This document shows, in pieces, positions 1 through 64,000 of a DNA stretch of 64,000 nucleotides (position 1 is the first letter of the stretch; every line of letters begins with the position of its first letter). The notes beneath the pieces were generated by a model. That model ran no database searches. It was given only the letters and a program-made list of their open reading frames with translations, and was not told the DNA's origin. The stretch is taken from NCBI GenBank assembly GCA_015143295.1, contig CM026554.1:28285531-28349530 (forward strand), in the 5' to 3' direction. The DNA is from Tetracentron sinense (Eukaryota; Streptophyta; Magnoliopsida; Trochodendrales; Trochodendraceae). The position numbers and the translations under genes are program-made.

Positions 1-39
1 AAGAGATTATTCCTGCTCACATCGAGATCCAGTGTCATT

Positions 40-360
40 GTGTTGAGTTCGAATCACAGCCAATCGTGCTTGAATTCATAGAGAGTTCAATTGCTCTCAT
101 AGGTCAATACATGTCTTCTTTAATCTTTATTAACCGTGGTTAAGATCCTCCAACCCTTAGTGTTTAATAATCTAATTTTAGTTCTTTATAAAAGTATTTA
201 AAAAATATTTAATCCTAATTAAGAATTTTTAACTCTTATGGTTAGTATTATTTTAACAATTTTTTCAAAAAACTAAAGTTATATTATCGAACACTAAGGG
301 TTAGAGAATCTTAACCACAATTAATAGAGGTTAAAGGAGTTATGTGTTGAGCTCTGTAGA
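40..360. repeat. AT-rich foldback MITE, partly truncated
   Basis: The left arm (about 49-190) runs from AATCACAGCCAATCGTG through ATTAACCGTGGTTAAGATCC. The right arm (about 255-345) returns the inner part in inverse, CACTAAGGGTTAGAGAATC then TTAACCACAATTAATAG. The outer part of the right arm is lost where the next element begins. It belongs to the same dispersed family as the copies near 1 kb, 13.5 kb, 17.3 kb, 42 kb and 54 kb. No transposase is encoded. Confidence 0.55.
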
Positions 361-372
361 GGATTTGACTCC

Positions 373-742
373 TTTTCTAAGGAGCCAAATCATCTCCGGC
401 AAATCCGGTTATCACCCCTAGAGGTCGCCATGTGTCTCCTTTGACACTCCTTAACCGTGGGTAAGGTTCACCCACCCCTAGGGTTCACCCACCTATTTTT
501 TTTTTTTTTTAAATATTAATTCTTTTTTTAAAATTAAAAAACTGTTTTTAGAGTTTTTTTAATATTAAAAACAGTTTTTTAATTTTAAAAAAATTAATAA
601 TTAAAAAAAAAAACCAAAAATAGGTGGGTGAACCTTACCCACGGTGAAGGGGTGTCAAAGGAGACACGTGGTGACCTCTAGGGGTGATAACCGGATTTGC
701 CAAATCTGGTTATCACCGGAGATGATTTGGCTCCTTAGAAAA
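373..742. mobile_element. Foldback MITE, near-complete hairpin
   Basis: A 370-bp inverted repeat. The left end TTTTCTAAGGAGCCAAATCA is mirrored by the right end TGATTTGGCTCCTTAGAAAA, and the arms stay complementary through the CCGGTTATCACCCCTAGAGG and GGTAAGGTTCACCCACC blocks into an A/T-only palindromic centre at about 500-610. Small arm differences show it is not a recent duplication. No convincing target-site duplication was found. A diverged relative lies at about 46555-46870. Confidence 0.8.
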
Positions 743-856
743 ACTGCATCTACAAAACTAAGCCATTTAAAACATTTTTCCCAGGCCAACGCGACATTTG
801 CCTCCTCACTCTCCGGGACAGTGGTACATCTTCATTCGATTATAATGTTGACCTAT

Positions 857-931
857 GGGTCATGGACCCATATTATCCTAAAATATGGTCATGGACCCAT
901 ATTATCCTAAAATATGGGTAATGGACCCATT
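857..931. repeat. 29-bp tandem duplication
   Basis: The unit beginning GGTCATGGACCCATATTATC occurs twice in tandem (about 858-886 and 887-915), followed by a third partial copy. No coding role is visible. Confidence 0.7.
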
Positions 932-964
932 GACAGGGTCCATTGACACCGATTTTGGATCTGT

Positions 965-1200
965 CCAATTGCAATTGAACTCAGGAGAGTTCAATTGCAC
1001 TCACAAAGCCCATTGAATTACCTTTTCGACTTTGGTAATAAGTTTTAGCCCATAGAGTTGATATTTTAAATTTTTTTTTTATAAACTAGTAGATTGTTGA
1101 ACCCTAAGGGTTAGTGAATCTTAACCGCAATTGATGGGAGTTTAAAGGGACACATGTTGACCTATGGGTGCGATTGAACTCTCCCGAGTTTAATCGAGAT
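965..1200. repeat. Foldback MITE of the 1-kb family
   Basis: The left arm has TTGAACTCAGGAGAGTTCAA. The right arm has CGATTGAACTCTCCCGAG preceded by GGGACACATGTTGACC and TTAACCGCAATTGATGGG. This is the same module order as the copies at 40-360 and 42-43 kb. The internal part of the left arm has been rearranged. Confidence 0.55.
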
Positions 1201-1254
1201 TTAATATGATCTCTGCTCAAAATTAGTGAATATTACTTGTGATCATAAAGTCCA

Positions 1255-1512
1255 GATATTGTCCAATTGTGATTGAACTCGGGAGAGTCTAGTCGCTCTC
1301 ACAAAGCCCATTTAACTGCTACTGTTGAACCCTCAGAGTTACTGAATCTTAACCAAAGATAAGTTTTAAGATTATTTATATAATTTTTCAAAAACATGGT
1401 TAGATTGTTGAATCTCAGGGTTTGTGAATCTTAATCAAAGTCATTGGTTTAAAAGGGGCATGTGTTGATGTGATTTAATTCTCCCGAGTTCAATCAATGA
1501 ACCGTGTTCAGA
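1255..1512. repeat. Foldback MITE of the 1-kb family
   Basis: The left arm contains CCAATTGTGATTGAACTCGG. The right arm contains GATTTAATTCTCCCGAGTTC, preceded by AAAAGGGGCATGTGTTG and GTGAATCTTAATC modules. It lies about 50 bp after the previous copy, so this end of the window is a cluster of the family. Confidence 0.5.
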
Positions 1513-1869
1513 CCGAGCCAACCAAATTATTAACCAGGCCTAGTTGGGTTGGGCTGAAGCCGGCCCACTAAGGCAAAACAAAGCTTTTTGGGGGTGTTTT
1601 ATTAATCGGGCCAGGCTTGATGGGTCAAGCCCGATTAGAAGTCTAGTCTTTAGGGTTCAGCCATCTAACCTTAGGTTTTAGAAAAAAAATATTGACTCTA
1701 AATTTTAAAGTTGTTAACACTGTACTCTTAAAGGTTAAAGCTGTTAATCATTGTTAATCATAGTTAAATGAGTGTTTTTGTGCTGTAACCGGACTAAGGA
1801 GTAGAGAATTTCAAGTTTTTGGAAAATGCTAAACTTACAGCACAATTCCACCACATTTCCACCAGGTAA

Positions 1870-2035
1870 CGAAATGTCAGCCTACACAGGTCTCTATCCC
1901 TTTTTAACACTCATTAATTATGGTTAAGATTCACTCACCCCTAGAGTTCATCCACTTAACCTTAGTTTTTAAGGGAAAAAAATTGAACTTTGAGTTTGTT
2001 AAACTTAATCATAGTTATAGTTATAGGGGATGAAA
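1870..2035. repeat. Half copy of the foldback family
   Basis: It carries the module TTAATTATGGTTAAGATTCA then CTCACCCCTAGAGTTCATCC, as in the arrays at 53.7-54.2 kb, followed by a degraded inverse around AACTTAATCATAG. It ends about 190 bp upstream of the syntaxin promoter elements. Confidence 0.45.
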
Positions 2036-2221
2036 TGGTAAAACATATGATTATGTAGTCAAATGCGGGGTGTGCATTTCACTACTGTTTGTTTTTTATT
2101 TTGTAAATCCTAACCCTAAAATCTGAGCTGGCATGGGTAAAAGCAAAGCTTTTGCAGCCTAATCGTGCAGCAGGAGACTCAAGTTGGGCGGTCACAACGC
2201 GCTCCTCAATTCAAAATAAAT

Positions 2222-2321
2222 AGCCGTTGGAAAGAAGCAACGGCTATATTCTAATAAAATCTAACCGTTAAAATCTGGGTCATCTTTGTTGCCGTAACGG
2301 CAATTTTTTCAAAATATAATA
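2222..2321 (+). promoter_or_regulatory. Cluster of mitosis-specific activator (MSA) cores and TATA-like box
   Basis: Four AACGG cores (either strand) lie within 80 bp: AGCCGTTGGA at 2222-2231, CAACGGCT at 2238-2245, TAACCGTT at 2262-2269 and GCCGTAACGGC at 2291-2301. The first, read on the minus strand (TCCAACGGCT), fits the published MSA consensus YCYAACGGYY. MSA elements bind three-repeat MYB factors and drive G2/M transcription. An A/T-rich TATA-like stretch follows at about 2311-2321 and a CT-rich leader at about 2358-2372. The spacing to the syntaxin start makes this its likely promoter. Confidence 0.75.
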
Positions 2322-2614
2322 ACAGTAGCTGAGGTTTCTTTTATTTGATTATTGAGTTCTCTCTCTCTCCCTCAATCAAATTCCACCTCTCTGAAAATAA
2401 GGGCCGCGAGTGAGAAAGGTAGAGCCAAATACAGTAGGCAAGAGCTCTTAGATCTCTCAATCTTTAATTGAAAAGGGTATGCTTCCTTCCCCTGTTCTTC
2501 AATTTTTCAATACTCTGAAGCTTTATTTCTTCATTTCCTGATTTATATTCTTTTCATTTGAATTTTTCACCGATTTTCCCAAATCGAATAGCAAACAGAA
2601 TTGAACAGGGCAAG

Positions 2615-3544
2615 ATGAATGATCTGATGACAAAGTCCTTTACAAACTACGTTGATCTAAAGAAAGAGGCAATGAAAGATCTGGAAGCCGGTCCAGACTA
2701 CGATCTCCAGATGACAGCAACCCAAATGGATAATAATCTGGCCCAGTTCTTAATGGAGGCCGAGAAGGTGAAGGAAGAAATGGGGGTCATACGAGACATT
2801 CTGGGTAGATTGCAGGAAGCGAAGGAAGAGAGCAAATCCCTGCACAAACACGAGGCCCTGAAAGCCCTGCGAAACAGGATAAACTCGGACGTAGTGACCG
2901 TTCTGAAGAAGGTCCGGACCATAAAGTCCAATCTGGAGGACATGGACCGGGCAAACGCAGCGAACCGGCGGCTCTCCGGCTACAAAGAAGGGACCCCGAT
3001 AGACCGGACTCGGACATCGGTCACGAACGGTCTGAGGAAGAAGCTGAAGGAGCTGATGATGGATTTTCAAGGGCTGAGACAGAGGATGATGGTGGAGTAC
3101 AAGGAGACGGTGGGGAGACGTTACTTCACGGTGACGGGAGAATACCCAGAGGAGGAAGTGATAGAGAAGGTGATTTCGAACGGTGGGGAGGATTTCCTGC
3201 AGCGGGCAATACAGGAGCACGGTAGAGGGAAGGTGCTGGAGACGGTGGTGGAGATCCAGGACAGGCATGATGCAGCAAAGGAGATAGAGAAGAGCTTGCT
3301 GGAGCTGCATCAGGTGTTCTTGGACATGGCGGTGATGGTGGAGGCTCAGGGAGAGCAGATGGATGACATTGAGCACCATGTCATTAACGCAGCACATTAT
3401 GTGAAGGATGGGTCCACCAAGCTTAAGACTGCAAAGGATTACCAGAGGAGTAGCAGGAAGTGGATGTGTATTGGGCTCATACTGCTGCTCCTTATCATTC
3501 TTGTGGTGGTCATCCCCATTGCTACCAGTTTCAGGGATTCCTGA
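2615..3544 (+). CDS. SYP111: Cytokinesis-specific syntaxin, KNOLLE/SYP111 type
   Basis: Encodes a 309-residue Qa-SNARE. KNOLLE drives fusion of Golgi-derived vesicles at the cell plate in dividing plant cells, with SNAP33-type and VAMP72 partners. Visible features are the N-terminal signature MNDLMTKSF, a long helical N-terminal (Habc) region to about residue 190, the linker motif TNGLRKKLKELM, and the SNARE helix at about residues 210-275 (ELHQVFLDMAVMVE, with Gln in EAQGEQMDDIE). A C-terminal membrane anchor follows (WMCIGLILLLLIILVVV) with a very short lumenal tail. I chose the ATG at 2615 rather than the in-frame ATG at 2558 because the family begins MNDLMTKSF and the length matches Arabidopsis KNOLLE. 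The coding region has no intron. A GTATGC donor near 2477 and an AACAG acceptor near 2608 could mark a leader intron; that is inference. The upstream MSA cluster fits mitotic expression. SYP112 is less likely because its sequence diverges more. Confidence 0.93.
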   Translation: MNDLMTKSFTNYVDLKKEAMKDLEAGPDYDLQMTATQMDNNLAQFLMEAEKVKEEMGVIRDILGRLQEAKEESKSLHKHEALKALRNRINSDVVTVLKKVRTIKSNLEDMDRANAANRRLSGYKEGTPIDRTRTSVTNGLRKKLKELMMDFQGLRQRMMVEYKETVGRRYFTVTGEYPEEEVIEKVISNGGEDFLQRAIQEHGRGKVLETVVEIQDRHDAAKEIEKSLLELHQVFLDMAVMVEAQGEQMDDIEHHVINAAHYVKDGSTKLKTAKDYQRSSRKWMCIGLILLLLIILVVVIPIATSFRDS

Positions 3545-4084
3545 AGGAGATGGAGCGATATATTGGTTTGGGTTGGATGTACGTGTGATTAATCGATTGT
3601 TGCTTCTTTCTTTTGAAGCTTTCTATTGCAATTGTATTTTGTTTCGTCTGATCAGTTGAGAATAATATTCTTTTTCATACCATTTCTTTCTCATGATGAT
3701 ATCCATCCTTAGGAAATTGATTTAAGAACAGAACAATGAGGAATCTAAGGTCCCATTGCCCCCCTAAGGGCCTTGCCTGCTGGGTGTTTTTTTCCCCCAA
3801 AAGATTGTTAAAAAAAAAAAAAAAAGGAAAACTGTAGCAGGTAGTTACAGACCCTTATTTATTTTTATTATATTTTTTGGTTACAGACCCTTATTTTCAT
3901 AGATGTAGAGAGAGTAAAGAGCTACAAAGAAAAGCAAAAACATCAAAATAACTATTATTTTGTATCCTAATACTATTATCTGGTACCCCCCCAGAGAGAA
4001 GAGAGAGCATGGCAGCCTCTTTAATTAACACGGATTCTGGATTCTGTTCTGTTTATGTGTAGAGGAGTGAGAAGAAATGGGCTC

Positions 4085-4487
4085 TCACTGTAACTTGAGA
4101 TACATCATTTGCCTGCATAAATAATAACAAAGCAAATAAAAGTAAAGGTGTGAAAGAGATAGATAGATTTTGATTACCAAAAGCTAGATAGATAAATAGA
4201 ATTGAATTATGACATAACCTGCGATCATCATCGGAGAGGTGTGAAGGAGGAGGAGGCTTGGGCTTAGAGGAGGGAGCGATGGGCTTGTAGTTGGGGAAGG
4301 GAACCTGACCGGACTCTATGCATTTCAAGTCCTCAACCAGGTCATCGTAGTGCCGCTTCACCTCCTCTGTGGACTTGCCACCTCCGACCATTGAAGCTAC
4401 ATTGTGCCATCGCTCCGGCGTGTCTTTGTCGAATATGGCTAGAGCCCTCTCGAATGACTTGTTCTGTTTTGCACTCCATGAACCCAT
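4085..4487 (-). CDS. RL: RADIALIS-like single-repeat MYB (SANT) protein, two exons
   Basis: Exon 1 is 4487-4219, the intron 4218-4113 (donor GTTATG, acceptor TTATGCAG) and exon 2 4112-4085, giving 98 residues. The single MYB/SANT repeat fills residues 4-60, with the Trp/Trp/Tyr pattern WSAKQNK, ERWHNVA and [10 protein letters not shown], then VPFPNYK, a Pro/Ser-rich stretch and the spliced C-terminus MMYLKLQ. This order and length match the RADIALIS-LIKE family, small nuclear proteins that antagonise DRIF/DIV-type MYBs; Antirrhinum RADIALIS patterns flower asymmetry. Reading through the intron would give a longer protein with a hydrophobic tail, which is an artefact. No lesion is seen. The target and expression cannot be told from sequence. 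Confidence 0.92.
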
Positions 4488-4730
4488 GACTTACAGATTG
4501 ATTGATTGATTGATTATAACTACTACTACTACTAGTTGAAGGAGCTGCTAGAAGTAGGAGAAATGAGATGTTTTTCATGCAAAAGAGTCCTAGCTATTTA
4601 TAGAAGAAGAATAGACAGGAGTGAGCTAAGAGAATCCACCCACTTTCCGCAGATGGACGGATTCTACAGTGAAACCGAAGCACAGATACATGTTAAGCTT
4701 TTACTTGGGAAGTTTATTTTATAGTGTCTG

Positions 4731-4735
<5 letters not shown>

Positions 4736-4773
<38 letters not shown>

Positions 4774-4892
4774 AGAAGAAGACAAAAGTAGAGGAAGGAA
4801 AGAGCCAGGGCTTTACACCCACCAAGTATAGCTGGATTTGGGATCTGATAACCGACCTCACCTCACCTGCACTCTCTCTCTCTCTCTCTTTA
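4736..4892. repeat. GA/CT microsatellites
   Basis: A run of about 16 GA repeats at 4736-4770 and a CT run at about 4873-4889 lie upstream of the RADIALIS-like gene on its minus-strand promoter side. Such pyrimidine runs are common in plant 5' regions. Confidence 0.85.
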
Positions 4893-5611
4893 TATTATTA
4901 TTTTACTCAGCCGTTATGTATGCTTTTTCACAGTATTGGTAAAGGGCAAACGTTACATTTCGCTGTAATTGAATAGCTTCTGTTCTGTGTGTGGTTGTGT
5001 CTGAAGCATGATAAGGTAAAGCTTTTCAAATCAATCCATATACAGTGGGCAGCTCGCCCCTGTTTCTCTTTCAATTTTTTTAAAAAAAATACTGTTATGT
5101 ATTGATGCGAAAAGCTTCGGGAAATCCTAAGGTTATCATAGACCAAGCCTTGGAAAAAGTTTATTTATTTATTTTTTGGGAATGAAGGTATCCAATTGTC
5201 TTAGAGCACCGGAGGAAGTCCCTCGGGCCTTAGAACATGTTACCTTAGGATAAAAAAATTAGTTTTGAAATTATATGCACTATATAACTTTATATATGCT
5301 TAAACTTAAGAGTTTAACTATGAACCTGAGCTTAACCAAAAAAAAAAAAAAACTATGAACCAGAGCTTAACCAAAAACAACTATGAACTGGAGTTCCAGA
5401 TTCCAGAGCTCTCACAATAGGTTTTGTTTTCCGGGGTTTGGGTAAAAATTAAATTAATGTAAGAATATTTTTGTTCAATTCTTATTTTTTTTTACCCATA
5501 GCTTGAAAACTCAGAAAATCTAAAGAAATTCAGAGCTCCCGATTCATTGTTAAACTCTAAAATTACATGTCTTATAAAATAGCTTGCTTTAAGTTACTTG
5601 AAATTATTTTG

Positions 5612-5981
5612 GTGTGTTTGGATTTATGGAATTAAGTAACAGAATTGTCATTTCCATCATCCAATTCCAATTTCATCGTTTGGGCCACATTATAAATAGG
5701 ATGAAATTAGGATTCTCTAATTCCATCGAGAATTGGAACAGTGATCATTTTAAGGCAACTATGTAAGATTCAATTCCATAGTAAAAATGTCTTATTTGAT
5801 AAATCCACGCTGTTGTGGACTTTAAAAGTGAAATAGAAGCCTAATGGTTTCATTTCTCCATGAATTTAATTGTGCATCCAAACGATTGAATTTAGAATTT
5901 CATGGAATTTAATTCAGTTGGTTTTAAATCCATGAAATTTAATTCTTTGGCTCAATTCCAATTTCATAAATCCAAACGCAC
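5612..5981. mobile_element. MITE with GTGTGTTTGG termini
   Basis: The left end GTGTGTTTGGATTTATGGAA is the inverse of the right end TTTCATAAATCCAAACGCAC, with a 370-bp interior that also contains inverted AATTCCAAT/ATTGGAATT motifs. It is non-coding. A clear target duplication was not found, so the superfamily is unassigned. Confidence 0.7.
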
Positions 5982-6147
5982 AAAATTCAAGCAAGGTCTC
6001 GATTATGTGTCGCTATCTTTAGAGGTTTTGGTTTAAGCAACAACCTTAGAAAAATATATTGTAAAAGGTAAAGGATTACTGACTCAATGTTGCTCAAATG
6101 GTACATAGTATGCCCCTCTGGTGATGGTGATCATGAGATTAATGGTC

Positions 6148-6505
6148 GTTTGGCACCACTACTAAAATAAACTACTACAAACTGATAAGTATTTTTGTAA
6201 ATAAATATTATTTTTTTAAAAATAAATAAATATGGAGTTACTTATTTATAAGGACTTAGGATCGTCTTTGGCTATTAGCAAGTGATCTATGACTATAATA
6301 TTAACATGTCATGTGTCCCATATCTATTCAATTTGAAAGTAATCGACACAAGAAAACAAAAGAAAGAACACATGACATGCTAGCATTGCGATCATAGAGA
6401 TCGTCTCTTGATATAACCAAAGATGATCCTAAGTCATTTGTAAGTATTTTTTTATGTACAATTTTATTTTTATCAAACAAACTTATTTAGCGTTGCCAAA
6501 CACTC
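6148..6505. mobile_element. MITE with GTTTGGCA termini, host of a second MITE
   Basis: The outer termini GTTTGGCACCACTACTAAAA and CTTATTTAGCGTTGCCAAAC are roughly inverse. The interior is interrupted by a second inverted-repeat element at 6253-6435. Non-coding. Confidence 0.5.
6253..6435. mobile_element. Nested short MITE
   Basis: GACTTAGGATCGTCTTTGG at the left is matched inversely by CCAAAGATGATCCTAAGTC at the right; the length is 183 bp. Internal motifs CATGTCATGTGT and ACACATGACATG are also inverse. It sits inside the 6148-6505 element. Confidence 0.7.
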
Positions 6506-7458
6506 ATTGAAAAATAAAAGTCCACTGTAATGATGTGACAAATAGAACATTCAATCACCAATCACTAAAGTTTAGCCGACAGCGAACCCTAAATAAATGA
6601 TTCCGTAGAACAACAAAAAAAAAAAAATTACAAGAGTGGAAGCCACATATGCAGGACTTGGTCAATTTTTGTCAAGTGGTGTGCTACCCTATAACAACGC
6701 AACTTCAGCCCAATGAAAATCTTTGGAACTTGGTGATTGAGGCTAGCATTACTCTTTACTATTTAGGATATGAAATAGAGCTCTCTAAATTCACCGAGAT
6801 ATATTTCATCCTTCGCTTTCAATTCCTTTCCTGTTGTCTAATTCTGTTTGGAATCACGAAAAATGGAGTCAATCGTAGTACAGTAACACTACTTTATTCC
6901 CTCTGCTGTGTAGAGTGGAGACTAAGGATGTACATGAATATGATAATTGATACATCACATCTGACCGAGTATTTATTTTATTTTCATCTCTCTCTCTCTC
7001 TCGGTATCTTTGTCTTTCACACGAGGAAGCATTGAAACTTGAAACTGTATTCAAGTCTAAATTATGTGATTGCATAAAGACGATGATGAGATCATAGAGA
7101 ATCATCCCTGTAGCGTCAGGTCAGGTCTGCGGTTAGGTTCGTCTTGTTTCGCTCTGAGAGAGAGAGAGAGATATTCTAAAAAGCTGAAAAGCCTAATTCT
7201 AACAAAAAAACACACCTAGACAGTCCTATGCACACCACCTGGGAGAGGTGATTGGCCTTTTTCCGCGGTGCTGTCTGCCTTTGGAATTTCCAAGTCTCCA
7301 AGACATTACTTGCAAATTTAAATTAAAAATACAAGGGCAGAGCAGGAGGAGTCCTTCCTAACACCTGAAAACTTTTCTTTTTGGCTCTTTGCAACATCTC
7401 TTGGGACGAGTGAAACTTAGGTTTTTGTTAGCAAATATTTGACATATCATGAAAATTT

Positions 7459-7683
7459 AAGCGGCTAGTTTGGACAGTGGCAGTCTCTCTTTCTTACGTA
7501 GGGTATTCAGGGTTCTATTCCTTTAAATATAGTGTAGCCTTTAAATATAGTGTAGTGGTTGATGCATTTTTCTTAGTGGTTGATGGCTAGATGCATTTTT
7601 CTTCCGTAGGGTGTTCGGCTCTCTAACCTACTAACCACTGTTAGTTGGGATTACAGTCTAACCGTACTTGACTACCAAAAAAA
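7459..7683 (+). mobile_element. tRNA-derived SINE with 17-bp target duplication
   Basis: The perfect direct repeat ACATATCATGAAAATTT flanks it at 7442-7458 and 7684-7700. The element starts with a box A-like stretch (GGCTAGTTTGGACAGTGGC), has a box B-like stretch (CAGGGTTCTATTCC) and ends ACTACCAAAAAAA. It contains an internal duplication of TTTAAATATAGTGTAG. The long flanking repeat and A-tail are the marks of LINE-machinery retrotransposition. Confidence 0.75.
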
Positions 7684-7700
7684 ACATATCATGAAAATTT

Positions 7701-9974
7701 GTTACATTTAATTTTCAAATAATAAAGAGATATGCTACTCCCAAGTGCAAGCTACAAACTCAACCAATGATTGCAACATGTGCCGTTATTTTTCCGAACG
7801 AAGGATTTCCCTGTATTTAAAGGCTAAGATATTTATCAATTAAAAAAAAAAAAAAGTCCAAGATATCTTGTACATCTGTGAAATTCGTGTAAAACCATGA
7901 TTCCCAACCATGCTTTCCAACCTCAAGAACAATTGAGGCCATATCTTTCAAATTAAATTTTTTATTTTATTTTTATAACATATTAAAAGGGTAGCAACGG
8001 CAGGTGTTCAACTAGAGTTTAGAAAAAAAAAATTTGAAATGTTTTTGGGCTAGCACTCCTCAATAATAATAAAAGATAGGTGTGAAGTTTTTGAAAAGTA
8101 ACTAATTGTATTATCATGCTATTGTTGCTTAAATTAATCGTTTGCCTTGAGCTAGAAGGACCATTATTGCTAAGTTTTATTTGCTTGGACATGTTTCGTA
8201 TCCATAATCAGTACACACCAGCCTCTTAAAACAATTATAAAAATGCATCACTCGCGTCTCCCATTAACTCAATTAAATCAACATTAAGTTTAGGGTGACT
8301 ACTAATCTAACTTTATTTTTCTGTAAAGACAAACACACTCTACATGTGCTACATGCTTGTGCTTGCCAGAGCTGTAACACAATTATGAGACTTTTTTTTT
8401 TTTGAGACTTAACTGTCACTAAAGTAGTTAACCTGGATTAATCCATGTTGACACCTGTCCCTATTAGTCAGATGAGAAGTATGCTCCTCATTTTTAAAAG
8501 ATCCTAAAATCAAGTCTAGTGAGAATTTCCTTCATTTTTTAATCCAAACTGATCTTCTTTACCCTTATATATTGAATATCATTTTATTAAATATTAAATA
8601 CAAGAGTATATATTCTACTATTTTCTTATATAATTTATTAAATAGGAGATTGAAAGAACAAGAAAAGTCAAATTGTATTTATTTTCTCCTGTATGTATGC
8701 GTGTATATATATATATATATATAATTAATTTTGAGCCGGAGCTTTGCATCATGGTGTTGATGCAGAGCTCTCTTTTTTACATCATAAATGTGGTATTTTG
8801 TAATTATTGATAGAGGCTGGGGTAATTTTGCAAAACACATAATTACACATTTGCTACCGGATAGTGTAAAAAGAGGAGTTCCACACAACGTGGTGATGCA
8901 GAGCTCCTCTTTATATTTAAATCGTATATATACAGGAAAATAGTTAACATACTTGAGATCTCCATTTGCAAACGTAATGGTTAATCATCATTGGTCCAGA
9001 TCCCACTTTAAAATTCTCACTACAATTAGTAGGTATTTAAGAGTGGATTGTAACCAATGAAGACAAACTATTACATTTGCAAATGGATAACGATCACCCC
9101 AAATTGTTAATTAAGTACCCAAAAAAAAATCATACATATGATAATGGTGCTGGTCAAAAGTGACTTTTACACGGCCGCATGCCGCACCTACTTGGGCACC
9201 TATTAGTAATTAGGGGAGAGTTGATAGCAAAGCTCTAACAAACAATTATTCAGCCCGAATGTCCTGCATGCCTTTAGCCTTTAGTATTGGAGATGGAAAT
9301 TAGCTAAGATCACTTTCTTTTATTAGATGTGGACAGGAAGATTGATAGGCGCAAGTTGGAAAGGAATGAGGAACCTACCCAACCCAAATAGGATGGATGA
9401 TCTAAGAATAAAGGGGAAGGACCTATCTATCTCTGGAGAATCCATTTGTCCTACCAAGTTGAGTCTTGATTCCACATACATCGAGCCCAAGAGGAGGAGG
9501 GCAAGTTGCTTTCCTTTTCAAGAATCTTGGAGCTGAAAAGAGAAGGGGGAGACAGTGGAGGGCATATATGGTGTTGGTTAAGTATCTTTCCCATTTGATC
9601 CATCTGCTTCAAGAATTGATTGTGACATTAAAAGTTATCCATTTATGGTGTTGGTTAAATTTCCAATCATAAGGAATCCAACAGCCCCCTCCTAAAGTTG
9701 TGTGAATATGGATAAGCAACAGCGCCACTGCTGCGTTGTTGCTTCCATCCCAATGGCAAAGTGGCGCCATATCCCACTTGGGACATGGTCTACCTGACCT
9801 TGTCTCAACTGGGATATCATTGTGAATTTACCATGCTCCGTGAACTCATTGTCGCACCAAAGTGATCAGTGAGCCACATGTCCGTGTATTGATAGCCTCT
9901 TTGGAGGTCCTCCCTCTCTCCCACCCCAACAACAACAAATAAATTCTTATTTTCCTTCTATTCATATTTTCTAA
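7701..9974. other. Intergenic, no supported gene
   Basis: AT-rich DNA with a TA microsatellite near 8703-8723. A pair of overlapping short frames at 9327-9672 ends in a Lys/Arg-rich stretch but matches no family I recognise, and no splice structure supports it. Confidence 0.55.
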
Positions 9975-10142
9975 GGTGTTAGCTAGTTTAGTTGGTAAAG
10001 TTTCTTGGCATTGTATCAGAGACCTGAGATCGAATCCCACCAACATCAAGGTTGGAGGGTTTATGAGAGGGGTAAGGCTACCCCTCATTGTGTATCCCAT
10101 AGGTCCATGTGACCTCAAATGAACCAAAAAAAACAAAAATAG
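9975..10142 (+). mobile_element. tRNA-derived SINE
   Basis: Box A-like TTAGCTAGTTTAGTTGG and box B-like GAGATCGAATCCC lie at tRNA-like spacing near the 5' end. The body is about 168 bp and ends in an A-rich tail (CCAAAAAAAACAAAAAT). The target repeat TTTCTAA flanks it at 9968-9974 and 10143-10149. Confidence 0.75.
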
Positions 10143-10149
10143 TTTCTAA

Positions 10150-11752
10150 ATCTATGATTGAAGCTACAACAATTATTATAGATATGATCACTCTATCAAC
10201 AATTTTTCTAGTCAATCTATCAAAGATATGTAGTTTGTTGAATTTTTAATATGAAATTCAACAACCTAGTTTTAGTAATACGAAGCTCTCAAAATCTAAC
10301 CCCCAACCCAATTGAAGCTATAGAACTAATCTCACCCAACTTCACTAATACAAATTAGATGAAATCATGAATCAAGCAAGAAGAAATCAGTAACAACAAT
10401 TGTAAGCGGCCAATTTACACCATTACAAATTGGGGAACCTTAATTTGGAATATTAAAATATTGCTAAATTTGGATTCGGTACATATTCTAATTCAAGGGA
10501 AGAATAGTAATCCTAGAGCAAACCAATGGTAAGGGAAAATAGTCTAAATTAGAAAGTCTAGATAAGAGATTCGGTTATGTTAAAGACATGTTTAACACCT
10601 TAGACACCCGTAAAAGGTGATTATTTACTCCCTAAACCTACTTTAGACTAAATTGAAAACCGAATTATATTTCCTGAATTAAAACATGATAATATGGAAT
10701 CATTCTTAAACTATGAAACCTGCTCAACAAGTAATCACTTGGATTGGAAACATTCTAAAGATGAAAACAATTCAAATTAAAGGCACATCATTAAATTAGA
10801 AACATCCTCATAGTCAATTTTCCTACTCCACCTAATGTAGAAGCAAACAAAGTTTTAAAATAAGAAAAACAAATACAATGAATAAATATTATCAGCAATA
10901 GGAAACAACTTTAAAAAAAAAAAAAACTAATTAAAGTTTTTACCTATGATAGCTGAACCCTGTCTAGGAATGCACTTAAGCCAAGCTAGCTCGACGGCTT
11001 GACTCAACTTTGCTCATTTGAGCCAAGCTCAAGCTAGCATTTCAGGCTCGAACAAATCAAGCCAAGCTTTTATTTGAGCCCAAATATTTAAACGAGTCAA
11101 GCTCAAGGCAGGCCCTTCAGCATGGCTCGTTTAGGGCTCAATTCGGCTCAATATATATATATATATAACATTTTTTGGTAATATTATTTATATTGATACA
11201 AAATATTATTTTAAAACTTTCTTTGTTATAGATTGTAATTATTTTTAATTTATAATAAATAAGTTTAAGAGATAATAATAACAAAAAATGTTAAGAAGTT
11301 AAAAACACAAACTCTAATCTAATACTCTAGTCCTTGAATCGAGGGACTATTACCGAATCTTATTTTCGTACATAAATAATTAATCAACCTGCTATAAGAC
11401 TGTCATCCAATAGTCTCCAATAAAAGTGTACTCCTTTGACTGGTCCTCCATAAATTCATCTTTATATTGCTTAAAAGATCTCTAAAAAGAATGAATTTGT
11501 AATTTGTATCTTTAAAATTCTCCATAGAGATTAAAAAAAAAAGAGAATAGAGTAGAGAGAATGGAGAAATAGAGCTTCAAAAGTGAGTCTAAAGACTAAT
11601 AAAAATAAATTAACTGAATTGAGTTTGGTCTGAGAATGTGCCTTGTAAAATTGGGTAACTGCTCCTCTTTGTCGGAGATTACAAACAAGTGAACAACAAA
11701 GACTGGCCATTGTTAAATTTTGCATAATAAAAAATTGGGACTTTTCTTTATA
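10150..11752. other. Intergenic, no supported gene
   Basis: AT-rich sequence without convincing coding potential. A segment at about 10975-11160 repeats GAGCC/GGCTC and CAAGCT motifs, as in common plant hAT-like MITE fragments, and is followed by a TA microsatellite. Both ends of such an element could not be defined. Confidence 0.5.
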
Positions 11753-12902
11753 TTAAAGGAAGGGTGCTACTACGAGCACACCATTATTTACTGACTGGGC
11801 ACCGAACTCAAAATTACTTCTACACACCATACAAATCATCTTCTTTTTATTATATCTTCAGCAGAAAATGTCGACAATCTCTAGTGTAGACATTTGTCTC
11901 TCTCATTCTCCAGAAGTTCTCCATGACAATCTTGATATGGGGTTGTCTATTAGCCCTCCCAACTGGTCATTAATGATCTTCTCAGCGAATATCCCTGGTC
12001 AATTTGTTGAACTCCTCAATGAAGCGTTCACTTCAATAACCGAATTCTCCAATCCGACAATCCCACCCCAGATAATCTCCTCAGGTAAGCTAGTCGTGCT
12101 TCTGTTATAGAATACGGCTTTGAGTTTGAATCCCGCGTTCAAGGTTGATTTACTTTTTCACTTGTTTTGTTGCTTGGATTTCCAATTCAACTAATATGTG
12201 ACTTGGACATGCTTTACTCCTTAAAGCTACTTGTTTGGTGTTTCTTGGTGTTTCCCAAGATGAATTTGTTATCTCGGTGGGTGATGGTGATGATAAAATC
12301 GATTATGCACGTACGTTTTTGAAATCTCATGACATGGATCTCATCTGTGCAATGAAATGTGTGTTGGGTAATCTTGATGGTATGGCTTGGTGAATCGTGT
12401 CTAAGGCTTAAAGCCTATTGTTATGCCTTGAAGGGTTGTCAATGATAATGAGAACATGGTTTTGATATATTTCGGATGTATGATGTGTCATGGCATGTGT
12501 TAAAGCCTTAAGGATAATTTCTTAAGTTAGGGGTGTTTGTGATGAAAGAGTAAGAGTATATAAATACTCTAAGTGTCAAAAGAGGTTATGTCTTAACATA
12601 TACCCTCAACTTTAAGAAGCTCCAGTTTTTTCACCGTTGCTCGGAATCGAATGATTCTTGAACCTTTATAAATGTATTGAAACCCTCTTCGAGGTTTATG
12701 TTTATCATTTTTCCAGACCATTCGGCTTTAGAGCCCATTTCTGTAATTAAAAACTTAGAATTATGATTTGTCTATTAGACACAAAATTGTTTCCCTTTGA
12801 ATGATGAGTCCAATGCAAGTTGAATCGTCAAAATCCGATGAACGAGTAAACAATTATGGCCAAATTACCAAAGTGGAAAAATCTGGAAAGTTTATGTGAA
12901 AA

Positions 12903-13031
12903 TTACGATGTTTCGTAAACAACCTACAAACAATTATAGAAAGCCTACGAACAATCATAGGAAGTCTACGAACGTTCGTAGAGTCCCAGAAACTGGGTAA
13001 ACTCACTGGAAAACCTACGATCGATCGTAGG
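12903..13031. repeat. Palindrome array in solo LTR U3, about 21-bp pitch
   Basis: The units are TTACGATGTTTCGTAA (12903), CCTACAAACAATTATAGA (12923), CCTACGAACAATCATAGG (12944), TCTACGAACGTTCGTAGA (12965), a different short palindrome CCCAGAAACTGGG (about 12986) and CCTACGATCGATCGTAGG (13014). Starts are 20-21 bp apart except for the last step. The array lies upstream of the LTR TATA box. Confidence 0.85.
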
Positions 13032-13484
13032 TGCGCGAATTAGTTTTTTTGTGTGAGATTTTTTAGGGTTTTAACCTTAGTAACCCAAACCGTTTGTTTA
13101 CCCACCCGCTCCCACTCTCAAACCTCGCTCTCATGGTTTGAGAGCGAATTTGTATAGAGAGCGCGGTTTCCATTTTCGGAAATTGCGATTTTCATATTTG
13201 TAAAGCTTGATGAGTGCGCAAAGCTCGATCTCCACGCTGGTCTCACCATTTTTTCAATACTGTAACTCATAAAACGAAGATAAACAGTGAAATCGAAGCT
13301 TTGGTAGAAATTTACATTTTTATCCTTCTTATGGGTCAATGCTTACCGAAAGACATAAAAAGTCTTTCAAAAAAAATAAACTACATCAATGCATGATGTG
13401 TTGTGACTTGTGTCAGTGTACATGAGTCATTTTCAACTCTTTTCAACTCCTTTTACATTATTTGTTTTCAACTTTTTTTAGCCT

Positions 13485-13645
13485 ACGTGGATGATAATTC
13501 ATTGCCAATTGAACTCTCCATGAGTTCAATCATACTCTGAGGCCAACACAATGTGTCTTTTAATCTTTACTAAGTGTGATTAAGATTCACTAATTTTTAA
13601 GGTTCAATAATATAACATTGAATTTTTTAAAAAATATTAAAATAT
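13485..13645. repeat. Half foldback element within the solo LTR
   Basis: AATTGAACTCTCCATGAGTT, then the AACACAATGTGTCTTTTAAT and GTGATTAAGATTCACTAA modules match the left arm of the family at 40-360. The right arm is absent. It interrupts the LTR between its palindrome array and TATA box. Confidence 0.5.
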
Positions 13646-14519
13646 TATTTATATATATACCGGCGCTCTAGAGGCGCTCTCGATCATATCCTAAATTAAA
13701 ATTTGACGCTCTCCCGCTCCTCCTCCCGCTCCCCGCTTTGGTTACTTAGGTTTTAACCCCTTTGCCTATAAATTAGGAGATTATTTTGGGGGTTTTGGGT
13801 TAACCTAAAACTAAAGGAGTTTTTAGAAGAAAAGGGAAAAGATTTTGGGGATTCCAAAGAGGGGTTTTGTTAGAGATCAAGTGGAGATCAAATTCAAGCT
13901 TCCACAAGCTTGGATCTTCATCCTCGAGTGTGGATATCCATTTTCAAGCTCAAGCTCGTGCTCAATCATCCTTCTAAGCTAGAATTTAATCTTTGCAAGG
14001 TAAGTACTACTACTACCTAGCTTTACTATGATACAAATAGTAAATGTGGGATTTTGAGTAACTAGATTATGATCAAATGAGTAACTAGGGGTTTATGATT
14101 TGAGGGTTTTTCAATAAAAGGATGAATATAGTATACTAGTATGTGAGTGTTATTATCTTTCAATAAAACCATGATTCTAAGTATGTTGTGATGAAATAGG
14201 CTTAATGGCCAAGAATGGTGTGATGAAATGCTATGAATGAGAATATCCCATGTTTTTGGAAATTGTTCAAGTATACTATGATAATAATATGTTTTGTAAG
14301 ACCATGTATGAAATGTTAAAAGTTCCTAAGTATATAGCGATAATCACAAGCACTCCACACACTCTATGTTTTGCATGACCACGGTTTTCTCATAAGTACT
14401 AGGAATTGAAACAAATAAATGAAATTCATAAGGAAATACAAGTACGATCTCATATGCATGATTACGGTGAATTGTCAAAGGATGTTGATAGCCCAGGATA
14501 GTTCGGGTGCTAACATCTT

Positions 14520-14835
14520 GCTCATAAGCTAAGATATAAGAAATTCTCATAAGTTGAAGGATCAAACAAGGAGGTTGGTAGCCCAGGGTTTTGCGGGCAC
14601 TAACCTCTTGCTCATAAGAAATTCTCATAAGTTGGTGGTTTGTCAAGGAGGTTAGTAGCCCAAGTTTAAGGGTACTAACCTCTTACTCACAAGAAATTCT
14701 CATAAGTTTGGTGGATTATCAAAGAGATTGGTAGTCTAGGTTTTAAGGATACTAATCTCTTGCTCACAAGAATCTCGAAACGAAATCTCATAAGAAATCT
14801 CACAAGAACTCATAAGCTCATAAGAACTCATAAGA
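14520..14835 (+). repeat. CTCATAAG-rich array in the transcribed part of the LTR
   Basis: The word CTCATAAG, or one-base variants (CTCACAAG), recurs about a dozen times, partly inside an imperfect repeat of about 80 bp that also contains GGTTGGTAGCCCAGG. The same word fills the corresponding part of the LTR at 37306-39143 (there as CTTATGAG on the plus strand). Confidence 0.75.
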
Positions 14836-15168
14836 ACTATAGAAGGTGTTTTGTTTTCCACGAGAGATAAGATTTTACGAATGATTCTCTATGTTGGTTT
14901 TAACATGATTTATGAACTGTATTCTTTTAAGTACTTGTATGTGATATTATTGTTGTTTTAACATTGTTAGCTAGTAGTTTGTATACGCTGAGTATTCCAT
15001 GCTCAGTCGTACATTTTATGTCGGCAGGTACACGTGTTCCCTTTAACATCTGTGTTCTGAGTCCTTAGATAGAGGAAGACTATGGTGAGGATGAGCCATA
15101 TGTGGAGCCAGTAGTAGAGCCTCAGGTGGAGGCAAGGGACTTAGACTATTGGCCCTATCAGGGTGACT

Positions 15169-15173
<5 letters not shown>

Positions 15174-15200
<27 letters not shown>
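15174..15200. repeat. GA microsatellite
   Basis: About 13-14 GA repeats in the U5 part of the solo LTR. Confidence 0.9.
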
Positions 15201-15203
<3 letters not shown>

Positions 15204-15784
15204 ATTACATTTTGTATTTTGATGAGTGGGCATGCCCACTCTTATTTTGGTTTAATTGTTGTATAAACTTGGAATACAGTTATATGTATAGAAAGAAAAT
15301 TTTAGTTCACGCTTTCGCACTGTATTATGATTCCGCTATGTTACACCTTGTGTATTTTTATCGGATGATTTGGTATCAGGTATAACATATCACGAACCAA
15401 AGTATCCCTAACTCCTAGGGGTTATTTTGGGTCGCGACAGAAAATGTGGACAGATAAGCAAGGCAACTGAGGTCTCAGTGCCATCTGCATGCACTCACCT
15501 AGAAGCATTAGGTCAATGGAGGTAACCAACTCAATATAGAGAGAAACAAGCTTCAAATAATTGACATTCAGAGATGCACTCCTTGATCTGGTTAACTATG
15601 AGAATAAGAGAGATGAATATCTACATTAGGGGTTGCCGGCATTTTCGGCCAAAGATGAAAGAGAAAGAAAATGGTGTGTGGTGTGTAGAAGTAATTTTAA
15701 GTTTGGTCTCCAATGAGTAAATATTGGAGTGCTCGTAGCAGCACCTTAAAGGAATTTCAAACAAAATTCAAAAGATTGTAGGAT

Positions 15785-16740
15785 TGGCCCTCTCTACAGG
15801 GTGTGGACTTTCCCTTTCCATAAAAATATACAGATTTTCCTCTCCATATAGAGGGTATGACCTAGCCTCGTCATACCAAGTTTTGTGGCAATAGGTATTA
15901 AACATAAATTTATGTGAAACTTCCTCTAAACGGAAGGGTAGGGCTGTAAACAGAGTGGATTAAGAGCGGATAGTGGCATATCCAAATTCGTATCCGATTA
16001 TATATTCGAATATCCGAATAAATATCCGGCGGATAGTGAAATATGATATTTTTATCCGATTCTAAGTAAAATATTCAAATTCAGATAGTATCCGAATTAC
16101 CCGATTACTTTAAAAAAATATAAATTAATATTTAAAAAATGTAAAAATATATAAATTTTTATTTAAAAATAGTAAATTAATATTTTATCCATCTTTATAT
16201 TAAAAATAAAAATTCAATGTATTAAATTATGTGGAAAATATATATTTTAAAGGTTATATTAGTTTATAAATTTAAAATATTATATATATATATAATTGAT
16301 CGAATATTTATCGGATCAGATGTACCAGTATCTGAATTCGCTCCACTGGATACTTATTGGGATATCCCACTAAACAGATTTAGATTCAGAAATAGATAAT
16401 ATCCACATCCGTATACAACCCTATGGAAGGGTATGAAGATGGGTATTAAACGTAAAATTTTGTGCAATTGCATCTCCATGGGAGAATGGCGGGAACGAGA
16501 AGTAAATATTGAAATAATTGTCTCTCCATACAAAAGGGCTTTCAAAAAGGGATTTAAACATTCAAATGGTATGCACGCCTTTTCACAAGGGGGGCATGCA
16601 GTAACGGAAATCAAACATTCAAATTGTATAAAATACCTCTTCAATGGAGGGCCTGGGAAACAACCATCAAATATTCAAATGGAATAAAACGACCTCTCCA
16701 CGAAGGGCCTATGACATTGAGTATCAAACATCTAAAGTCT
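15785..16740. repeat. Degenerate tandem repeat of about 57 bp
   Basis: Hairpin-like cores such as CCTCTCCATATAGAGGG, CTCCATGGGAG, CCTCTTCAATGGAGGG and CCTCTCCACGAAGGG recur with ATCAAACATTCAAAT spacers. The later copies are 56-59 bp apart (about 16577, 16635, 16691). The array is interrupted at 15940-16424 by a MITE. Its origin, perhaps an old LTR, is unknown. Confidence 0.6.
15940..16424. mobile_element. hAT-like MITE with 8-bp target duplication
   Basis: GGAAGGGT flanks it at 15932-15939 and 16425-16432. The termini AGGGCTGTAAACAGAGTGGA and TCCACATCCGTATACAACCC are roughly inverse. The interior is rich in ATCCGAATATCC-type words. The eight-base duplication fits hAT; it is non-coding. Confidence 0.7.
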
Positions 16741-17248
16741 AAATTTGTAATTAGCTAAATTTCGTATCCAAAAAAGACTCAAGTTATATTCTTGAGTCTT
16801 GTCCGTCCATATTAGTTTTGTTCGTGAAGATAAAGCTTGAAGAGGTGTAACTATGGATCAATATGCTTATAAGTTTGTTCTTACCACTTAAAATGGTAAG
16901 TGGCTTAGATATCTAGCTTATACATTTGGTGAATTGACTTAGAAAATTATTTTTACCGACTAGAGGCTTGACCATGATTATAGAGTTCCAGGCAAAAGTG
17001 CACAATGTGCATATTTGCAGACAAGTTAACTCAAGCTAGCGCTGTCTTGTTGCATGCAGTGAATTATCCTGGCTCGAGAAATTGCTCTTGGGTTTTAGAG
17101 TCTGTATTATCTGAGCAATTGCGGCAAGCCAATAACCATCTCACTAGAACGAGAGAAGGCTGGCTCGAGCAAAGTATTTTCGGGTTGTGATAGTGTAATT
17201 TCATAAAAAATTCCAATCAGGGGCAGAGCCAGAGGGTGAGGAGGGGCC

Positions 17249-17350
17249 ATACAATTGCATAACCACAATTAACAAGGGACACGGGTTGGCCTGTGGGTGT
17301 GATTGAACTCTCCCCGAGTTCAATCGTGATTAGTTGTGATTCAATCTCAA
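17249..17350. repeat. Right half of a foldback element
   Basis: CATAACCACAATTAACAAGG, GGGACACGGGTTGGCC and GATTGAACTCTCCCCGAG are the right-arm modules of the dispersed family. The rest of the region to 17.6 kb is AT-rich with no gene. Confidence 0.5.
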
Positions 17351-17970
17351 GTGGGTGCCCTTCAGTTTTTGAATTTTGTATTAAAAATATAGTTATTAAG
17401 GATTTAGAATTCTCTACTATTATAATAATCGTACTCTTTGGAATAAGTTATAACCTACAAGTCAACTCATTTCCCTTTTAAAATATAGTTAAAATTCACA
17501 CACCTTAACGTTAAGCAATTCAACCTTATTTAAAAAAAAATAAAAAATCTTAACTTTAATTTAATTTAAGGATAATCAGGGTAAAAGGGGAGTGTTTAAA
17601 GGGACACGAGGCTACGTCAGCCAGCGTTGGAGTGGGAACCTTTTGATTGCTCCGGCCCCCTCTGACGTCAGACCATACGTGAATGATTGATGAAAGGATA
17701 GATAAAGTCATAAAGATACTTTTCTATCCAAATAAAAAAAAAAATCATAAAGATACTTCTCCCCTATGCAATATGCATTAGGGGAGTATTAGCCACTCTC
17801 TCCTTTTGCACTCGCCCATTTTAGGCAAAGACAATGTTTTGTACCAGATAAATTGCGGGCCCCACTCCCACCCAAAAACACAAAAAAAAATAATAATTTA
17901 TTTGCCATTGGAGGAGAGGAGGGAAGAGTAGAGCCAGAGCCAGAGCCAGAGGCAGAGCAAACAAAATCAC

Positions 17971-18058
17971 ATATAAAGAGCAAGAGTGGACCACTATCCT
18001 TCCCCTCCGTTGGGACATACATTTCCCACTACACCCCAAGGAGGAGGAGGAAAATCAA
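17971..18058 (+). promoter_or_regulatory. TATA box and leader of the cathepsin B-like gene
   Basis: ATATAAAGAG at 17971-17980 lies about 85 bp before the ATG at 18059. The leader carries CCTTCCCCTCC and a GGAGGAGGAGG run just before the ATG. The region upstream has an imperfect CCAGAG repeat (about 17934-17958). Confidence 0.6.
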
Positions 18059-18237
18059 ATGGAGACATCTCCGCTGTATTTAGCAACTCTGCTACTTCTA
18101 GGGGCCTTCTCGTCATTTCAGTCGCAGGTACCAATACTTCTATTACAGTTTGTGAGGGGCTTGCAGCTTGCTCCATTATCTCAACCATCTTTGACTTCCT
18201 TTTCTATTCTCTTCTTCTTCTTGAGGTTTATTATTTC

Positions 18238-19132
18238 TGTAACGGATAAAATTCGTAAAATCAACTTAGCGTTGGAGAACGAGCTCGTTTTTGTTGTTTT
18301 GTTCACGAAAGTGACACGTGGACACGAGGTGGGGCCACGTGCTTAAAATAGAGGGGTCATACGTTGTCTGATGCACAACGTTCACGTTGTGCGCATTACG
18401 ACGTCTTTGTTCTCTTGTAGAACAACGTTTCCGTTGTGGCTTGACAACGTGCTCGTTGTCTGAAGCACAACGTAACCGTTGTACTCTTGACAACGTTTTT
18501 GTTGTATATGAACAACGAGCCCGTTGTCTCACCGACAACGATATCCTGGCTGTGTTTTAAGACATCAACACCGTAACCGAGCTCGAGTCAACAACGAGAC
18601 CGACTCGTAAGAGGAAGTGATCGGGAGGCGATCCATAATTCTGACAGGTGTGCCGAAAATACTGTTGCGTGCCGAAAGCACTGTCTTGGCATTTAATGCT
18701 GGTCACTTCTGCGTACTGTCCGATCCCGTTCGATTGGACGCTTAGGAGGCTCTCACGTGTGGTGCAACCGGCGGCAGATATGACTGACATATTTGGTAAT
18801 GAGTGCAAAACACGTGGTATGGACACCTATGGCCATCCATGGTCATCGATGGCCATACCAACCTTACCCTATAAATACCCCGTGATTTTTTAGTGCTTAA
18901 GAGTTAGTTGTTCATCACCCGTATTCGAGAGTATACGTGTCCAGTGCTTCTCAGAGCCTTGCGTAATTTTCAGTGCCTCTTTCAGTGTACTGCTCATCAT
19001 CTTCTACATCTACTGACTTTATCATCGGAGTACAGGTCAGGGTGTCACACCCTCCACTCCAACCTTCTACCGGTAAACCAGAGCGTGGGAGCAGCAGCTG
19101 ACGCGTGTCCTTTCCGGTATTTTCCCCTCACA
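18238..19132 (+). repeat. 5' LTR of the Tat element
   Basis: U3 begins TGTAACGGATAAAATTCG. An array of palindromes lies at 18375-18540. The TATA box TATAAATA is at 18870-18877, giving a transcription start near 18900. The LTR ends TTTTCCCCTCACA. Confidence 0.93.
18375..18540. repeat. Phased palindrome array ACAACG-N4-CGTTGT in Tat U3
   Basis: Units start at 18375 (loop TTCA), 18422 (TTTC), 18444 (TGCT), 18467 (TAAC), 18490 (TTTT, right arm TGTTGT) and 18512 (AGCC), with a half-site at 18535. A decayed unit ACGACGTCTTTGTTCT sits at 18398, on phase. Starts are 22-24 bp apart. The arms are constant while the four-base loops and 6-7-bp spacers vary. The 3' LTR has the same array, with one arm changed in the fifth unit. 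Confidence 0.92.
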
Positions 19133-19136
19133 AAAT

Positions 19137-19154
19137 TGGCGCCGTCTGTGGGAA
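19137..19154 (+). promoter_or_regulatory. Primer-binding site of the Tat element
   Basis: TGGCGCCGTCTGTGGGAA starts four bases after the LTR. TGGCGCCGT matches the 3' end expected for plant tRNA-Asp; the remainder matches less well. The same sequence follows the LTR of the second Tat relative at 48088. Confidence 0.75.
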
Positions 19155-19188
19155 ATAATAAACGAACCCCCCTTTGCTCTTTGTGATC

Positions 19189-22100
19189 ATGGCTGATCAG
19201 TCATCAGTGTTCGGGCGTGAGGATCAAACCCCTCAGGCTACTCCTTTTGTACCTTCTGTCGTGCACATCCCTGTGGTCAGTCCTACGTCTGGGCACCCAG
19301 AGAGGACCGTGCCTCCTCCTGTTGAGCTTTCTGTTTCTGATCGCATTTTGGCGATGCTGCAAATGCAGCAGTCTGCTCTGGATCAGATCACCAGGCAGCA
19401 GCAGTTGATGCAGGCAAGGCTGGAGGCGTTCGAGCATAGCAGGCTCGAGGTGGATGAGGTGCCATTGCAGAGGTCTTCCCTGAGACGTCAGTTTGACTTC
19501 TCTTCTTCTCCTTCTGCACCGGAGAACTGTGAAGCCAGGTTTGTGCTTCATCCTACTGAAGGGGATGTAAGGCAGCCTCAGGTTCGGGTAGAGCAGAGTA
19601 TTCCTTCAGATCGTGTAGATTTGCGAGAAGGGGCAGGGCGAGAAGACTTGAGAGGGGGTACTGGAGGTGCAGACGCCCAGAAGACTTGGGTGACTGTCAA
19701 GAAGGTGGAAGCTTTGATCGGTGCTCGTGTTAAGAGCATGAAGGGAGGGATTTCTGACCACTTTGCTCAGTCAGCAAATGATAACGTTGAGAACTCTCCT
19801 TTCACGGACGTCATCAATCAGTCATATACTTCTTCGAAGTTTATAACTCCGATCTTCCCCATGTACACTGGAAGGACGGATCCAGAGGAGCATTTGTTTG
19901 ATTTCAAACATGCGATGGCTGTTCGCAATCCAGATGATGACCTGTATTGCAAGGCTTTCCCCAACAGCCTGTCTGGGGCAGTGTCGAAGTGGTTTCGGAA
20001 CTTGCCTCCTGGTTCCATCAGTAATTTCTCAGAGCTCAGGTCAGCTTTCATTGACCGTTTCATCATCAATAAGAAGAAGAAAGCAGGTGCAGATACTCTC
20101 TTCTCGTTGAGGATGAAGCCGGCTGAATCCTTGACGGACTTCATTTCGCGTTTCACTGATGAAGTCCACAACATCGATAAAGTCGATGAAGCGAGCTGTA
20201 TCGCTGCTTTCAAGAATGATATCCCCAGGCATTCCGAGCTCTATAAGTCCTTGGCTCTTGACTATCCTGTCAAGATGGACGAGTTGCTGGTTCGTGCCAC
20301 CAAGTACGGAAGGTACGAGGAGGACATATCCGTTGTGCCGGTGCCGAAGCCCAGGACGAGAGTGGTGGATGTCGTGGAGAGGACACGCCAATCATCGAAG
20401 AGGAAGGAGAAGAAGCAGAGGTACGAGTCTTCATCATCTGAGGACTCGCCACCAAGGAAGCAGAAGGAGAGAGTAGTTTATGTGACTTAGCGGGATCAGT
20501 CGGATCGGCGTCCGCTGGAAAGAAATTTTAATCAGCAACAGAGTAGGGCGGAGAGACGTCCTAATGATCAACAGCAGGTGAGGCAGCAGTATCAGCCACG
20601 CCAGGTGCAGCCTCAGGTACAGCACGAGAGAGGCGTGCAGCCTAGTGAGCGGCGATCTTTTGCAGATCGAGCACAGCGCATCAATTTCACAGTCAGCCCG
20701 GCGACCATCATGAGGTCGATGGAGGATCAGCCGTACTTCGAGTGGCCGGCTAGGGCTGTGCAGGATGTTACATCGGGACCATGGGTGCATGAGTATTGTC
20801 ATTATCACAAGTGTCGTGGTCATCTCACCAACCGATGTCGTATTCTGATGGAGTACTTGGAGAGACTGGTTCAGGAAGGGTACTTGGGAGAGTATCTTGC
20901 TTCTGGCAACAGCGGCATGGAGCAAGCCAGGGAGCCGGTATCCCAGGCTCGTGGAGAAGAACCTGCCAGCAATCCAAGTACCAGTGGAGGAGCTCCCCGG
21001 GGCACGATCAATGTCATTTGTCGCGTGCAAGCGCCGGAAGCAGATGTGGAGAGGAACTTCAGGGCGAAGGCCAGGAAGCTGTCTCACGATGCTGCAGTGT
21101 GTCAGGTGCAAGTGCCTACCAGAAGCGTTGAGCAGACACTTACTTTCACCGATCGTGATCTGGCAGCAGTGATCCGACCTCACTATGATGCTCTTGTTCT
21201 CACCATGAGAATAGGAGATTTCGACATCAGGAGAGTGCTCGTGGATTCCGGGAGTGGAGCAGACATCTTGTATCTTCATGCTTTCACCCAGATGAAGCTG
21301 GATCCTTCCGTTCTCATCCCTGCTCAGACTCCGCTGTTCGGATTTGATGGCAGCTCGATGAAGCCTGTAGGCGACGTTGTCTTACCCGTTGTGGCTGGAC
21401 CCGTTGTCCTTCAGACCAGGTTCTCCGTTCTGGACGCGCCATCGCCGTACAATGCCATCTTGGGTCGTTAGTGGACCCATGAGATGAAGGCTGTCCCGTC
21501 CTCGTACTATCAGGTGTTGAAATATCCAACCCAGGATGGGCCTCAAGAGATCAAGGGTGATCAGTTGGCATCGCAGAAGTGCGATTTTTCTGCTTCCGTT
21601 GTGCCTTCATAGTAGTTACAGGTCGTTCCCGTTGTGGAAGAGAGCTCGGAAACATCCTTGTGCAGACCTTCCGTTGAGCCCACGAAAGCTGTTAATTTGG
21701 GAACGGAAGAAGAGCCAAAGGTGTTGCAGGTCGGGATGAGCTTGACAGCGAAGGAAGAGCTCGAGTTGCTGAGTTTCCTTAGGCAGAACCTTGATGTCTT
21801 TGCATGGTCTCACAAAGACATGACTGGCATCGATCCGAGTGTTATCTGTCATCACCTCAATGTTGATCCTGCTATCCCTCCAGTGAAGCAAAAACCTCGG
21901 AGGCTTGCTCCAGCTTATCATGATGCAGTGAACGAGGAGATCGACAAGCTGATTCAGTTTGGGTTCATTCAGGAGGTGCAGTACCCTGATTGGATAGCCA
22001 ATGTTGTGGCTGTGCCTAAGAAGAACGGGAAGATGAGAGTTTGTATTGACTTCACTGGTGTCAATAAGGCCTGCCCTAAGGACTTTTTTCCCATGCCAAG

Positions 22101-24942
22101 GATAAACAGGCTCATCAACGCCACTGCTGGCCACGAGATGTTATCCTTCATAGATGGTTATTCAGGCTATAACCAGATCCTCCTGGCGGAAGCAGATCGA
22201 GAGAAGACCACCTTCATAACGGAGCGGGGCTTGTTCTGTTATCGAGTGATGCCTTTTGGCTTGAAGAATGCAGGTGCCACCTATCAACGTCTTATGAATC
22301 TCATGTTTGGGTCACTTCTTGGCAAGACGGTTGAAGTGTACATCGATGATATCATTGTGAAGAGTCGAGTACGAGGTACTCTGGTGACGGACCTTGCTGA
22401 GCCTTTCTCTGTTCTGCGATCTTTCAATCTAAAGATCAACCCAGAGAAGTGCACCTTCGGAGTTACCTCAGGGAAATTTTTGGGTTATCTTGTGACTCAG
22501 AGAGGGATTGAGGCTAATCCAGCTCAGATCCGTGCTTTGCTGGACATGCCAGAGCCTAAGTCGAAGAAGGAGATCCAGAAGCTGACAGGCCGGATCGCTG
22601 CACTCAATCGGTTCATCTCCAAGTCATCCGATCGTTGCAAACCTCTATTCGAGTTGCTGAGAAAGGACTCCATTTTTGCGTGGACTCCAGAGTGTTCTCG
22701 AGCTTTCCTTGCCTTGAAGGAATATTTAGGCTCAGCTCCTATCCTTTCGGTGCCTGAGCCAGGTGAAATCTTATATCTTTATCTGTCTGTTTCAGAGCAA
22801 GCCCTTGGGTCCGTCCTGGTCAGGAGTTGTGATTGCGTGGAGAAACCTGTCTATTTCATCAGTAAAACCTTTCTCAAGGCGGAGTGCAATTATAGCAAGC
22901 TCGAGAAGGTATGTCTAGCTCTTGTCTTTTTTACGGAAAAGCTTCGTCCTTACTTTCATGCTCATTCTATCGTTGTCATCACAACGTATCCCTTGAAAGT
23001 CGTGCTGGGACGACCCGAGCTGGCGGGGAGGATGTCGAAGTGGGCTGTAGCTCTGAGTGAGTTCGATATTCAGTATCGGGCTAGGAGTTCAGAAAAGGGG
23101 CAAGCAATGACAGGTTTTCTTTCTGATTTCCCTGTGGAGGAGGAAGCAGAGGAGGTGGTTGTTGATCTTCGGGAGCTTCCTATTGAAGTTGACAACGGAG
23201 ATGTCGTTGTGGATGGAGCCAAGTCAGCAGAGTGGAATGGTTGGTTATTGTACGTGGACGGATCTTCTAATTCTAGTGGTTCAGGACTGGGCGTTGTGCT
23301 TATAAGTCCGGAGAACATCAAAGTGCAGAAGATGTCGTGCCTTGGGTTCACTGCCTCCAACAACGAAGCTGAGTACGAAGCCTTACTGCTTGGGCTGGAG
23401 AGTGCTCGAGAGCTGCAGATCTCCATGTTGAGAGTGTTTTGTGATTCACAGCTCGTGGTGAATCAGGTGAATGGTGTTTATGACTGCAAAGACGACCGGA
23501 TGAAGTAGTATGCTACTGTCGTTCGTTCGCATTATGAAGCATTTACCGTTGTGGAGATCGGGCACACCCGGAGAGATGAGAACAGGCATGCTGATGCTTT
23601 GGCGTATCTAGCTTCCATGGTGCAGGCTAACGAGCCTAAGGCTATTCTGATGGAGTTCCAAGAGTATCCTTCAATAACTCTTCAGGTACAGTGAGAAGTG
23701 TTTTTTGTCAATCCTGTTCCGAGCTGGATGACAGGGCTGGTGGCTTATCTGAAGGATGGAATTCTTCCTATCAGTGTGAAGGAGTCGAGGCACATTCAGT
23801 TCAAGACATCTCGTTATGCCTTGGTGCAAGGAGAGTTGTTCAGGAAATCTTTTGGTGGGCCTTTGTTGAAGTGTGTTCATCCTGCAGACGTGGAGAGAAT
23901 ACTTGCTGAGTTGCATGAAGGTATATGTGGTATTCATTCAGGCGGAAGAACCATTGCCCACCGAGCTCTGGGGCAAGGTTACTTCTGGCCTTACATGCAG
24001 GCTGATGCTCAAAAGTATGTGAAGAAGTGCAGCCAGTGCCAGCGGTTTGCTCGTTTGATTCATGCTCCGGCTCAAGAGCTCAGCACTGTGTCTCAGCCTT
24101 GGCCATTTGCACGTTGGGGACTTGATATTGTTGGACCTTTCCCTAGGGCTCCAGGGAATCTGATCTTTCTTCTAGTGGCAACTGATTACTTCTCTCGTTG
24201 GATTGAAGTTGTTCATCTTGCCCGTATCAGAGAACAAGAGGTGAAGAAGTTCTTGTGGAAACATATCATCTGCAGATTTGGCATACCGCAGTCCATCATT
24301 ACTGACAACGGGAAGCAGTTTTCAGGACGTTTGATTGCCGACTTTTGCAGCGAGCTGAAGATCAAGCATGTTTTCTCTTCCCCATATTATCCTCAGGGAA
24401 ATGGATTGGCCGAGGCAGCCAATAAGAACATTCTCAATGCCTTGAAGAGAAGACTGGAAGATTCGAAAGGGAAGTGGACCGCCGAGCTGCACAACGTTTT
24501 GTGGGGGTACAGAACAACTCCGAGGAGTCCTACCAATGAAACTCCTTTCTCTCTAGCGTATGGTATGGAAGCTGTCATTCCTACTGAGATCAGTTTGCCT
24601 ACAGTGCGTTCTTGGCACAACAAGAAGAAGGATGGAGAGAAAGATCAGAACACAGAGCTTATGGCTATTCATCTTGATTTGCTAGAAGAAAAGCGAGAAG
24701 ATGCCAGCATTCAGATGAGGAGGTATCAACAACGATTGAGGAAAGCCTACAACAAGAAAGTACAACGGAGAGTGCTGCAGGTCGGTGATCTCGTTCTCCG
24801 AAGAGTGTTCCAGAACACGAGAGAGCTTAACAGTGGCAAGTTGGGACCTAACTGGGAAGGACCTTATATCGTAGAGTGGTTGGGAAGTCCTGGAGTCTGT
24901 TACTTGAAAGACTTACAAGGTAACCTCATCTCAAAATCCTGA
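19189..24942 (+). pseudogene. Tat gag-pol polyprotein, one frame with in-frame stops
   Basis: A single reading frame of about 1,900 codons starts at the ATG at 19189 (a more likely start than the ATG at 19174). Capsid-type gag lies at about 19840-20330, a Cys/His motif (CHYHKCRGHLTNRC) at about 20800, aspartic protease with VDSGSGADIL at about 21240, reverse transcriptase with YIDDIIVKS at about 22340, a first RNase H to about 23110, then an archaeal-type RNase H (YVDGSSNSSGSG, NNEAEYEALL) at about 23250-23620. Integrase has an HHCC region (HSGGRT, CSQCQ) at 23930-24045 and catalytic Asp (LDIVGPF), Asp (TDNGKQF) and Glu (GLAEAANK). Stops are TAG at 20488, 21469, 21610, 21613 and 23506, and TGA at 23692 and at the 24940 end. 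There is no frameshift. The catalytic residues remain but the product cannot be made as one chain without suppression. Confidence 0.9.
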
Positions 24943-25349
24943 AACATTATGAATTTGAGGCAATTCTTTCAATAGAATCTATGATATGCTACTACATGCA
25001 TCGTTGTGCTTACAAGCTTTCAGTGATTTTACATGATCATAGTGCTCATATTTCAACATGTGACTTGCAATATTATGCGCCTGCTCATAGTCTACACTGT
25101 ACTCTGTCTGGTTCATCAGTGTAATATTGTGAATGTTTTGCAAGTAATTCAAATAAAATTTTGACTGAACAACCTACTCATAACGAACACGAGTGGCTTA
25201 TATAAGGATGTCATCTGAGCAAATCTAGTGGCTTATCCTAATGACATCCTCTGAGCATGTGCTTCGAAACTGAGTTACATTGTGTTCATCATATGAATTT
25301 TATTTGTCAGATTGCATTCACAGTGAACTACGCGAATGATGTATCTGGA

Positions 25350-25516
25350 GTAGTGCTTGCTCGTAGTGCTTTGCTCGTAGTGCTTTGCCCGTAGTGCTTT
25401 GCTCGTAGTGCTTGCTCGTAGTGCTTTGCTCGTAGTGTTCTACTCGTAGTGCTCTATTCGTAGTGCTTTGATCGTAGTGCTCTACTCGCAGTGTTTTGTT
25501 CGTAGTGCTTTGATCG
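25350..25516 (+). repeat. 14-bp minisatellite in the Tat 3' region
   Basis: About 12 copies of CTCGTAGTGCTTTG with small variants (CCCGTAGTGC, CTCTACTCGTAG). It lies between pol and the convergent antisense gene. Hypervariable tandem repeats at this location are known in Tat-lineage elements. Confidence 0.9.
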
Positions 25517-25795
25517 AAATTATTTGTGTAACACTTATAATTTTCACTCTGATACATACATTCACATAGTAAAGTGTCATATTCACATCAATGCTGTGAA
25601 CCGTGAAAATTTTATGTTGTGTTGTTTGTGCATACGTTGTGCTACGCTACGAGGTGAAAAGAAATGCAAACATAAGAGAAAGGAGTGATCCATTCACACA
25701 GAAGGCCCATTTCTGGGTAATTACAGCAACAGAGGGAAAGAAAAGAGTTTACATCATTCAAAAAGAGAAACAGAAATATGAAGAGGAGCAGCAGA

Positions 25796-28313
25796 TCAGA
25801 CGAGCTCAAGATCAGCATCTGTCGTCGTTGTAGCAGGGGCAGAAGTAGAGGCTTCAGCAGTTGGGGTTTCCACTGGAGTAGCTTCATCGGCAGCAGTAGG
25901 AGCTTTAGGAGCAGTTGGCTCGAAGTACGGCTCAGCTGAGAGAGGTGCAGGACCTTCAAGAGAATGAGGTTGCTCGATGCCTTGGACCTCGGCCTCGTCG
26001 TCTAGCTCGATCAAGTCTTTGCTCTGAAGCTCGGAGACCGTGATGGCGTCCTCTTCGTTGTCTTCTTTCAGACGACCTTGTTGGCGGAGCGATTCGAGTA
26101 GCTCTTTCTCGGTCTCTGCCCGATCCTCATCCAAGAGCGTGTCCAGCTGGGACTGATAGTGCTGTTGTAGTCTCAGGGTCACGGTCCTCTCGATGGTCTC
26201 TTGAGCTTTCTTGGCCTCCTCGAGCTCCTCCGCCAGTGCTGTCCTGGCTGCCTCAGTTTCCTCCAACTGTCTGCCCAAAGCTTGGGAGACGTGCTCCAGT
26301 TCGCTGATGCGTAGAACAGCGTTCTCAACCTCCTGTTTGGCCTTCTTCTCGGCCTCCTTTGCTGATCGTGTCTCAGCCTCAGCTTTTTCTTGTGCCTTGG
26401 TGGCAGTTTTCAGCTTCCCCTCAACGCGAGCAGCGTCAGCTTTGGCTTGAGACAGATCAAAGTCTGCCTTGAGTCTCTCTTCGACGAGAGTCTTCTCCAG
26501 CGTCTCAGTCCTGCCCTTCCAGTAGTTGATCCCGTCTCGGAGGTGATTGTAGCTATATTGGCTACGATCACAGAGTTCCTGCACGAGCACGTTCATCTGC
26601 AAGGAAGTGTCCGGGCGTTAGCACAATGAGGAGTAAAATTTCAGCAGTAGAGTAAGAAGAAGAGGAAGTGAGAAACTTACTGACGCCACAGACTGGCAGG
26701 CGGCGTAGGACAGATCGGTCAGATGGAGTTTGCCGACGTCAGCGATGTCCTGGGGCAACCTCATTGCATGAGTCAGAGCTCGGGCGGTCTTCTCCGAACT
26801 CTGCACCGAGTCGTTCACAGTCGGTATCCCATACCGAGAGAAGTCGGGCGACCAGTCCGGAACGCTCGTCGGTAGCATACGAGCTGGAAGACTCGTTGTG
26901 CCAGCTTCCGTTGCGGCCAGGGCAATCACGGTGGAACTCGTGCTGGCTGGGGCAGTTGCAGCTCGAGAAGGGGTAGGTGCCGAGCTGGCTTCGGGCACCG
27001 CCGTTGTCACCTCTGCTCCTGGACTTGTTGCAGGAACAGCAGAGGTGGAGGGGGGAGCAGCAATGGCTGCGTTCTCTTTCTCTAGGCGTTTTTCCGCCTT
27101 CGCTTTCTTTCTGGCCTCGTACTCGGCCTGGGTCGGCATCTTTCTTTTCGGGTCAGCAGTCGCTGTACCCTTGGAAGGAGGGTTCCTCTTCTTCAACGGT
27201 GGTGGCGGTGGTGGAAGCTGAACTGCAGGGCGAGCAGACCTTGGCTTCCTGCTCAGTGGAGGTGGATCCATGCCAGCCATGTCTTCTTCTGCTTCGGCTA
27301 GATTAGTTGCTGGTGAAGGTGCAAAAGTTGAAGCACCTAGTTGCTGTTATTGTGGTTGTTGTTGTCGTCGTTGAGCAGTTGCAGTAGGAGTGCTGAAGGC
27401 GACCCATGTGTCAGGCTCCAGTGGTTTCCACCGGATGTATTCCCCACCTCGAGCACGTTGGATATTGGTAAGGAGGCCTTCTTCTTCTGGGGCCAACTTC
27501 TTATACGGGAACTTCTTTGCGTCAACTGCACACAGAAAAAAGCAAAATGAGTACAACGAGAGTCAGCAGGACTTAAGCATACAACGTGCAACGAGAACAG
27601 AGTCAGAACAGTTATGCACAACGGACAACGGACAACGGACAACGGACAACGGACAACGGACAACGGACAACGGACGACCGTAGTAGTATACCTGCCTCCG
27701 CTCGGAAGACATTGGGGGCCCTGGAATTTTCTGCCTTCCAACCGTCAGAGACGACGAAAGGAATGGCTTTTCACCCTCTTTCTCTATCAAGTATGCCTGA
27801 GACGAGCTCTGGATGTCGAGGTTTCTTGTTCCATGAGTAGTAGGAGAACAAACCATCGTCAGTGCTTCGGCATTTGACAGCATGGCAGAAGTGGAATAGA
27901 TGCCTAGCTTCTATTGGGTAACCGTCCTTGGTGAATTTGATCATCATGGACATATATTTGTGGAAGCTGGGATGCATTTGTCCCGGTGCGAGTTGCAGGG
28001 TGGACAGAACGTCGTCCAGGACGGGATGGAGAGGAAAGCGGAGGCCAGCCTCGAGCTGGGAGAGGTAGACGACGGTACAAGCAGAACGCTTATCAATGAT
28101 AGCGTCATCCCGTTTGAAATGGAGATAGACGTTGGAAGGGAAGTCGAAACGTTCCCTGTAGTGGTTCAGATGTGCCAACTGATGTTGGCGCAGGACTGAG
28201 GATTGTTCGATGTAGGCACCATGAGGTGCGCTACCTGTGCAACTGGCCTCATCTTCAGTAGGGCCTCTAACTTCCTCTAACCTAGCGGGTTCTACGGGAA
28301 TGATGGCAGCCAT
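25796..28313 (-). pseudogene. Tat antisense gene (aORF), three exons, two nonsense codons
   Basis: Encoded opposite to gag-pol. Exons are 28313-27692, 27525-26681 and 26596-25796, joined by GTATAC...TGCAG and GTAAGT...TGCAG introns in matching phase (756 codons with the stop). Exon 1 contains a segment like the putative gypsy-type transposon domain (PF04195), with GLRFPLHPVLDDVLSTLQL and APGQMHPSFHKYMSMM. Exon 2 is proline-rich and basic (LPPPPPPLKKR, EARKKAKAEKRLEKE). Exon 3 is a long Glu/Ala/Lys coiled coil with an acidic, Pro/Thr-rich tail. A TGA at 27771-27773 and a TAA at 27347-27349 are each one transition from Trp or Gln. Antisense genes here are documented for Tat elements; function is unknown. 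Comparison with the copy at 50190-52434 supports the exon borders. Confidence 0.82.
27617..27675. repeat. (ACAACGG)n minisatellite in aORF intron 1
   Basis: Eight consecutive ACAACGG units. The unit contains the half-site of the LTR palindromes (ACAACG). The corresponding intron of the second Tat relative has three dispersed ACAACG words. Confidence 0.93.
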
Positions 28314-28591
28314 AGTAGTTGGAAGAAACAGGGAAAATGAACGAAGAACAGAGAACAGAACACAGAGAGTACACAGAGCGGATTCACTCCAAAAACTAGA
28401 GAAGAGAGAGAGGGAGAAACAGTATGAAATATTAAGGAAAAAGGTGAAGAGCGTATCGAACAGAAGGCGACTGAGAGAGATTGTTGAGAGCTTGAGGAAG
28501 ATGAACTTGCGGTTGAGAAAAAATTCGACAGAGTAACAGTGCTTGAAGGAACAGGGTGAAAGAGAAGGAGTATTCGGTGGAGATTTTATAA

Positions 28592-28602
28592 GCATCTCAG
28601 AT
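28592..28602 (-). promoter_or_regulatory. Candidate TATA box of the antisense gene
   Basis: On the minus strand TTATAAAATC lies about 280 bp upstream of the antisense ATG at 28313, inside the internal region and outside the 3' LTR. It would give the antisense gene its own promoter. No transcript evidence is available. Confidence 0.45.
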
Positions 28603-28928
28603 TTGTGAAACTACACCACTACCCTTCATCAGAGCCGTACACCTGTGTCAAAGGGAAGAAGAGCAGTGGCAAGATCGTCTTTTCACCAAAAGAGAGTAAC
28701 CGTCAGAGTTATTAAAGCGTTTTGAAATTCGAATCAGCGATGATGACAGCCTGTCCGCATTAAAGAGACGTGATGGTTCGCACGCGCAACCAGCTGGCGT
28801 GAACGGTCGATCTTCCCAGCGAGCGTTTAAAGCACGCAGCGTTACATCTTCTGGGGCAGGCCAGGTATGATCTTTTTGTTCGTTTATGACGCTTCGAACT
28901 ACGTTCCAAGCATCATAAAAGGGCAAAT

Positions 28929-29823
28929 TGTAACGGATAAAATTCGTAAAATCAACTTAGCGTTGGAGAACGAGCTCGTTTTTGTTGTTTTGTTCACGAA
29001 AGTGACACGTGGACACGAGGTGGGGCCACGTGCTTAAAATGGAGGGGTCACACGTTGTCTGATGCACAACGTTCACGTTGTGCGCATTACGACGTCTTTG
29101 TTCTCTTGTAGAACAACGTTTCCGTTGTGGCTTGACAACGTGCTCGTTGTCTGAAGCACAACGTAACCGTTGTACTCTTGACAACGTTTTTGTCGTATAT
29201 GAACAACGAGCCCGTTGTCTCACCGACAACGATATCCTGGCTGTGTTTTAAGACATCAACACCGTAACCGAGCTCGAGTCAACAACAAGACCGACTCGTA
29301 AGAGGAAGTGATCGGGAGGCGATCCATAATTCTGACAGGCGTGCCGAAAACATTGTTGCGTGCCGAAAGCACTGTCTTGGCATTTAATGCTGGTCACTTC
29401 TGCGTACTGTCCGATCCCGTCCGATTGGACGCTTAGGAGGCTCTCACGTGTGGTGCAACCGGCGGCAGATATGACTGACATATTTGGCAATGAGTGCAAA
29501 ACACGTGGTATGGACACCTATGGCCATCCATGGTCATCGATGGCCATACCAACCTTACCCTATAAATACCCCGTGATTTTTTAGTGCTTAAGAGTTAGTT
29601 GTTCATCACCCGTATTCGAGAGTATACGTGTCCAGTGCTTCTCAGAGCCTTGCGTAATTTTCAGTGCCTCATTCAGTGTACTGCTCATCATCTTCTACAT
29701 CTACTGACTTTATCATCGGAGTACAGGTCAGGGTGTCACACCCTCCACTCCAACCTTCTACCGGTAAACCAGAGCGTGGGAGCAGCAGCTGACGCGTATC
29801 CTTTCCGGTATTTTCCCCTCACA
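28929..29823 (+). repeat. 3' LTR of the Tat element
   Basis: Same length as the 5' LTR and about 98.8% identical by eye. It is preceded by the purine-rich AAAAGGGCAAAT, the likely polypurine tract, and followed by the target duplication ATTTC. Confidence 0.93.
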
Positions 29824-29828
29824 ATTTC

Positions 29829-31754
29829 ATTTCCCGTTATTTATTTATTTATTTATTTTTATCTCTTGAATAAAATCTAGCTGATTTGTGGAGCTAATTC
29901 ACTTTCCGCTGCTTCAAAAAAAAAAGAAAAAGATTCTGTCCGTTCACTCCCCTGTTTGATTCTTGGGGATTGTTATCTTCAGATAAATTAATATACTATT
30001 CTTTATGCATAATTTATTGATAATTGTTGGGAAAAATATTACCTTTTCCCTAAAGTTATTGGATCAATAAGATCACAAAATCACATACATAATAATATGA
30101 AATTGAGAAAAAAAATAAACAAAACAAGCATACCACACCAAAGTTTACGTGGTTCACCATAGTGTGCTACATCCACGGACAATCCAACACTAAATCCACT
30201 ATTGCCAATTAACAAGTGTACAAGAATGAGTACAATCTTACCCATGACTCTTATGAAACCCTTTAAGCTTGGAAGAAAACCACCCAAAGAGGAATGAGAA
30301 AGAAACCATTTTCAACATTATAAACCTCTAAGAAAAAAAACCATTTTCTCAAAAGCTCAAGTGTGTAAGACAAAAGGAGGACACCCACCATATCAATGTG
30401 TCTGCACCACTTTGCTTCTTTTGGTAATTCACCAAAAATAAACACTTTTTCCGAAAAAAAAAAAAAAAAACTACTTTTATGACATGAATTAGTCTAGGGA
30501 TACTCCCAAAGTGTACTCCCAAATCCTAACCGTTTATCTCAATTATTAAACGGTTAGGATTCCCGGTGATGTGGCAATAGAAAAGACAAAATAAGCCAAC
30601 TGAAATCTTGACTCTTTGTGGTTGGTTATAAACGGTTAAGATTAGGGAGTATATTTGGGAGTATAAACGGGAGTACCCATAGACCGACTCGACATGACAT
30701 ATCATAAAAACTCTCAGGGCCTGTTTGCTAAGGAGAGAAGGACTTCTCTAGGAGAGCTTTTAAGTTACAATGTCGACTTCCAGCAAAAGTTTCCTTGGGT
30801 AGCTTCCTAAAATTTTTTTTTGAATTTTATTGACTTTTCATTTTCATAAAAAGTCAATAATAATGCAAATAACCAAACGTGATTTCTATCGACTTTTGAC
30901 TTTTTTATCCAAACGCAAACTCATTCTCATTGGTCAAAAATGAGGTGACTTTGCAATCCCACATCTCAACAATAATAAAAGATAGTAGATATTGTTCCCC
31001 AAAACCACTGTGTGTTTGATTCCAGTATCCATGTCTCTTCAAGTTTCTTACATATGCAAAGGCCTATTAATGTTTGAAACCCACCGTGCCACCTTATGTA
31101 CAGATTAAAGGTTAACCACAAAAGACCAGCATGCCCTGGAGGTTCATATAATACTTGTATTGATAATACAACACTTAAATAGCTATCTTGTTCTTATATT
31201 AGTACATGAGGAAGCATGTCCCAACTCCAGACTCCACAGAAAAAAATTGCTCTCTAAAAATATGTGGTTAGCTTATAATTTCTACCAACATCTGAAACTA
31301 TAAGGGGGGTTAATTATTATATATAATTTTGTTTTTGTTGTAATTTTTTCTGAAGAAGTGTAAGAGATGCTCGTCTGGCTGGTGTTTGTGGCACAGAAAT
31401 TTTGGAAATCATTTTTCCCTTGTCACACTGTGTTTCAAAAAAATTGCTGCTCTGTATTCGTAGGAGTCTGTCATCAGCAGTTATGCTCTTATTGAAGTTT
31501 GAGTCCACCAGATTCTATTGCGGGGGCTTCTACTTTTTAAGGTCAGAAATGCACCATACCGTGAGTGTACATGAGCTTCTCGATGGTTGTTTTCAAGCTT
31601 CCATTTGCCATGACAAAGCATATAAAGTTCAAGTTTTGTTGTGCACATCACTTGGTGCACTGTTATGCATTGTAACAAGTCCCCTATGCTCTCGTTGAAT
31701 AATGTTATCCAATTAAAGAGTCCTAATAAATTAGTTTGGCAGATTCAAATAAGT
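29829..31754. other. Rest of cathepsin intron 1, repeats only
   Basis: No exon was recognised. A stretch at about 30025-30300 (AGTTTACGTGGTTCACC, TACATCCACGGACAATCC) resembles degraded plant LTR sequence. A GTTTGCTAAGG/CCAAACG pair at about 30725-30910 may be a MITE. Confidence 0.45.
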
Positions 31755-32614
31755 TGTTAGATTCCATTTTATAGGATGTTATTTCATTATTTTTAGTATA
31801 TTTAAGTGGTTGTAATCTGTAGTGGAAAATGAGCGAATGAATTATATTAATAGTTCTTAGTATTAGTCCAATGAGTTTCTGATCTCCTTCATATAGAGAT
31901 CCAAATGTCTGGATTTCTCTTTAATGAGATCCATCTTCTCCCCTTTTTTCTATTTAATTTCTTCTTGTTTTTTTTTTCAACGATCCAAGATTGTAAGGAT
32001 TAATATTAGAGCAGCTATCCTGGAGACTATGGCATGTAGCCGTATAGTGGATATGATGGAAATCAAGGAAGCCCGAGCACTCTTAGCTAAAATGAAAAAA
32101 TTGCACTTTGGGTGCAAAAGCAACAAAAAGATGGAAGATCCTACACCTACACCCAATGAAGATGAAGTATCAAATGAAGACCCTCAAGTGGTGATCAAAT
32201 GCTATGGAATTAAGGATTTCAACCGCAACTATGTAACTACGCCAAGACTGCCATGTGTTGAGGTGTCACACTTTGAGAGGAAGGTTTTGATGAACCGGAT
32301 ATTCTTAGTGGAACATTTTCTACATTTCGATCCAATGGTGTTAGTCTCTATCCATTTTCTAGAATAATGCAATTGCATGGCACCCGTATGATCCTTCGCG
32401 ATTGACCCTTGAGAACAAGGGTCATTTTAAGGGGACGAGAGTGTTGCTGGTTGTAATCTGTAGAAGGAAATCAGTGAATTGAATGAAATTAATAGTTCTT
32501 AGTATTAGTCTAAGGAGGTTCTGATCTCCCTCATATAGGGATCAAAAGGTTTGGATCCCTCTTAATGAGATCCATCTTCTCCCCTTATTCTATTTAATTT
32601 CTTATTTTTTATCA
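31755..32614 (+). mobile_element. Small non-autonomous LTR element (TRIM-sized)
   Basis: Direct repeats of about 170-225 bp (31755-31979 and 32442-32614) share TGGTTGTAATCTGTAG, AATAGTTCTTAGTATTAGTC and GAGATCCATCTTCTCCCC. The 3' copy is preceded by a purine tract (AAGGGGACGAGAG) and begins TGTTG. After the 5' copy, TTAATATTAGAGCAGC resembles a degraded tRNA-Met primer site. The interior has only a short open frame. The target duplication is not clear. It lies in cathepsin intron 1. Confidence 0.65.
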
Positions 32615-34180
32615 AGTACCAATCTGGGATCTTAACATTTTACTTCCATTTATTGCATCTACAGTTCAGGCCGCTATTTATATATTGGAAATTTGTTTCC
32701 CGTACTTCCTGAATTTTGGATTTTACTGTCAGAACTTAATTAGTCATATATACATGCAGGTGGTCGTGATGAAACCGATTCCTCCAATAAGGTCTTGATC
32801 TGAGATTCTTCAGGTACTTTTCTTACAATATGCAAAATGAAAAATCTTAACTTTCCATTGACTTTAGAGTTACTAAGTTACATAATTCATTTTCTATGTG
32901 TAGGGATCAATCGTTGAACAGATAAATGCAAACCCTAAGGCTGGATGGCAAGCTGCTATGAATCCCCGCTTCACCAATTTCACTGTGAGTCTTCGACTGG
33001 CAGGACATTATTCATGGTAGATCTTTTCAGTTCTTTTAGGGATGTAAATTAGCCAAGTTCAGCATTAATGTTTTCTATTCAGTGTTTTAATTGATTAACT
33101 ATTGACTTGTTCCTACACTTACATTTAATTACACGTAAAATATATAGATGCATATAATTGAATCGATCTGATTTCAGGCCAGCTTGGCCCAGCCTTGTTA
33201 AGCCAAAGAGCTTCATTTTGGGTTGATCTTAGTTTGCAACCTATAGGAATGAGCTCAGGTATGGCTCAGGATGAGCCAGCTAATTTGCTTATGACAAGAG
33301 TTAGCTAGCTCTGCCTGCTAATAGCCTAATTACTTTAATCCAGGCACCAACTGTATTCGGTTTTGTTATATGCCTTTCGGACTCAGTTGCTCACATGTTC
33401 TTGTGTTGAACAGATTGAGCAATTTAAGTACCTCCTTGGAGTGAAACCAGCATCACAAAGTGATTTGGAGGATATTCCTGTTGTAACTCATCCGAAATCT
33501 TTAGAGTTGCCAAAGCAGTTTGATGCAAGAACAGCTTGGCCTCAATGTGTCACTATCAGTAAAATACTTGGTCAGTTATTTTAATCTTAATCTAATTTAC
33601 AGTTCTTTCAGATAAGATGCTGACATTGTCCACTTCATATTCTAACCACTGGATCTATCTCTGCATTTCCAAATTAAAGATCAGGTAACTTAGTTCTCAT
33701 TGCTTTAGAAAACACAACTAATTACAAAAAAATGGGTCATAAATTTTTTTCAATTTATCTCGGTCTTGATGGAGCAGGGATATTGTGGTTCTTGTTGGGC
33801 ATTCGGTGCTGTCGAATCGCTATCTGATCGTTTTTGCGTCCATTTTGGCTTGGTAGCTTCCACTTCCTATGGATAACTTACTTGAAGATTACATCTTTTC
33901 CCTTCAGAAATTTATATCCCTCGTATCTTCTAGTGCAGCACATTTCCCTGTCTGTTAATGACCTCTTAGCATGTTGTGGTTTTATGTGCGGGAATGGTTG
34001 TGATGGGGGAGATCATATTTATGCATGGAAATTCTTTGTCAGCAATGGTGTTGTTACTGAAGAGGTACATAATTCCTATATTTTGTCTACAAACATGGAA
34101 TTTGTGCTTTTGTTCTGCGTTTCAGATTGTTTTTCAAACCATTTGAGAGTTTTATACCATGGATTGTGCGCAGTCCGTGC

Positions 34181-35032
34181 CAGTGTTTTAAAAGGTGTGA
34201 GAGGCTTACGCCTCAAGATTTGCCTCGAGGCAAGGCTCAAGGAAAACGCTTTGAGGATTAACCTTGAGGCTTAAATCTCTTGAGGCTAACACCTCAAATT
34301 TTGACTCACTTTACATCTGAGGTATGCGCCTCATACAATAATCAAAAATAGGGCTCTAACCACATAACTGATACTTGAACATTAAATATTTTATTAAGAA
34401 GTTTGCCTCATGCATTAATCAAAATAAGTTCTAGTCACATTACTAAGTCTTAAACATTAAGGTGTGTGTCTCGTAAATTCTTTTATCGATAAATTAAATT
34501 TATTTTTTCCTTTTTTTATTTTGTTATTAGTCTAAATTTAACACTTAATTTATTATGTCTAACCTATTTAAGCTTTAAAATTCTTTTTGAGTATATTCCA
34601 CTCTAATTTTCATATTTTCATAGTAGACATTGCAAAGATTTGGAGTCATTGTCTAACATATGTAGTTGGTGGCTACTTTGTAATTGTTTGTTGGAATCCA
34701 AAATCAACCACATGATTGAATGTTATCCGTCTTTTAATATGTATATGAACAAAAAAGTAAATTTAAATTTTCACTTCTCTTGCCTCTCTTAATTTTTTTA
34801 ATGGATCAATAATTTATATAGTATTACATATGCATATGCGTACACACATGCGTGTGTATATATATATATACATATATTACCTTTAATTGATTTTTTTGAA
34901 TCTTTTTACAATTTTCTTATTTATTTATTAAAATGAAGTAGCATAAGACTTTCTTGTGAGGCTTAAGCCTCACGCCTCATGCATCTTGAGGTCTCAACAC
35001 CACACCCCACACCTTCGCATTTTAAAACACTG
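34181..35032. mobile_element. Non-autonomous hAT-like element in a cathepsin intron
   Basis: The termini CAGTGTTTTAAAAGGTG and GCATTTTAAAACACTG are inverse. Subterminal GAGGC/GCCTC words are dense at both ends. Flanking octamers GTCCGTGC and GTCTGTAT differ at three places, all transitions, so an 8-bp target duplication has probably decayed. It lies between exons 6 and 7 of the cathepsin pseudogene. No transposase. Confidence 0.65.
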
Positions 35033-35689
35033 GTCTGTATTTCTGACCAGCAGTTCTATGAGTTCTATTTAAGGATTATTGCATTGTCACATCATCCTCA
35101 TATTCATGGTTAATGTGTAAAGCTCAAGTGCTCAAATCATTTTCATCTGGCAGTGTGACCCTTACTTTGATGACACTGGTTGTTCTCACCCTGGTTGTGA
35201 ACCTGTATATCCCACCCCAACGTGTGAAAGAAGTGCAAAGACAAGAACCAGCTCTGGCAGGAGTCAAAGCACTTCAGCGTCAATGTGTATAGAGTCAGTT
35301 CTGATCCTTACATTATAATGGCAGAAGTATATAAGAATGGTCCAGTCGAGGTCACCTTTACTGTTTATGAGGTAAAAAAAAAAGTTCCTTTATGTACTTC
35401 TTGTTGTGAATATGTTGAACTGTTCCTTTCTGTACTTTTTCTAAATGTCTGAGCATCCCTAGTGGGAGTTTGGCTACTCATTCAATAAATGTGTCTGTTT
35501 CGTTTTTTTGTATTTTTAGATTTAAGTTTTGCTCGTCACTATTTTTTTTCTTTGGTTTATGTTTTTTTAAAATTTCCTCTTCTATGGTTTTTTTTCCTCT
35601 CCCAGTAGATTGTGTCGATAATGTTGTTGCATGTAAAATGCTTATCAAAAGTTTCGATAATGGTATTTTTGGATATTTTTTTCTTGTTG

Positions 35690-36121
35690 TGTTAGAAGTG
35701 CGTTCGATTGAATCAATATCGATGAACCTAGAAAAGAGGGTTGAGGGTTGGAACGAACGTATAACAAGAATTCTTGGAATTCCTTGGGGATTCTTAATTG
35801 GCGCTGAGCTAACCATAGCGCAAAGTCGTATCTCTTTGGTTAATAAGATCCAAAAGGTTTATCGATCCCATGGGGTGCAAATCCATAATAGGCATATAGA
35901 AATTATTGTACGTCAAATAACATCAAAAGTTTTGGTTTCAGAAGATGGAATGTCTAATGTTTTTTCACCCGGAGAACTAATTGGATTGTTGCGAGCGGAA
36001 CGAACGGGACGCGCTTTGGAAGAAGCAATCTGTTACCGAGCCGTCTTATTGGGAATAACGAGGGCATCTCTAAATACTCAAAGTTTCATATCCGAGGCGA
36101 GTTTTCAGGAAACTGCTCGAG
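35690..36121 (+). pseudogene. rpoC2: Plastid rpoC2 fragment inserted in the nucleus (NUPT)
   Basis: An uninterrupted frame encodes about 144 residues of the plastid RNA polymerase beta'' subunit, including [55 protein letters not shown] and [14 protein letters not shown]. These are very conserved plastid sequences. The match stops abruptly after GAAACTGCTCGAGT. It lies in the cathepsin intron between exons 7 and 8, flanked by T-rich DNA of no clear origin. As a small internal piece it is not functional. Confidence 0.92.
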
Positions 36122-36679
36122 TGTTTTTTTCTTGACGGTTATAGTTTCTTTTCCATTTTGCAGGATTTTGCTCATTATAAGTCAGGAGTGTACAGATATA
36201 TTACAGGTGATATCATGGGAGGCCATGCTGTGAAGCTAATTGGGTGGGGGACTACTGATGATGGGGACGATTATTGGGTATGTATCTGATTCTAGTTATG
36301 AGTATTCCAAGTCCATAACTATCACCTCTTATCTAAAGGATCTTGATTATGCAATTGTGGCCTTTGTTGCAGCTTCTTGCAAACCAGTGGAATTGAAGCT
36401 GGGGTGATGTATGTATCTATCAACTTCTTATCCATCATTAATTATTAAAGTGCGCTATGTTAAACCCTCACTTTGGATGCTGGCAGGACGGTTACTTCAT
36501 GATCAGGAGAGGATCAAATGAATGTGGAATTGAAGAGGATGTGATTGTTGGGTTGCCTTCATCAAAGAACATGATAAGGAAGTATGCTGGTGTGGATACA
36601 GGGCGCCATGTCTCAGTTTGACTCTAAATCATTATAAGTGGTAGTAACTTGAAAGAATACATGTGGGGCATCTGTGGTC

Positions 36680-37305
36680 TCTGTATGTCAGAAGAACCCA
36701 GGTAGCTGCACCATGTTATCCATTTATATGTGTTAATAGGAGCGCTATGCACATTGGAGGTGTACTTTCTCAAGAAGGGAGGCCACTAGCGTTTTACAGC
36801 AAGAAGTTGAGTGATGCTCGTAAGTAGTGGTCAACATACAAATTGGAGTTTATGCATTAGTCCAGCCTTTGTGCCATTGGAAGCTTTATCTTATACAATG
36901 AGAATTTGTACTGTATGTGGATCATCAAGCCTTGAAATATATTAGTATTCAGACAAACTTGAACAATATGCATGCTAGATGGATTTCTTTTATGCAGGGC
37001 TTTAGTTGTATTAAAACACAAATCTGGGCAACATAATATAGCAACAGATGCACTCAACAAGAGATTCTCTTTGCTAGTAACTATGAGCAACGAGGTTGTG
37101 GGTTTCGATATCTTAAAGACTTGTATGTTAAAGGATTACGATTTTAAAGAATTCTGCTCTACTTGCTTGATTGGACCTTCAAAAGGAATACATTTACAAG
37201 ATGGTTCTCTTAGGTTGTGTATTCCCAGATGCTCACTATGTGAGAGGAGAATTTGGGAGGCCACTTTGGGCGTGACAAGACTTGCTCTTATGGAAGAGTG
37301 GTATT
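36680..37305 (+). pseudogene. Ty3/gypsy RNase H to integrase fragment
   Basis: GGVLSQEGRPLAFYSKKLSD, then VDHQALKYI, HKSGQHNIATDAL and LCIPRCSLCERRIWEA are the end of RNase H and start of integrase of a chromovirus-like element. Stops and frame changes are present. It begins just downstream of the cathepsin stop codon and is cut off by the LTR at 37306. Confidence 0.75.
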
Positions 37306-39143
37306 ATCGCGACCCAAAATTCCACCTAGGAGTTAGGAGAGACTTTGCGCATGACTATCATATCATATCATACCATCCTGTATAAAATACACAAGGCAGA
37401 ATTATAGCGGAAGCATAAACTGAAAATTTCTTCTATACATACCATATCCCAAGTTTATACAAAAGACAACATAACAAAAGTAAAGTGGACACACCCACTT
37501 TAGCAAAATGAATATACATATCACTCTCTCACATCACTCATAGTAACCAGGATGAGGCCACCTATCAAGGGCCCTCTCCACAGAAGCAAGATCCACCATA
37601 GGCTCCTCCTCACTGTACTCCTCCTTGACCCATGGTCCTGGAGCACATATGTCAAACAAACCCACCGAAGATAACAGTGTGGCTGAGCATGAAATACCCA
37701 ACATATACAAACTATTAGCTAACAATGTTATAAAGTAATAACATGCTTACAGTTCTTTGAAATCGTAGAGTGTAGAGCTGAAACCATACTTCGAATCATA
37801 TCGTAAATAGTGCATAGTTTTTCAAAACTTGCCTTAGGAGCTTTCTTTGAAATTTGAAATCGTATGAGTACTTATGAGAAACCAACACATAGCTTATGAG
37901 TTCTTATGAGAATCAAGGGTCTTATGAGATCTTTGCTTATGAGAATCATTGTATGAGTCTCTTATGAGATCGTTGCATATGAGACTTATGAGCTTTTGAA
38001 CTTCCTTATGAGCTTATAAACTTATGAGTAAGACGATTGCACCCTTTAGCGACTTATGAGCCGGGTATGTAAATATCCTTCATCGAAGGTACATAGAATA
38101 GGGCTACCGTCATCCTTGACCAATCCTCCATTTGGCATTATCAACTTACGAGATTCACTTTTGAGCCGGATATGACATATCCTTGACTAACCCAACGTTT
38201 GACTTTATCAATGCTTATGAGCCTTTTGAGCTTATGAGTTATTCTTATGAGCATGTGAACTTATGAACTTTCCGGATATCCGTACTTTTGAGAAAACATT
38301 GATCATGCGAGACATAAGTGCACAGAGTGCTTGTGAGCATCATGAAAGACTTAGAAAGCTTGTAAACATCCAAACATATTCATGGAATATCATTCATAGT
38401 GATAACATAGCGAGAACATGGGCTACTTAGCCTATTTCATCAAAACCATGTCATTTCATCATTCTTTCACCAAAGAATTCATAACAAGGGTAGATAGTAG
38501 AGTGTATCTACCTTTCAAGATTAATTCCCTTTGATCTAAGCACTTGAGGATGGTTTGAGAAGTGAAATCGGACTTCTCCTTTGCCAAAAACACAAACCAA
38601 GAACACCTTATCAAAAGACCCTAGCCTTCCCCTCTTTCTTCTCTTCTTTCTCTCTCAAACTTTCTCTAAAAAACTTATAGGCAAAGGGTTGCCAAAACCC
38701 TTAAACACCCTTCCAAATATCTTGGAAGATCGGCTAGGCAAAAAGAAGCACAATCGGTCGACCAGAGGTATATTCAGTCGACTGGATGCCTTTCGGTCGA
38801 CCGGATGTTGCACTCAGTCGACCGGTCCTTGAGACCCCCTTGACTAAAAAACCCATAGAGTTTTGGGAGGGCCTTGATTGACCGGATGTTGCACTCGGTT
38901 GACTGACCTTGGTTCAGTTGACCGGATCGGGTGTTTGGTCGACCGATTGGCCTTGTTTTGGCCTATTTTGGCTTGTTGTTTACACTTTAAAACTTAGAAT
39001 TGTTTCTACCCTCTTCTTAACACATTTGAACACACTAAAGGGTCCTTAGGACCCTAACACACACATGCTAACACATTATAGGGAGGATCTCATTGCACTA
39101 GTACTATTCATAGTGCCATGCAATTAAGTTCTGAGATTCTACA
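37306..39143 (-). repeat. 3' LTR of the minus-strand chromovirus
   Basis: It starts TGTAGAATCTCAG after the purine tract and ends near GGGTCGCGA. The TATA-like CCTATAAGTTT is at about 38671-38681. Downstream of it (lower coordinates) CTCATAAG words are abundant; upstream lies a GTCGAC palindrome array. Confidence 0.78.
38755..38945. repeat. Palindrome array CGGTCGACCG in LTR U3, about 20-bp pitch
   Basis: GTCGAC cores or decayed forms (GTTGAC, ATTGAC) start at 38757, 38777, 38796, 38817, 38877, 38898, 38917 and 38938. The steps are 20, 19, 21, 60 (three periods), 21, 19 and 21 bp. Flanks alternate CGG..CCG and CAG..CTG, keeping the palindrome. TGTTGCACTC is a recurring spacer. Confidence 0.88.
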
Positions 39144-39289
39144 CCCTCCCCCTTTACAAGAATTTCATCCTCAAAATTAGGTCGATACAAAATACATGAA
39201 AACCAACAAAGAAATATTATATGAAAAAGTGAGGGTACTTTTCCCTCACATCTGCTTCACATTCCCATGTAGCCTCTTCCGCAGAATGG

Positions 39290-41775
39290 TGCTACTAACG
39301 TACGAGAACCAAGGGGATAGTCTTGGTACGCAAGACTTGATCTCTTCGATCCAAGATCTGAGCCGGTTGCTTCACTTGAGTGAGATCTTCAGTAATCTCC
39401 AACTGATTGAGATCAATAATGTGTGAGGTGTTTGCCACATATTTCCCGAGTATGGAAACACGAAAGACATTGTGAACTGCCGCCATGTGAGTAGGTAGGG
39501 CAACCCGGTAAACAACCTCACCAACTCTGGTGATGACTTCAAATGAACCCACATACCTAGGGCTGAGCTTGCCCCTCTTGCCGAACCTCATGATTCCTCG
39601 GCTAGGAGAAATCTTCACAAAGACTTGATCCCCAACCTAAAATTCCAAATTCCTGCGGCAAGTGTCCGCATAGCTCTTATGCCGGCTCTGGGTAGTCTTT
39701 AACCTCTCCCTAATGATCTTGACCCTATTCGCGATCTGCTCGATCAACTCAGAACCCAAGACTTTCTTTTCCCCAATTTCTTCCCAGTATAGAGGAGACC
39801 TGCAACTTCGCTCATACAGGCCTCGAAAGGTATCATCTGGATGCTCGCCTGATAACTGTTATTGTAGGCGAACTCAACCAACGACAAATGATCCTCCTAA
39901 CTGCCTCGGAAGTCTAACATGCACGCTCGAAGCATATCCTCTATAATTTGGTTCACCCTCTCGGTCTGTCCATCGGTTTAAGGATGAAAGGGGGATGGGA
40001 ACCCATATCTCTCTGAAAACTCTTCCAGAAACTGGAAATAAACCTCGGATCCCTGTCTGACACAATGCTAACTAGCACTCGTGTAACCTAACCACTTCCT
40101 TGATATACAAGGCAACAAGCTGGTTCTCGTTGAACGTAGTCAGATAGGGAAGGAAATACGTAGACTTCGTCAACCTATTGACTACAACCTAGATAACATC
40201 GGATTTCTTTGCCGTCTGTGGTAAGCCAACTACGAAGTCCATGGATATGTTCTCCCATTTCCACTCGGGAATAGGGAGGGGCTGCAAAAGACCTGCTAGT
40301 CTCTAATGCTCATCCTTAGCTTGCTGACACACCAAACACCGAAACACATACTATGCCACATCCCTCTTCATGTTTCTCTACCAAAAGTGCCCCTTGAGGT
40401 TCTGATACATCTTCGTACTCTTAGAATGCACAGAATACTTGAACTTGTGGGTTTCATCCAAGATCTTGCGTTTCAACTCTTCATTGGCAGGAATACACAA
40501 CCTTCCCTTGAATGTGATAGCACCATAACCATTCAAGGCGAACTCTCACTTTCGTTGCTAACTGACTTATCTCGGTAAGCAAGCAACTTAGCATCTGCAC
40601 CCTACAACTTAAATCCGATCCAAGATGTAAGGCTTGACCGAAATATTAGCAAACATTGGCCCATAGGTAGGAATGCTAAAGTTGATGTTAAGGCTAGACG
40701 CGTTCTCCAACAACTTCCACTCCCGAACCATCATATGGGCCAAGAGTCCAGGAGGCTTCTTACTCAGATCGTCTGCCACCACGTTTGCCTTACCTAGGTG
40801 GTACTGAATGGAGAATTCATAGTCCTTCATGAATTCCACCCATCAACACTGCCTCAGATTAAGCTCTTTGTGAGAAAACAGGTACTTCAAGCTCTTGTGA
40901 TCCGTGAACACCTCGAACTACTCCCCATAAAGGTAGTGCCACCAAATCTTTAGTGCGAACACAACTGTTCCAAGCTTCAAGTCGTGAGTAGGATAGTTCT
41001 TCTCATGCTCTTTCAACTGCCAGGAAGCATAAGCGAGGACATTCCCATGCAACATTAGAACACATCCTAACCCGACATGCGAGGCATCACTGCACACCAC
41101 GAATCCACCACTCCCAGCCGGAACTGTGAGGTTCGGGGCCATAGTGAGCCGCTTCTTCAACTCCTAGAAGCTAGTCTCGCACTTGTCACTCCAAGTGAAT
41201 TTAGCGTTCTTCCATGTCAAGTACGTGAGCGGTGCTGCTAAGCTGGAGAATCCCTCAACAAACCTTATGCAGTAGTCTGTCAATCCGAGAAAGCTGCATA
41301 TTTCGGTAACACTCTTGGGCCTCTCTCAGTTCATCACTACCTCTATCTTCGCAGAGTCGACTGAGATACCCTCCACAGAACTACATGGCCAAGAAACGCC
41401 ACTTTCTCTAACCAGAACTCACACTTGCTTAACTTACCATAGAGGCTATACTCTCAGAGATTTTGTAGCGTGAGATGGAGATCTCTCTCGTGATCATCCC
41501 GTGTCCTGGAGTACACAAGGATATCATCCACAAAGACGATCACGCACCGATTAAGAGATGGTCTGAACACCCGGTTCATCAAATCCATGAATGCAGCTGG
41601 CGCATTCGTTAGACGAAAATGCTGACAAGGAACTCGTAATGTCCTTAATAAGTCCTAAAGACAGTCTTGAGAACATCTTCAGCCTTGATTTTCAACTGAT
41701 AATAGTTAGATCTCAGATTGATCTTGGAGAAGAACCTTGCTCCCTTCAACTGATCGAACAAGTCTGAAATATCAC
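39290..41775 (-). pseudogene. Decayed chromovirus pol
   Basis: Read on the minus strand: reverse transcriptase ([20 protein letters not shown]), RNase H ([17 protein letters not shown] and [19 protein letters not shown]), EFSIQYHLGKANVVADDLS, an integrase remnant with DGQTERVNQIIEDML, and the C-terminal GKLSPRYVGSFEVITRVG and QILDRRDQVLR motifs. Many stops and frameshifts interrupt it, much older decay than in the Tat element. Confidence 0.85.
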
Positions 41776-42032
41776 TGTTCAATGATTCTTTTAACCTAGA
41801 GGGGGGGTGAATAGGTCTTTCTAGCAATATCAACCAATTTTTAATTTATCGATTAAGAATCCGAGTAATGGCAAACAAGTTCGAAAAGTAAAGAAGACAA
41901 GCAATCCACCACACACAAGATTTTTACGTGAAAAACTCTTCCAGGAAAAACCACGGGACCTAGTCCAACACAAAATCCACTATGAGAATAAGTTATCAGA
42001 CACAAGACCAAATCTTACCCAACCGGACACCT
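41776..42032. other. Unassigned repeat remnant
   Basis: ACCTAGAGGGGGGGTGAATA followed by ACACACAAGATTTTTACGTG and CCACGGGACCTAGTCC is typical of degraded plant LTR ends, but neither partner LTR nor coding sequence is present. Confidence 0.35.
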
Positions 42033-42869
42033 CGCTAGTGGCACGTGCGATGCACGTGAGAGCGAGGGAAAGGAGTTAACCACAGTTAATAAGAGTTAAA
42101 AGGGACACGTGTTAACCCGCGGGTGCGATTGAACTCGGGGACCTGAGTTCAATCACGATTGGCTGTGATTCTAAATAGATAGATGAGCAAGGGTTAGTTT
42201 GGGAATTAAAATAAAACATTAAATCAAAGGCTATGGGTAGTTTGGGAATTAAAGTGAAACATTAAATCATGGGAATTTTGAAAAAATCATCTATGCATGC
42301 CTCTCGCATTATAATAGTAAAGATAAAGAGAATAAGCCGTTTAATACCGTTGATTGAATTTTTCCATAATGACAAAATTACCCTTATGCTAAGATCCCTC
42401 TTTCTTCTACCTTTCTACTTACTATTTTAAAGAGAATAAGTCAGTTACAAATGTTGATTGAATCTTTACTATTATAATGGGAGAGGCAGGCGTAGATGAT
42501 TTTCCGAAATTCCCATACTACCCTTATATAGAAACAAAATTTTGATTTAATGTTTTGCTTTAAAACCCAAACTACCCCTTGCCTTTGATTTAATTTCCAA
42601 ACTACCCCTTGCTCATTTATCTATTTAGAATCACAGTCAATCGCAATTGAACTTGAGGAGAGTTCAATCTCACCCATGGGTTAACACGTATCCCTTTTAA
42701 CTCCTATTAACTGTGGTTAACTCCTTCCCCTTGCTCTCACGTGCATCGCACGTGCCACAAGCGAGTTCAATCGCACCCACGGGTTAGCACGTGTCCCTTT
42801 TAACTCCTATTAACTATGGTTAACTCCTTCCCCTCGCTCTCATGTGCATTGCACATGCCACCCGCTAGT
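42033..42869. mobile_element. Large foldback element with hairpin/CTAGT ends
   Basis: The left end CGCTAGTGGCACGTGCGATG is inverse to the right end CATTGCACATGCCACCCGCTAGT (20 shown from inside: TTGCACATGCCACCCGCTAG). Both ends carry a hairpin (ACGTGCGATGCACGT, ATGTGCATTGCACAT) about 8 bases from CTAGT. Inner modules TTAACCACAGTTAATAAG, CGGGTGCGATTGAACTCG and GGCTGTGATTCTAAATAG return in inverse, and the centre (about 42290-42510) is palindromic. The right arm has a tandem duplication of about 105 bp (about 42655-42869). Non-coding. Confidence 0.75.
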
Positions 42870-44345
42870 TGTCATAATAATAAAACCCTTTTGCTAGGAT
42901 CCCTCTTTCTACTATCTCTCCCACTCCCCTTCTCTCTTGTAGATTGCACGTGTGGCCCACTAGTCACTAATAAATTCGCAAGACATGTAGAGAGACGGCT
43001 CTCCGTACAGGATTCAACCATAACGATCGGGTTTTAGTGAAATCAAGACCTCTTTTTGATACAAAGTTAAATGTCTTCATATTGGAATATATCTTCCAGT
43101 TGTATACAAAACAAGTTTCAAAGGAGAGGAACCAATGTCTCTTTTTTGAGGAGCCAAACTCACAAAAGAGATGAGACAAAACCATAGCTAAAATCACCCT
43201 ATTTTTTTTTGTTCTCTCTATCTTTTCAATCGATACTCTTTATAAAAAAAAATTTAATCGATAGAGAAAAGTCAACATACGAGGATTTTATATTCCTATC
43301 ACATATGAAACAAGGCAAAAATGAGAGGAGCCAAATAAGACTTCTTTGCAAGGAATCATAAAATCGTAGAATAATGCATTTGATGTCTATAAACTTACGA
43401 TGGAGACATGTCAAGTGACGGGGCTCTTGCTGGGTAACCAATTTGCTATCTTTTTCTACTGAAATGTACATTAGCCTTCATATTAGAATTTCATCTATCT
43501 AGCAAAAAAAAAAAAAGGATTAATCTATCGGCCACATACAAGACAAGGGAAAAACGTAGAGAGTCAAACCAAGACTTCTCCACAAGGAAGTGCTGCTGGG
43601 GTCAACCCGAGCTCAATTCAAAGTTTAAATCCCCAGCCTGAGCTCAATCTCCCTCATCCCAAGCTAGGCTCATAACATAACATCGAGTTCAGGCTGAGTT
43701 AGGGCTAGCAGCTCAAATTGGACAGTTGGTGGGCTAAGTTTGGGTTGGACCAAGTTTAACCACTTTTGGACTGTATTTGGGCTAAATAATACTCACAAAT
43801 TTGCCATGAAAAGTTTATAATAAACAAGAAAAAAATGAGTGAAAAAGACCTCAATTATCAATCAACCCTATAAAATTTATCTAAAAAATCTGTAAAATAT
43901 CAATCGTGGGAAGGAGTTTGGAATGTGACTACAAGTGTGGTTTAACAAGGAGAGCAATCAAATAGAATTGGTAAATGATTTAAAACTACTATCATAGAGT
44001 TCAGCCGCCCAATTAAAAACTGAACTGCCCCAAACATCAAGCAGAGCCCACCATTTAATATTTAATGTCATGCTCCTTTTGTCCTAAACATTTATCTTAC
44101 CTAGGCGGGGTTAACACTCATGGTAGGTGTTAACAACCACACCAAGACTCAAACACGAGTCACAACTCCGCAAGGGGAGATACACTACCGATACCTTGGG
44201 GTAGTTGGATTCGAGCGGCCCAGCTCAACTGTTGAGAATTTTAAAACACTTTCCAATAGAATTACTAGAATTGCTGATAGTGGTTCCTTTCCTTGCCAAA
44301 GGCAAACTAAGTCTCCGTTTAGGACGCAACCATAGCCAACCGAGT
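42870..44345. other. Intergenic, no supported gene
   Basis: AT-rich DNA with short repeated words such as GAGGAGCCAAA and AAGACTTCTC, hinting at MITE remnants whose borders I could not set. No exon recognised. Confidence 0.5.
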
Positions 44346-44357
44346 TTTTAGTTGCGC

Positions 44358-44535
44358 ACACACCAGGGCTTTGTTCCAGTGGTAGTATATCCCTGCTTTT
44401 GGGGGGGGATTCCAATCCCGAGACGGTGGAAGTTTGTATATATTCTTCACTCGTCCACTAATTGAACAGATACTAACACCTAACCAACATTGCAGCCTAA
44501 ACGTATATCTTGAACCCAAAAAACTAGAAAAAAAG
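44358..44535 (+). mobile_element. tRNA-derived SINE with 12-bp target duplication
   Basis: TTTTAGTTGCGC flanks it at 44346-44357 and 44536-44547. The 5' part has a box A-like GTTCCAGTGGTAGTA and a box B-like GGATTCCAATCCCGAG. The 3' end is A-rich (CCCAAAAAACTAGAAAAAAA). Confidence 0.8.
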
Positions 44536-44649
44536 TTTTAGTTGCGCCACTCGGTTTTGTTTTTCTCTTTAATGGAGAGAGAAAAGTCTTTAAATCCGAT
44601 TGCGCATGGGACAAGTCAAAAAGGGGAGGAGCCCAACCAAGACTTTGCA

Positions 44650-45072
44650 TTACTTATGCAAGGGATGGGATTTGGTCTGGCCTTGCAGGACCAAAACCGT
44701 CTGCCCCACTCACAAAGTCACCTCTAAATTATGAAATTTTAACTCCATAGTTAATTTTTTTTAAATATTTTTTTTCTAGAAATCCCTTGATGGGATCAGA
44801 TTTTGTCTGGCCTTCATCAGGCCAAAATCACCTAGCCCACTTATAGAGCCCCTTTAACTTTCCTTTCAACCGTAGTTAAGGAAATTTAACTCTCATGGTT
44901 AGGAATTTTTTAATATTTTTTTTAAAAACCAAGGTTACATGTGTGAATCTTAAGAGTTAATAAATCTTAATCACAATAAAGAGGTGTCAAAAGGGACACA
45001 TGTCAACCTATGAGATGAGGCCAGACGAATTTGATCTGGCGAGGGTCAGACCAAATCCCATTCCAACCATCG
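44650..45072. repeat. Foldback MITE
   Basis: GATGGGATTTGGTCTGGCC at the left is inverse to GGTCAGACCAAATCCCATTC at the right. TTAACTCCATAGTTAATTTT and AATCACAATAAAGAGG modules lie inside, with a second copy of the terminal-like sequence at about 44788. Confidence 0.6.
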
Positions 45073-45280
45073 GCTATGGTTGGGTCACACAGTCTTCCTA
45101 CTAGGATTTTATATACAATGAGGAGGATAGGAGCTAAACCCAGACTTCTCTTTTGTTTTTGACGCAAAGAAAAGTCTTCACGTTTATATTGCAGTTTACC
45201 TGTATGCCTTGTATACCTATAATATATATAAAAACAAGTAGGTAAAAATGACAGCTTATCTACATACACACCTTTTTATT

Positions 45281-45560
45281 GGCTTCGGATTCTCTCTGGC
45301 AGGTGCCAGTGAGGATCTCTCGGGCCACCATACATCACGCGGCAGCTGGAGGGAGAAGTCAGAACATGGGCCCCACAAATTTTGACTTCTCCCCATGTGA
45401 TATCTCTTTCCCTTAATCTCACCATTTTCTCGCCAAGTGTCAAATAATAGGGGGAGAAGTCAAAATCATGGGCCCATGTTCTGACTTCTCCCTCCACATG
45501 GCACCTCATTTGTGGTGGCCCGAGAGATCCCCACTGGCACGCCAGAGAGAATCCGAAGCC
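45281..45560. mobile_element. Mutator-like MITE with perfect 9-bp target duplication
   Basis: CTTTTTATT flanks it at 45272-45280 and 45561-45569. The ends GGCTTCGGATTCTCTCTGGC and GCCAGAGAGAATCCGAAGCC are exactly inverse, and the arms stay complementary over most of the 280 bp (GGAGAAGTCA, CATGGGCCCA). Non-coding; RNA from it would fold into a long hairpin. Confidence 0.9.
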
Positions 45561-45602
45561 CTTTTTATTTTATGTTTTTAAACGGCTTCCGATTACTTTA
45601 GT

Positions 45603-45818
45603 GGATGCCCGAGGTGGCCCTGGGGCATCCACAAATCATGGGGCACTTTTGGGCGAGAAAGTCATTTAATTTTCTCCCCATGATTTGACTTTTCCCACTT
45701 GATACCTCCCACTTGATACTGAGATTTGGGGAGAAGTCAAAATCATGAGGAGAAAATGAAATGACTTCTCCCCTTAATTATCTCTAGGTGCCCCATGATT
45801 TGTGGATGCCCGAGACCA
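45603..45818. mobile_element. Related hairpin MITE
   Basis: GGCATCCACAAATCATGGGG at the left is inverse to CCCCATGATTTGTGGATGCC at the right, with shared GGGGAGAAGTCAAAATCATG words inside. It lies just downstream of the previous MITE and shares motifs with it. Confidence 0.7.
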
Positions 45819-45819
45819 G

Positions 45820-46554
45820 CAAGTATGGTATCTCGAGAGTCCCATTCCCACATGGCCACATGATTTTATATTTTGGTTGCAGAGAAGGTAAATGAGAGAG
45901 TAAAACCAACACATCTATTTTCTTATTTTTACTTAGCAATGTTATGTTTACTTTCCGGTTGTCTACTCTCCCCTATTTTTGTATTAGAAGACAAAATAGT
46001 ATGATATTTTTTATGGGATCCATCACTTTTGTTTTGTGTTTCTGTCCTCATTCTACTATTATAATCAGAGTATTAGTAGGTGGCATATTTTTTTTACTAT
46101 GACAAAAAATATCAAATATTATATTATCTTATTATTATTTAATATTTAATGAATAAATATTTAAGAAAAGTAAAGTCATTTAAAAACATTCAACTTCAAT
46201 CCCTTTTGATAGACCCATTAAGTCACTCTTTTTATTCTCTCTCCCTCTCACGTCTAACCCACTAATTTTTATAAAGAGTAAGGGGACTATTCCTCATTGT
46301 CCTCACAAAACCCTTCGATCTATGGTTGTTTTAATTTTTTTTCTTCTTCTAAAAACTAAGGTCAAGGGTTAGTAAATCTTTAATCATAATTAAAGAGTTT
46401 AAAAAAAAGACACGTGGCACAAAAGGAGGGGGGAGACTGTAAATCGTACTCGGATGGAGAAGGTGATTATTTTCTATTTAAAAAAAAAAAAAAACCAATG
46501 ATGAGCCTTTGTCAGGAGAGTCCCATTCATGCAGGATTTTATATTTGAAACCAA
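45820..46554. other. Intergenic, no supported gene
   Basis: AT-rich, stops in all frames. A GACACGTGGCAC word at about 46408 resembles the foldback family. Confidence 0.5.
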
Positions 46555-46870
46555 ATCCTCTAAGGTGATATCGCCCCTGAGGTCGCTATTGTCTCTTTGA
46601 CATCTCTTAATTGTGGTTAGATTCATTTACTCCTAAGGTTCACCTATCCATCCTTGGTTTGTAGAACAAAAAGTTAATTCATTTTTTAATATTAAAAAAT
46701 ATTTGAAAAGTTTTTTTAATATTAAAATATATTTTTTTAAAAACCAAAGATGGGTGGGTGAGGGTGAATCTTAACTATAGTTAAAAAGTGTCAAAAAGGA
46801 CACGCGCCGACCTCAAGGTGATGACCGGATTTGCCAAATCCGATTATCACCGTAGAGGTTTTGGTCTCTT
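46555..46870. repeat. Foldback MITE related to 373-742
   Basis: CAAATCCTCTAAGGTGATAT and GACATCTCTTAATTGTGG are returned as TAACTATAGTTAAAAAGTG and TGACCGGATTTGCCAAATCC at the right. The ends and AT-rich centre match the 373-742 element with many differences. Confidence 0.65.
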
Positions 46871-47183
46871 TATATTTTGGTTGCGTCCAGATAAAGGTCA
46901 AATAGAGAGAAAGCAAAGCTAAGCCTAGGGGTGTCAACGAGCTGAGCTGGTCACTGCTCGGGCTCGGCTTGATATATATATATATATTTAAATACATTGA
47001 TAAACACTAAATTCAATTTTAAAAAATTAAAAGGACATTTTTTTTTTTGGGATGTCATGTGACTCACGTGAAAGGTTGAGTTAAAACTTAAACGGAAATA
47101 ATTAAGTAAATGTCTACTAAATATATTTTACCAAAAAAAGGTATACTAAATATATAATATAAATTTAACTTTTAAAGGGTATT

Positions 47184-48084
47184 TGTAAGGGAAAAATCTC
47201 GTAAAATTGATTAAGTGTTGGAGAACAAGCTAGGTTTCGATGTTATGTGAACTAATGAGTGAAACATGGTGAAATAGAGAGTTTATCCGTTGTCTTGATG
47301 AAATTTTATACCCGGTGTTTCCTTAAATCAGTGTAAACGGTGTCTTATTGACAACGTCCTCGTTGTCCTCTTGACAACGTCCTCGTTTTCTTCAAGACAA
47401 CGTTTACGATGTGGTTACAACAACGTGCACGGTGTGATTACGACAACGTCCACGATTGTGTTTAGGATAACATGTTAACTGTCTATAAGGTAAACACATT
47501 CGTTCTCTATGGACAGCTGTCACTCACCTGTGCACATACACAATGAGTCCAAGCTTGAGTCAATAGCGAGACCGACTCACAGGAGGAAGTAATCAGCAGG
47601 CGATCCTTTGACTATGTCGGTAGGAGAAAAGCACTGTTTTGGCATTTAATGCTGGTCACTTCTTCAGACTGTCAAATCAAACCAGCTTAACTAGTAGTAG
47701 GCTCCGGCGTGTGACACGTATAGGCTCCAAATATGTTTGACATATTTGGTGATGATCATTCAGTGCATGGCATGTACATCTATGGGTATCTTGAACTAAC
47801 CCTATAAGTATCCCCAGAGAATCAGGGTTTGAGGTAGCTCAAGGGCATCTAAAATCCATCAAGAAACCATCAAAGAACCATTCAAATCTAGGCATCCAAA
47901 TATCCGAAATCAACCACACTTATCTGTCTTACTGTTCATCATTTTCTTCACATATTGACTTTATCATTGAAGCTTATTTCAGGGTGCACACCCGACTCCT
48001 TCTTTTCTTCTGCAAGTGAAGTATTTTGTTCTTTACCCTCTAACAGCTACAGACGCGTGGCGAGTCCGGGAATTTTCCCCTTCA
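47184..48084 (+). repeat. 5' LTR of the second Tat relative
   Basis: It begins TGTAAGGGAAAAATCTCG and ends TTTTCCCCTTCA. It shares scattered blocks with the first Tat LTR (GTTGGAGAAC, GAGACCGACTC, TGGCATTTAATGCTGGTCAC, CATATTTGGTGATG). The TATA box is CCTATAAGTA at about 47811-47820. Confidence 0.85.
47328..47460. repeat. 23-bp phased ACAACG array in the second Tat LTR
   Basis: ACAACG half-sites start at 47351, 47374, 47397, 47420 and 47443, exactly 23 bp apart. The right arms are CGTTGT, CGTTTT, CGATGT, CGGTGT and CGATTG, and the loops TCCT, TCCT, TTTA, TGCA and TCCA. A right-arm relic CGGTGT at 47338 is on phase for one more unit. Confidence 0.9.
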
Positions 48085-48252
48085 AATTGGCGCCGTCTGT
48101 GGGAAGTTATTTCTCCTGAATCTCTTACGCTGTAAAAAGTGATAAGTTGATTCGTATGTGGGAAGTTTTTCTTCTGAGTCACTTATACTATATAAAGTGA
48201 TAAGTTGACTTGTCCGTGAAACATTCAACCAAGCCTCTCTATACTCATCACC

Positions 48253-48915
48253 ATGACCGACCAAAACCCTGAATCTCCAGTTGAGGGTTATGTGCCTCAA
48301 CATGTCTCATCCGTACCATCTTCAACCACCCCCTTTACTTCCTCTGACTTCCAACCTATTATTCCTGGGGTGGGGCAATCTTTTGCGCCATCAGAGAGAC
48401 TGGTATCTTCACCAGGAGCTTCTTTTTCTTCGGATCAAATCTTGTCAATATTAATGCATCAGCAAGTCCTCCTTACTCAGTTTGCTGGTCAGCAGCAGGT
48501 ATTTCAAGAGAGGCTAGAACTCTACGAGCACAACATGTACGACTCTGGTATGACACTGTGTAATCCTCAAAGAAGTATAGCGATTCGTCCAACATCGTCT
48601 GAGCAACAGATTCTCCAGACCAGAGAATTTCAAGTGGTAGAGCAACCGTCTTCCTCCTGTCAGCTTGATCGGATGACGTTCACAGTCAACCCGTCAACAG
48701 TTATGCGATCAATAGAGAAGGACCACAATTTCGAGTGGCCAGAGCGTGTATGTTGTGACATTACGACAGAAGCATGGGCACAAGAATACTGCCACTACCA
48801 CAAATGTCGTGGGCACAAAACTAATCGATGTCGCGACTTGAGGGCATACTTGGAAAGACTAGTGCAAGCAGGCTCTTTGGGGCAGTACTTGATTCCCCGT
48901 AAGGACGACCCGTGA
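48253..48915 (+). pseudogene. Shortened gag-like frame of the second Tat relative
   Basis: A 220-residue frame starts MTDQNPESP. The N-terminal part (QILSILMHQQVLLTQFAGQQ) aligns with the start of the first element's gag. It then jumps to TFTVNPSTVMRSIE and the Cys/His motif CHYHKCRGHKTNRC. The capsid domain that lies between them in the first element is missing. A stop follows near the point where protease would begin. Confidence 0.75.
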
Positions 48916-50189
48916 GAGCAAAGCTGGGGAGATACAAATCAAGAAGTAAGCTGAGAAATCCTCTTACATACCATTATTCCTATGAGCTATTCGATGAACT
49001 GTCATACGGTGTCCCTGGCGCACTGTCAAGAGTATGGTCAGGAGAGATGACCAGGATCACAAGATGGAGTATGTGCTCAAAGAGGCGACCATGAGTCGCA
49101 AAGTTCCACACATGTAGAAATGTGAGCTCAAGTTGGGGTATTCATCTGAGCGTGGTGACCATGTCTTGTGGCATTTTTGAAAGTGGTGACCGGACATTTG
49201 TGGCTTACTTGAAGTATTTCACCTTCGATGTTCTTCTGTTTTTATCATGGGGCTTGTATCATATTAATACTTCTCAGCTGTAGTGATATCATTTGCTCTT
49301 ATACTCTTGTGTTCATACTTAGGAGTAAAACTTTTACTAAATACATGTTTTTTTGGTGTTATGATATATGTGACCATTGAGTGGAACTCTTATTGAGAAG
49401 TCGATCGTAAACCAAACTTTCACCCTCTTTGTCCATTAAACTCGGACTCGCTGGCGCGCCCATACTAAACGCAAGAACGTTCTCGTTGTCCACACGTTCA
49501 AACTCGGTGCTTTATCAACAAAAGTGATTACGATAACGGGGACTCAAACAGAGACTCAGTAATCGTGCAACATCAAGGTTCGTACCATGTGTTACAATTA
49601 CGTACATAGTAAGGTCGTCAATAATAAATGATCCTTGATGCATGAGGTCTTATCCAGAATTTAACCAGTGACGAAATGCCGTAAAAACCATATCAAATGA
49701 TTGATCATCAAAGACCTTGGCGCTCACTGTGGGATATTTGTGATTTGTCTTCAGACAACCAACCAAGTGGTGTGCAATGTCATTTGAGTGTGATGTCATG
49801 GTGTCTTGCTATGGATGACTTGCAATTTTGTGAAAGATTATTTATAGTGCTACATTTACGATGTTTTGTCATTATGACATTCATAATATCAATTCTTGAG
49901 TGTTTTTGGAGTCTTAAAGTTTTTTGTGTTTTCAGATATAAACTAGTGTTACTCACATGTATTAATTCATTCGCCTGGTTTCTTGTGGCATGTACGTACT
50001 CTGTGCTAATGGAAGTATCAAATGCAAGTATCAAGTTCAGCAATCGTAGCAAGACGATGAACAAAAAGAATCTTCATTAAAGAAGACCGACAAACAAATC
50101 ACGGTGTCCAAACAAAGCAAAATGCGAAGTTACAAGCAGAGAACGGTAATAAAAGAAAAGAAGTACGATAGGTACAAGAGAATTATAGA
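48916..50189 (+). other. Non-coding interior of the second Tat relative
   Basis: No pol homology was seen. TTGGCGCTCACTGTGGGA at 49717-49734 matches 15 of 18 bases of the element's primer-site region, and the preceding 300 bp contains GTTCTCGTTGTCC, so this may be a rearranged LTR/primer-site junction from a third relative. Confidence 0.5.
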
Positions 50190-52434
50190 CTATGGAGTAG
50201 AAGCAGAGAACGGGCAATAGAAGTCAGTTGTAGCGGCAGCAGCAGGGTGCGCAACAGAGAGAGGTTCGGTAGTAAAAGGTACACCGGTGGCGGAGGAATC
50301 AGCTGGCAGATCTGACTGCAGTAGAGCGGGACCTTCGAAGGGCTGTGCCTTTTCAATTCCTTCTACCTCAGGCTCGTCGTCCAAGTCGACAACGTTTTGA
50401 CTTTGGAGCTCAGAACGTACAGGTGTATCCTCCACCAGCCTTCCTTGATTGTGGAGCATCATCATCAGCTGTTCCTCAGTTTCAGCCATGTCTTCGTCCA
50501 GTAGCCTATCCATTTCCATCTGGTAGTGCCTCTGGAGATCAGCAGTAAGAGTCTTGGCAGCTTCCTCAAGCTCCTATGCAAGAACTCCTTTAGCTGCCTC
50601 CATCTCATCGAGCTTACTCTCCAGTGTCTGGGAAATAACCTCCAGTTCACTGATTCTTATAATGGCATTTTCAGCCTCTTTCCTCGCCTTCTTCTCTTCT
50701 TCCTTTGCTACTTGCTCTTGAAGATTATGAGCTGCGATAAGCTTGTCTTCTACCTGTCGCACATCATAGTGAGCTTGTGCCAGATCAAGCTCTATTCTCT
50801 TTCTCTCCTCTACAAGTGTTTCTTCGAGGGTAGTGGCCCTACCCCTCCAGTAGTCTATCGATTCTTTGAGGTGGTTGTAACGATAGTTACAACGGGCATT
50901 CATCTCCGCACACAGAGTATTCAGCTGTAGGAAAAAGAAAAGCAAAGTCAGTACACCGTTTGGGCGCAAACAAGAAACATACAAGTGAGGAACAACGGAA
51001 ACTCTTACTGTTGTGAGACATCCGCATACAGCATGGTACGTATTAGGCATGGATAACTGTTCCGCGAACTCTATATCAGCGGAAAGTCATAACTCAAGGC
51101 TAAGGCCGCGGAATCCTTTGTCATTGCTGAATCCACTACGGCTACACGACCATACCTGGAATAATCCAGAGTCCATTCAGGATGTCCTCCCGGTGCACCC
51201 AATATCTGTTGAGTAGAGGCGGCTACAGTCGTTGTCATTGTAGGGGTAGCGGAAGTAGTAGCAGAGGCAACAGCAGCATCAGTTGCAACCTGAGCAGGAG
51301 TAATATCGACTGCGAGGGTCACCGTTGTGGTCTTGGGTTCCCTGATCATCAGAGGAGGGGAGGTAGAGATTTCAATTTTCTTGCCTTTATCAAGACGCTT
51401 TCCGTCAGCCTTCTTCTTCTTCTTCGCCAAAATGGCCGAAGCTTCAGTTCCTTTTCTCTTTACTGGCTCAGTAGCAACAGTATCAGTTATGGTTTTCTTC
51501 TTCTTTAGAGGTGGTGGTGGAGGTGGAAGCAACGTTGGTTCTTGTCTGGCAACTCGAGGTTTGTGAACGAGAGGAGGAAGGTCACTAGCCATCTCTTCTA
51601 TTTCTTCTTTGACAGGGGCAGGATCAGTAATGTCGATAAGACGAGAAGAGGGCGCCTCCCGTTGTCCTTGATCAACGGAAGGGTTTGGGTTCAGTGTGTT
51701 GTTGAATCCCCAATTATCAGGCTCTAACGGTTTCCACCTGATATATTCGCCTCCTTGTTCTCTCTTAATGTTAGTGAGGACATGTTCTTATTCAACTGTG
51801 AGGTCTTTGAAGAAAGTTTCCTTCACTACAAAAGACAAAAGAGTATCAGAATTACAAGTAAAAGGCAAAGAGTGAATGACAACGTACAGAGACAACGTGA
51901 GAGTAAGGACACCGGACAACGGAATTTCTTTACCTGGTTTATCTTGGAAGACATTGAGGACAGTAGAGGTAGCTGATTTCCAACCTCCAGAGACGATGAA
52001 AGGTGTTGCCTTCCAGCTTCTCTCTTTGTCTGTTATACCGGAGACAAGGTTGGGAACCGAAGGTTTTTTATTCCAGGAAAAGTAGTTGAATAGGTCGTCC
52101 TTGCTACCACGACATTTGACAACATGGCTAAAGTGGTAGAGGTGTCTGGCTTCGATGTCATATCCGTCCTTGATAAATTTAACCATCATGGACATATATT
52201 TGTGGAAATTAGGGTGCATTTGCCCTGGTGCGAGTTGGAGGGTGGACATAATGGCTTCTACAACAGGATGCAAGGGAAACCGTAGTACAGCCTTGAGTTG
52301 AGCGAGGTAGACCATGGTGTAGGCGAAAGAGCGCTTATCAATAAAAGCGTCTTCTCTGGAGAAATGGAGGTTGACATGGGACGGGAAGTCGAATCGAGTT
52401 CTAAAGTAATTCAGACACTCCAACTAGTTTTGAC
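50190..52434 (-). pseudogene. Antisense gene (aORF) of the second Tat relative, truncated
   Basis: Three exons correspond to those at 25796-28313: exon 1 from the CACTA junction to 51934 (LRFPLHPVVEAIMSTLQL, GQMHPNFHKYMSMMVKF), exon 2 51825-51009 (proline-rich, LPPPPPPLKKKK, lysine-rich) and exon 3 50924-50190 (coiled coil). Splice sites GTAAAG...TTGTAG and GTAAGA...CTACAG are conserved in position. Lesions are a TAG at 52424-52426, a TAA near 51791, a frameshift near 51085 and a TAG in exon 3 near 50575. The 5' end is removed by the CACTA insertion. Intron 1 has ACAACG at 51879, 51892 and 51916. Confidence 0.78.
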
Positions 52435-52471
52435 CACTACAAAAATAATGGCCTACCGTGGCGGATTTTTT

Positions 52472-52584
52472 GCGGCGGTATTATGATACCGCCGCAATAT
52501 AGGATAGAAACCGGCGGTACTATAATACCGCAGTTCATGACTGTTTTCGGAACAAAATTCACGGCGGGTAATTATTACCCGCCG
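52472..52584. repeat. CACTA subterminal palindromes
   Basis: GCGGTATTATGATACCGC within 52472-52495 (arms extend to GCGGC/GCCGC), GCGGTACTATAATACCGC at 52514-52531 and GGCGGGTAATTATTACCCGCC within 52562-52584 (core GGGTAATTATTACCC). CACTA transposases bind repeated subterminal motifs, which makes these candidate binding sites. Confidence 0.8.
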
Positions 52585-52739
52585 TTGTATGTGATATGTT
52601 GTGGCGGTTTTGCTCATAACCATCATGGAAGGTTTTCCCTCCAACCTTTTGGTTTCCCACCCTGGCAACATGGCACGACAGTTTTAAAAATAACTGGGGT
52701 TATATGTATATATATTACAGCGGTACTTTAAAACAACCG

Positions 52740-53200
52740 TAATATTAATTAATATTAACTCCGATGATTTCTTCTTTCTTCCTCCCCTTCTCTCTTGCTC
52801 TCTGCTCTCTCTTGCTCTCTCCTGCTCTCTCTGCTCTCTCCGGCCACTCCACGATCGCCGACCACCTGAAATCCGGCAAGTCCACGATCTTCGAACGACC
52901 ACCGCAACTCCACGATCTCCCTCATCTGCCACCTCTGGCAACTCCACGACCACCGACCACCTTAGACGTTCTGCCACCTGCTCCACCTCCGACAACTCCA
53001 TGATCTCCCTCTCCAAGCTCATGTAATCAGTCTCTCTATGCATGCAAACGATTTTTTTAGTGTTTAGTTTTCTCTCTCTTAACTCTATCTCTTTTAACTT
53101 TCTCACTCTTAACTCCAGCCACCTTCGGCAACTCCACGGCATTCGCTGTTAACTCCAGCCACCATAGACCCCCTTCTCCTCCCAGACAACAGTAGGTAAG
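52740..53200 (+). other. CT-rich, GC-richer leader region of the CACTA element
   Basis: TCTCTTGCTCTCTCCTGCTC then repeated ACTCCACGATC and CCACC words. It is probably a transcribed leader exon of the transposase gene; no protein similarity was recognised. Confidence 0.4.
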
Positions 53201-53649
53201 TCCCATTTATTTTAGATAAATTAATTTTAGTTTCACTCTCTCTATGCATCGATACTGTTATAATTTTAGTTTCACTCTCTCTATGCATTGATAGGTTAAT
53301 TTTAGGTCTTATTAATTAGCCACATCAAGCTTGTATAATTAGTTTAATTTCTATAATTTGTTTAGTTTTTAATTTAATTAGGTTAATGAAGTATGTTTTT
53401 TATGCTTAATCTTTGGATAAATTAGATGATTTTTAATTTCATATTTTTAGATTAATTTCTATGATTAAATTCTGTTATAGGTAATTTTTTTAAGACCAAA
53501 TAAATTATGAGAAATCATATAACTCATTTATGGATTGTTAAAGAGGTCCTATTTGAAAATGGTGGTTTTTACTATTATTGAAGTTGTGAATCAGTGTAGG
53601 GTAATTAATTTTAGGTTATTTTTAATTTCTTAATTTTAGTTCTTGGGAA

Positions 53650-55960
53650 AAATTAACCTTAGGTTGGTTATGTTTAACCGCAATTAAAGAGGGCTCTACA
53701 AGCCACCATGTATCACTTTAAAGATCCACTAACTATGGTTAAAACTCACTCAGCCCTAGGATTCATCCATCAAACCTTGGTGTTTAGAAAAATAAACCTT
53801 AAGTTGTTTATGCTTAACCACAATTAAAGGGAGTTCTACAAGCCGTCACGTGTCCCCTTTAACGCACACTAACTGTGGTTAAAATTCACTCACCCCTAGG
53901 ATTTATCCATTTAATCTTCATTTCTAGAAAAAAAAAAAAACCCTTAGGTTGATAATGCTTAACCACAATTAAAGGGCGATCTACGAGCCGCCATGTGTCC
54001 CCTTTAAGACCTACTTAATTGTGCTTCAGATTGACTCATCCCTAGGATTAATCCATCTACACTTGCTTTTAAGAAAATAATGAAAATATTAACCTTAGAT
54101 TAATTATGTTTAACCATAGTTAAAGGATCTCTAAAAATCGCCATGTGTCCCTTGTAATACCCATTAACTATGGTTAAGATTCACTTACCCCTAGAGTTCA
54201 TCTAATCTGACATTGGTTTTTATAAAAATATATATATATATATATATATATACTTGATTTTGGAAATATATATTAACCTTAAGTTGATATTATTAACCTT
54301 GATTAGAAACCAATAATCATTTATTTCATTGAATTAACTAACCTTGTACTGAAAAAGGGTAATTTAGATATTTTAATATGTTTAAAAGATTATATCATCA
54401 AAATTATTATTTACAAAATATGCTTATTAACTTATTTAAGATGTGGCAAACGCTACATCTAGACTCGCCCCATATGCCAAATGTTTTTTTATGCAAAATA
54501 ATCACATCTTCACTGGTGGAGCGAAGGAATGTGCCTTCTCCCAATTTTATCGCCATGTGACCCCTTTTTAACTCTCTTTAATTGTGATTAAGATTCTCTA
54601 ATCTTTTAGGGATATGCCACAAAAATGGGATATGCCCCATTTTCTTGCCATGTGACCTCTAGATTCTCTAATCCTTTTGGGATATGCCACAAAAATTATG
54701 TTGTCTTTCCTAGAACATATACTAACCCCTAACCCTAGACTGTGAAAAAAAAATACTTAAACAATTTAGTATAAAAAATTATGAGTCCCGATCCTATCCA
54801 ATTGTGATTGAATTCGGACAGTAACACTCACATAACCTCTTTAATTGTAGTTAAGAACTTTAAGCCATTAGAGTTAATATTTTATTTCTAAATTGTTTAA
54901 GGTTAGATTGTTGAACCTGTGGGTGTGATTGAACGCGGGGAAAGTTCAATCATGATTGAATATGATCTCAACTCAAAAAAAAATTCAACAATCAGGGTCA
55001 CCTACCCCTATTCCTAATCGTAGAGATCGAATCATAGCCAATTGTGATTGGATTTGGGGAGAGTTCAAAAACACCCATCGGCCAACACGTGTCCCTTTTA
55101 ACCCAAATCAATCATGGTTTTGATTAACTAACCATTAGGGTTCAATAATATCAACCGAAAGTTAATATATATTGCTAAAATCAAGAATATATATTTGTTT
55201 TCTAAAAACCAATGTTAGATAGATGAACTCTAGGGGTGAGTGAATCTTAACCATAGTTAGTCGGTATTAAAAGGGACATATGGCGATTTATATAGATCCT
55301 TTAATTGTGGTTAAGCATAATTGACCAAAGGTGGATATGTTTAATTTTTCCTTAAAAGCAAGATTAGATGGATTAAACCTAGGGGTGAGTGAATCTTAAG
55401 CACAATTAATTGGGTGTTAAAGGGGACACGTGGTGGCTTGTAGAGCCCCCTTTAATTGTGGTTAAGCATAATCAACCTAAGGTTTTGTTTTTCTTCTAAA
55501 AATCAAGGATAAATGGATGAATCCTAAGGGTGAGTGAATTTTAACCACAGTTAGTGGGCGTCAAAGGGGACACGTGGTGACTTATAGAGCTCCCTTTAAT
55601 TGTGGTTAAGCATAAGCAACCTAAGGTTTTTTTAAAAAAACCAAGGTTTGATGGATGAACCCTAGGGGTGAGTGAGTTTTAACCATAGTTAGTGGGTGTT
55701 AAAAGGGACACATGGTTGCTTATAGAGATCCTTTAACTGGTGTTAAACATAATTAACCTAATTTTCTCATTTATCATTATATTTTCTTATAACCAATGTT
55801 AGATTATTTAATCCTAGGGATAAGTGAATCTTAACCACAATTGGTGGGTGTTAAAAGGGACGCATGATGGCTTGTAGAGCCCTCTTTAATTCCCCTTTAA
55901 GGATTGAGGTCTTTTGTCAAAGCAACCACATATCCCCTTTAATTTTTAGATTTTTAAAAA
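53650..55960. repeat. Foldback element with tandemly repeated arms
   Basis: The left arm holds four direct units of about 140-150 bp (CCTAGG landmarks near 53760, 53900, 54046 and 54196), each with TTAACCACAATTAAAGGG, ACAAGCCGCCATGTGTCCC and CACTCACCCCTAGGATT. The right arm holds five inverted units (landmarks 55231, 55380, 55525, 55663, 55815) of 138-152 bp. The interior (about 54230-55180) contains a TA microsatellite and further pieces of the same family. Non-coding; nested in the CACTA element. Confidence 0.85.
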
Positions 55961-56942
55961 AAAAATCGTAGGGTTAAGAGTGACTCAACACTAGGATTTA
56001 TCCATCTAACCTTGCCCAAGTAATGAGATTTCTTATTTTGATGTTTTATCTATGGTATATATGCCCAGTAAAATTTGTAGTTCAATTGTATGTATCTTGT
56101 GCTTACTTAATTGTTAACATCCTTGTTCCCGTTCTGGTACACTTTGCATAGTGCATGCATGATTGAACCTCGTGATCTATGTTAACTGTTTAGGTGGCTA
56201 TATGATATTTCCTTCTGATCTCTATGTTATATGTCAATGTTGGAGCAGATAATGTACATATTACCCTATGTTGGACATTATCAGTGACTAAATGGAAATT
56301 TAAGTTCATAGGTTCATACTCATCCATGCATTGAAGCTTAGATTTCCTGTTCAACAATGATTGTGTGACAAGTGCATTTCTTGTATCACCTACTTGGATG
56401 GATTAGTTGTAAGCTATGTCATTTAGTTCTCTTGTGTGGCTAAATGCAGGTTAGCAACATTTCGGTTTTGTTTGTGATACAGTGTATTTGTCTATATATG
56501 ATTCTTGAATTGTCTGGTTAGACAGTTTGGGAATGCATAATCTCTAGTATATTCAGTTGCTCATTGTTTGTCTAGATTGAGGAAAATTTTGACAGTTGTT
56601 TCTCTTGTTCTCTGGGTACATATTTAGACTATATGGCATGCTTGCCCCTAGTCTAAGTCGTGTGCTTAGAGAACCATAGGGAAATGCTGCCGAAATTTCC
56701 TTGAAATGGAACAAACCACTTGAGCAAGTAAATATTGGAGATTATGCATTCCTAAATGGGATAGGAACACCCCACCCGTTAGAAGAGAAGTTGAAAACGA
56801 TAGGAAGCATGCATGCATACATATTGTGTAGATGGGGAAGTCATTTGATAGTTGAGTTATTGCAATTGACTGATGTGATCAACATTTACTATTTCTCAGA
56901 ATAGCTAACGAAGCAGGACTTAGAAATCTCATCTCATCCCTC

Positions 56943-59900
56943 ATGGATAGGAGTTGGATTGGAAAGTCAAGGTACTATTTGTCATAAGTTTTGACGAAAC
57001 CCGAAGTGATAAAATATGACCATCTAAGCATATGATATTTTTTTGGTTACATAGGGTTTCAAGGGAATACATAGAAGGGGTGAACAAGTTTATAGAGTTT
57101 GCATTAGCTCGTGGAGCGACTGATAACAATGGCGGTATAAAGTGTCCATGTCCCAAATGCAACAATGTCCTTTATCAAGAGAGAGGTACAACGTACGACC
57201 ATATGATCTGTTATGGATTCGACCTTAACCATAAAATCTGGTTTTATCACGGGAAAGACATATTACAACACACATCGGTTGGCGGAAGAATGTCTCAGAA
57301 TCCTGATGTGCACGACAGACATAATGAGATGGAAGACCTAGTGCACGATTTGTTTGGGGTACCAAATCGAGATGAAACCGGTGCCAGTAGTCGGGATCCC
57401 ACTCTTGAGGCGGATAAATTCTTCCAATTGGTAAGGGATGCGGGACAGGCTTTGTATCCAGGATGCTTGAATCACACGAAGTTGTCTGTCATCGTAAGAT
57501 TATATCACATTAAGTGTCTTAGTGGATGGAGCAACAAATCATTCACCTTATTGCTTGAGTTGTTGAGGGAGATACTCCCCGATGGATCAACACTACCGGA
57601 TAAGTACTTTCAGACAAAAAAGTGAGTTCTAACTTGGGACTTAACTATGAAAAAATCAATGTTTGCCTCAATGATTGCATGCTTTACTGGAAAGACACTG
57701 TGAACAAGCAAGCATGTGACATCTGTGGTGAATCAAGATGGAAGACAAGGGATGATCAGTCGAGAGGCAAGAAAAAAAAGACTCCTGCGAAGATTTTGCG
57801 TCACTTTCCGTTGAAACCCAGGTTACAAAGATTGTTTATGTCATCCAAGGCTGCTTCTGAAATGAAATGGCATGATGAGGGTCAAACTAAGGATGGAAGG
57901 TTAAGGCATCTTGCAGACTCACCGGCCTGGGAAAATTTGGACAACAACTACCCTTTTTTTGCTTCGGATGCTCGGAATATGAGACTTGGGTTGGCGACTG
58001 ACGGCTTAATCCATTTGGAACGATGAGTATTACTCACAGCACATGGCCTGTGGTTCTTATCCTATACAACTTACCACCGTAGATGTGCATGAAGCAGCTG
58101 AACTTTATTTTGTCCTTGCTTATTCCTGGTCCCTCCGGGCCTGGAAATGCCATTGATGTCTACATGATACCTCTAGTCGAAGAGTTGAAGGACTTGTGAG
58201 AGAATGGTGTGCCAACTTATGATGCGACAAAAAAGGAGACATTTGTAATGCGTGCGACATTGCTCTAGACTATTAGCGACTTCCCAGGGTATGCTATGTT
58301 GTTTAGTTGGAGTACGAAAGGAAAGTTTACATGCCCTTCATGCCACAAGGACACTTGCAATCGGCACTTGTCTAATAGTAGGAAACAATGTTACATGGGG
58401 CACCGTCGCTTCCTAAAGGCAGATCACAGGTTTTGGAGGGACAAACACTCTTTTGATGGCACTGTAGAGCTAAGTACTGCTCCAACTATAATGTCTGGGT
58501 CCGAAGTGTACCGTAAATTGGAGGGGATTGCTTTCTGCCTTGGGAAGCAGACAGGGCAAAAACGACGAAGGCAGGCTACCCAGGATATCATGCCGTATAA
58601 CTGGAAGAAGTTGAGTATATTATTTGAGTTGCCATATTGGGAGCACAATTTGTTGAGGCACAACCTTGATGTAATGCATATTGAGAAAAATGTATACGAC
58701 AATGTGCTTGAAACTTTGTTGGGTTTGGACGGAAAAACGAAAGATAGCTTAAAAGCTCGACTCGACTTGGTTGATATGCGCATAAGACCAGCACTTCACC
58801 CTCAGTTGTAGCCTGGCACAAACAAAGTGTATCTGCTCCCGGCTTGTTTTTTGATGGACAAGAATGAGAAAGAGTTGTTTTACAAAGTTCTGAAGAGTGT
58901 GATTGTGCCAGATGGTTACTCGTCTAATACTGCAAGATATGTCAATATCGGGCAGCGTAAAATTTATGGACTAAAGAGCCACGACTCTCATGTCATAATG
59001 CAACAATTTCTACCATTGGATGTAAGGAAGACATTGCCGAAGAATGTCACCACCGTGCTAATTGAATTGAGCAACTTCTTTTTGGTTTTATGTTCCACAG
59101 TCTGTGATGTCGAGGAATTAAGATGGTTAGAGGAGAAAATTGCACTTACGCTATGTCATTTAGAGAGAATTTTTTCACCGGCATTCTTTGATGTTATGGT
59201 GCACTTGCCTATATATCTGGCAACAGAGGCAAGGCTAGGTGAACCTGTATAATATCGGTGGATGTATCCCATCGAAATGTATGACTTCAATTATAATGTA
59301 TCAATTGCTCAAACTTTTTGTCGTTATATGATTGTCTCATTGTTTTACCTAAATGTAATTCCTATAGGTACTTGTCGACGATGAAATCGTATATCCGCAA
59401 CCGAGCTCGACCAGAGGGTTGCATAGTAGAAGGGTACTTGGTCGAAGAATGTTTGACATTCTGCTCAAGGTACCTAAATAATGTTAAATCGAGATTCAAT
59501 CGACCGGTGAGGAATGACAATGAAAGTGTGATCGAGGGTGTGCAGCCATTTACCCTAAGTGAATTAGAATGGCAGCAGGCACATCGTTATGTGTTGTTCA
59601 ATGATGAGCAACTCACAACATATCGAGAGTAAGATGAATACTATCATGAATTTTTTGTTAATTGTCTTTAATTTAATTTTTATTTTTGATCGATTTGACT
59701 TTGAAAAACATGGATCGATTCGTTATCTGCAGTCAACACATGAATGTACTGAAGATGACCAATCCCAAACTAAGATCGTCTCCGCACGAACTCCAACGAA
59801 AGCACAACGATCAATTTGTTGAATGGTTTAGGAGTTATGTAAGTCATATGCTCTTAAATTCAGTATTTGCACAACACTTATACGAAGTTTTGCATATTGA

Positions 59901-60703
59901 ACCAATCTTATTATGTAAGTCATATGCCTTTGACCTTCAATTAGGTTGAAAGGCTGCGAGCGTCATGCAGTTTGGTGTCTGACGAGATTAAATGCCTCGC
60001 AGATGGTCCACAGTCAGTCGCACAAAGTTTTAAGGGCTACGTCATCAATGGATATAGGTTTTGTACTACAGATAGAGAGCGCGGACGCAGAAGTCAAAAT
60101 AGTGGTGTTACGGTCACTGCAACGACTCCTTGTTATGCATCTTCTAGGGACAGGATTTCCATTGCAGGAGATATAACCTACTATGGCCACTTAACCGACG
60201 TTGTGCAATTGACGTATTCAGAAAACTTAAAATTTGTATTGTTTAAGTGCGACTGGGTTGATGTGACGTCATATAGTAGAGGAATAAAGACCGATGAGTA
60301 TGGGTTTACGCTTGTGAACTTTACACGCCTGCTCCTGACACACGCTGTGTCTCATGAACCATATGTAATGGCATCTCAGGTAGAGCAGATATTTTACGTA
60401 GATGATCCTTCTGACCCAGATTGGTATGTTGCCATCAAGACAAAACCAATTGACTTTTTTGACATGAATGAAGAATCTACTGTGGACGATAGCACATTAA
60501 GAGAAAACGAGCCATTCAACGACCAACATTTAGATATCACTGAACATGACGATGAAAGTGATGTCAATTGGGTGAGATTAGGGATTACCAGAACAACTGT
60601 TGATGCGCCCCCTCAAGTGCAACTCCACCAAACTCCTTCAACCGAATCTAGTAAGGATGAAGTTGAATCAGACTATAACGATGAAATAGATTGCAACGGA
60701 TAA
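56943..60703 (+). pseudogene. TNPD-like CACTA transposase (TNP2), multi-exon, disrupted
   Basis: Exon 1 (56943-56971, MDRSWIGKS) joins 57055 onward in phase (SREYIEGVNKFIEF, KCPCPKCNN), the transposon-associated domain. The TNP2 core follows (NDCMLYWKD, YPFFASDARNMRLGLATDG, ACPSCHKDT-like TCPSCHKDTC, CYMGHRRFL, DVMHIEKNVYDN), then a DUF4218-type region (LPKNVTTVLIELSNFF, FFDVMVHLPIYLATEA) and a C-terminal DUF4216-type region (CDWVDVTSYSRGIKTDEYGF, QIFYVDDP). Later exons include about 59368-59628, 59733-59838 and 59945-60703. Frameshifts occur near 57620 and 58005, and several TAG/TGA/TAA codons replace Trp or Gln positions (about 58081, 58197, 58267, 58809, 59250). Confidence 0.85.
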
Positions 60704-60784
60704 TATGCACCTAAATATACAAACATAAACAATGTAAGTTTAATCCAATCAAGGAGGTAAACGAGGTTATTTTTTTAAAGAACG

Positions 60785-61325
60785 TTGCTATCGGTTGTTT
60801 ATTTGCTTGTTAATGGCGAAATTCAGATACTTTTATGTGTGTAAACCCACTAAGTATGAAATTTCCTTTACTTAGTTAAGTGTTTATTTGCATATGAATG
60901 ACGAAATCCAGATACTTGCTATATATGTTTAAACTTTCTAAGTATGAAATTTCATGTTACTTGGTTAAGTGTTTATTTGCATTTTAATGACAAAATTCAT
61001 ATACTTTCATAATTGAGAAAACTATCTAGTATTAAATGTCCTTTACTTCGTTAAGTGTTTATTTGGATGTTAATGACGAAATCAAGATGGTTGCTCTATA
61101 TGTTGAAACGTTCTAAGTATGAAATTTCCTTTCACTTGGTTAATTGTTTATGTGCATATTAATGACGAAATCCATATACTTCTTAATTGAGAAAACTCTC
61201 TAAGTATGAAATTTCCTGTACTTTGTTAAGTATTTTTTTGTATGTTAATGACGAAATCCAGATATTTTTATGTGTTTAAATTCTCTAAATATGAAATTTT
61301 CATTAATAACTTATTTATTTGCATG
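60785..61325 (+). repeat. Tandem repeat of about 90 bp between the CACTA genes
   Basis: Six imperfect units share GTTAAGTGTTTATTTGCAT, TTAATGACGAAATCCAGATA and CTAAGTATGAAATTTCC. The array ends at the TTCAG acceptor just before the TNPA-like ATG, so it may lie in an intron or the intergenic spacer. Confidence 0.8.
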
Positions 61326-61336
61326 TTCTTTTTCAG

Positions 61337-62735
61337 ATGGATCCGGCAGGACCTAGTGGTTTGCCACCACATGTGAGTCCTCTGCACTTGCGCCCGGGCC
61401 AACGAGGAAGACCCGAGGCCATACCAGGTTGCTGGGTATGCACACTACCCAGCCAGGGGAGTTGACAGAGGTTGAGATTGACGATCTTGTCCAACCCGTA
61501 GGGTCGGGTGGCAAGACGTTAGGTCAGTTTTTGGGTACCATAGCTCGTGACCAACACCTTTTGCGCATCGATGTCGGTTGGAGGGACATCGGCACCGAGG
61601 CCAGGGCACGTGTCTAGCATCTCGTCCAGGTAAGACGCAAAAAATATGCATGTCTGATAGTTTTCATTTTTGAATAGAATGACCATTGTTCTATTAATAG
61701 TTGAAAAAGTAAGCAATTGACAATGTGATTTAGGAACATTTCCGGGTCTAGCCTAGCCTTGAGAAAAATGTCTTCCTCTCACTCGAGCATAAGTGGAGGG
61801 ACCGGAGGTCGAGGTTGAAGACGAAATACATGATTGCGGAGCTTGGACCGGTGGATGTCTATCCCAGATGCCCCTCAGATATTCCAAAGAGCCAGTGGCA
61901 TGGCCTCGTGGATTATTGGTTCTCTGATATGACAATGGTATATCTTTAGAAGTTCTTTATTCTAATATGTAATAGAATTCAATAATGTCACTTATTCATT
62001 CTAAAGGAGAATAAATTTCAACTTTGCAGAAAAGAAGCGCTCAAAATAAAGAGAATCAGAAAAAGCAGAAGGTGATGCACACTTCGGGGTTGAAGAGCTT
62101 TGCTCACGTCAAAGACGCGATGGTATGTTCGATGAAATGTTTCCTAAATTTAAAATTTATCATTCATCTTTATGTTATGTTCGTTGGTTGATGTTGTCAT
62201 TATTGGGAGCACAGAAGAAGGCAAGCCCGACCTAGACAGCCCCAGGGCTTGCAGAGGTGTGGATTGCCACGCACCAAGGCAAGAGTGGTACACCGGTGAA
62301 CGAGGAGGCTGGAGAGTTGATGGTCGGTAATCTTTAGAAGTTCGAATATTCCATTATATAAAATACTTCATTTTTTAACATATGCGACATCCAACAACTG
62401 TTTCCAATTGTTTGTAGGGACGCATGAGGGAGTTCCTAGCGCAGCTATCGGATGGGTCGTAGGACAGCATGGTGCGAGATGATGTATTCTCCTAGGTCAT
62501 GCTGCCTGAGCATCCTAGGAGAATACGTGGTCTCGGATTAGGCCCGACCGCCACCTAGTTAGGTTGGTCACGATCGTCGAGCTATGCCGGTTCGGCGTCA
62601 GGAGCTGCTGCGACCCAGATGCTGAGGGATCAGCTCGAGTCTACTCAAGCGGTTGTGGCAACCCAGCAGACTCAGATCGCTCAGATCCAGGCGACCCTCG
62701 ACCGGGTACTACAGGGGATGGGGATGGGGCAGGTA
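61337..62735 (+). pseudogene. TNPA-like CACTA gene (Transposase_24-like), disrupted
   Basis: The first exon begins MDPAGPSGLPPH. Downstream exons include KRSAQNKENQKKQKVMHTSG after an HGLVDYWFSDM motif, a conserved arrangement in plant En/Spm (Ptta) proteins, and a Gln-rich C-terminal helix (QLESTQAVVATQQTQIAQ). Stops are frequent (TAG or TGA near 61465, 61754, 62235, 62460, 62492, 62558) and the exon borders are only partly clear. Known TNPA proteins bind subterminal repeats and assist transposition. Confidence 0.65.
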
Positions 62736-62892
62736 TGTAATCTAATCGACATTAATTAAACATGTTTAATAATATGATCTTGAATCATTTATTGACTCAA
62801 ATACATCACGAACAGCATGCAGGTGAGCCTTCGACAGCACCACATGCGTCGGAGCAGGTAATGTTAATTTTAAATGTTTTATTTTCTATTTA

Positions 62893-63300
62893 GACCTATT
62901 TAGTTAAGTATGTAAGTAATGGACATACCTCATTTTCGACCGTTCGAACACTTTACTCTGCAAATCTGACTCTTAGACCTATTTAGTTAGTATGTTAGTA
63001 ATGGAAATACCTCATTTTCATAAGTTGGAACATTTTACCTTGCAAAATCTGAGTCTTAAACCTATTTAGTTAGTATGTTGGTAATGGAAAAATACCTCAT
63101 TTTCATAAGTTGGAACACTTTACCTTGCAAAATCTGAATCTTATACCTATTTAGTTAGTATGTTAGTGAAGGATGAACCTTACTTTTGTGAGTTGGACTC
63201 TATACCTTGCAAAATCTGCAATATATGTGATTGGCTTAGCATGTGTTAGTGATAGAGATACGTCACTTTCGTGAGTTGGAACACTATATTCTACAAATCC
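62893..63300 (+). repeat. Tandem repeat of about 84 bp
   Basis: Four to five units share ACCTATTTAGTTAGTATGTT, ATACCTCATTTTCATAAGTT and ACCTTGCAAAATCTGA, with starts near 62893, 62976, 63060 and 63144. It lies after the last recognisable TNPA-like exon. Confidence 0.85.
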
Positions 63301-64000
63301 GAGATTAGTCAGATTAATTGGAGATTTTCTAAGGTTAAAACTTAAGGGTTAGCTTCCAAATCGGGAATTCGGCTTTTCGGTGCCCAAATTGGGCATCAAA
63401 ATGTGCAGATGTAACTCCAACACTAGCTAACACTAAATTCAAAACAAGGATAGACTTTGACTTGCAGATTGCAGATTGCATGTTATGCCTCGATGTACCA
63501 CCCAGTTCCAGCACTGTTTATTACAACCGCATTTATGGAAGAAGATATTTGATAAATTTTCTTACTAAATGACCCTTACAAGGGTCAGGAATGTCCTCTG
63601 ACTTGGACTACTCATGCGGACACTCTTTACAATAAAAAGTCTGGTGATGTTCAGGTTCGCAATCATAGATATACATTCTTTTAGAACCTCGTCCTTGCCC
63701 AGACCTTCACGTACGAATGCACACAGAATGGATGATGATGACATATAATGACCAAAACAACGTGAACAACAATATTGGCCTGTGGTTATGTCGTTAACAT
63801 CGTGGCAGGTTCCGTGTTACTGAACAACCACCAAACTACGTGAATTTGAATAACCTAAAATTTTTCATGTCGTTCTCTTCATATCCCTATCTCCATTACC
63901 ATTCCCGACAACTTCCTTTTTGGGATGAAGGTCATCTAAACCATTCAAAGATAGAAGAAATGACATCTCGGTGCCCAAATCGGGCTGACTTCCAAGAACC
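63301..64000. other. CACTA interior, unassigned
   Basis: GGTGCCCAAATTGGGC at about 63379 recurs as GGTGCCCAAATCGGGC at about 63970. A minus-strand stretch near 63600-63680 reads DCEPEHHQTFYCKECP, a Cys/His-rich motif of unknown family. No complete gene. Confidence 0.35.

What the first reader, a model, noticed from the sequence alone, without database searches (positions are those of the whole stretch)
12903..47460. Four LTRs of different families all carry phased palindrome arrays upstream of the TATA box
Seen directly: both Tat LTRs have ACAACG-N4-CGTTGT units at 22-24 bp pitch (18375-18540; 47328-47460), the minus-strand chromovirus LTR has CGGTCGACCG units at 19-21 bp (38755-38945), and the solo LTR has CCTACGAWCGWTCGTAGG units at 20-21 bp (12903-13031). 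Within a family the arms are constant and the loops or spacers vary; between families the core is unrelated. Spacing is always near two DNA helical turns. Simple tandem duplication would preserve spacers as well as arms, so selection on dyad-symmetric protein sites on one face of the helix is a plausible reading. I know of no description of this shared architecture.
Basis: partly seen in the sequence, partly recalled or inferred. Interest (0 to 1): 0.87.

Follow-up and report, generated by a model that had tools for sequence, protein, structure and literature searches.

The report
Phased palindrome arrays in gypsy LTRs
In this plant genome two groups of LTR retrotransposons carry rows of evenly spaced, symmetric DNA sites upstream of their promoters, most likely landing pads for paired DNA-binding proteins; similar rows were described in 2010 for another group, the Sireviruses, and here they appear in new groups with strict geometry.

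Summary
The window has three Retand (Tat) LTR copies with ACAACG-N4-CGTTGT units, one chromovirus-type LTR with CGGTCGACCG-like units and one interrupted LTR with CCTACGAWCGWTCGTAGG units. Genome-wide the words far exceed their reversed controls: 19,785 v 190, 724 v 0, 1,295 v 0. In 20 Retand LTRs chosen without regard to the array, plus two from the window, arms agree within an LTR (0.77) while loops (0.31) and spacers (0.26) are near chance. The Retand loop is almost always 4 bases. Pitch is family-specific: 23 bp in Retand, 19-22 bp in the other groups, so 'one helical face' does not fit Retand.

Corrections: the four LTRs belong to two lineages, not four families, and the architecture is not undescribed: Sirevirus LTRs carry palindromic motif arrays upstream of TATA (PMC2829016), one of them exactly CGGTCGACCG. 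New as far as my searches reach: presence in two Ty3/gypsy lineages, fixed geometry, symmetric arms shared by neighbouring units but differing between arrays, and a conserved module inside the array. Best reading: U3 arrays of sites for dimeric DNA-binding factors. No binding or expression data were available.

The parts
18238..19132 (+). 5' LTR of a Retand-type element (18238-29823, target duplication ATTTC)
   Evidence: LTR pair 98.8% identical over 896 bases, 11 mismatches; gag, RT, RNase H, integrase domains inside
18375..18550 (+). Palindrome array of the 5' LTR: units at 18375, 18398 (3 mismatches), 18422, 18444, 18467, 18490, 18512, 18535 (half unit)
18870..18876 (+). TATA box of the Retand 5' LTR, about 340 bp downstream of the last full unit
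28929..29823 (+). 3' LTR of the Retand element with the same array at 29066-29241
27771..28610 (-). Antisense ORF with a sub-threshold Transposase_28 (TRP28) match
   Evidence: E 2.1e-05, 25.1 bits against a cut-off of 26.2
47338..47460 (+). Decayed palindrome array of a second Retand LTR (LTR about 47186-48083; TATA at 47803)
   Evidence: antisense TRP28-like ORF at 51788-52423, E 0.0022
38755..38945 (-). CGGTCGACCG-type array, 8 units in two blocks with a 60-bp step, in the 3' LTR (starts 39143) of a minus-strand Ty3/gypsy element
   Evidence: SH3_Tf2-1, RNase H and RVT_1 pieces upstream
38825..38874 (-). Interval between the two blocks, holding the decayed copy of the conserved gap module
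38673..38679 (-). TATA box of the chromovirus-type LTR, about 75 bp downstream of the last unit
12902..13031 (+). CCTACGAWCGWTCGTAGG-type array, 5 units, steps 21,21,21,49
12983..13013 (+). 31-bp block in the 49-bp step of the solo-type array
13080..13745 (.). Insertion separating the array from its TATA box (13767); TTA duplicated on both sides, GTAACC ends inverted

Best explanation
The arrays are enhancer-like platforms in U3. Each unit is a site for a symmetric (dimeric) sequence-specific DNA-binding protein. Five to nine sites at a family-specific pitch are bound side by side and set the activity of the LTR promoter downstream. In the chromovirus-type LTRs the row is broken by a 49- or 60-bp step that holds another conserved block, read as the site of a second factor. 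The proteins are probably host-encoded. When a lineage changes its factor, neighbouring units come to share the new symmetric arms. Shown here: like arms with unlike loops and spacers, fixed half-site gap, fixed pitch, position upstream of TATA, symmetric arm agreement between neighbours. Inferred: protein binding, dimer, host origin, activating role, cause of the core change.
For: Arms 0.77, loops 0.31, spacers 0.26 within 22 LTRs. Half-site gap 4: 19,785 sites, against 618 for gaps 0-3 together and 1,109 for gaps 5-12 together; reversed controls 190, 274, 648. Pitch 19-22 in 49 of 50 listed GGTCGACC pairs (16-26 allowed) and 47 of 50 listed CGATCGATCG pairs (16-30 allowed); 21 in 63 and 49 in 19 of 86 solo-family steps. 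Facing bases of neighbouring CGATCGATCG units complementary in 23 of 28 (shuffled mean 11.1) and 21 of 28 (10.6) at positions 1 and 2, 7 of 28 (6.6) at position 3. Gap module: 16 of 50 alignable columns above 1 bit in 25 loci, none of 11 in 52 ordinary spacers. TATA downstream in the five window LTRs.
Against: No binding, footprint or expression data. Arm conservation is weak in young Retand copies and not stronger than the upstream region in the solo family (that region was part of the query that chose the copies). Chaining on arm matches inflates the arm figure; unselected grid neighbours give 0.52, 0.33, 0.26. Arrays fold better than shuffles as RNA. L102 shows that arrays do grow by block duplication. 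A 23-bp pitch does not place sites on one helical face.
Confidence: 0.62

Rival explanations
1. RNA hairpins: the palindromes act in the transcript (U3 lies in the 3' end of the genomic RNA), through structure or as sources or targets of small RNAs, as reported for maize Sireviruses.
For: RNA folding of five array pieces: z -3.1, -4.5, -1.4, -2.1, -1.9. Palindrome clusters of maize Sireviruses are small-RNA mapping hotspots according to passages in PMC5311732 and PMC10760457.
Against: Loop length is almost always 4, which a hairpin does not need. In sense orientation G-T mismatches (28) are not commoner than A-C (48) among 816 pair cells of 136 units, so G-U pairs are not spared. Several cores have no loop at all.
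Confidence: 0.15
2. Self-encoded factor: in Retand the antisense TRP28 protein of the element binds the array in its own LTR.
For: Both Retand elements of the window have the array and an antisense TRP28-like ORF (E 2.1e-05; E 0.0022, both below Pfam's cut-off). TRP28 is reported as probably able to bind DNA (PMC11963269, passages).
Against: Would not cover the other lineage, where no such ORF was seen among the pieces scanned (9 window pieces, one more). No relative of the ORF was found in the protein database, so no structure was modelled.
Confidence: 0.12
3. Neutral tandem duplication followed by decay.
For: Arrays can grow by block duplication: L102 has its 21/49 pattern twice.
Against: Loops and spacers within an LTR are near chance and no more alike than between LTRs, while arms are alike in both comparisons. 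Facing arms of neighbours stay complementary for two bases beyond the core and then drop to chance.
Confidence: 0.05
4. CpG platform: the units matter as dense CG sites for methylation readers rather than for their sequence.
For: Every core holds two or more CG pairs; CG columns in the solo family vary as methylated sites would (pi about 0.33 against 0.10 in other arm columns).
Against: The non-CG arm letters are the best kept (pi 0.00-0.06 at six of the ten non-CG arm positions), and symmetry and half-site gap are fixed.
Confidence: 0.06

Closest known systems
Sirevirus (Ty1/copia) LTR repeated motifs, Bousios et al. 2010, PMC2829016 (passages, section 9 whole, section 15 part 1 of 2)
   Same: Palindromic family-specific motif in many copies in the LTR, upstream of a TATA box; the Vitis element has exactly CGGTCGACCG, Tnd-1 has ACAATCGATTGT; no single binding factor identified.
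   Different: There copia; here Ty3/gypsy. The paper calls the motif Sirevirus-specific against classic Ty1/copia elements. The sections I read give no fixed pitch, half-site gap, shared arm change or embedded module. Retand and solo-type cores lack the CGG-CCG signature.
Maize Sirevirus palindromes as small-RNA hotspots (Bousios et al. 2016, Genome Research; not held; known here from passages in PMC5311732 and PMC10760457)
   Different: Read there through secondary structure and small RNAs; no small-RNA data here, and the geometry here favours DNA sites.
Other LTR cis-regulatory arrays, for example Tnt1 box I, named as symmetric in PMC2829016
   Same: Repeated or symmetric sites upstream of an LTR promoter.
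   Different: Other motifs and elements; [quoted passage not shown]
Retand tandem repeats, PMC11963269 (passages)
   Same: Same lineage of element.
   Different: Those repeats lie between pol and the 3' LTR; the passages do not describe LTR palindromes.

Membership tests
Sirevirus repeated-motif arrays | Carried by a Ty1/copia Sirevirus | tested here: not met
   RVT_1, RT_RNaseH and SH3_Tf2-1 domains in the window elements and RVT_1/RVP_2 in L125; one RVT_2 ORF near array locus L037 is unresolved
Sirevirus repeated-motif arrays | Palindromic motif repeated in the LTR upstream of TATA | tested here: met
Sirevirus repeated-motif arrays | CGG-CCG core (12 of 13 elements in the paper) | tested here: inconclusive
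   Met by the CGGTCGACCG group; not met by Retand and the solo type
Sirevirus repeated-motif arrays | Units coincide with CpG islands; multiple polypurine tracts | not tested
   No island prediction or PPT count was made
Retand (Tat) lineage | Gypsy RT/integrase with long pol-3'LTR region and antisense TRP28 ORF | tested here: met
   Domains; about 4.0 kb between the integrase ORF and the 3' LTR; TRP28 match below the curated cut-off (25.1 v 26.2 bits)
Chromovirus lineage (window 38.7-46 kb, solo family) | Ty3/gypsy pol | tested here: met
Chromovirus lineage (window 38.7-46 kb, solo family) | Chromodomain at the integrase C-terminus | tested here: inconclusive
LTR enhancer array | Protein binding and effect on transcription | not testable with these tools
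   No binding or expression data held

The most novel reading that the evidence does not exclude
Separate lineages of plant LTR retrotransposons (Retand, chromovirus-type, and Sireviruses in print) have converged on one promoter design: a row of dyad sites at a fixed, family-specific pitch, in some with a slot for a second factor. The row changes its core coherently between sister families, recording repeated changes of, or races with, a set of dimeric host DNA-binding proteins.
Probability: 0.35. Interest if true: 0.8.

Novelty: new variant of a known kind. Interest (0 to 1): 0.55.

Why it matters
If right, abundant retrotransposons of a plant genome are controlled by a few unidentified dimeric factors whose sites number more than ten thousand each for two of the cores. 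Coherent core changes between sister families would be a natural record of how mobile elements change the protein they depend on, and the cores are short enough to fish for those proteins directly. It would also show that palindromic LTR arrays are not a Sirevirus peculiarity.

Tried and rejected
Rejected: neutral tandem duplication; one helical face as a general rule (Retand 23 bp). Tried without result: relatives of the antisense TRP28 ORF for a structure model (710 candidates, none at E 0.001); lineage of further CGG-type LTRs from ten neighbouring ORFs (SH3_Tf2-1 at L060, RVT_2 at L037, RVT_1 at L061; the other seven gave nothing or weak unrelated matches). The CTCTCTGGAAA box was chosen after seeing the data: at most 2 mismatches in 19 of 20 solo-family, 10 of 15 CGG-pattern, 16 of 30 chromovirus-related and 0 of 20 Retand loci, against 3, 15, 16 and 18 of 100 shuffled-box trials: clear in the solo family, suggestive in the next two. 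A search for GGTCGACC pairs at wider spacing did not complete. No other plant genome was held, so generality rests on the literature.

Rows dropped or limited: L102 left out of the alignments because its array is doubled. In one search, 40 printed strings out of 14,677 matches were reduced to 28 distinct up to strand; some of these are related copies, so they are not fully independent. One search used the first 50 listed spans each. One search left out L035, the window's own LTR. In one search the 25 gaps were turned to the strand that best fits CCATACAAA, which favours that part of the module; the spacers were not turned. Of the 15 CGG-pattern loci, 10 have a 58-64-bp step and 5 do not.
Full report
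What is there. The window lies in a genome of 1.16 Gb, a plant by its gene and element content (inference). A Retand-type element spans 18238-29823, with LTRs 98.8% identical over 896 bases and a 5-bp duplication ATTTC. Its 5' and 3' LTRs carry the ACAACG-N4-CGTTGT array; a second, diverged Retand LTR at about 47.2-48.1 kb carries a decayed one. A minus-strand Ty3/gypsy element has its 3' LTR starting at 39143 with eight CGGTCGACCG-like units spaced 20,19,21,60,21,19,21. The 'solo' LTR has five units spaced 21,21,21,49, and an insertion of 666 bp separates it from its TATA box. A relative of the solo LTR occurs as a pair 7.6 kb apart on one strand, and the DNA between (L125) encodes gypsy RT and protease. 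That RT is 69% identical over 54 residues to the RT piece of the minus-strand element and 36% over 327 residues to the Retand RT. Short BLAST matches join solo-type and CGG-type LTRs around the TATA box (for example E 1.8e-7). So the LTRs represent two lineages: Retand, and one that I call chromovirus-type, although no chromodomain was detected in the piece scanned.

More than chance. A like-arm scan found only the 18.4-, 29.1- and 12.9-kb arrays in the window and nothing in 20 shuffles. Genome counts exceed the reversed pattern about a hundredfold or more.

Arms against loops and spacers. I chose Retand LTRs by a 25-base word downstream of the array, fetched 20 from contig 1 and added two window LTRs. 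All 22 give chains of 5 to 9 units, allowing up to 5 of 12 arm mismatches, on a 23-bp step with some 22 and 24. Within an LTR arms agree at 0.77, loops at 0.31, spacers at 0.26; between LTRs 0.78, 0.35, 0.30. The chain is built on arm matches, which inflates the arm figure; unselected neighbours on the exact grid, some beyond the array, give 0.52, 0.33, 0.26. In 30 copies 96-100% identical to the window LTR, diversity is 0.021 in arms, 0.061 in loops, 0.030 in spacers and 0.038 elsewhere; p 0.08 for arms against loops plus spacers, 0.05 against the rest. In 19 solo-family LTRs non-CpG arm columns (0.10) are less variable than spacers (0.32), the stretch to TATA (0.28) and the region downstream (0.32), but not than the region upstream (0.125, p 0.19), which was part of the query that chose them, nor than the unit centre (p 0.18). 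CpG columns vary more than the others in every class, as expected of methylated elements.

Geometry. The Retand half-site gap is 4 in 19,785 sites, against 618 for gaps 0-3 together and 1,109 for gaps 5-12 together, controls 190, 274 and 648. In the array-blind set 79 of 84 facing half-site pairs with a gap of at most 12 have a gap of 4. In 45 chromovirus-related or CGG-pattern loci, 102 of 151 neighbour distances up to 100 bp are 19-22, 27 are 59-63 and 2 lie between 23 and 38. The order 21,19,21,60, with small variations, recurs in several loci that align at only about 67-82%, or over less than 150 bp in total; other loci lack it. Two turns fit these groups; Retand's 23 bp is 2.19 turns.

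Embedded module. In 25 loci with a 58-64-bp step, 16 of 50 alignable columns exceed 1 bit; 52 ordinary 11-bp spacers have none above 0.65. Fifteen of these loci were found by similarity to the window LTR, ten by the core pattern alone, and nine of those ten show the block by eye. The 49-bp step of the solo family holds a 31-bp block that shares a CTCTCTGGAAA-like box.

Core change. L056 and L063 have arrays centred on CGATCGATCG with arms TG/CA and GA/TC, on an LTR scaffold that by eye resembles the solo family's, which has TA/TA. In 28 distinct printed inter-unit strings (of 14,677 matches), the facing bases of neighbours are complementary in 23 and 21 cases at positions 1 and 2, and at chance from position 3. 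So neighbours share symmetric arms that differ between arrays. Within a family there is little covariation beyond column make-up, as expected of independent decay. L133 mixes GGGTCGACCC and CGGTCGACCG.

Mechanism. Fixed half-site gap, free loops and spacers, and no excess of G-T over A-C mismatches on the sense strand (28 against 48 of 816 cells) point to a dimeric protein on DNA rather than an RNA hairpin. RNA folding of five array pieces is stronger than the shuffle mean, clearly so in two, so a small-RNA effect like that reported for Sireviruses can coexist. Host origin is inferred from the recalled gene content of chromoviruses; for Retand a self-encoded TRP28 remains possible.

What is known. 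PMC2829016 (passages; section 9; part of section 15) describes palindromic repeated motifs in 13 Sireviruses, upstream of TATA, CGGTCGACCG among them, and reports no common binding factor. PMC10760457 (passages) says cis-regulatory regions of elements are often arrays of sometimes palindromic repeats. PMC11963269 on Retand (passages) treats tandem repeats between pol and the 3' LTR; its two uses of 'palindrom' fall in one cited title. PMC6911290 (passages) concerns palindromes at insertion sites. The listings (25 of 72 papers shown) showed, by title and start of abstract, no paper on such arrays in Retand or chromovirus LTRs; most subscription papers are not held, so this is a limited absence.

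Verdict. Real, far beyond chance and widespread in this genome, with arm conservation that fits selection; a Ty3/gypsy variant of the Sirevirus motif architecture, with fixed geometry and signs of coherent core change.

Noticed in passing
window 13080-13745: 666-bp insertion between the solo-type array and its TATA box, flanked by TTA on both sides and with inverted GTAACC ends; looks like a small PIF/Harbinger-type DNA element (label recalled).
   Followed up: partly
window 25796-28610, minus strand: Three long frames antisense to gag-pol in the Retand element; one has a weak Transposase_28 match, the other two have no Pfam match.
   Followed up: partly
window 18398-18413 and the same slot in most array-blind Retand LTRs: One slot of the Retand array departs from the motif by about 3 arm letters in most copies, which may be a conserved odd site rather than decay.
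   Followed up: no
L102 193-455: The solo-type array with its 49-bp step appears twice in a row, a block duplication.
   Followed up: no
window 57020-59252: Transpos_assoc and DUF4218 domains, probably a CACTA-type DNA transposon (label recalled).
   Followed up: no
window 53647-55891: Complex direct and inverted repeats of roughly 110 to 640 bp.
   Followed up: no
window 60795-61327 and 62890-63288: Direct repeats at steps of roughly 85 bp and multiples, and of 83 bp.
   Followed up: no
window 2519-3544, 33828-34274, 35419-36135: Host-like gene pieces: syntaxin with SNARE domain, papain-type protease, RNA polymerase Rpb1 domain 5.
   Followed up: no
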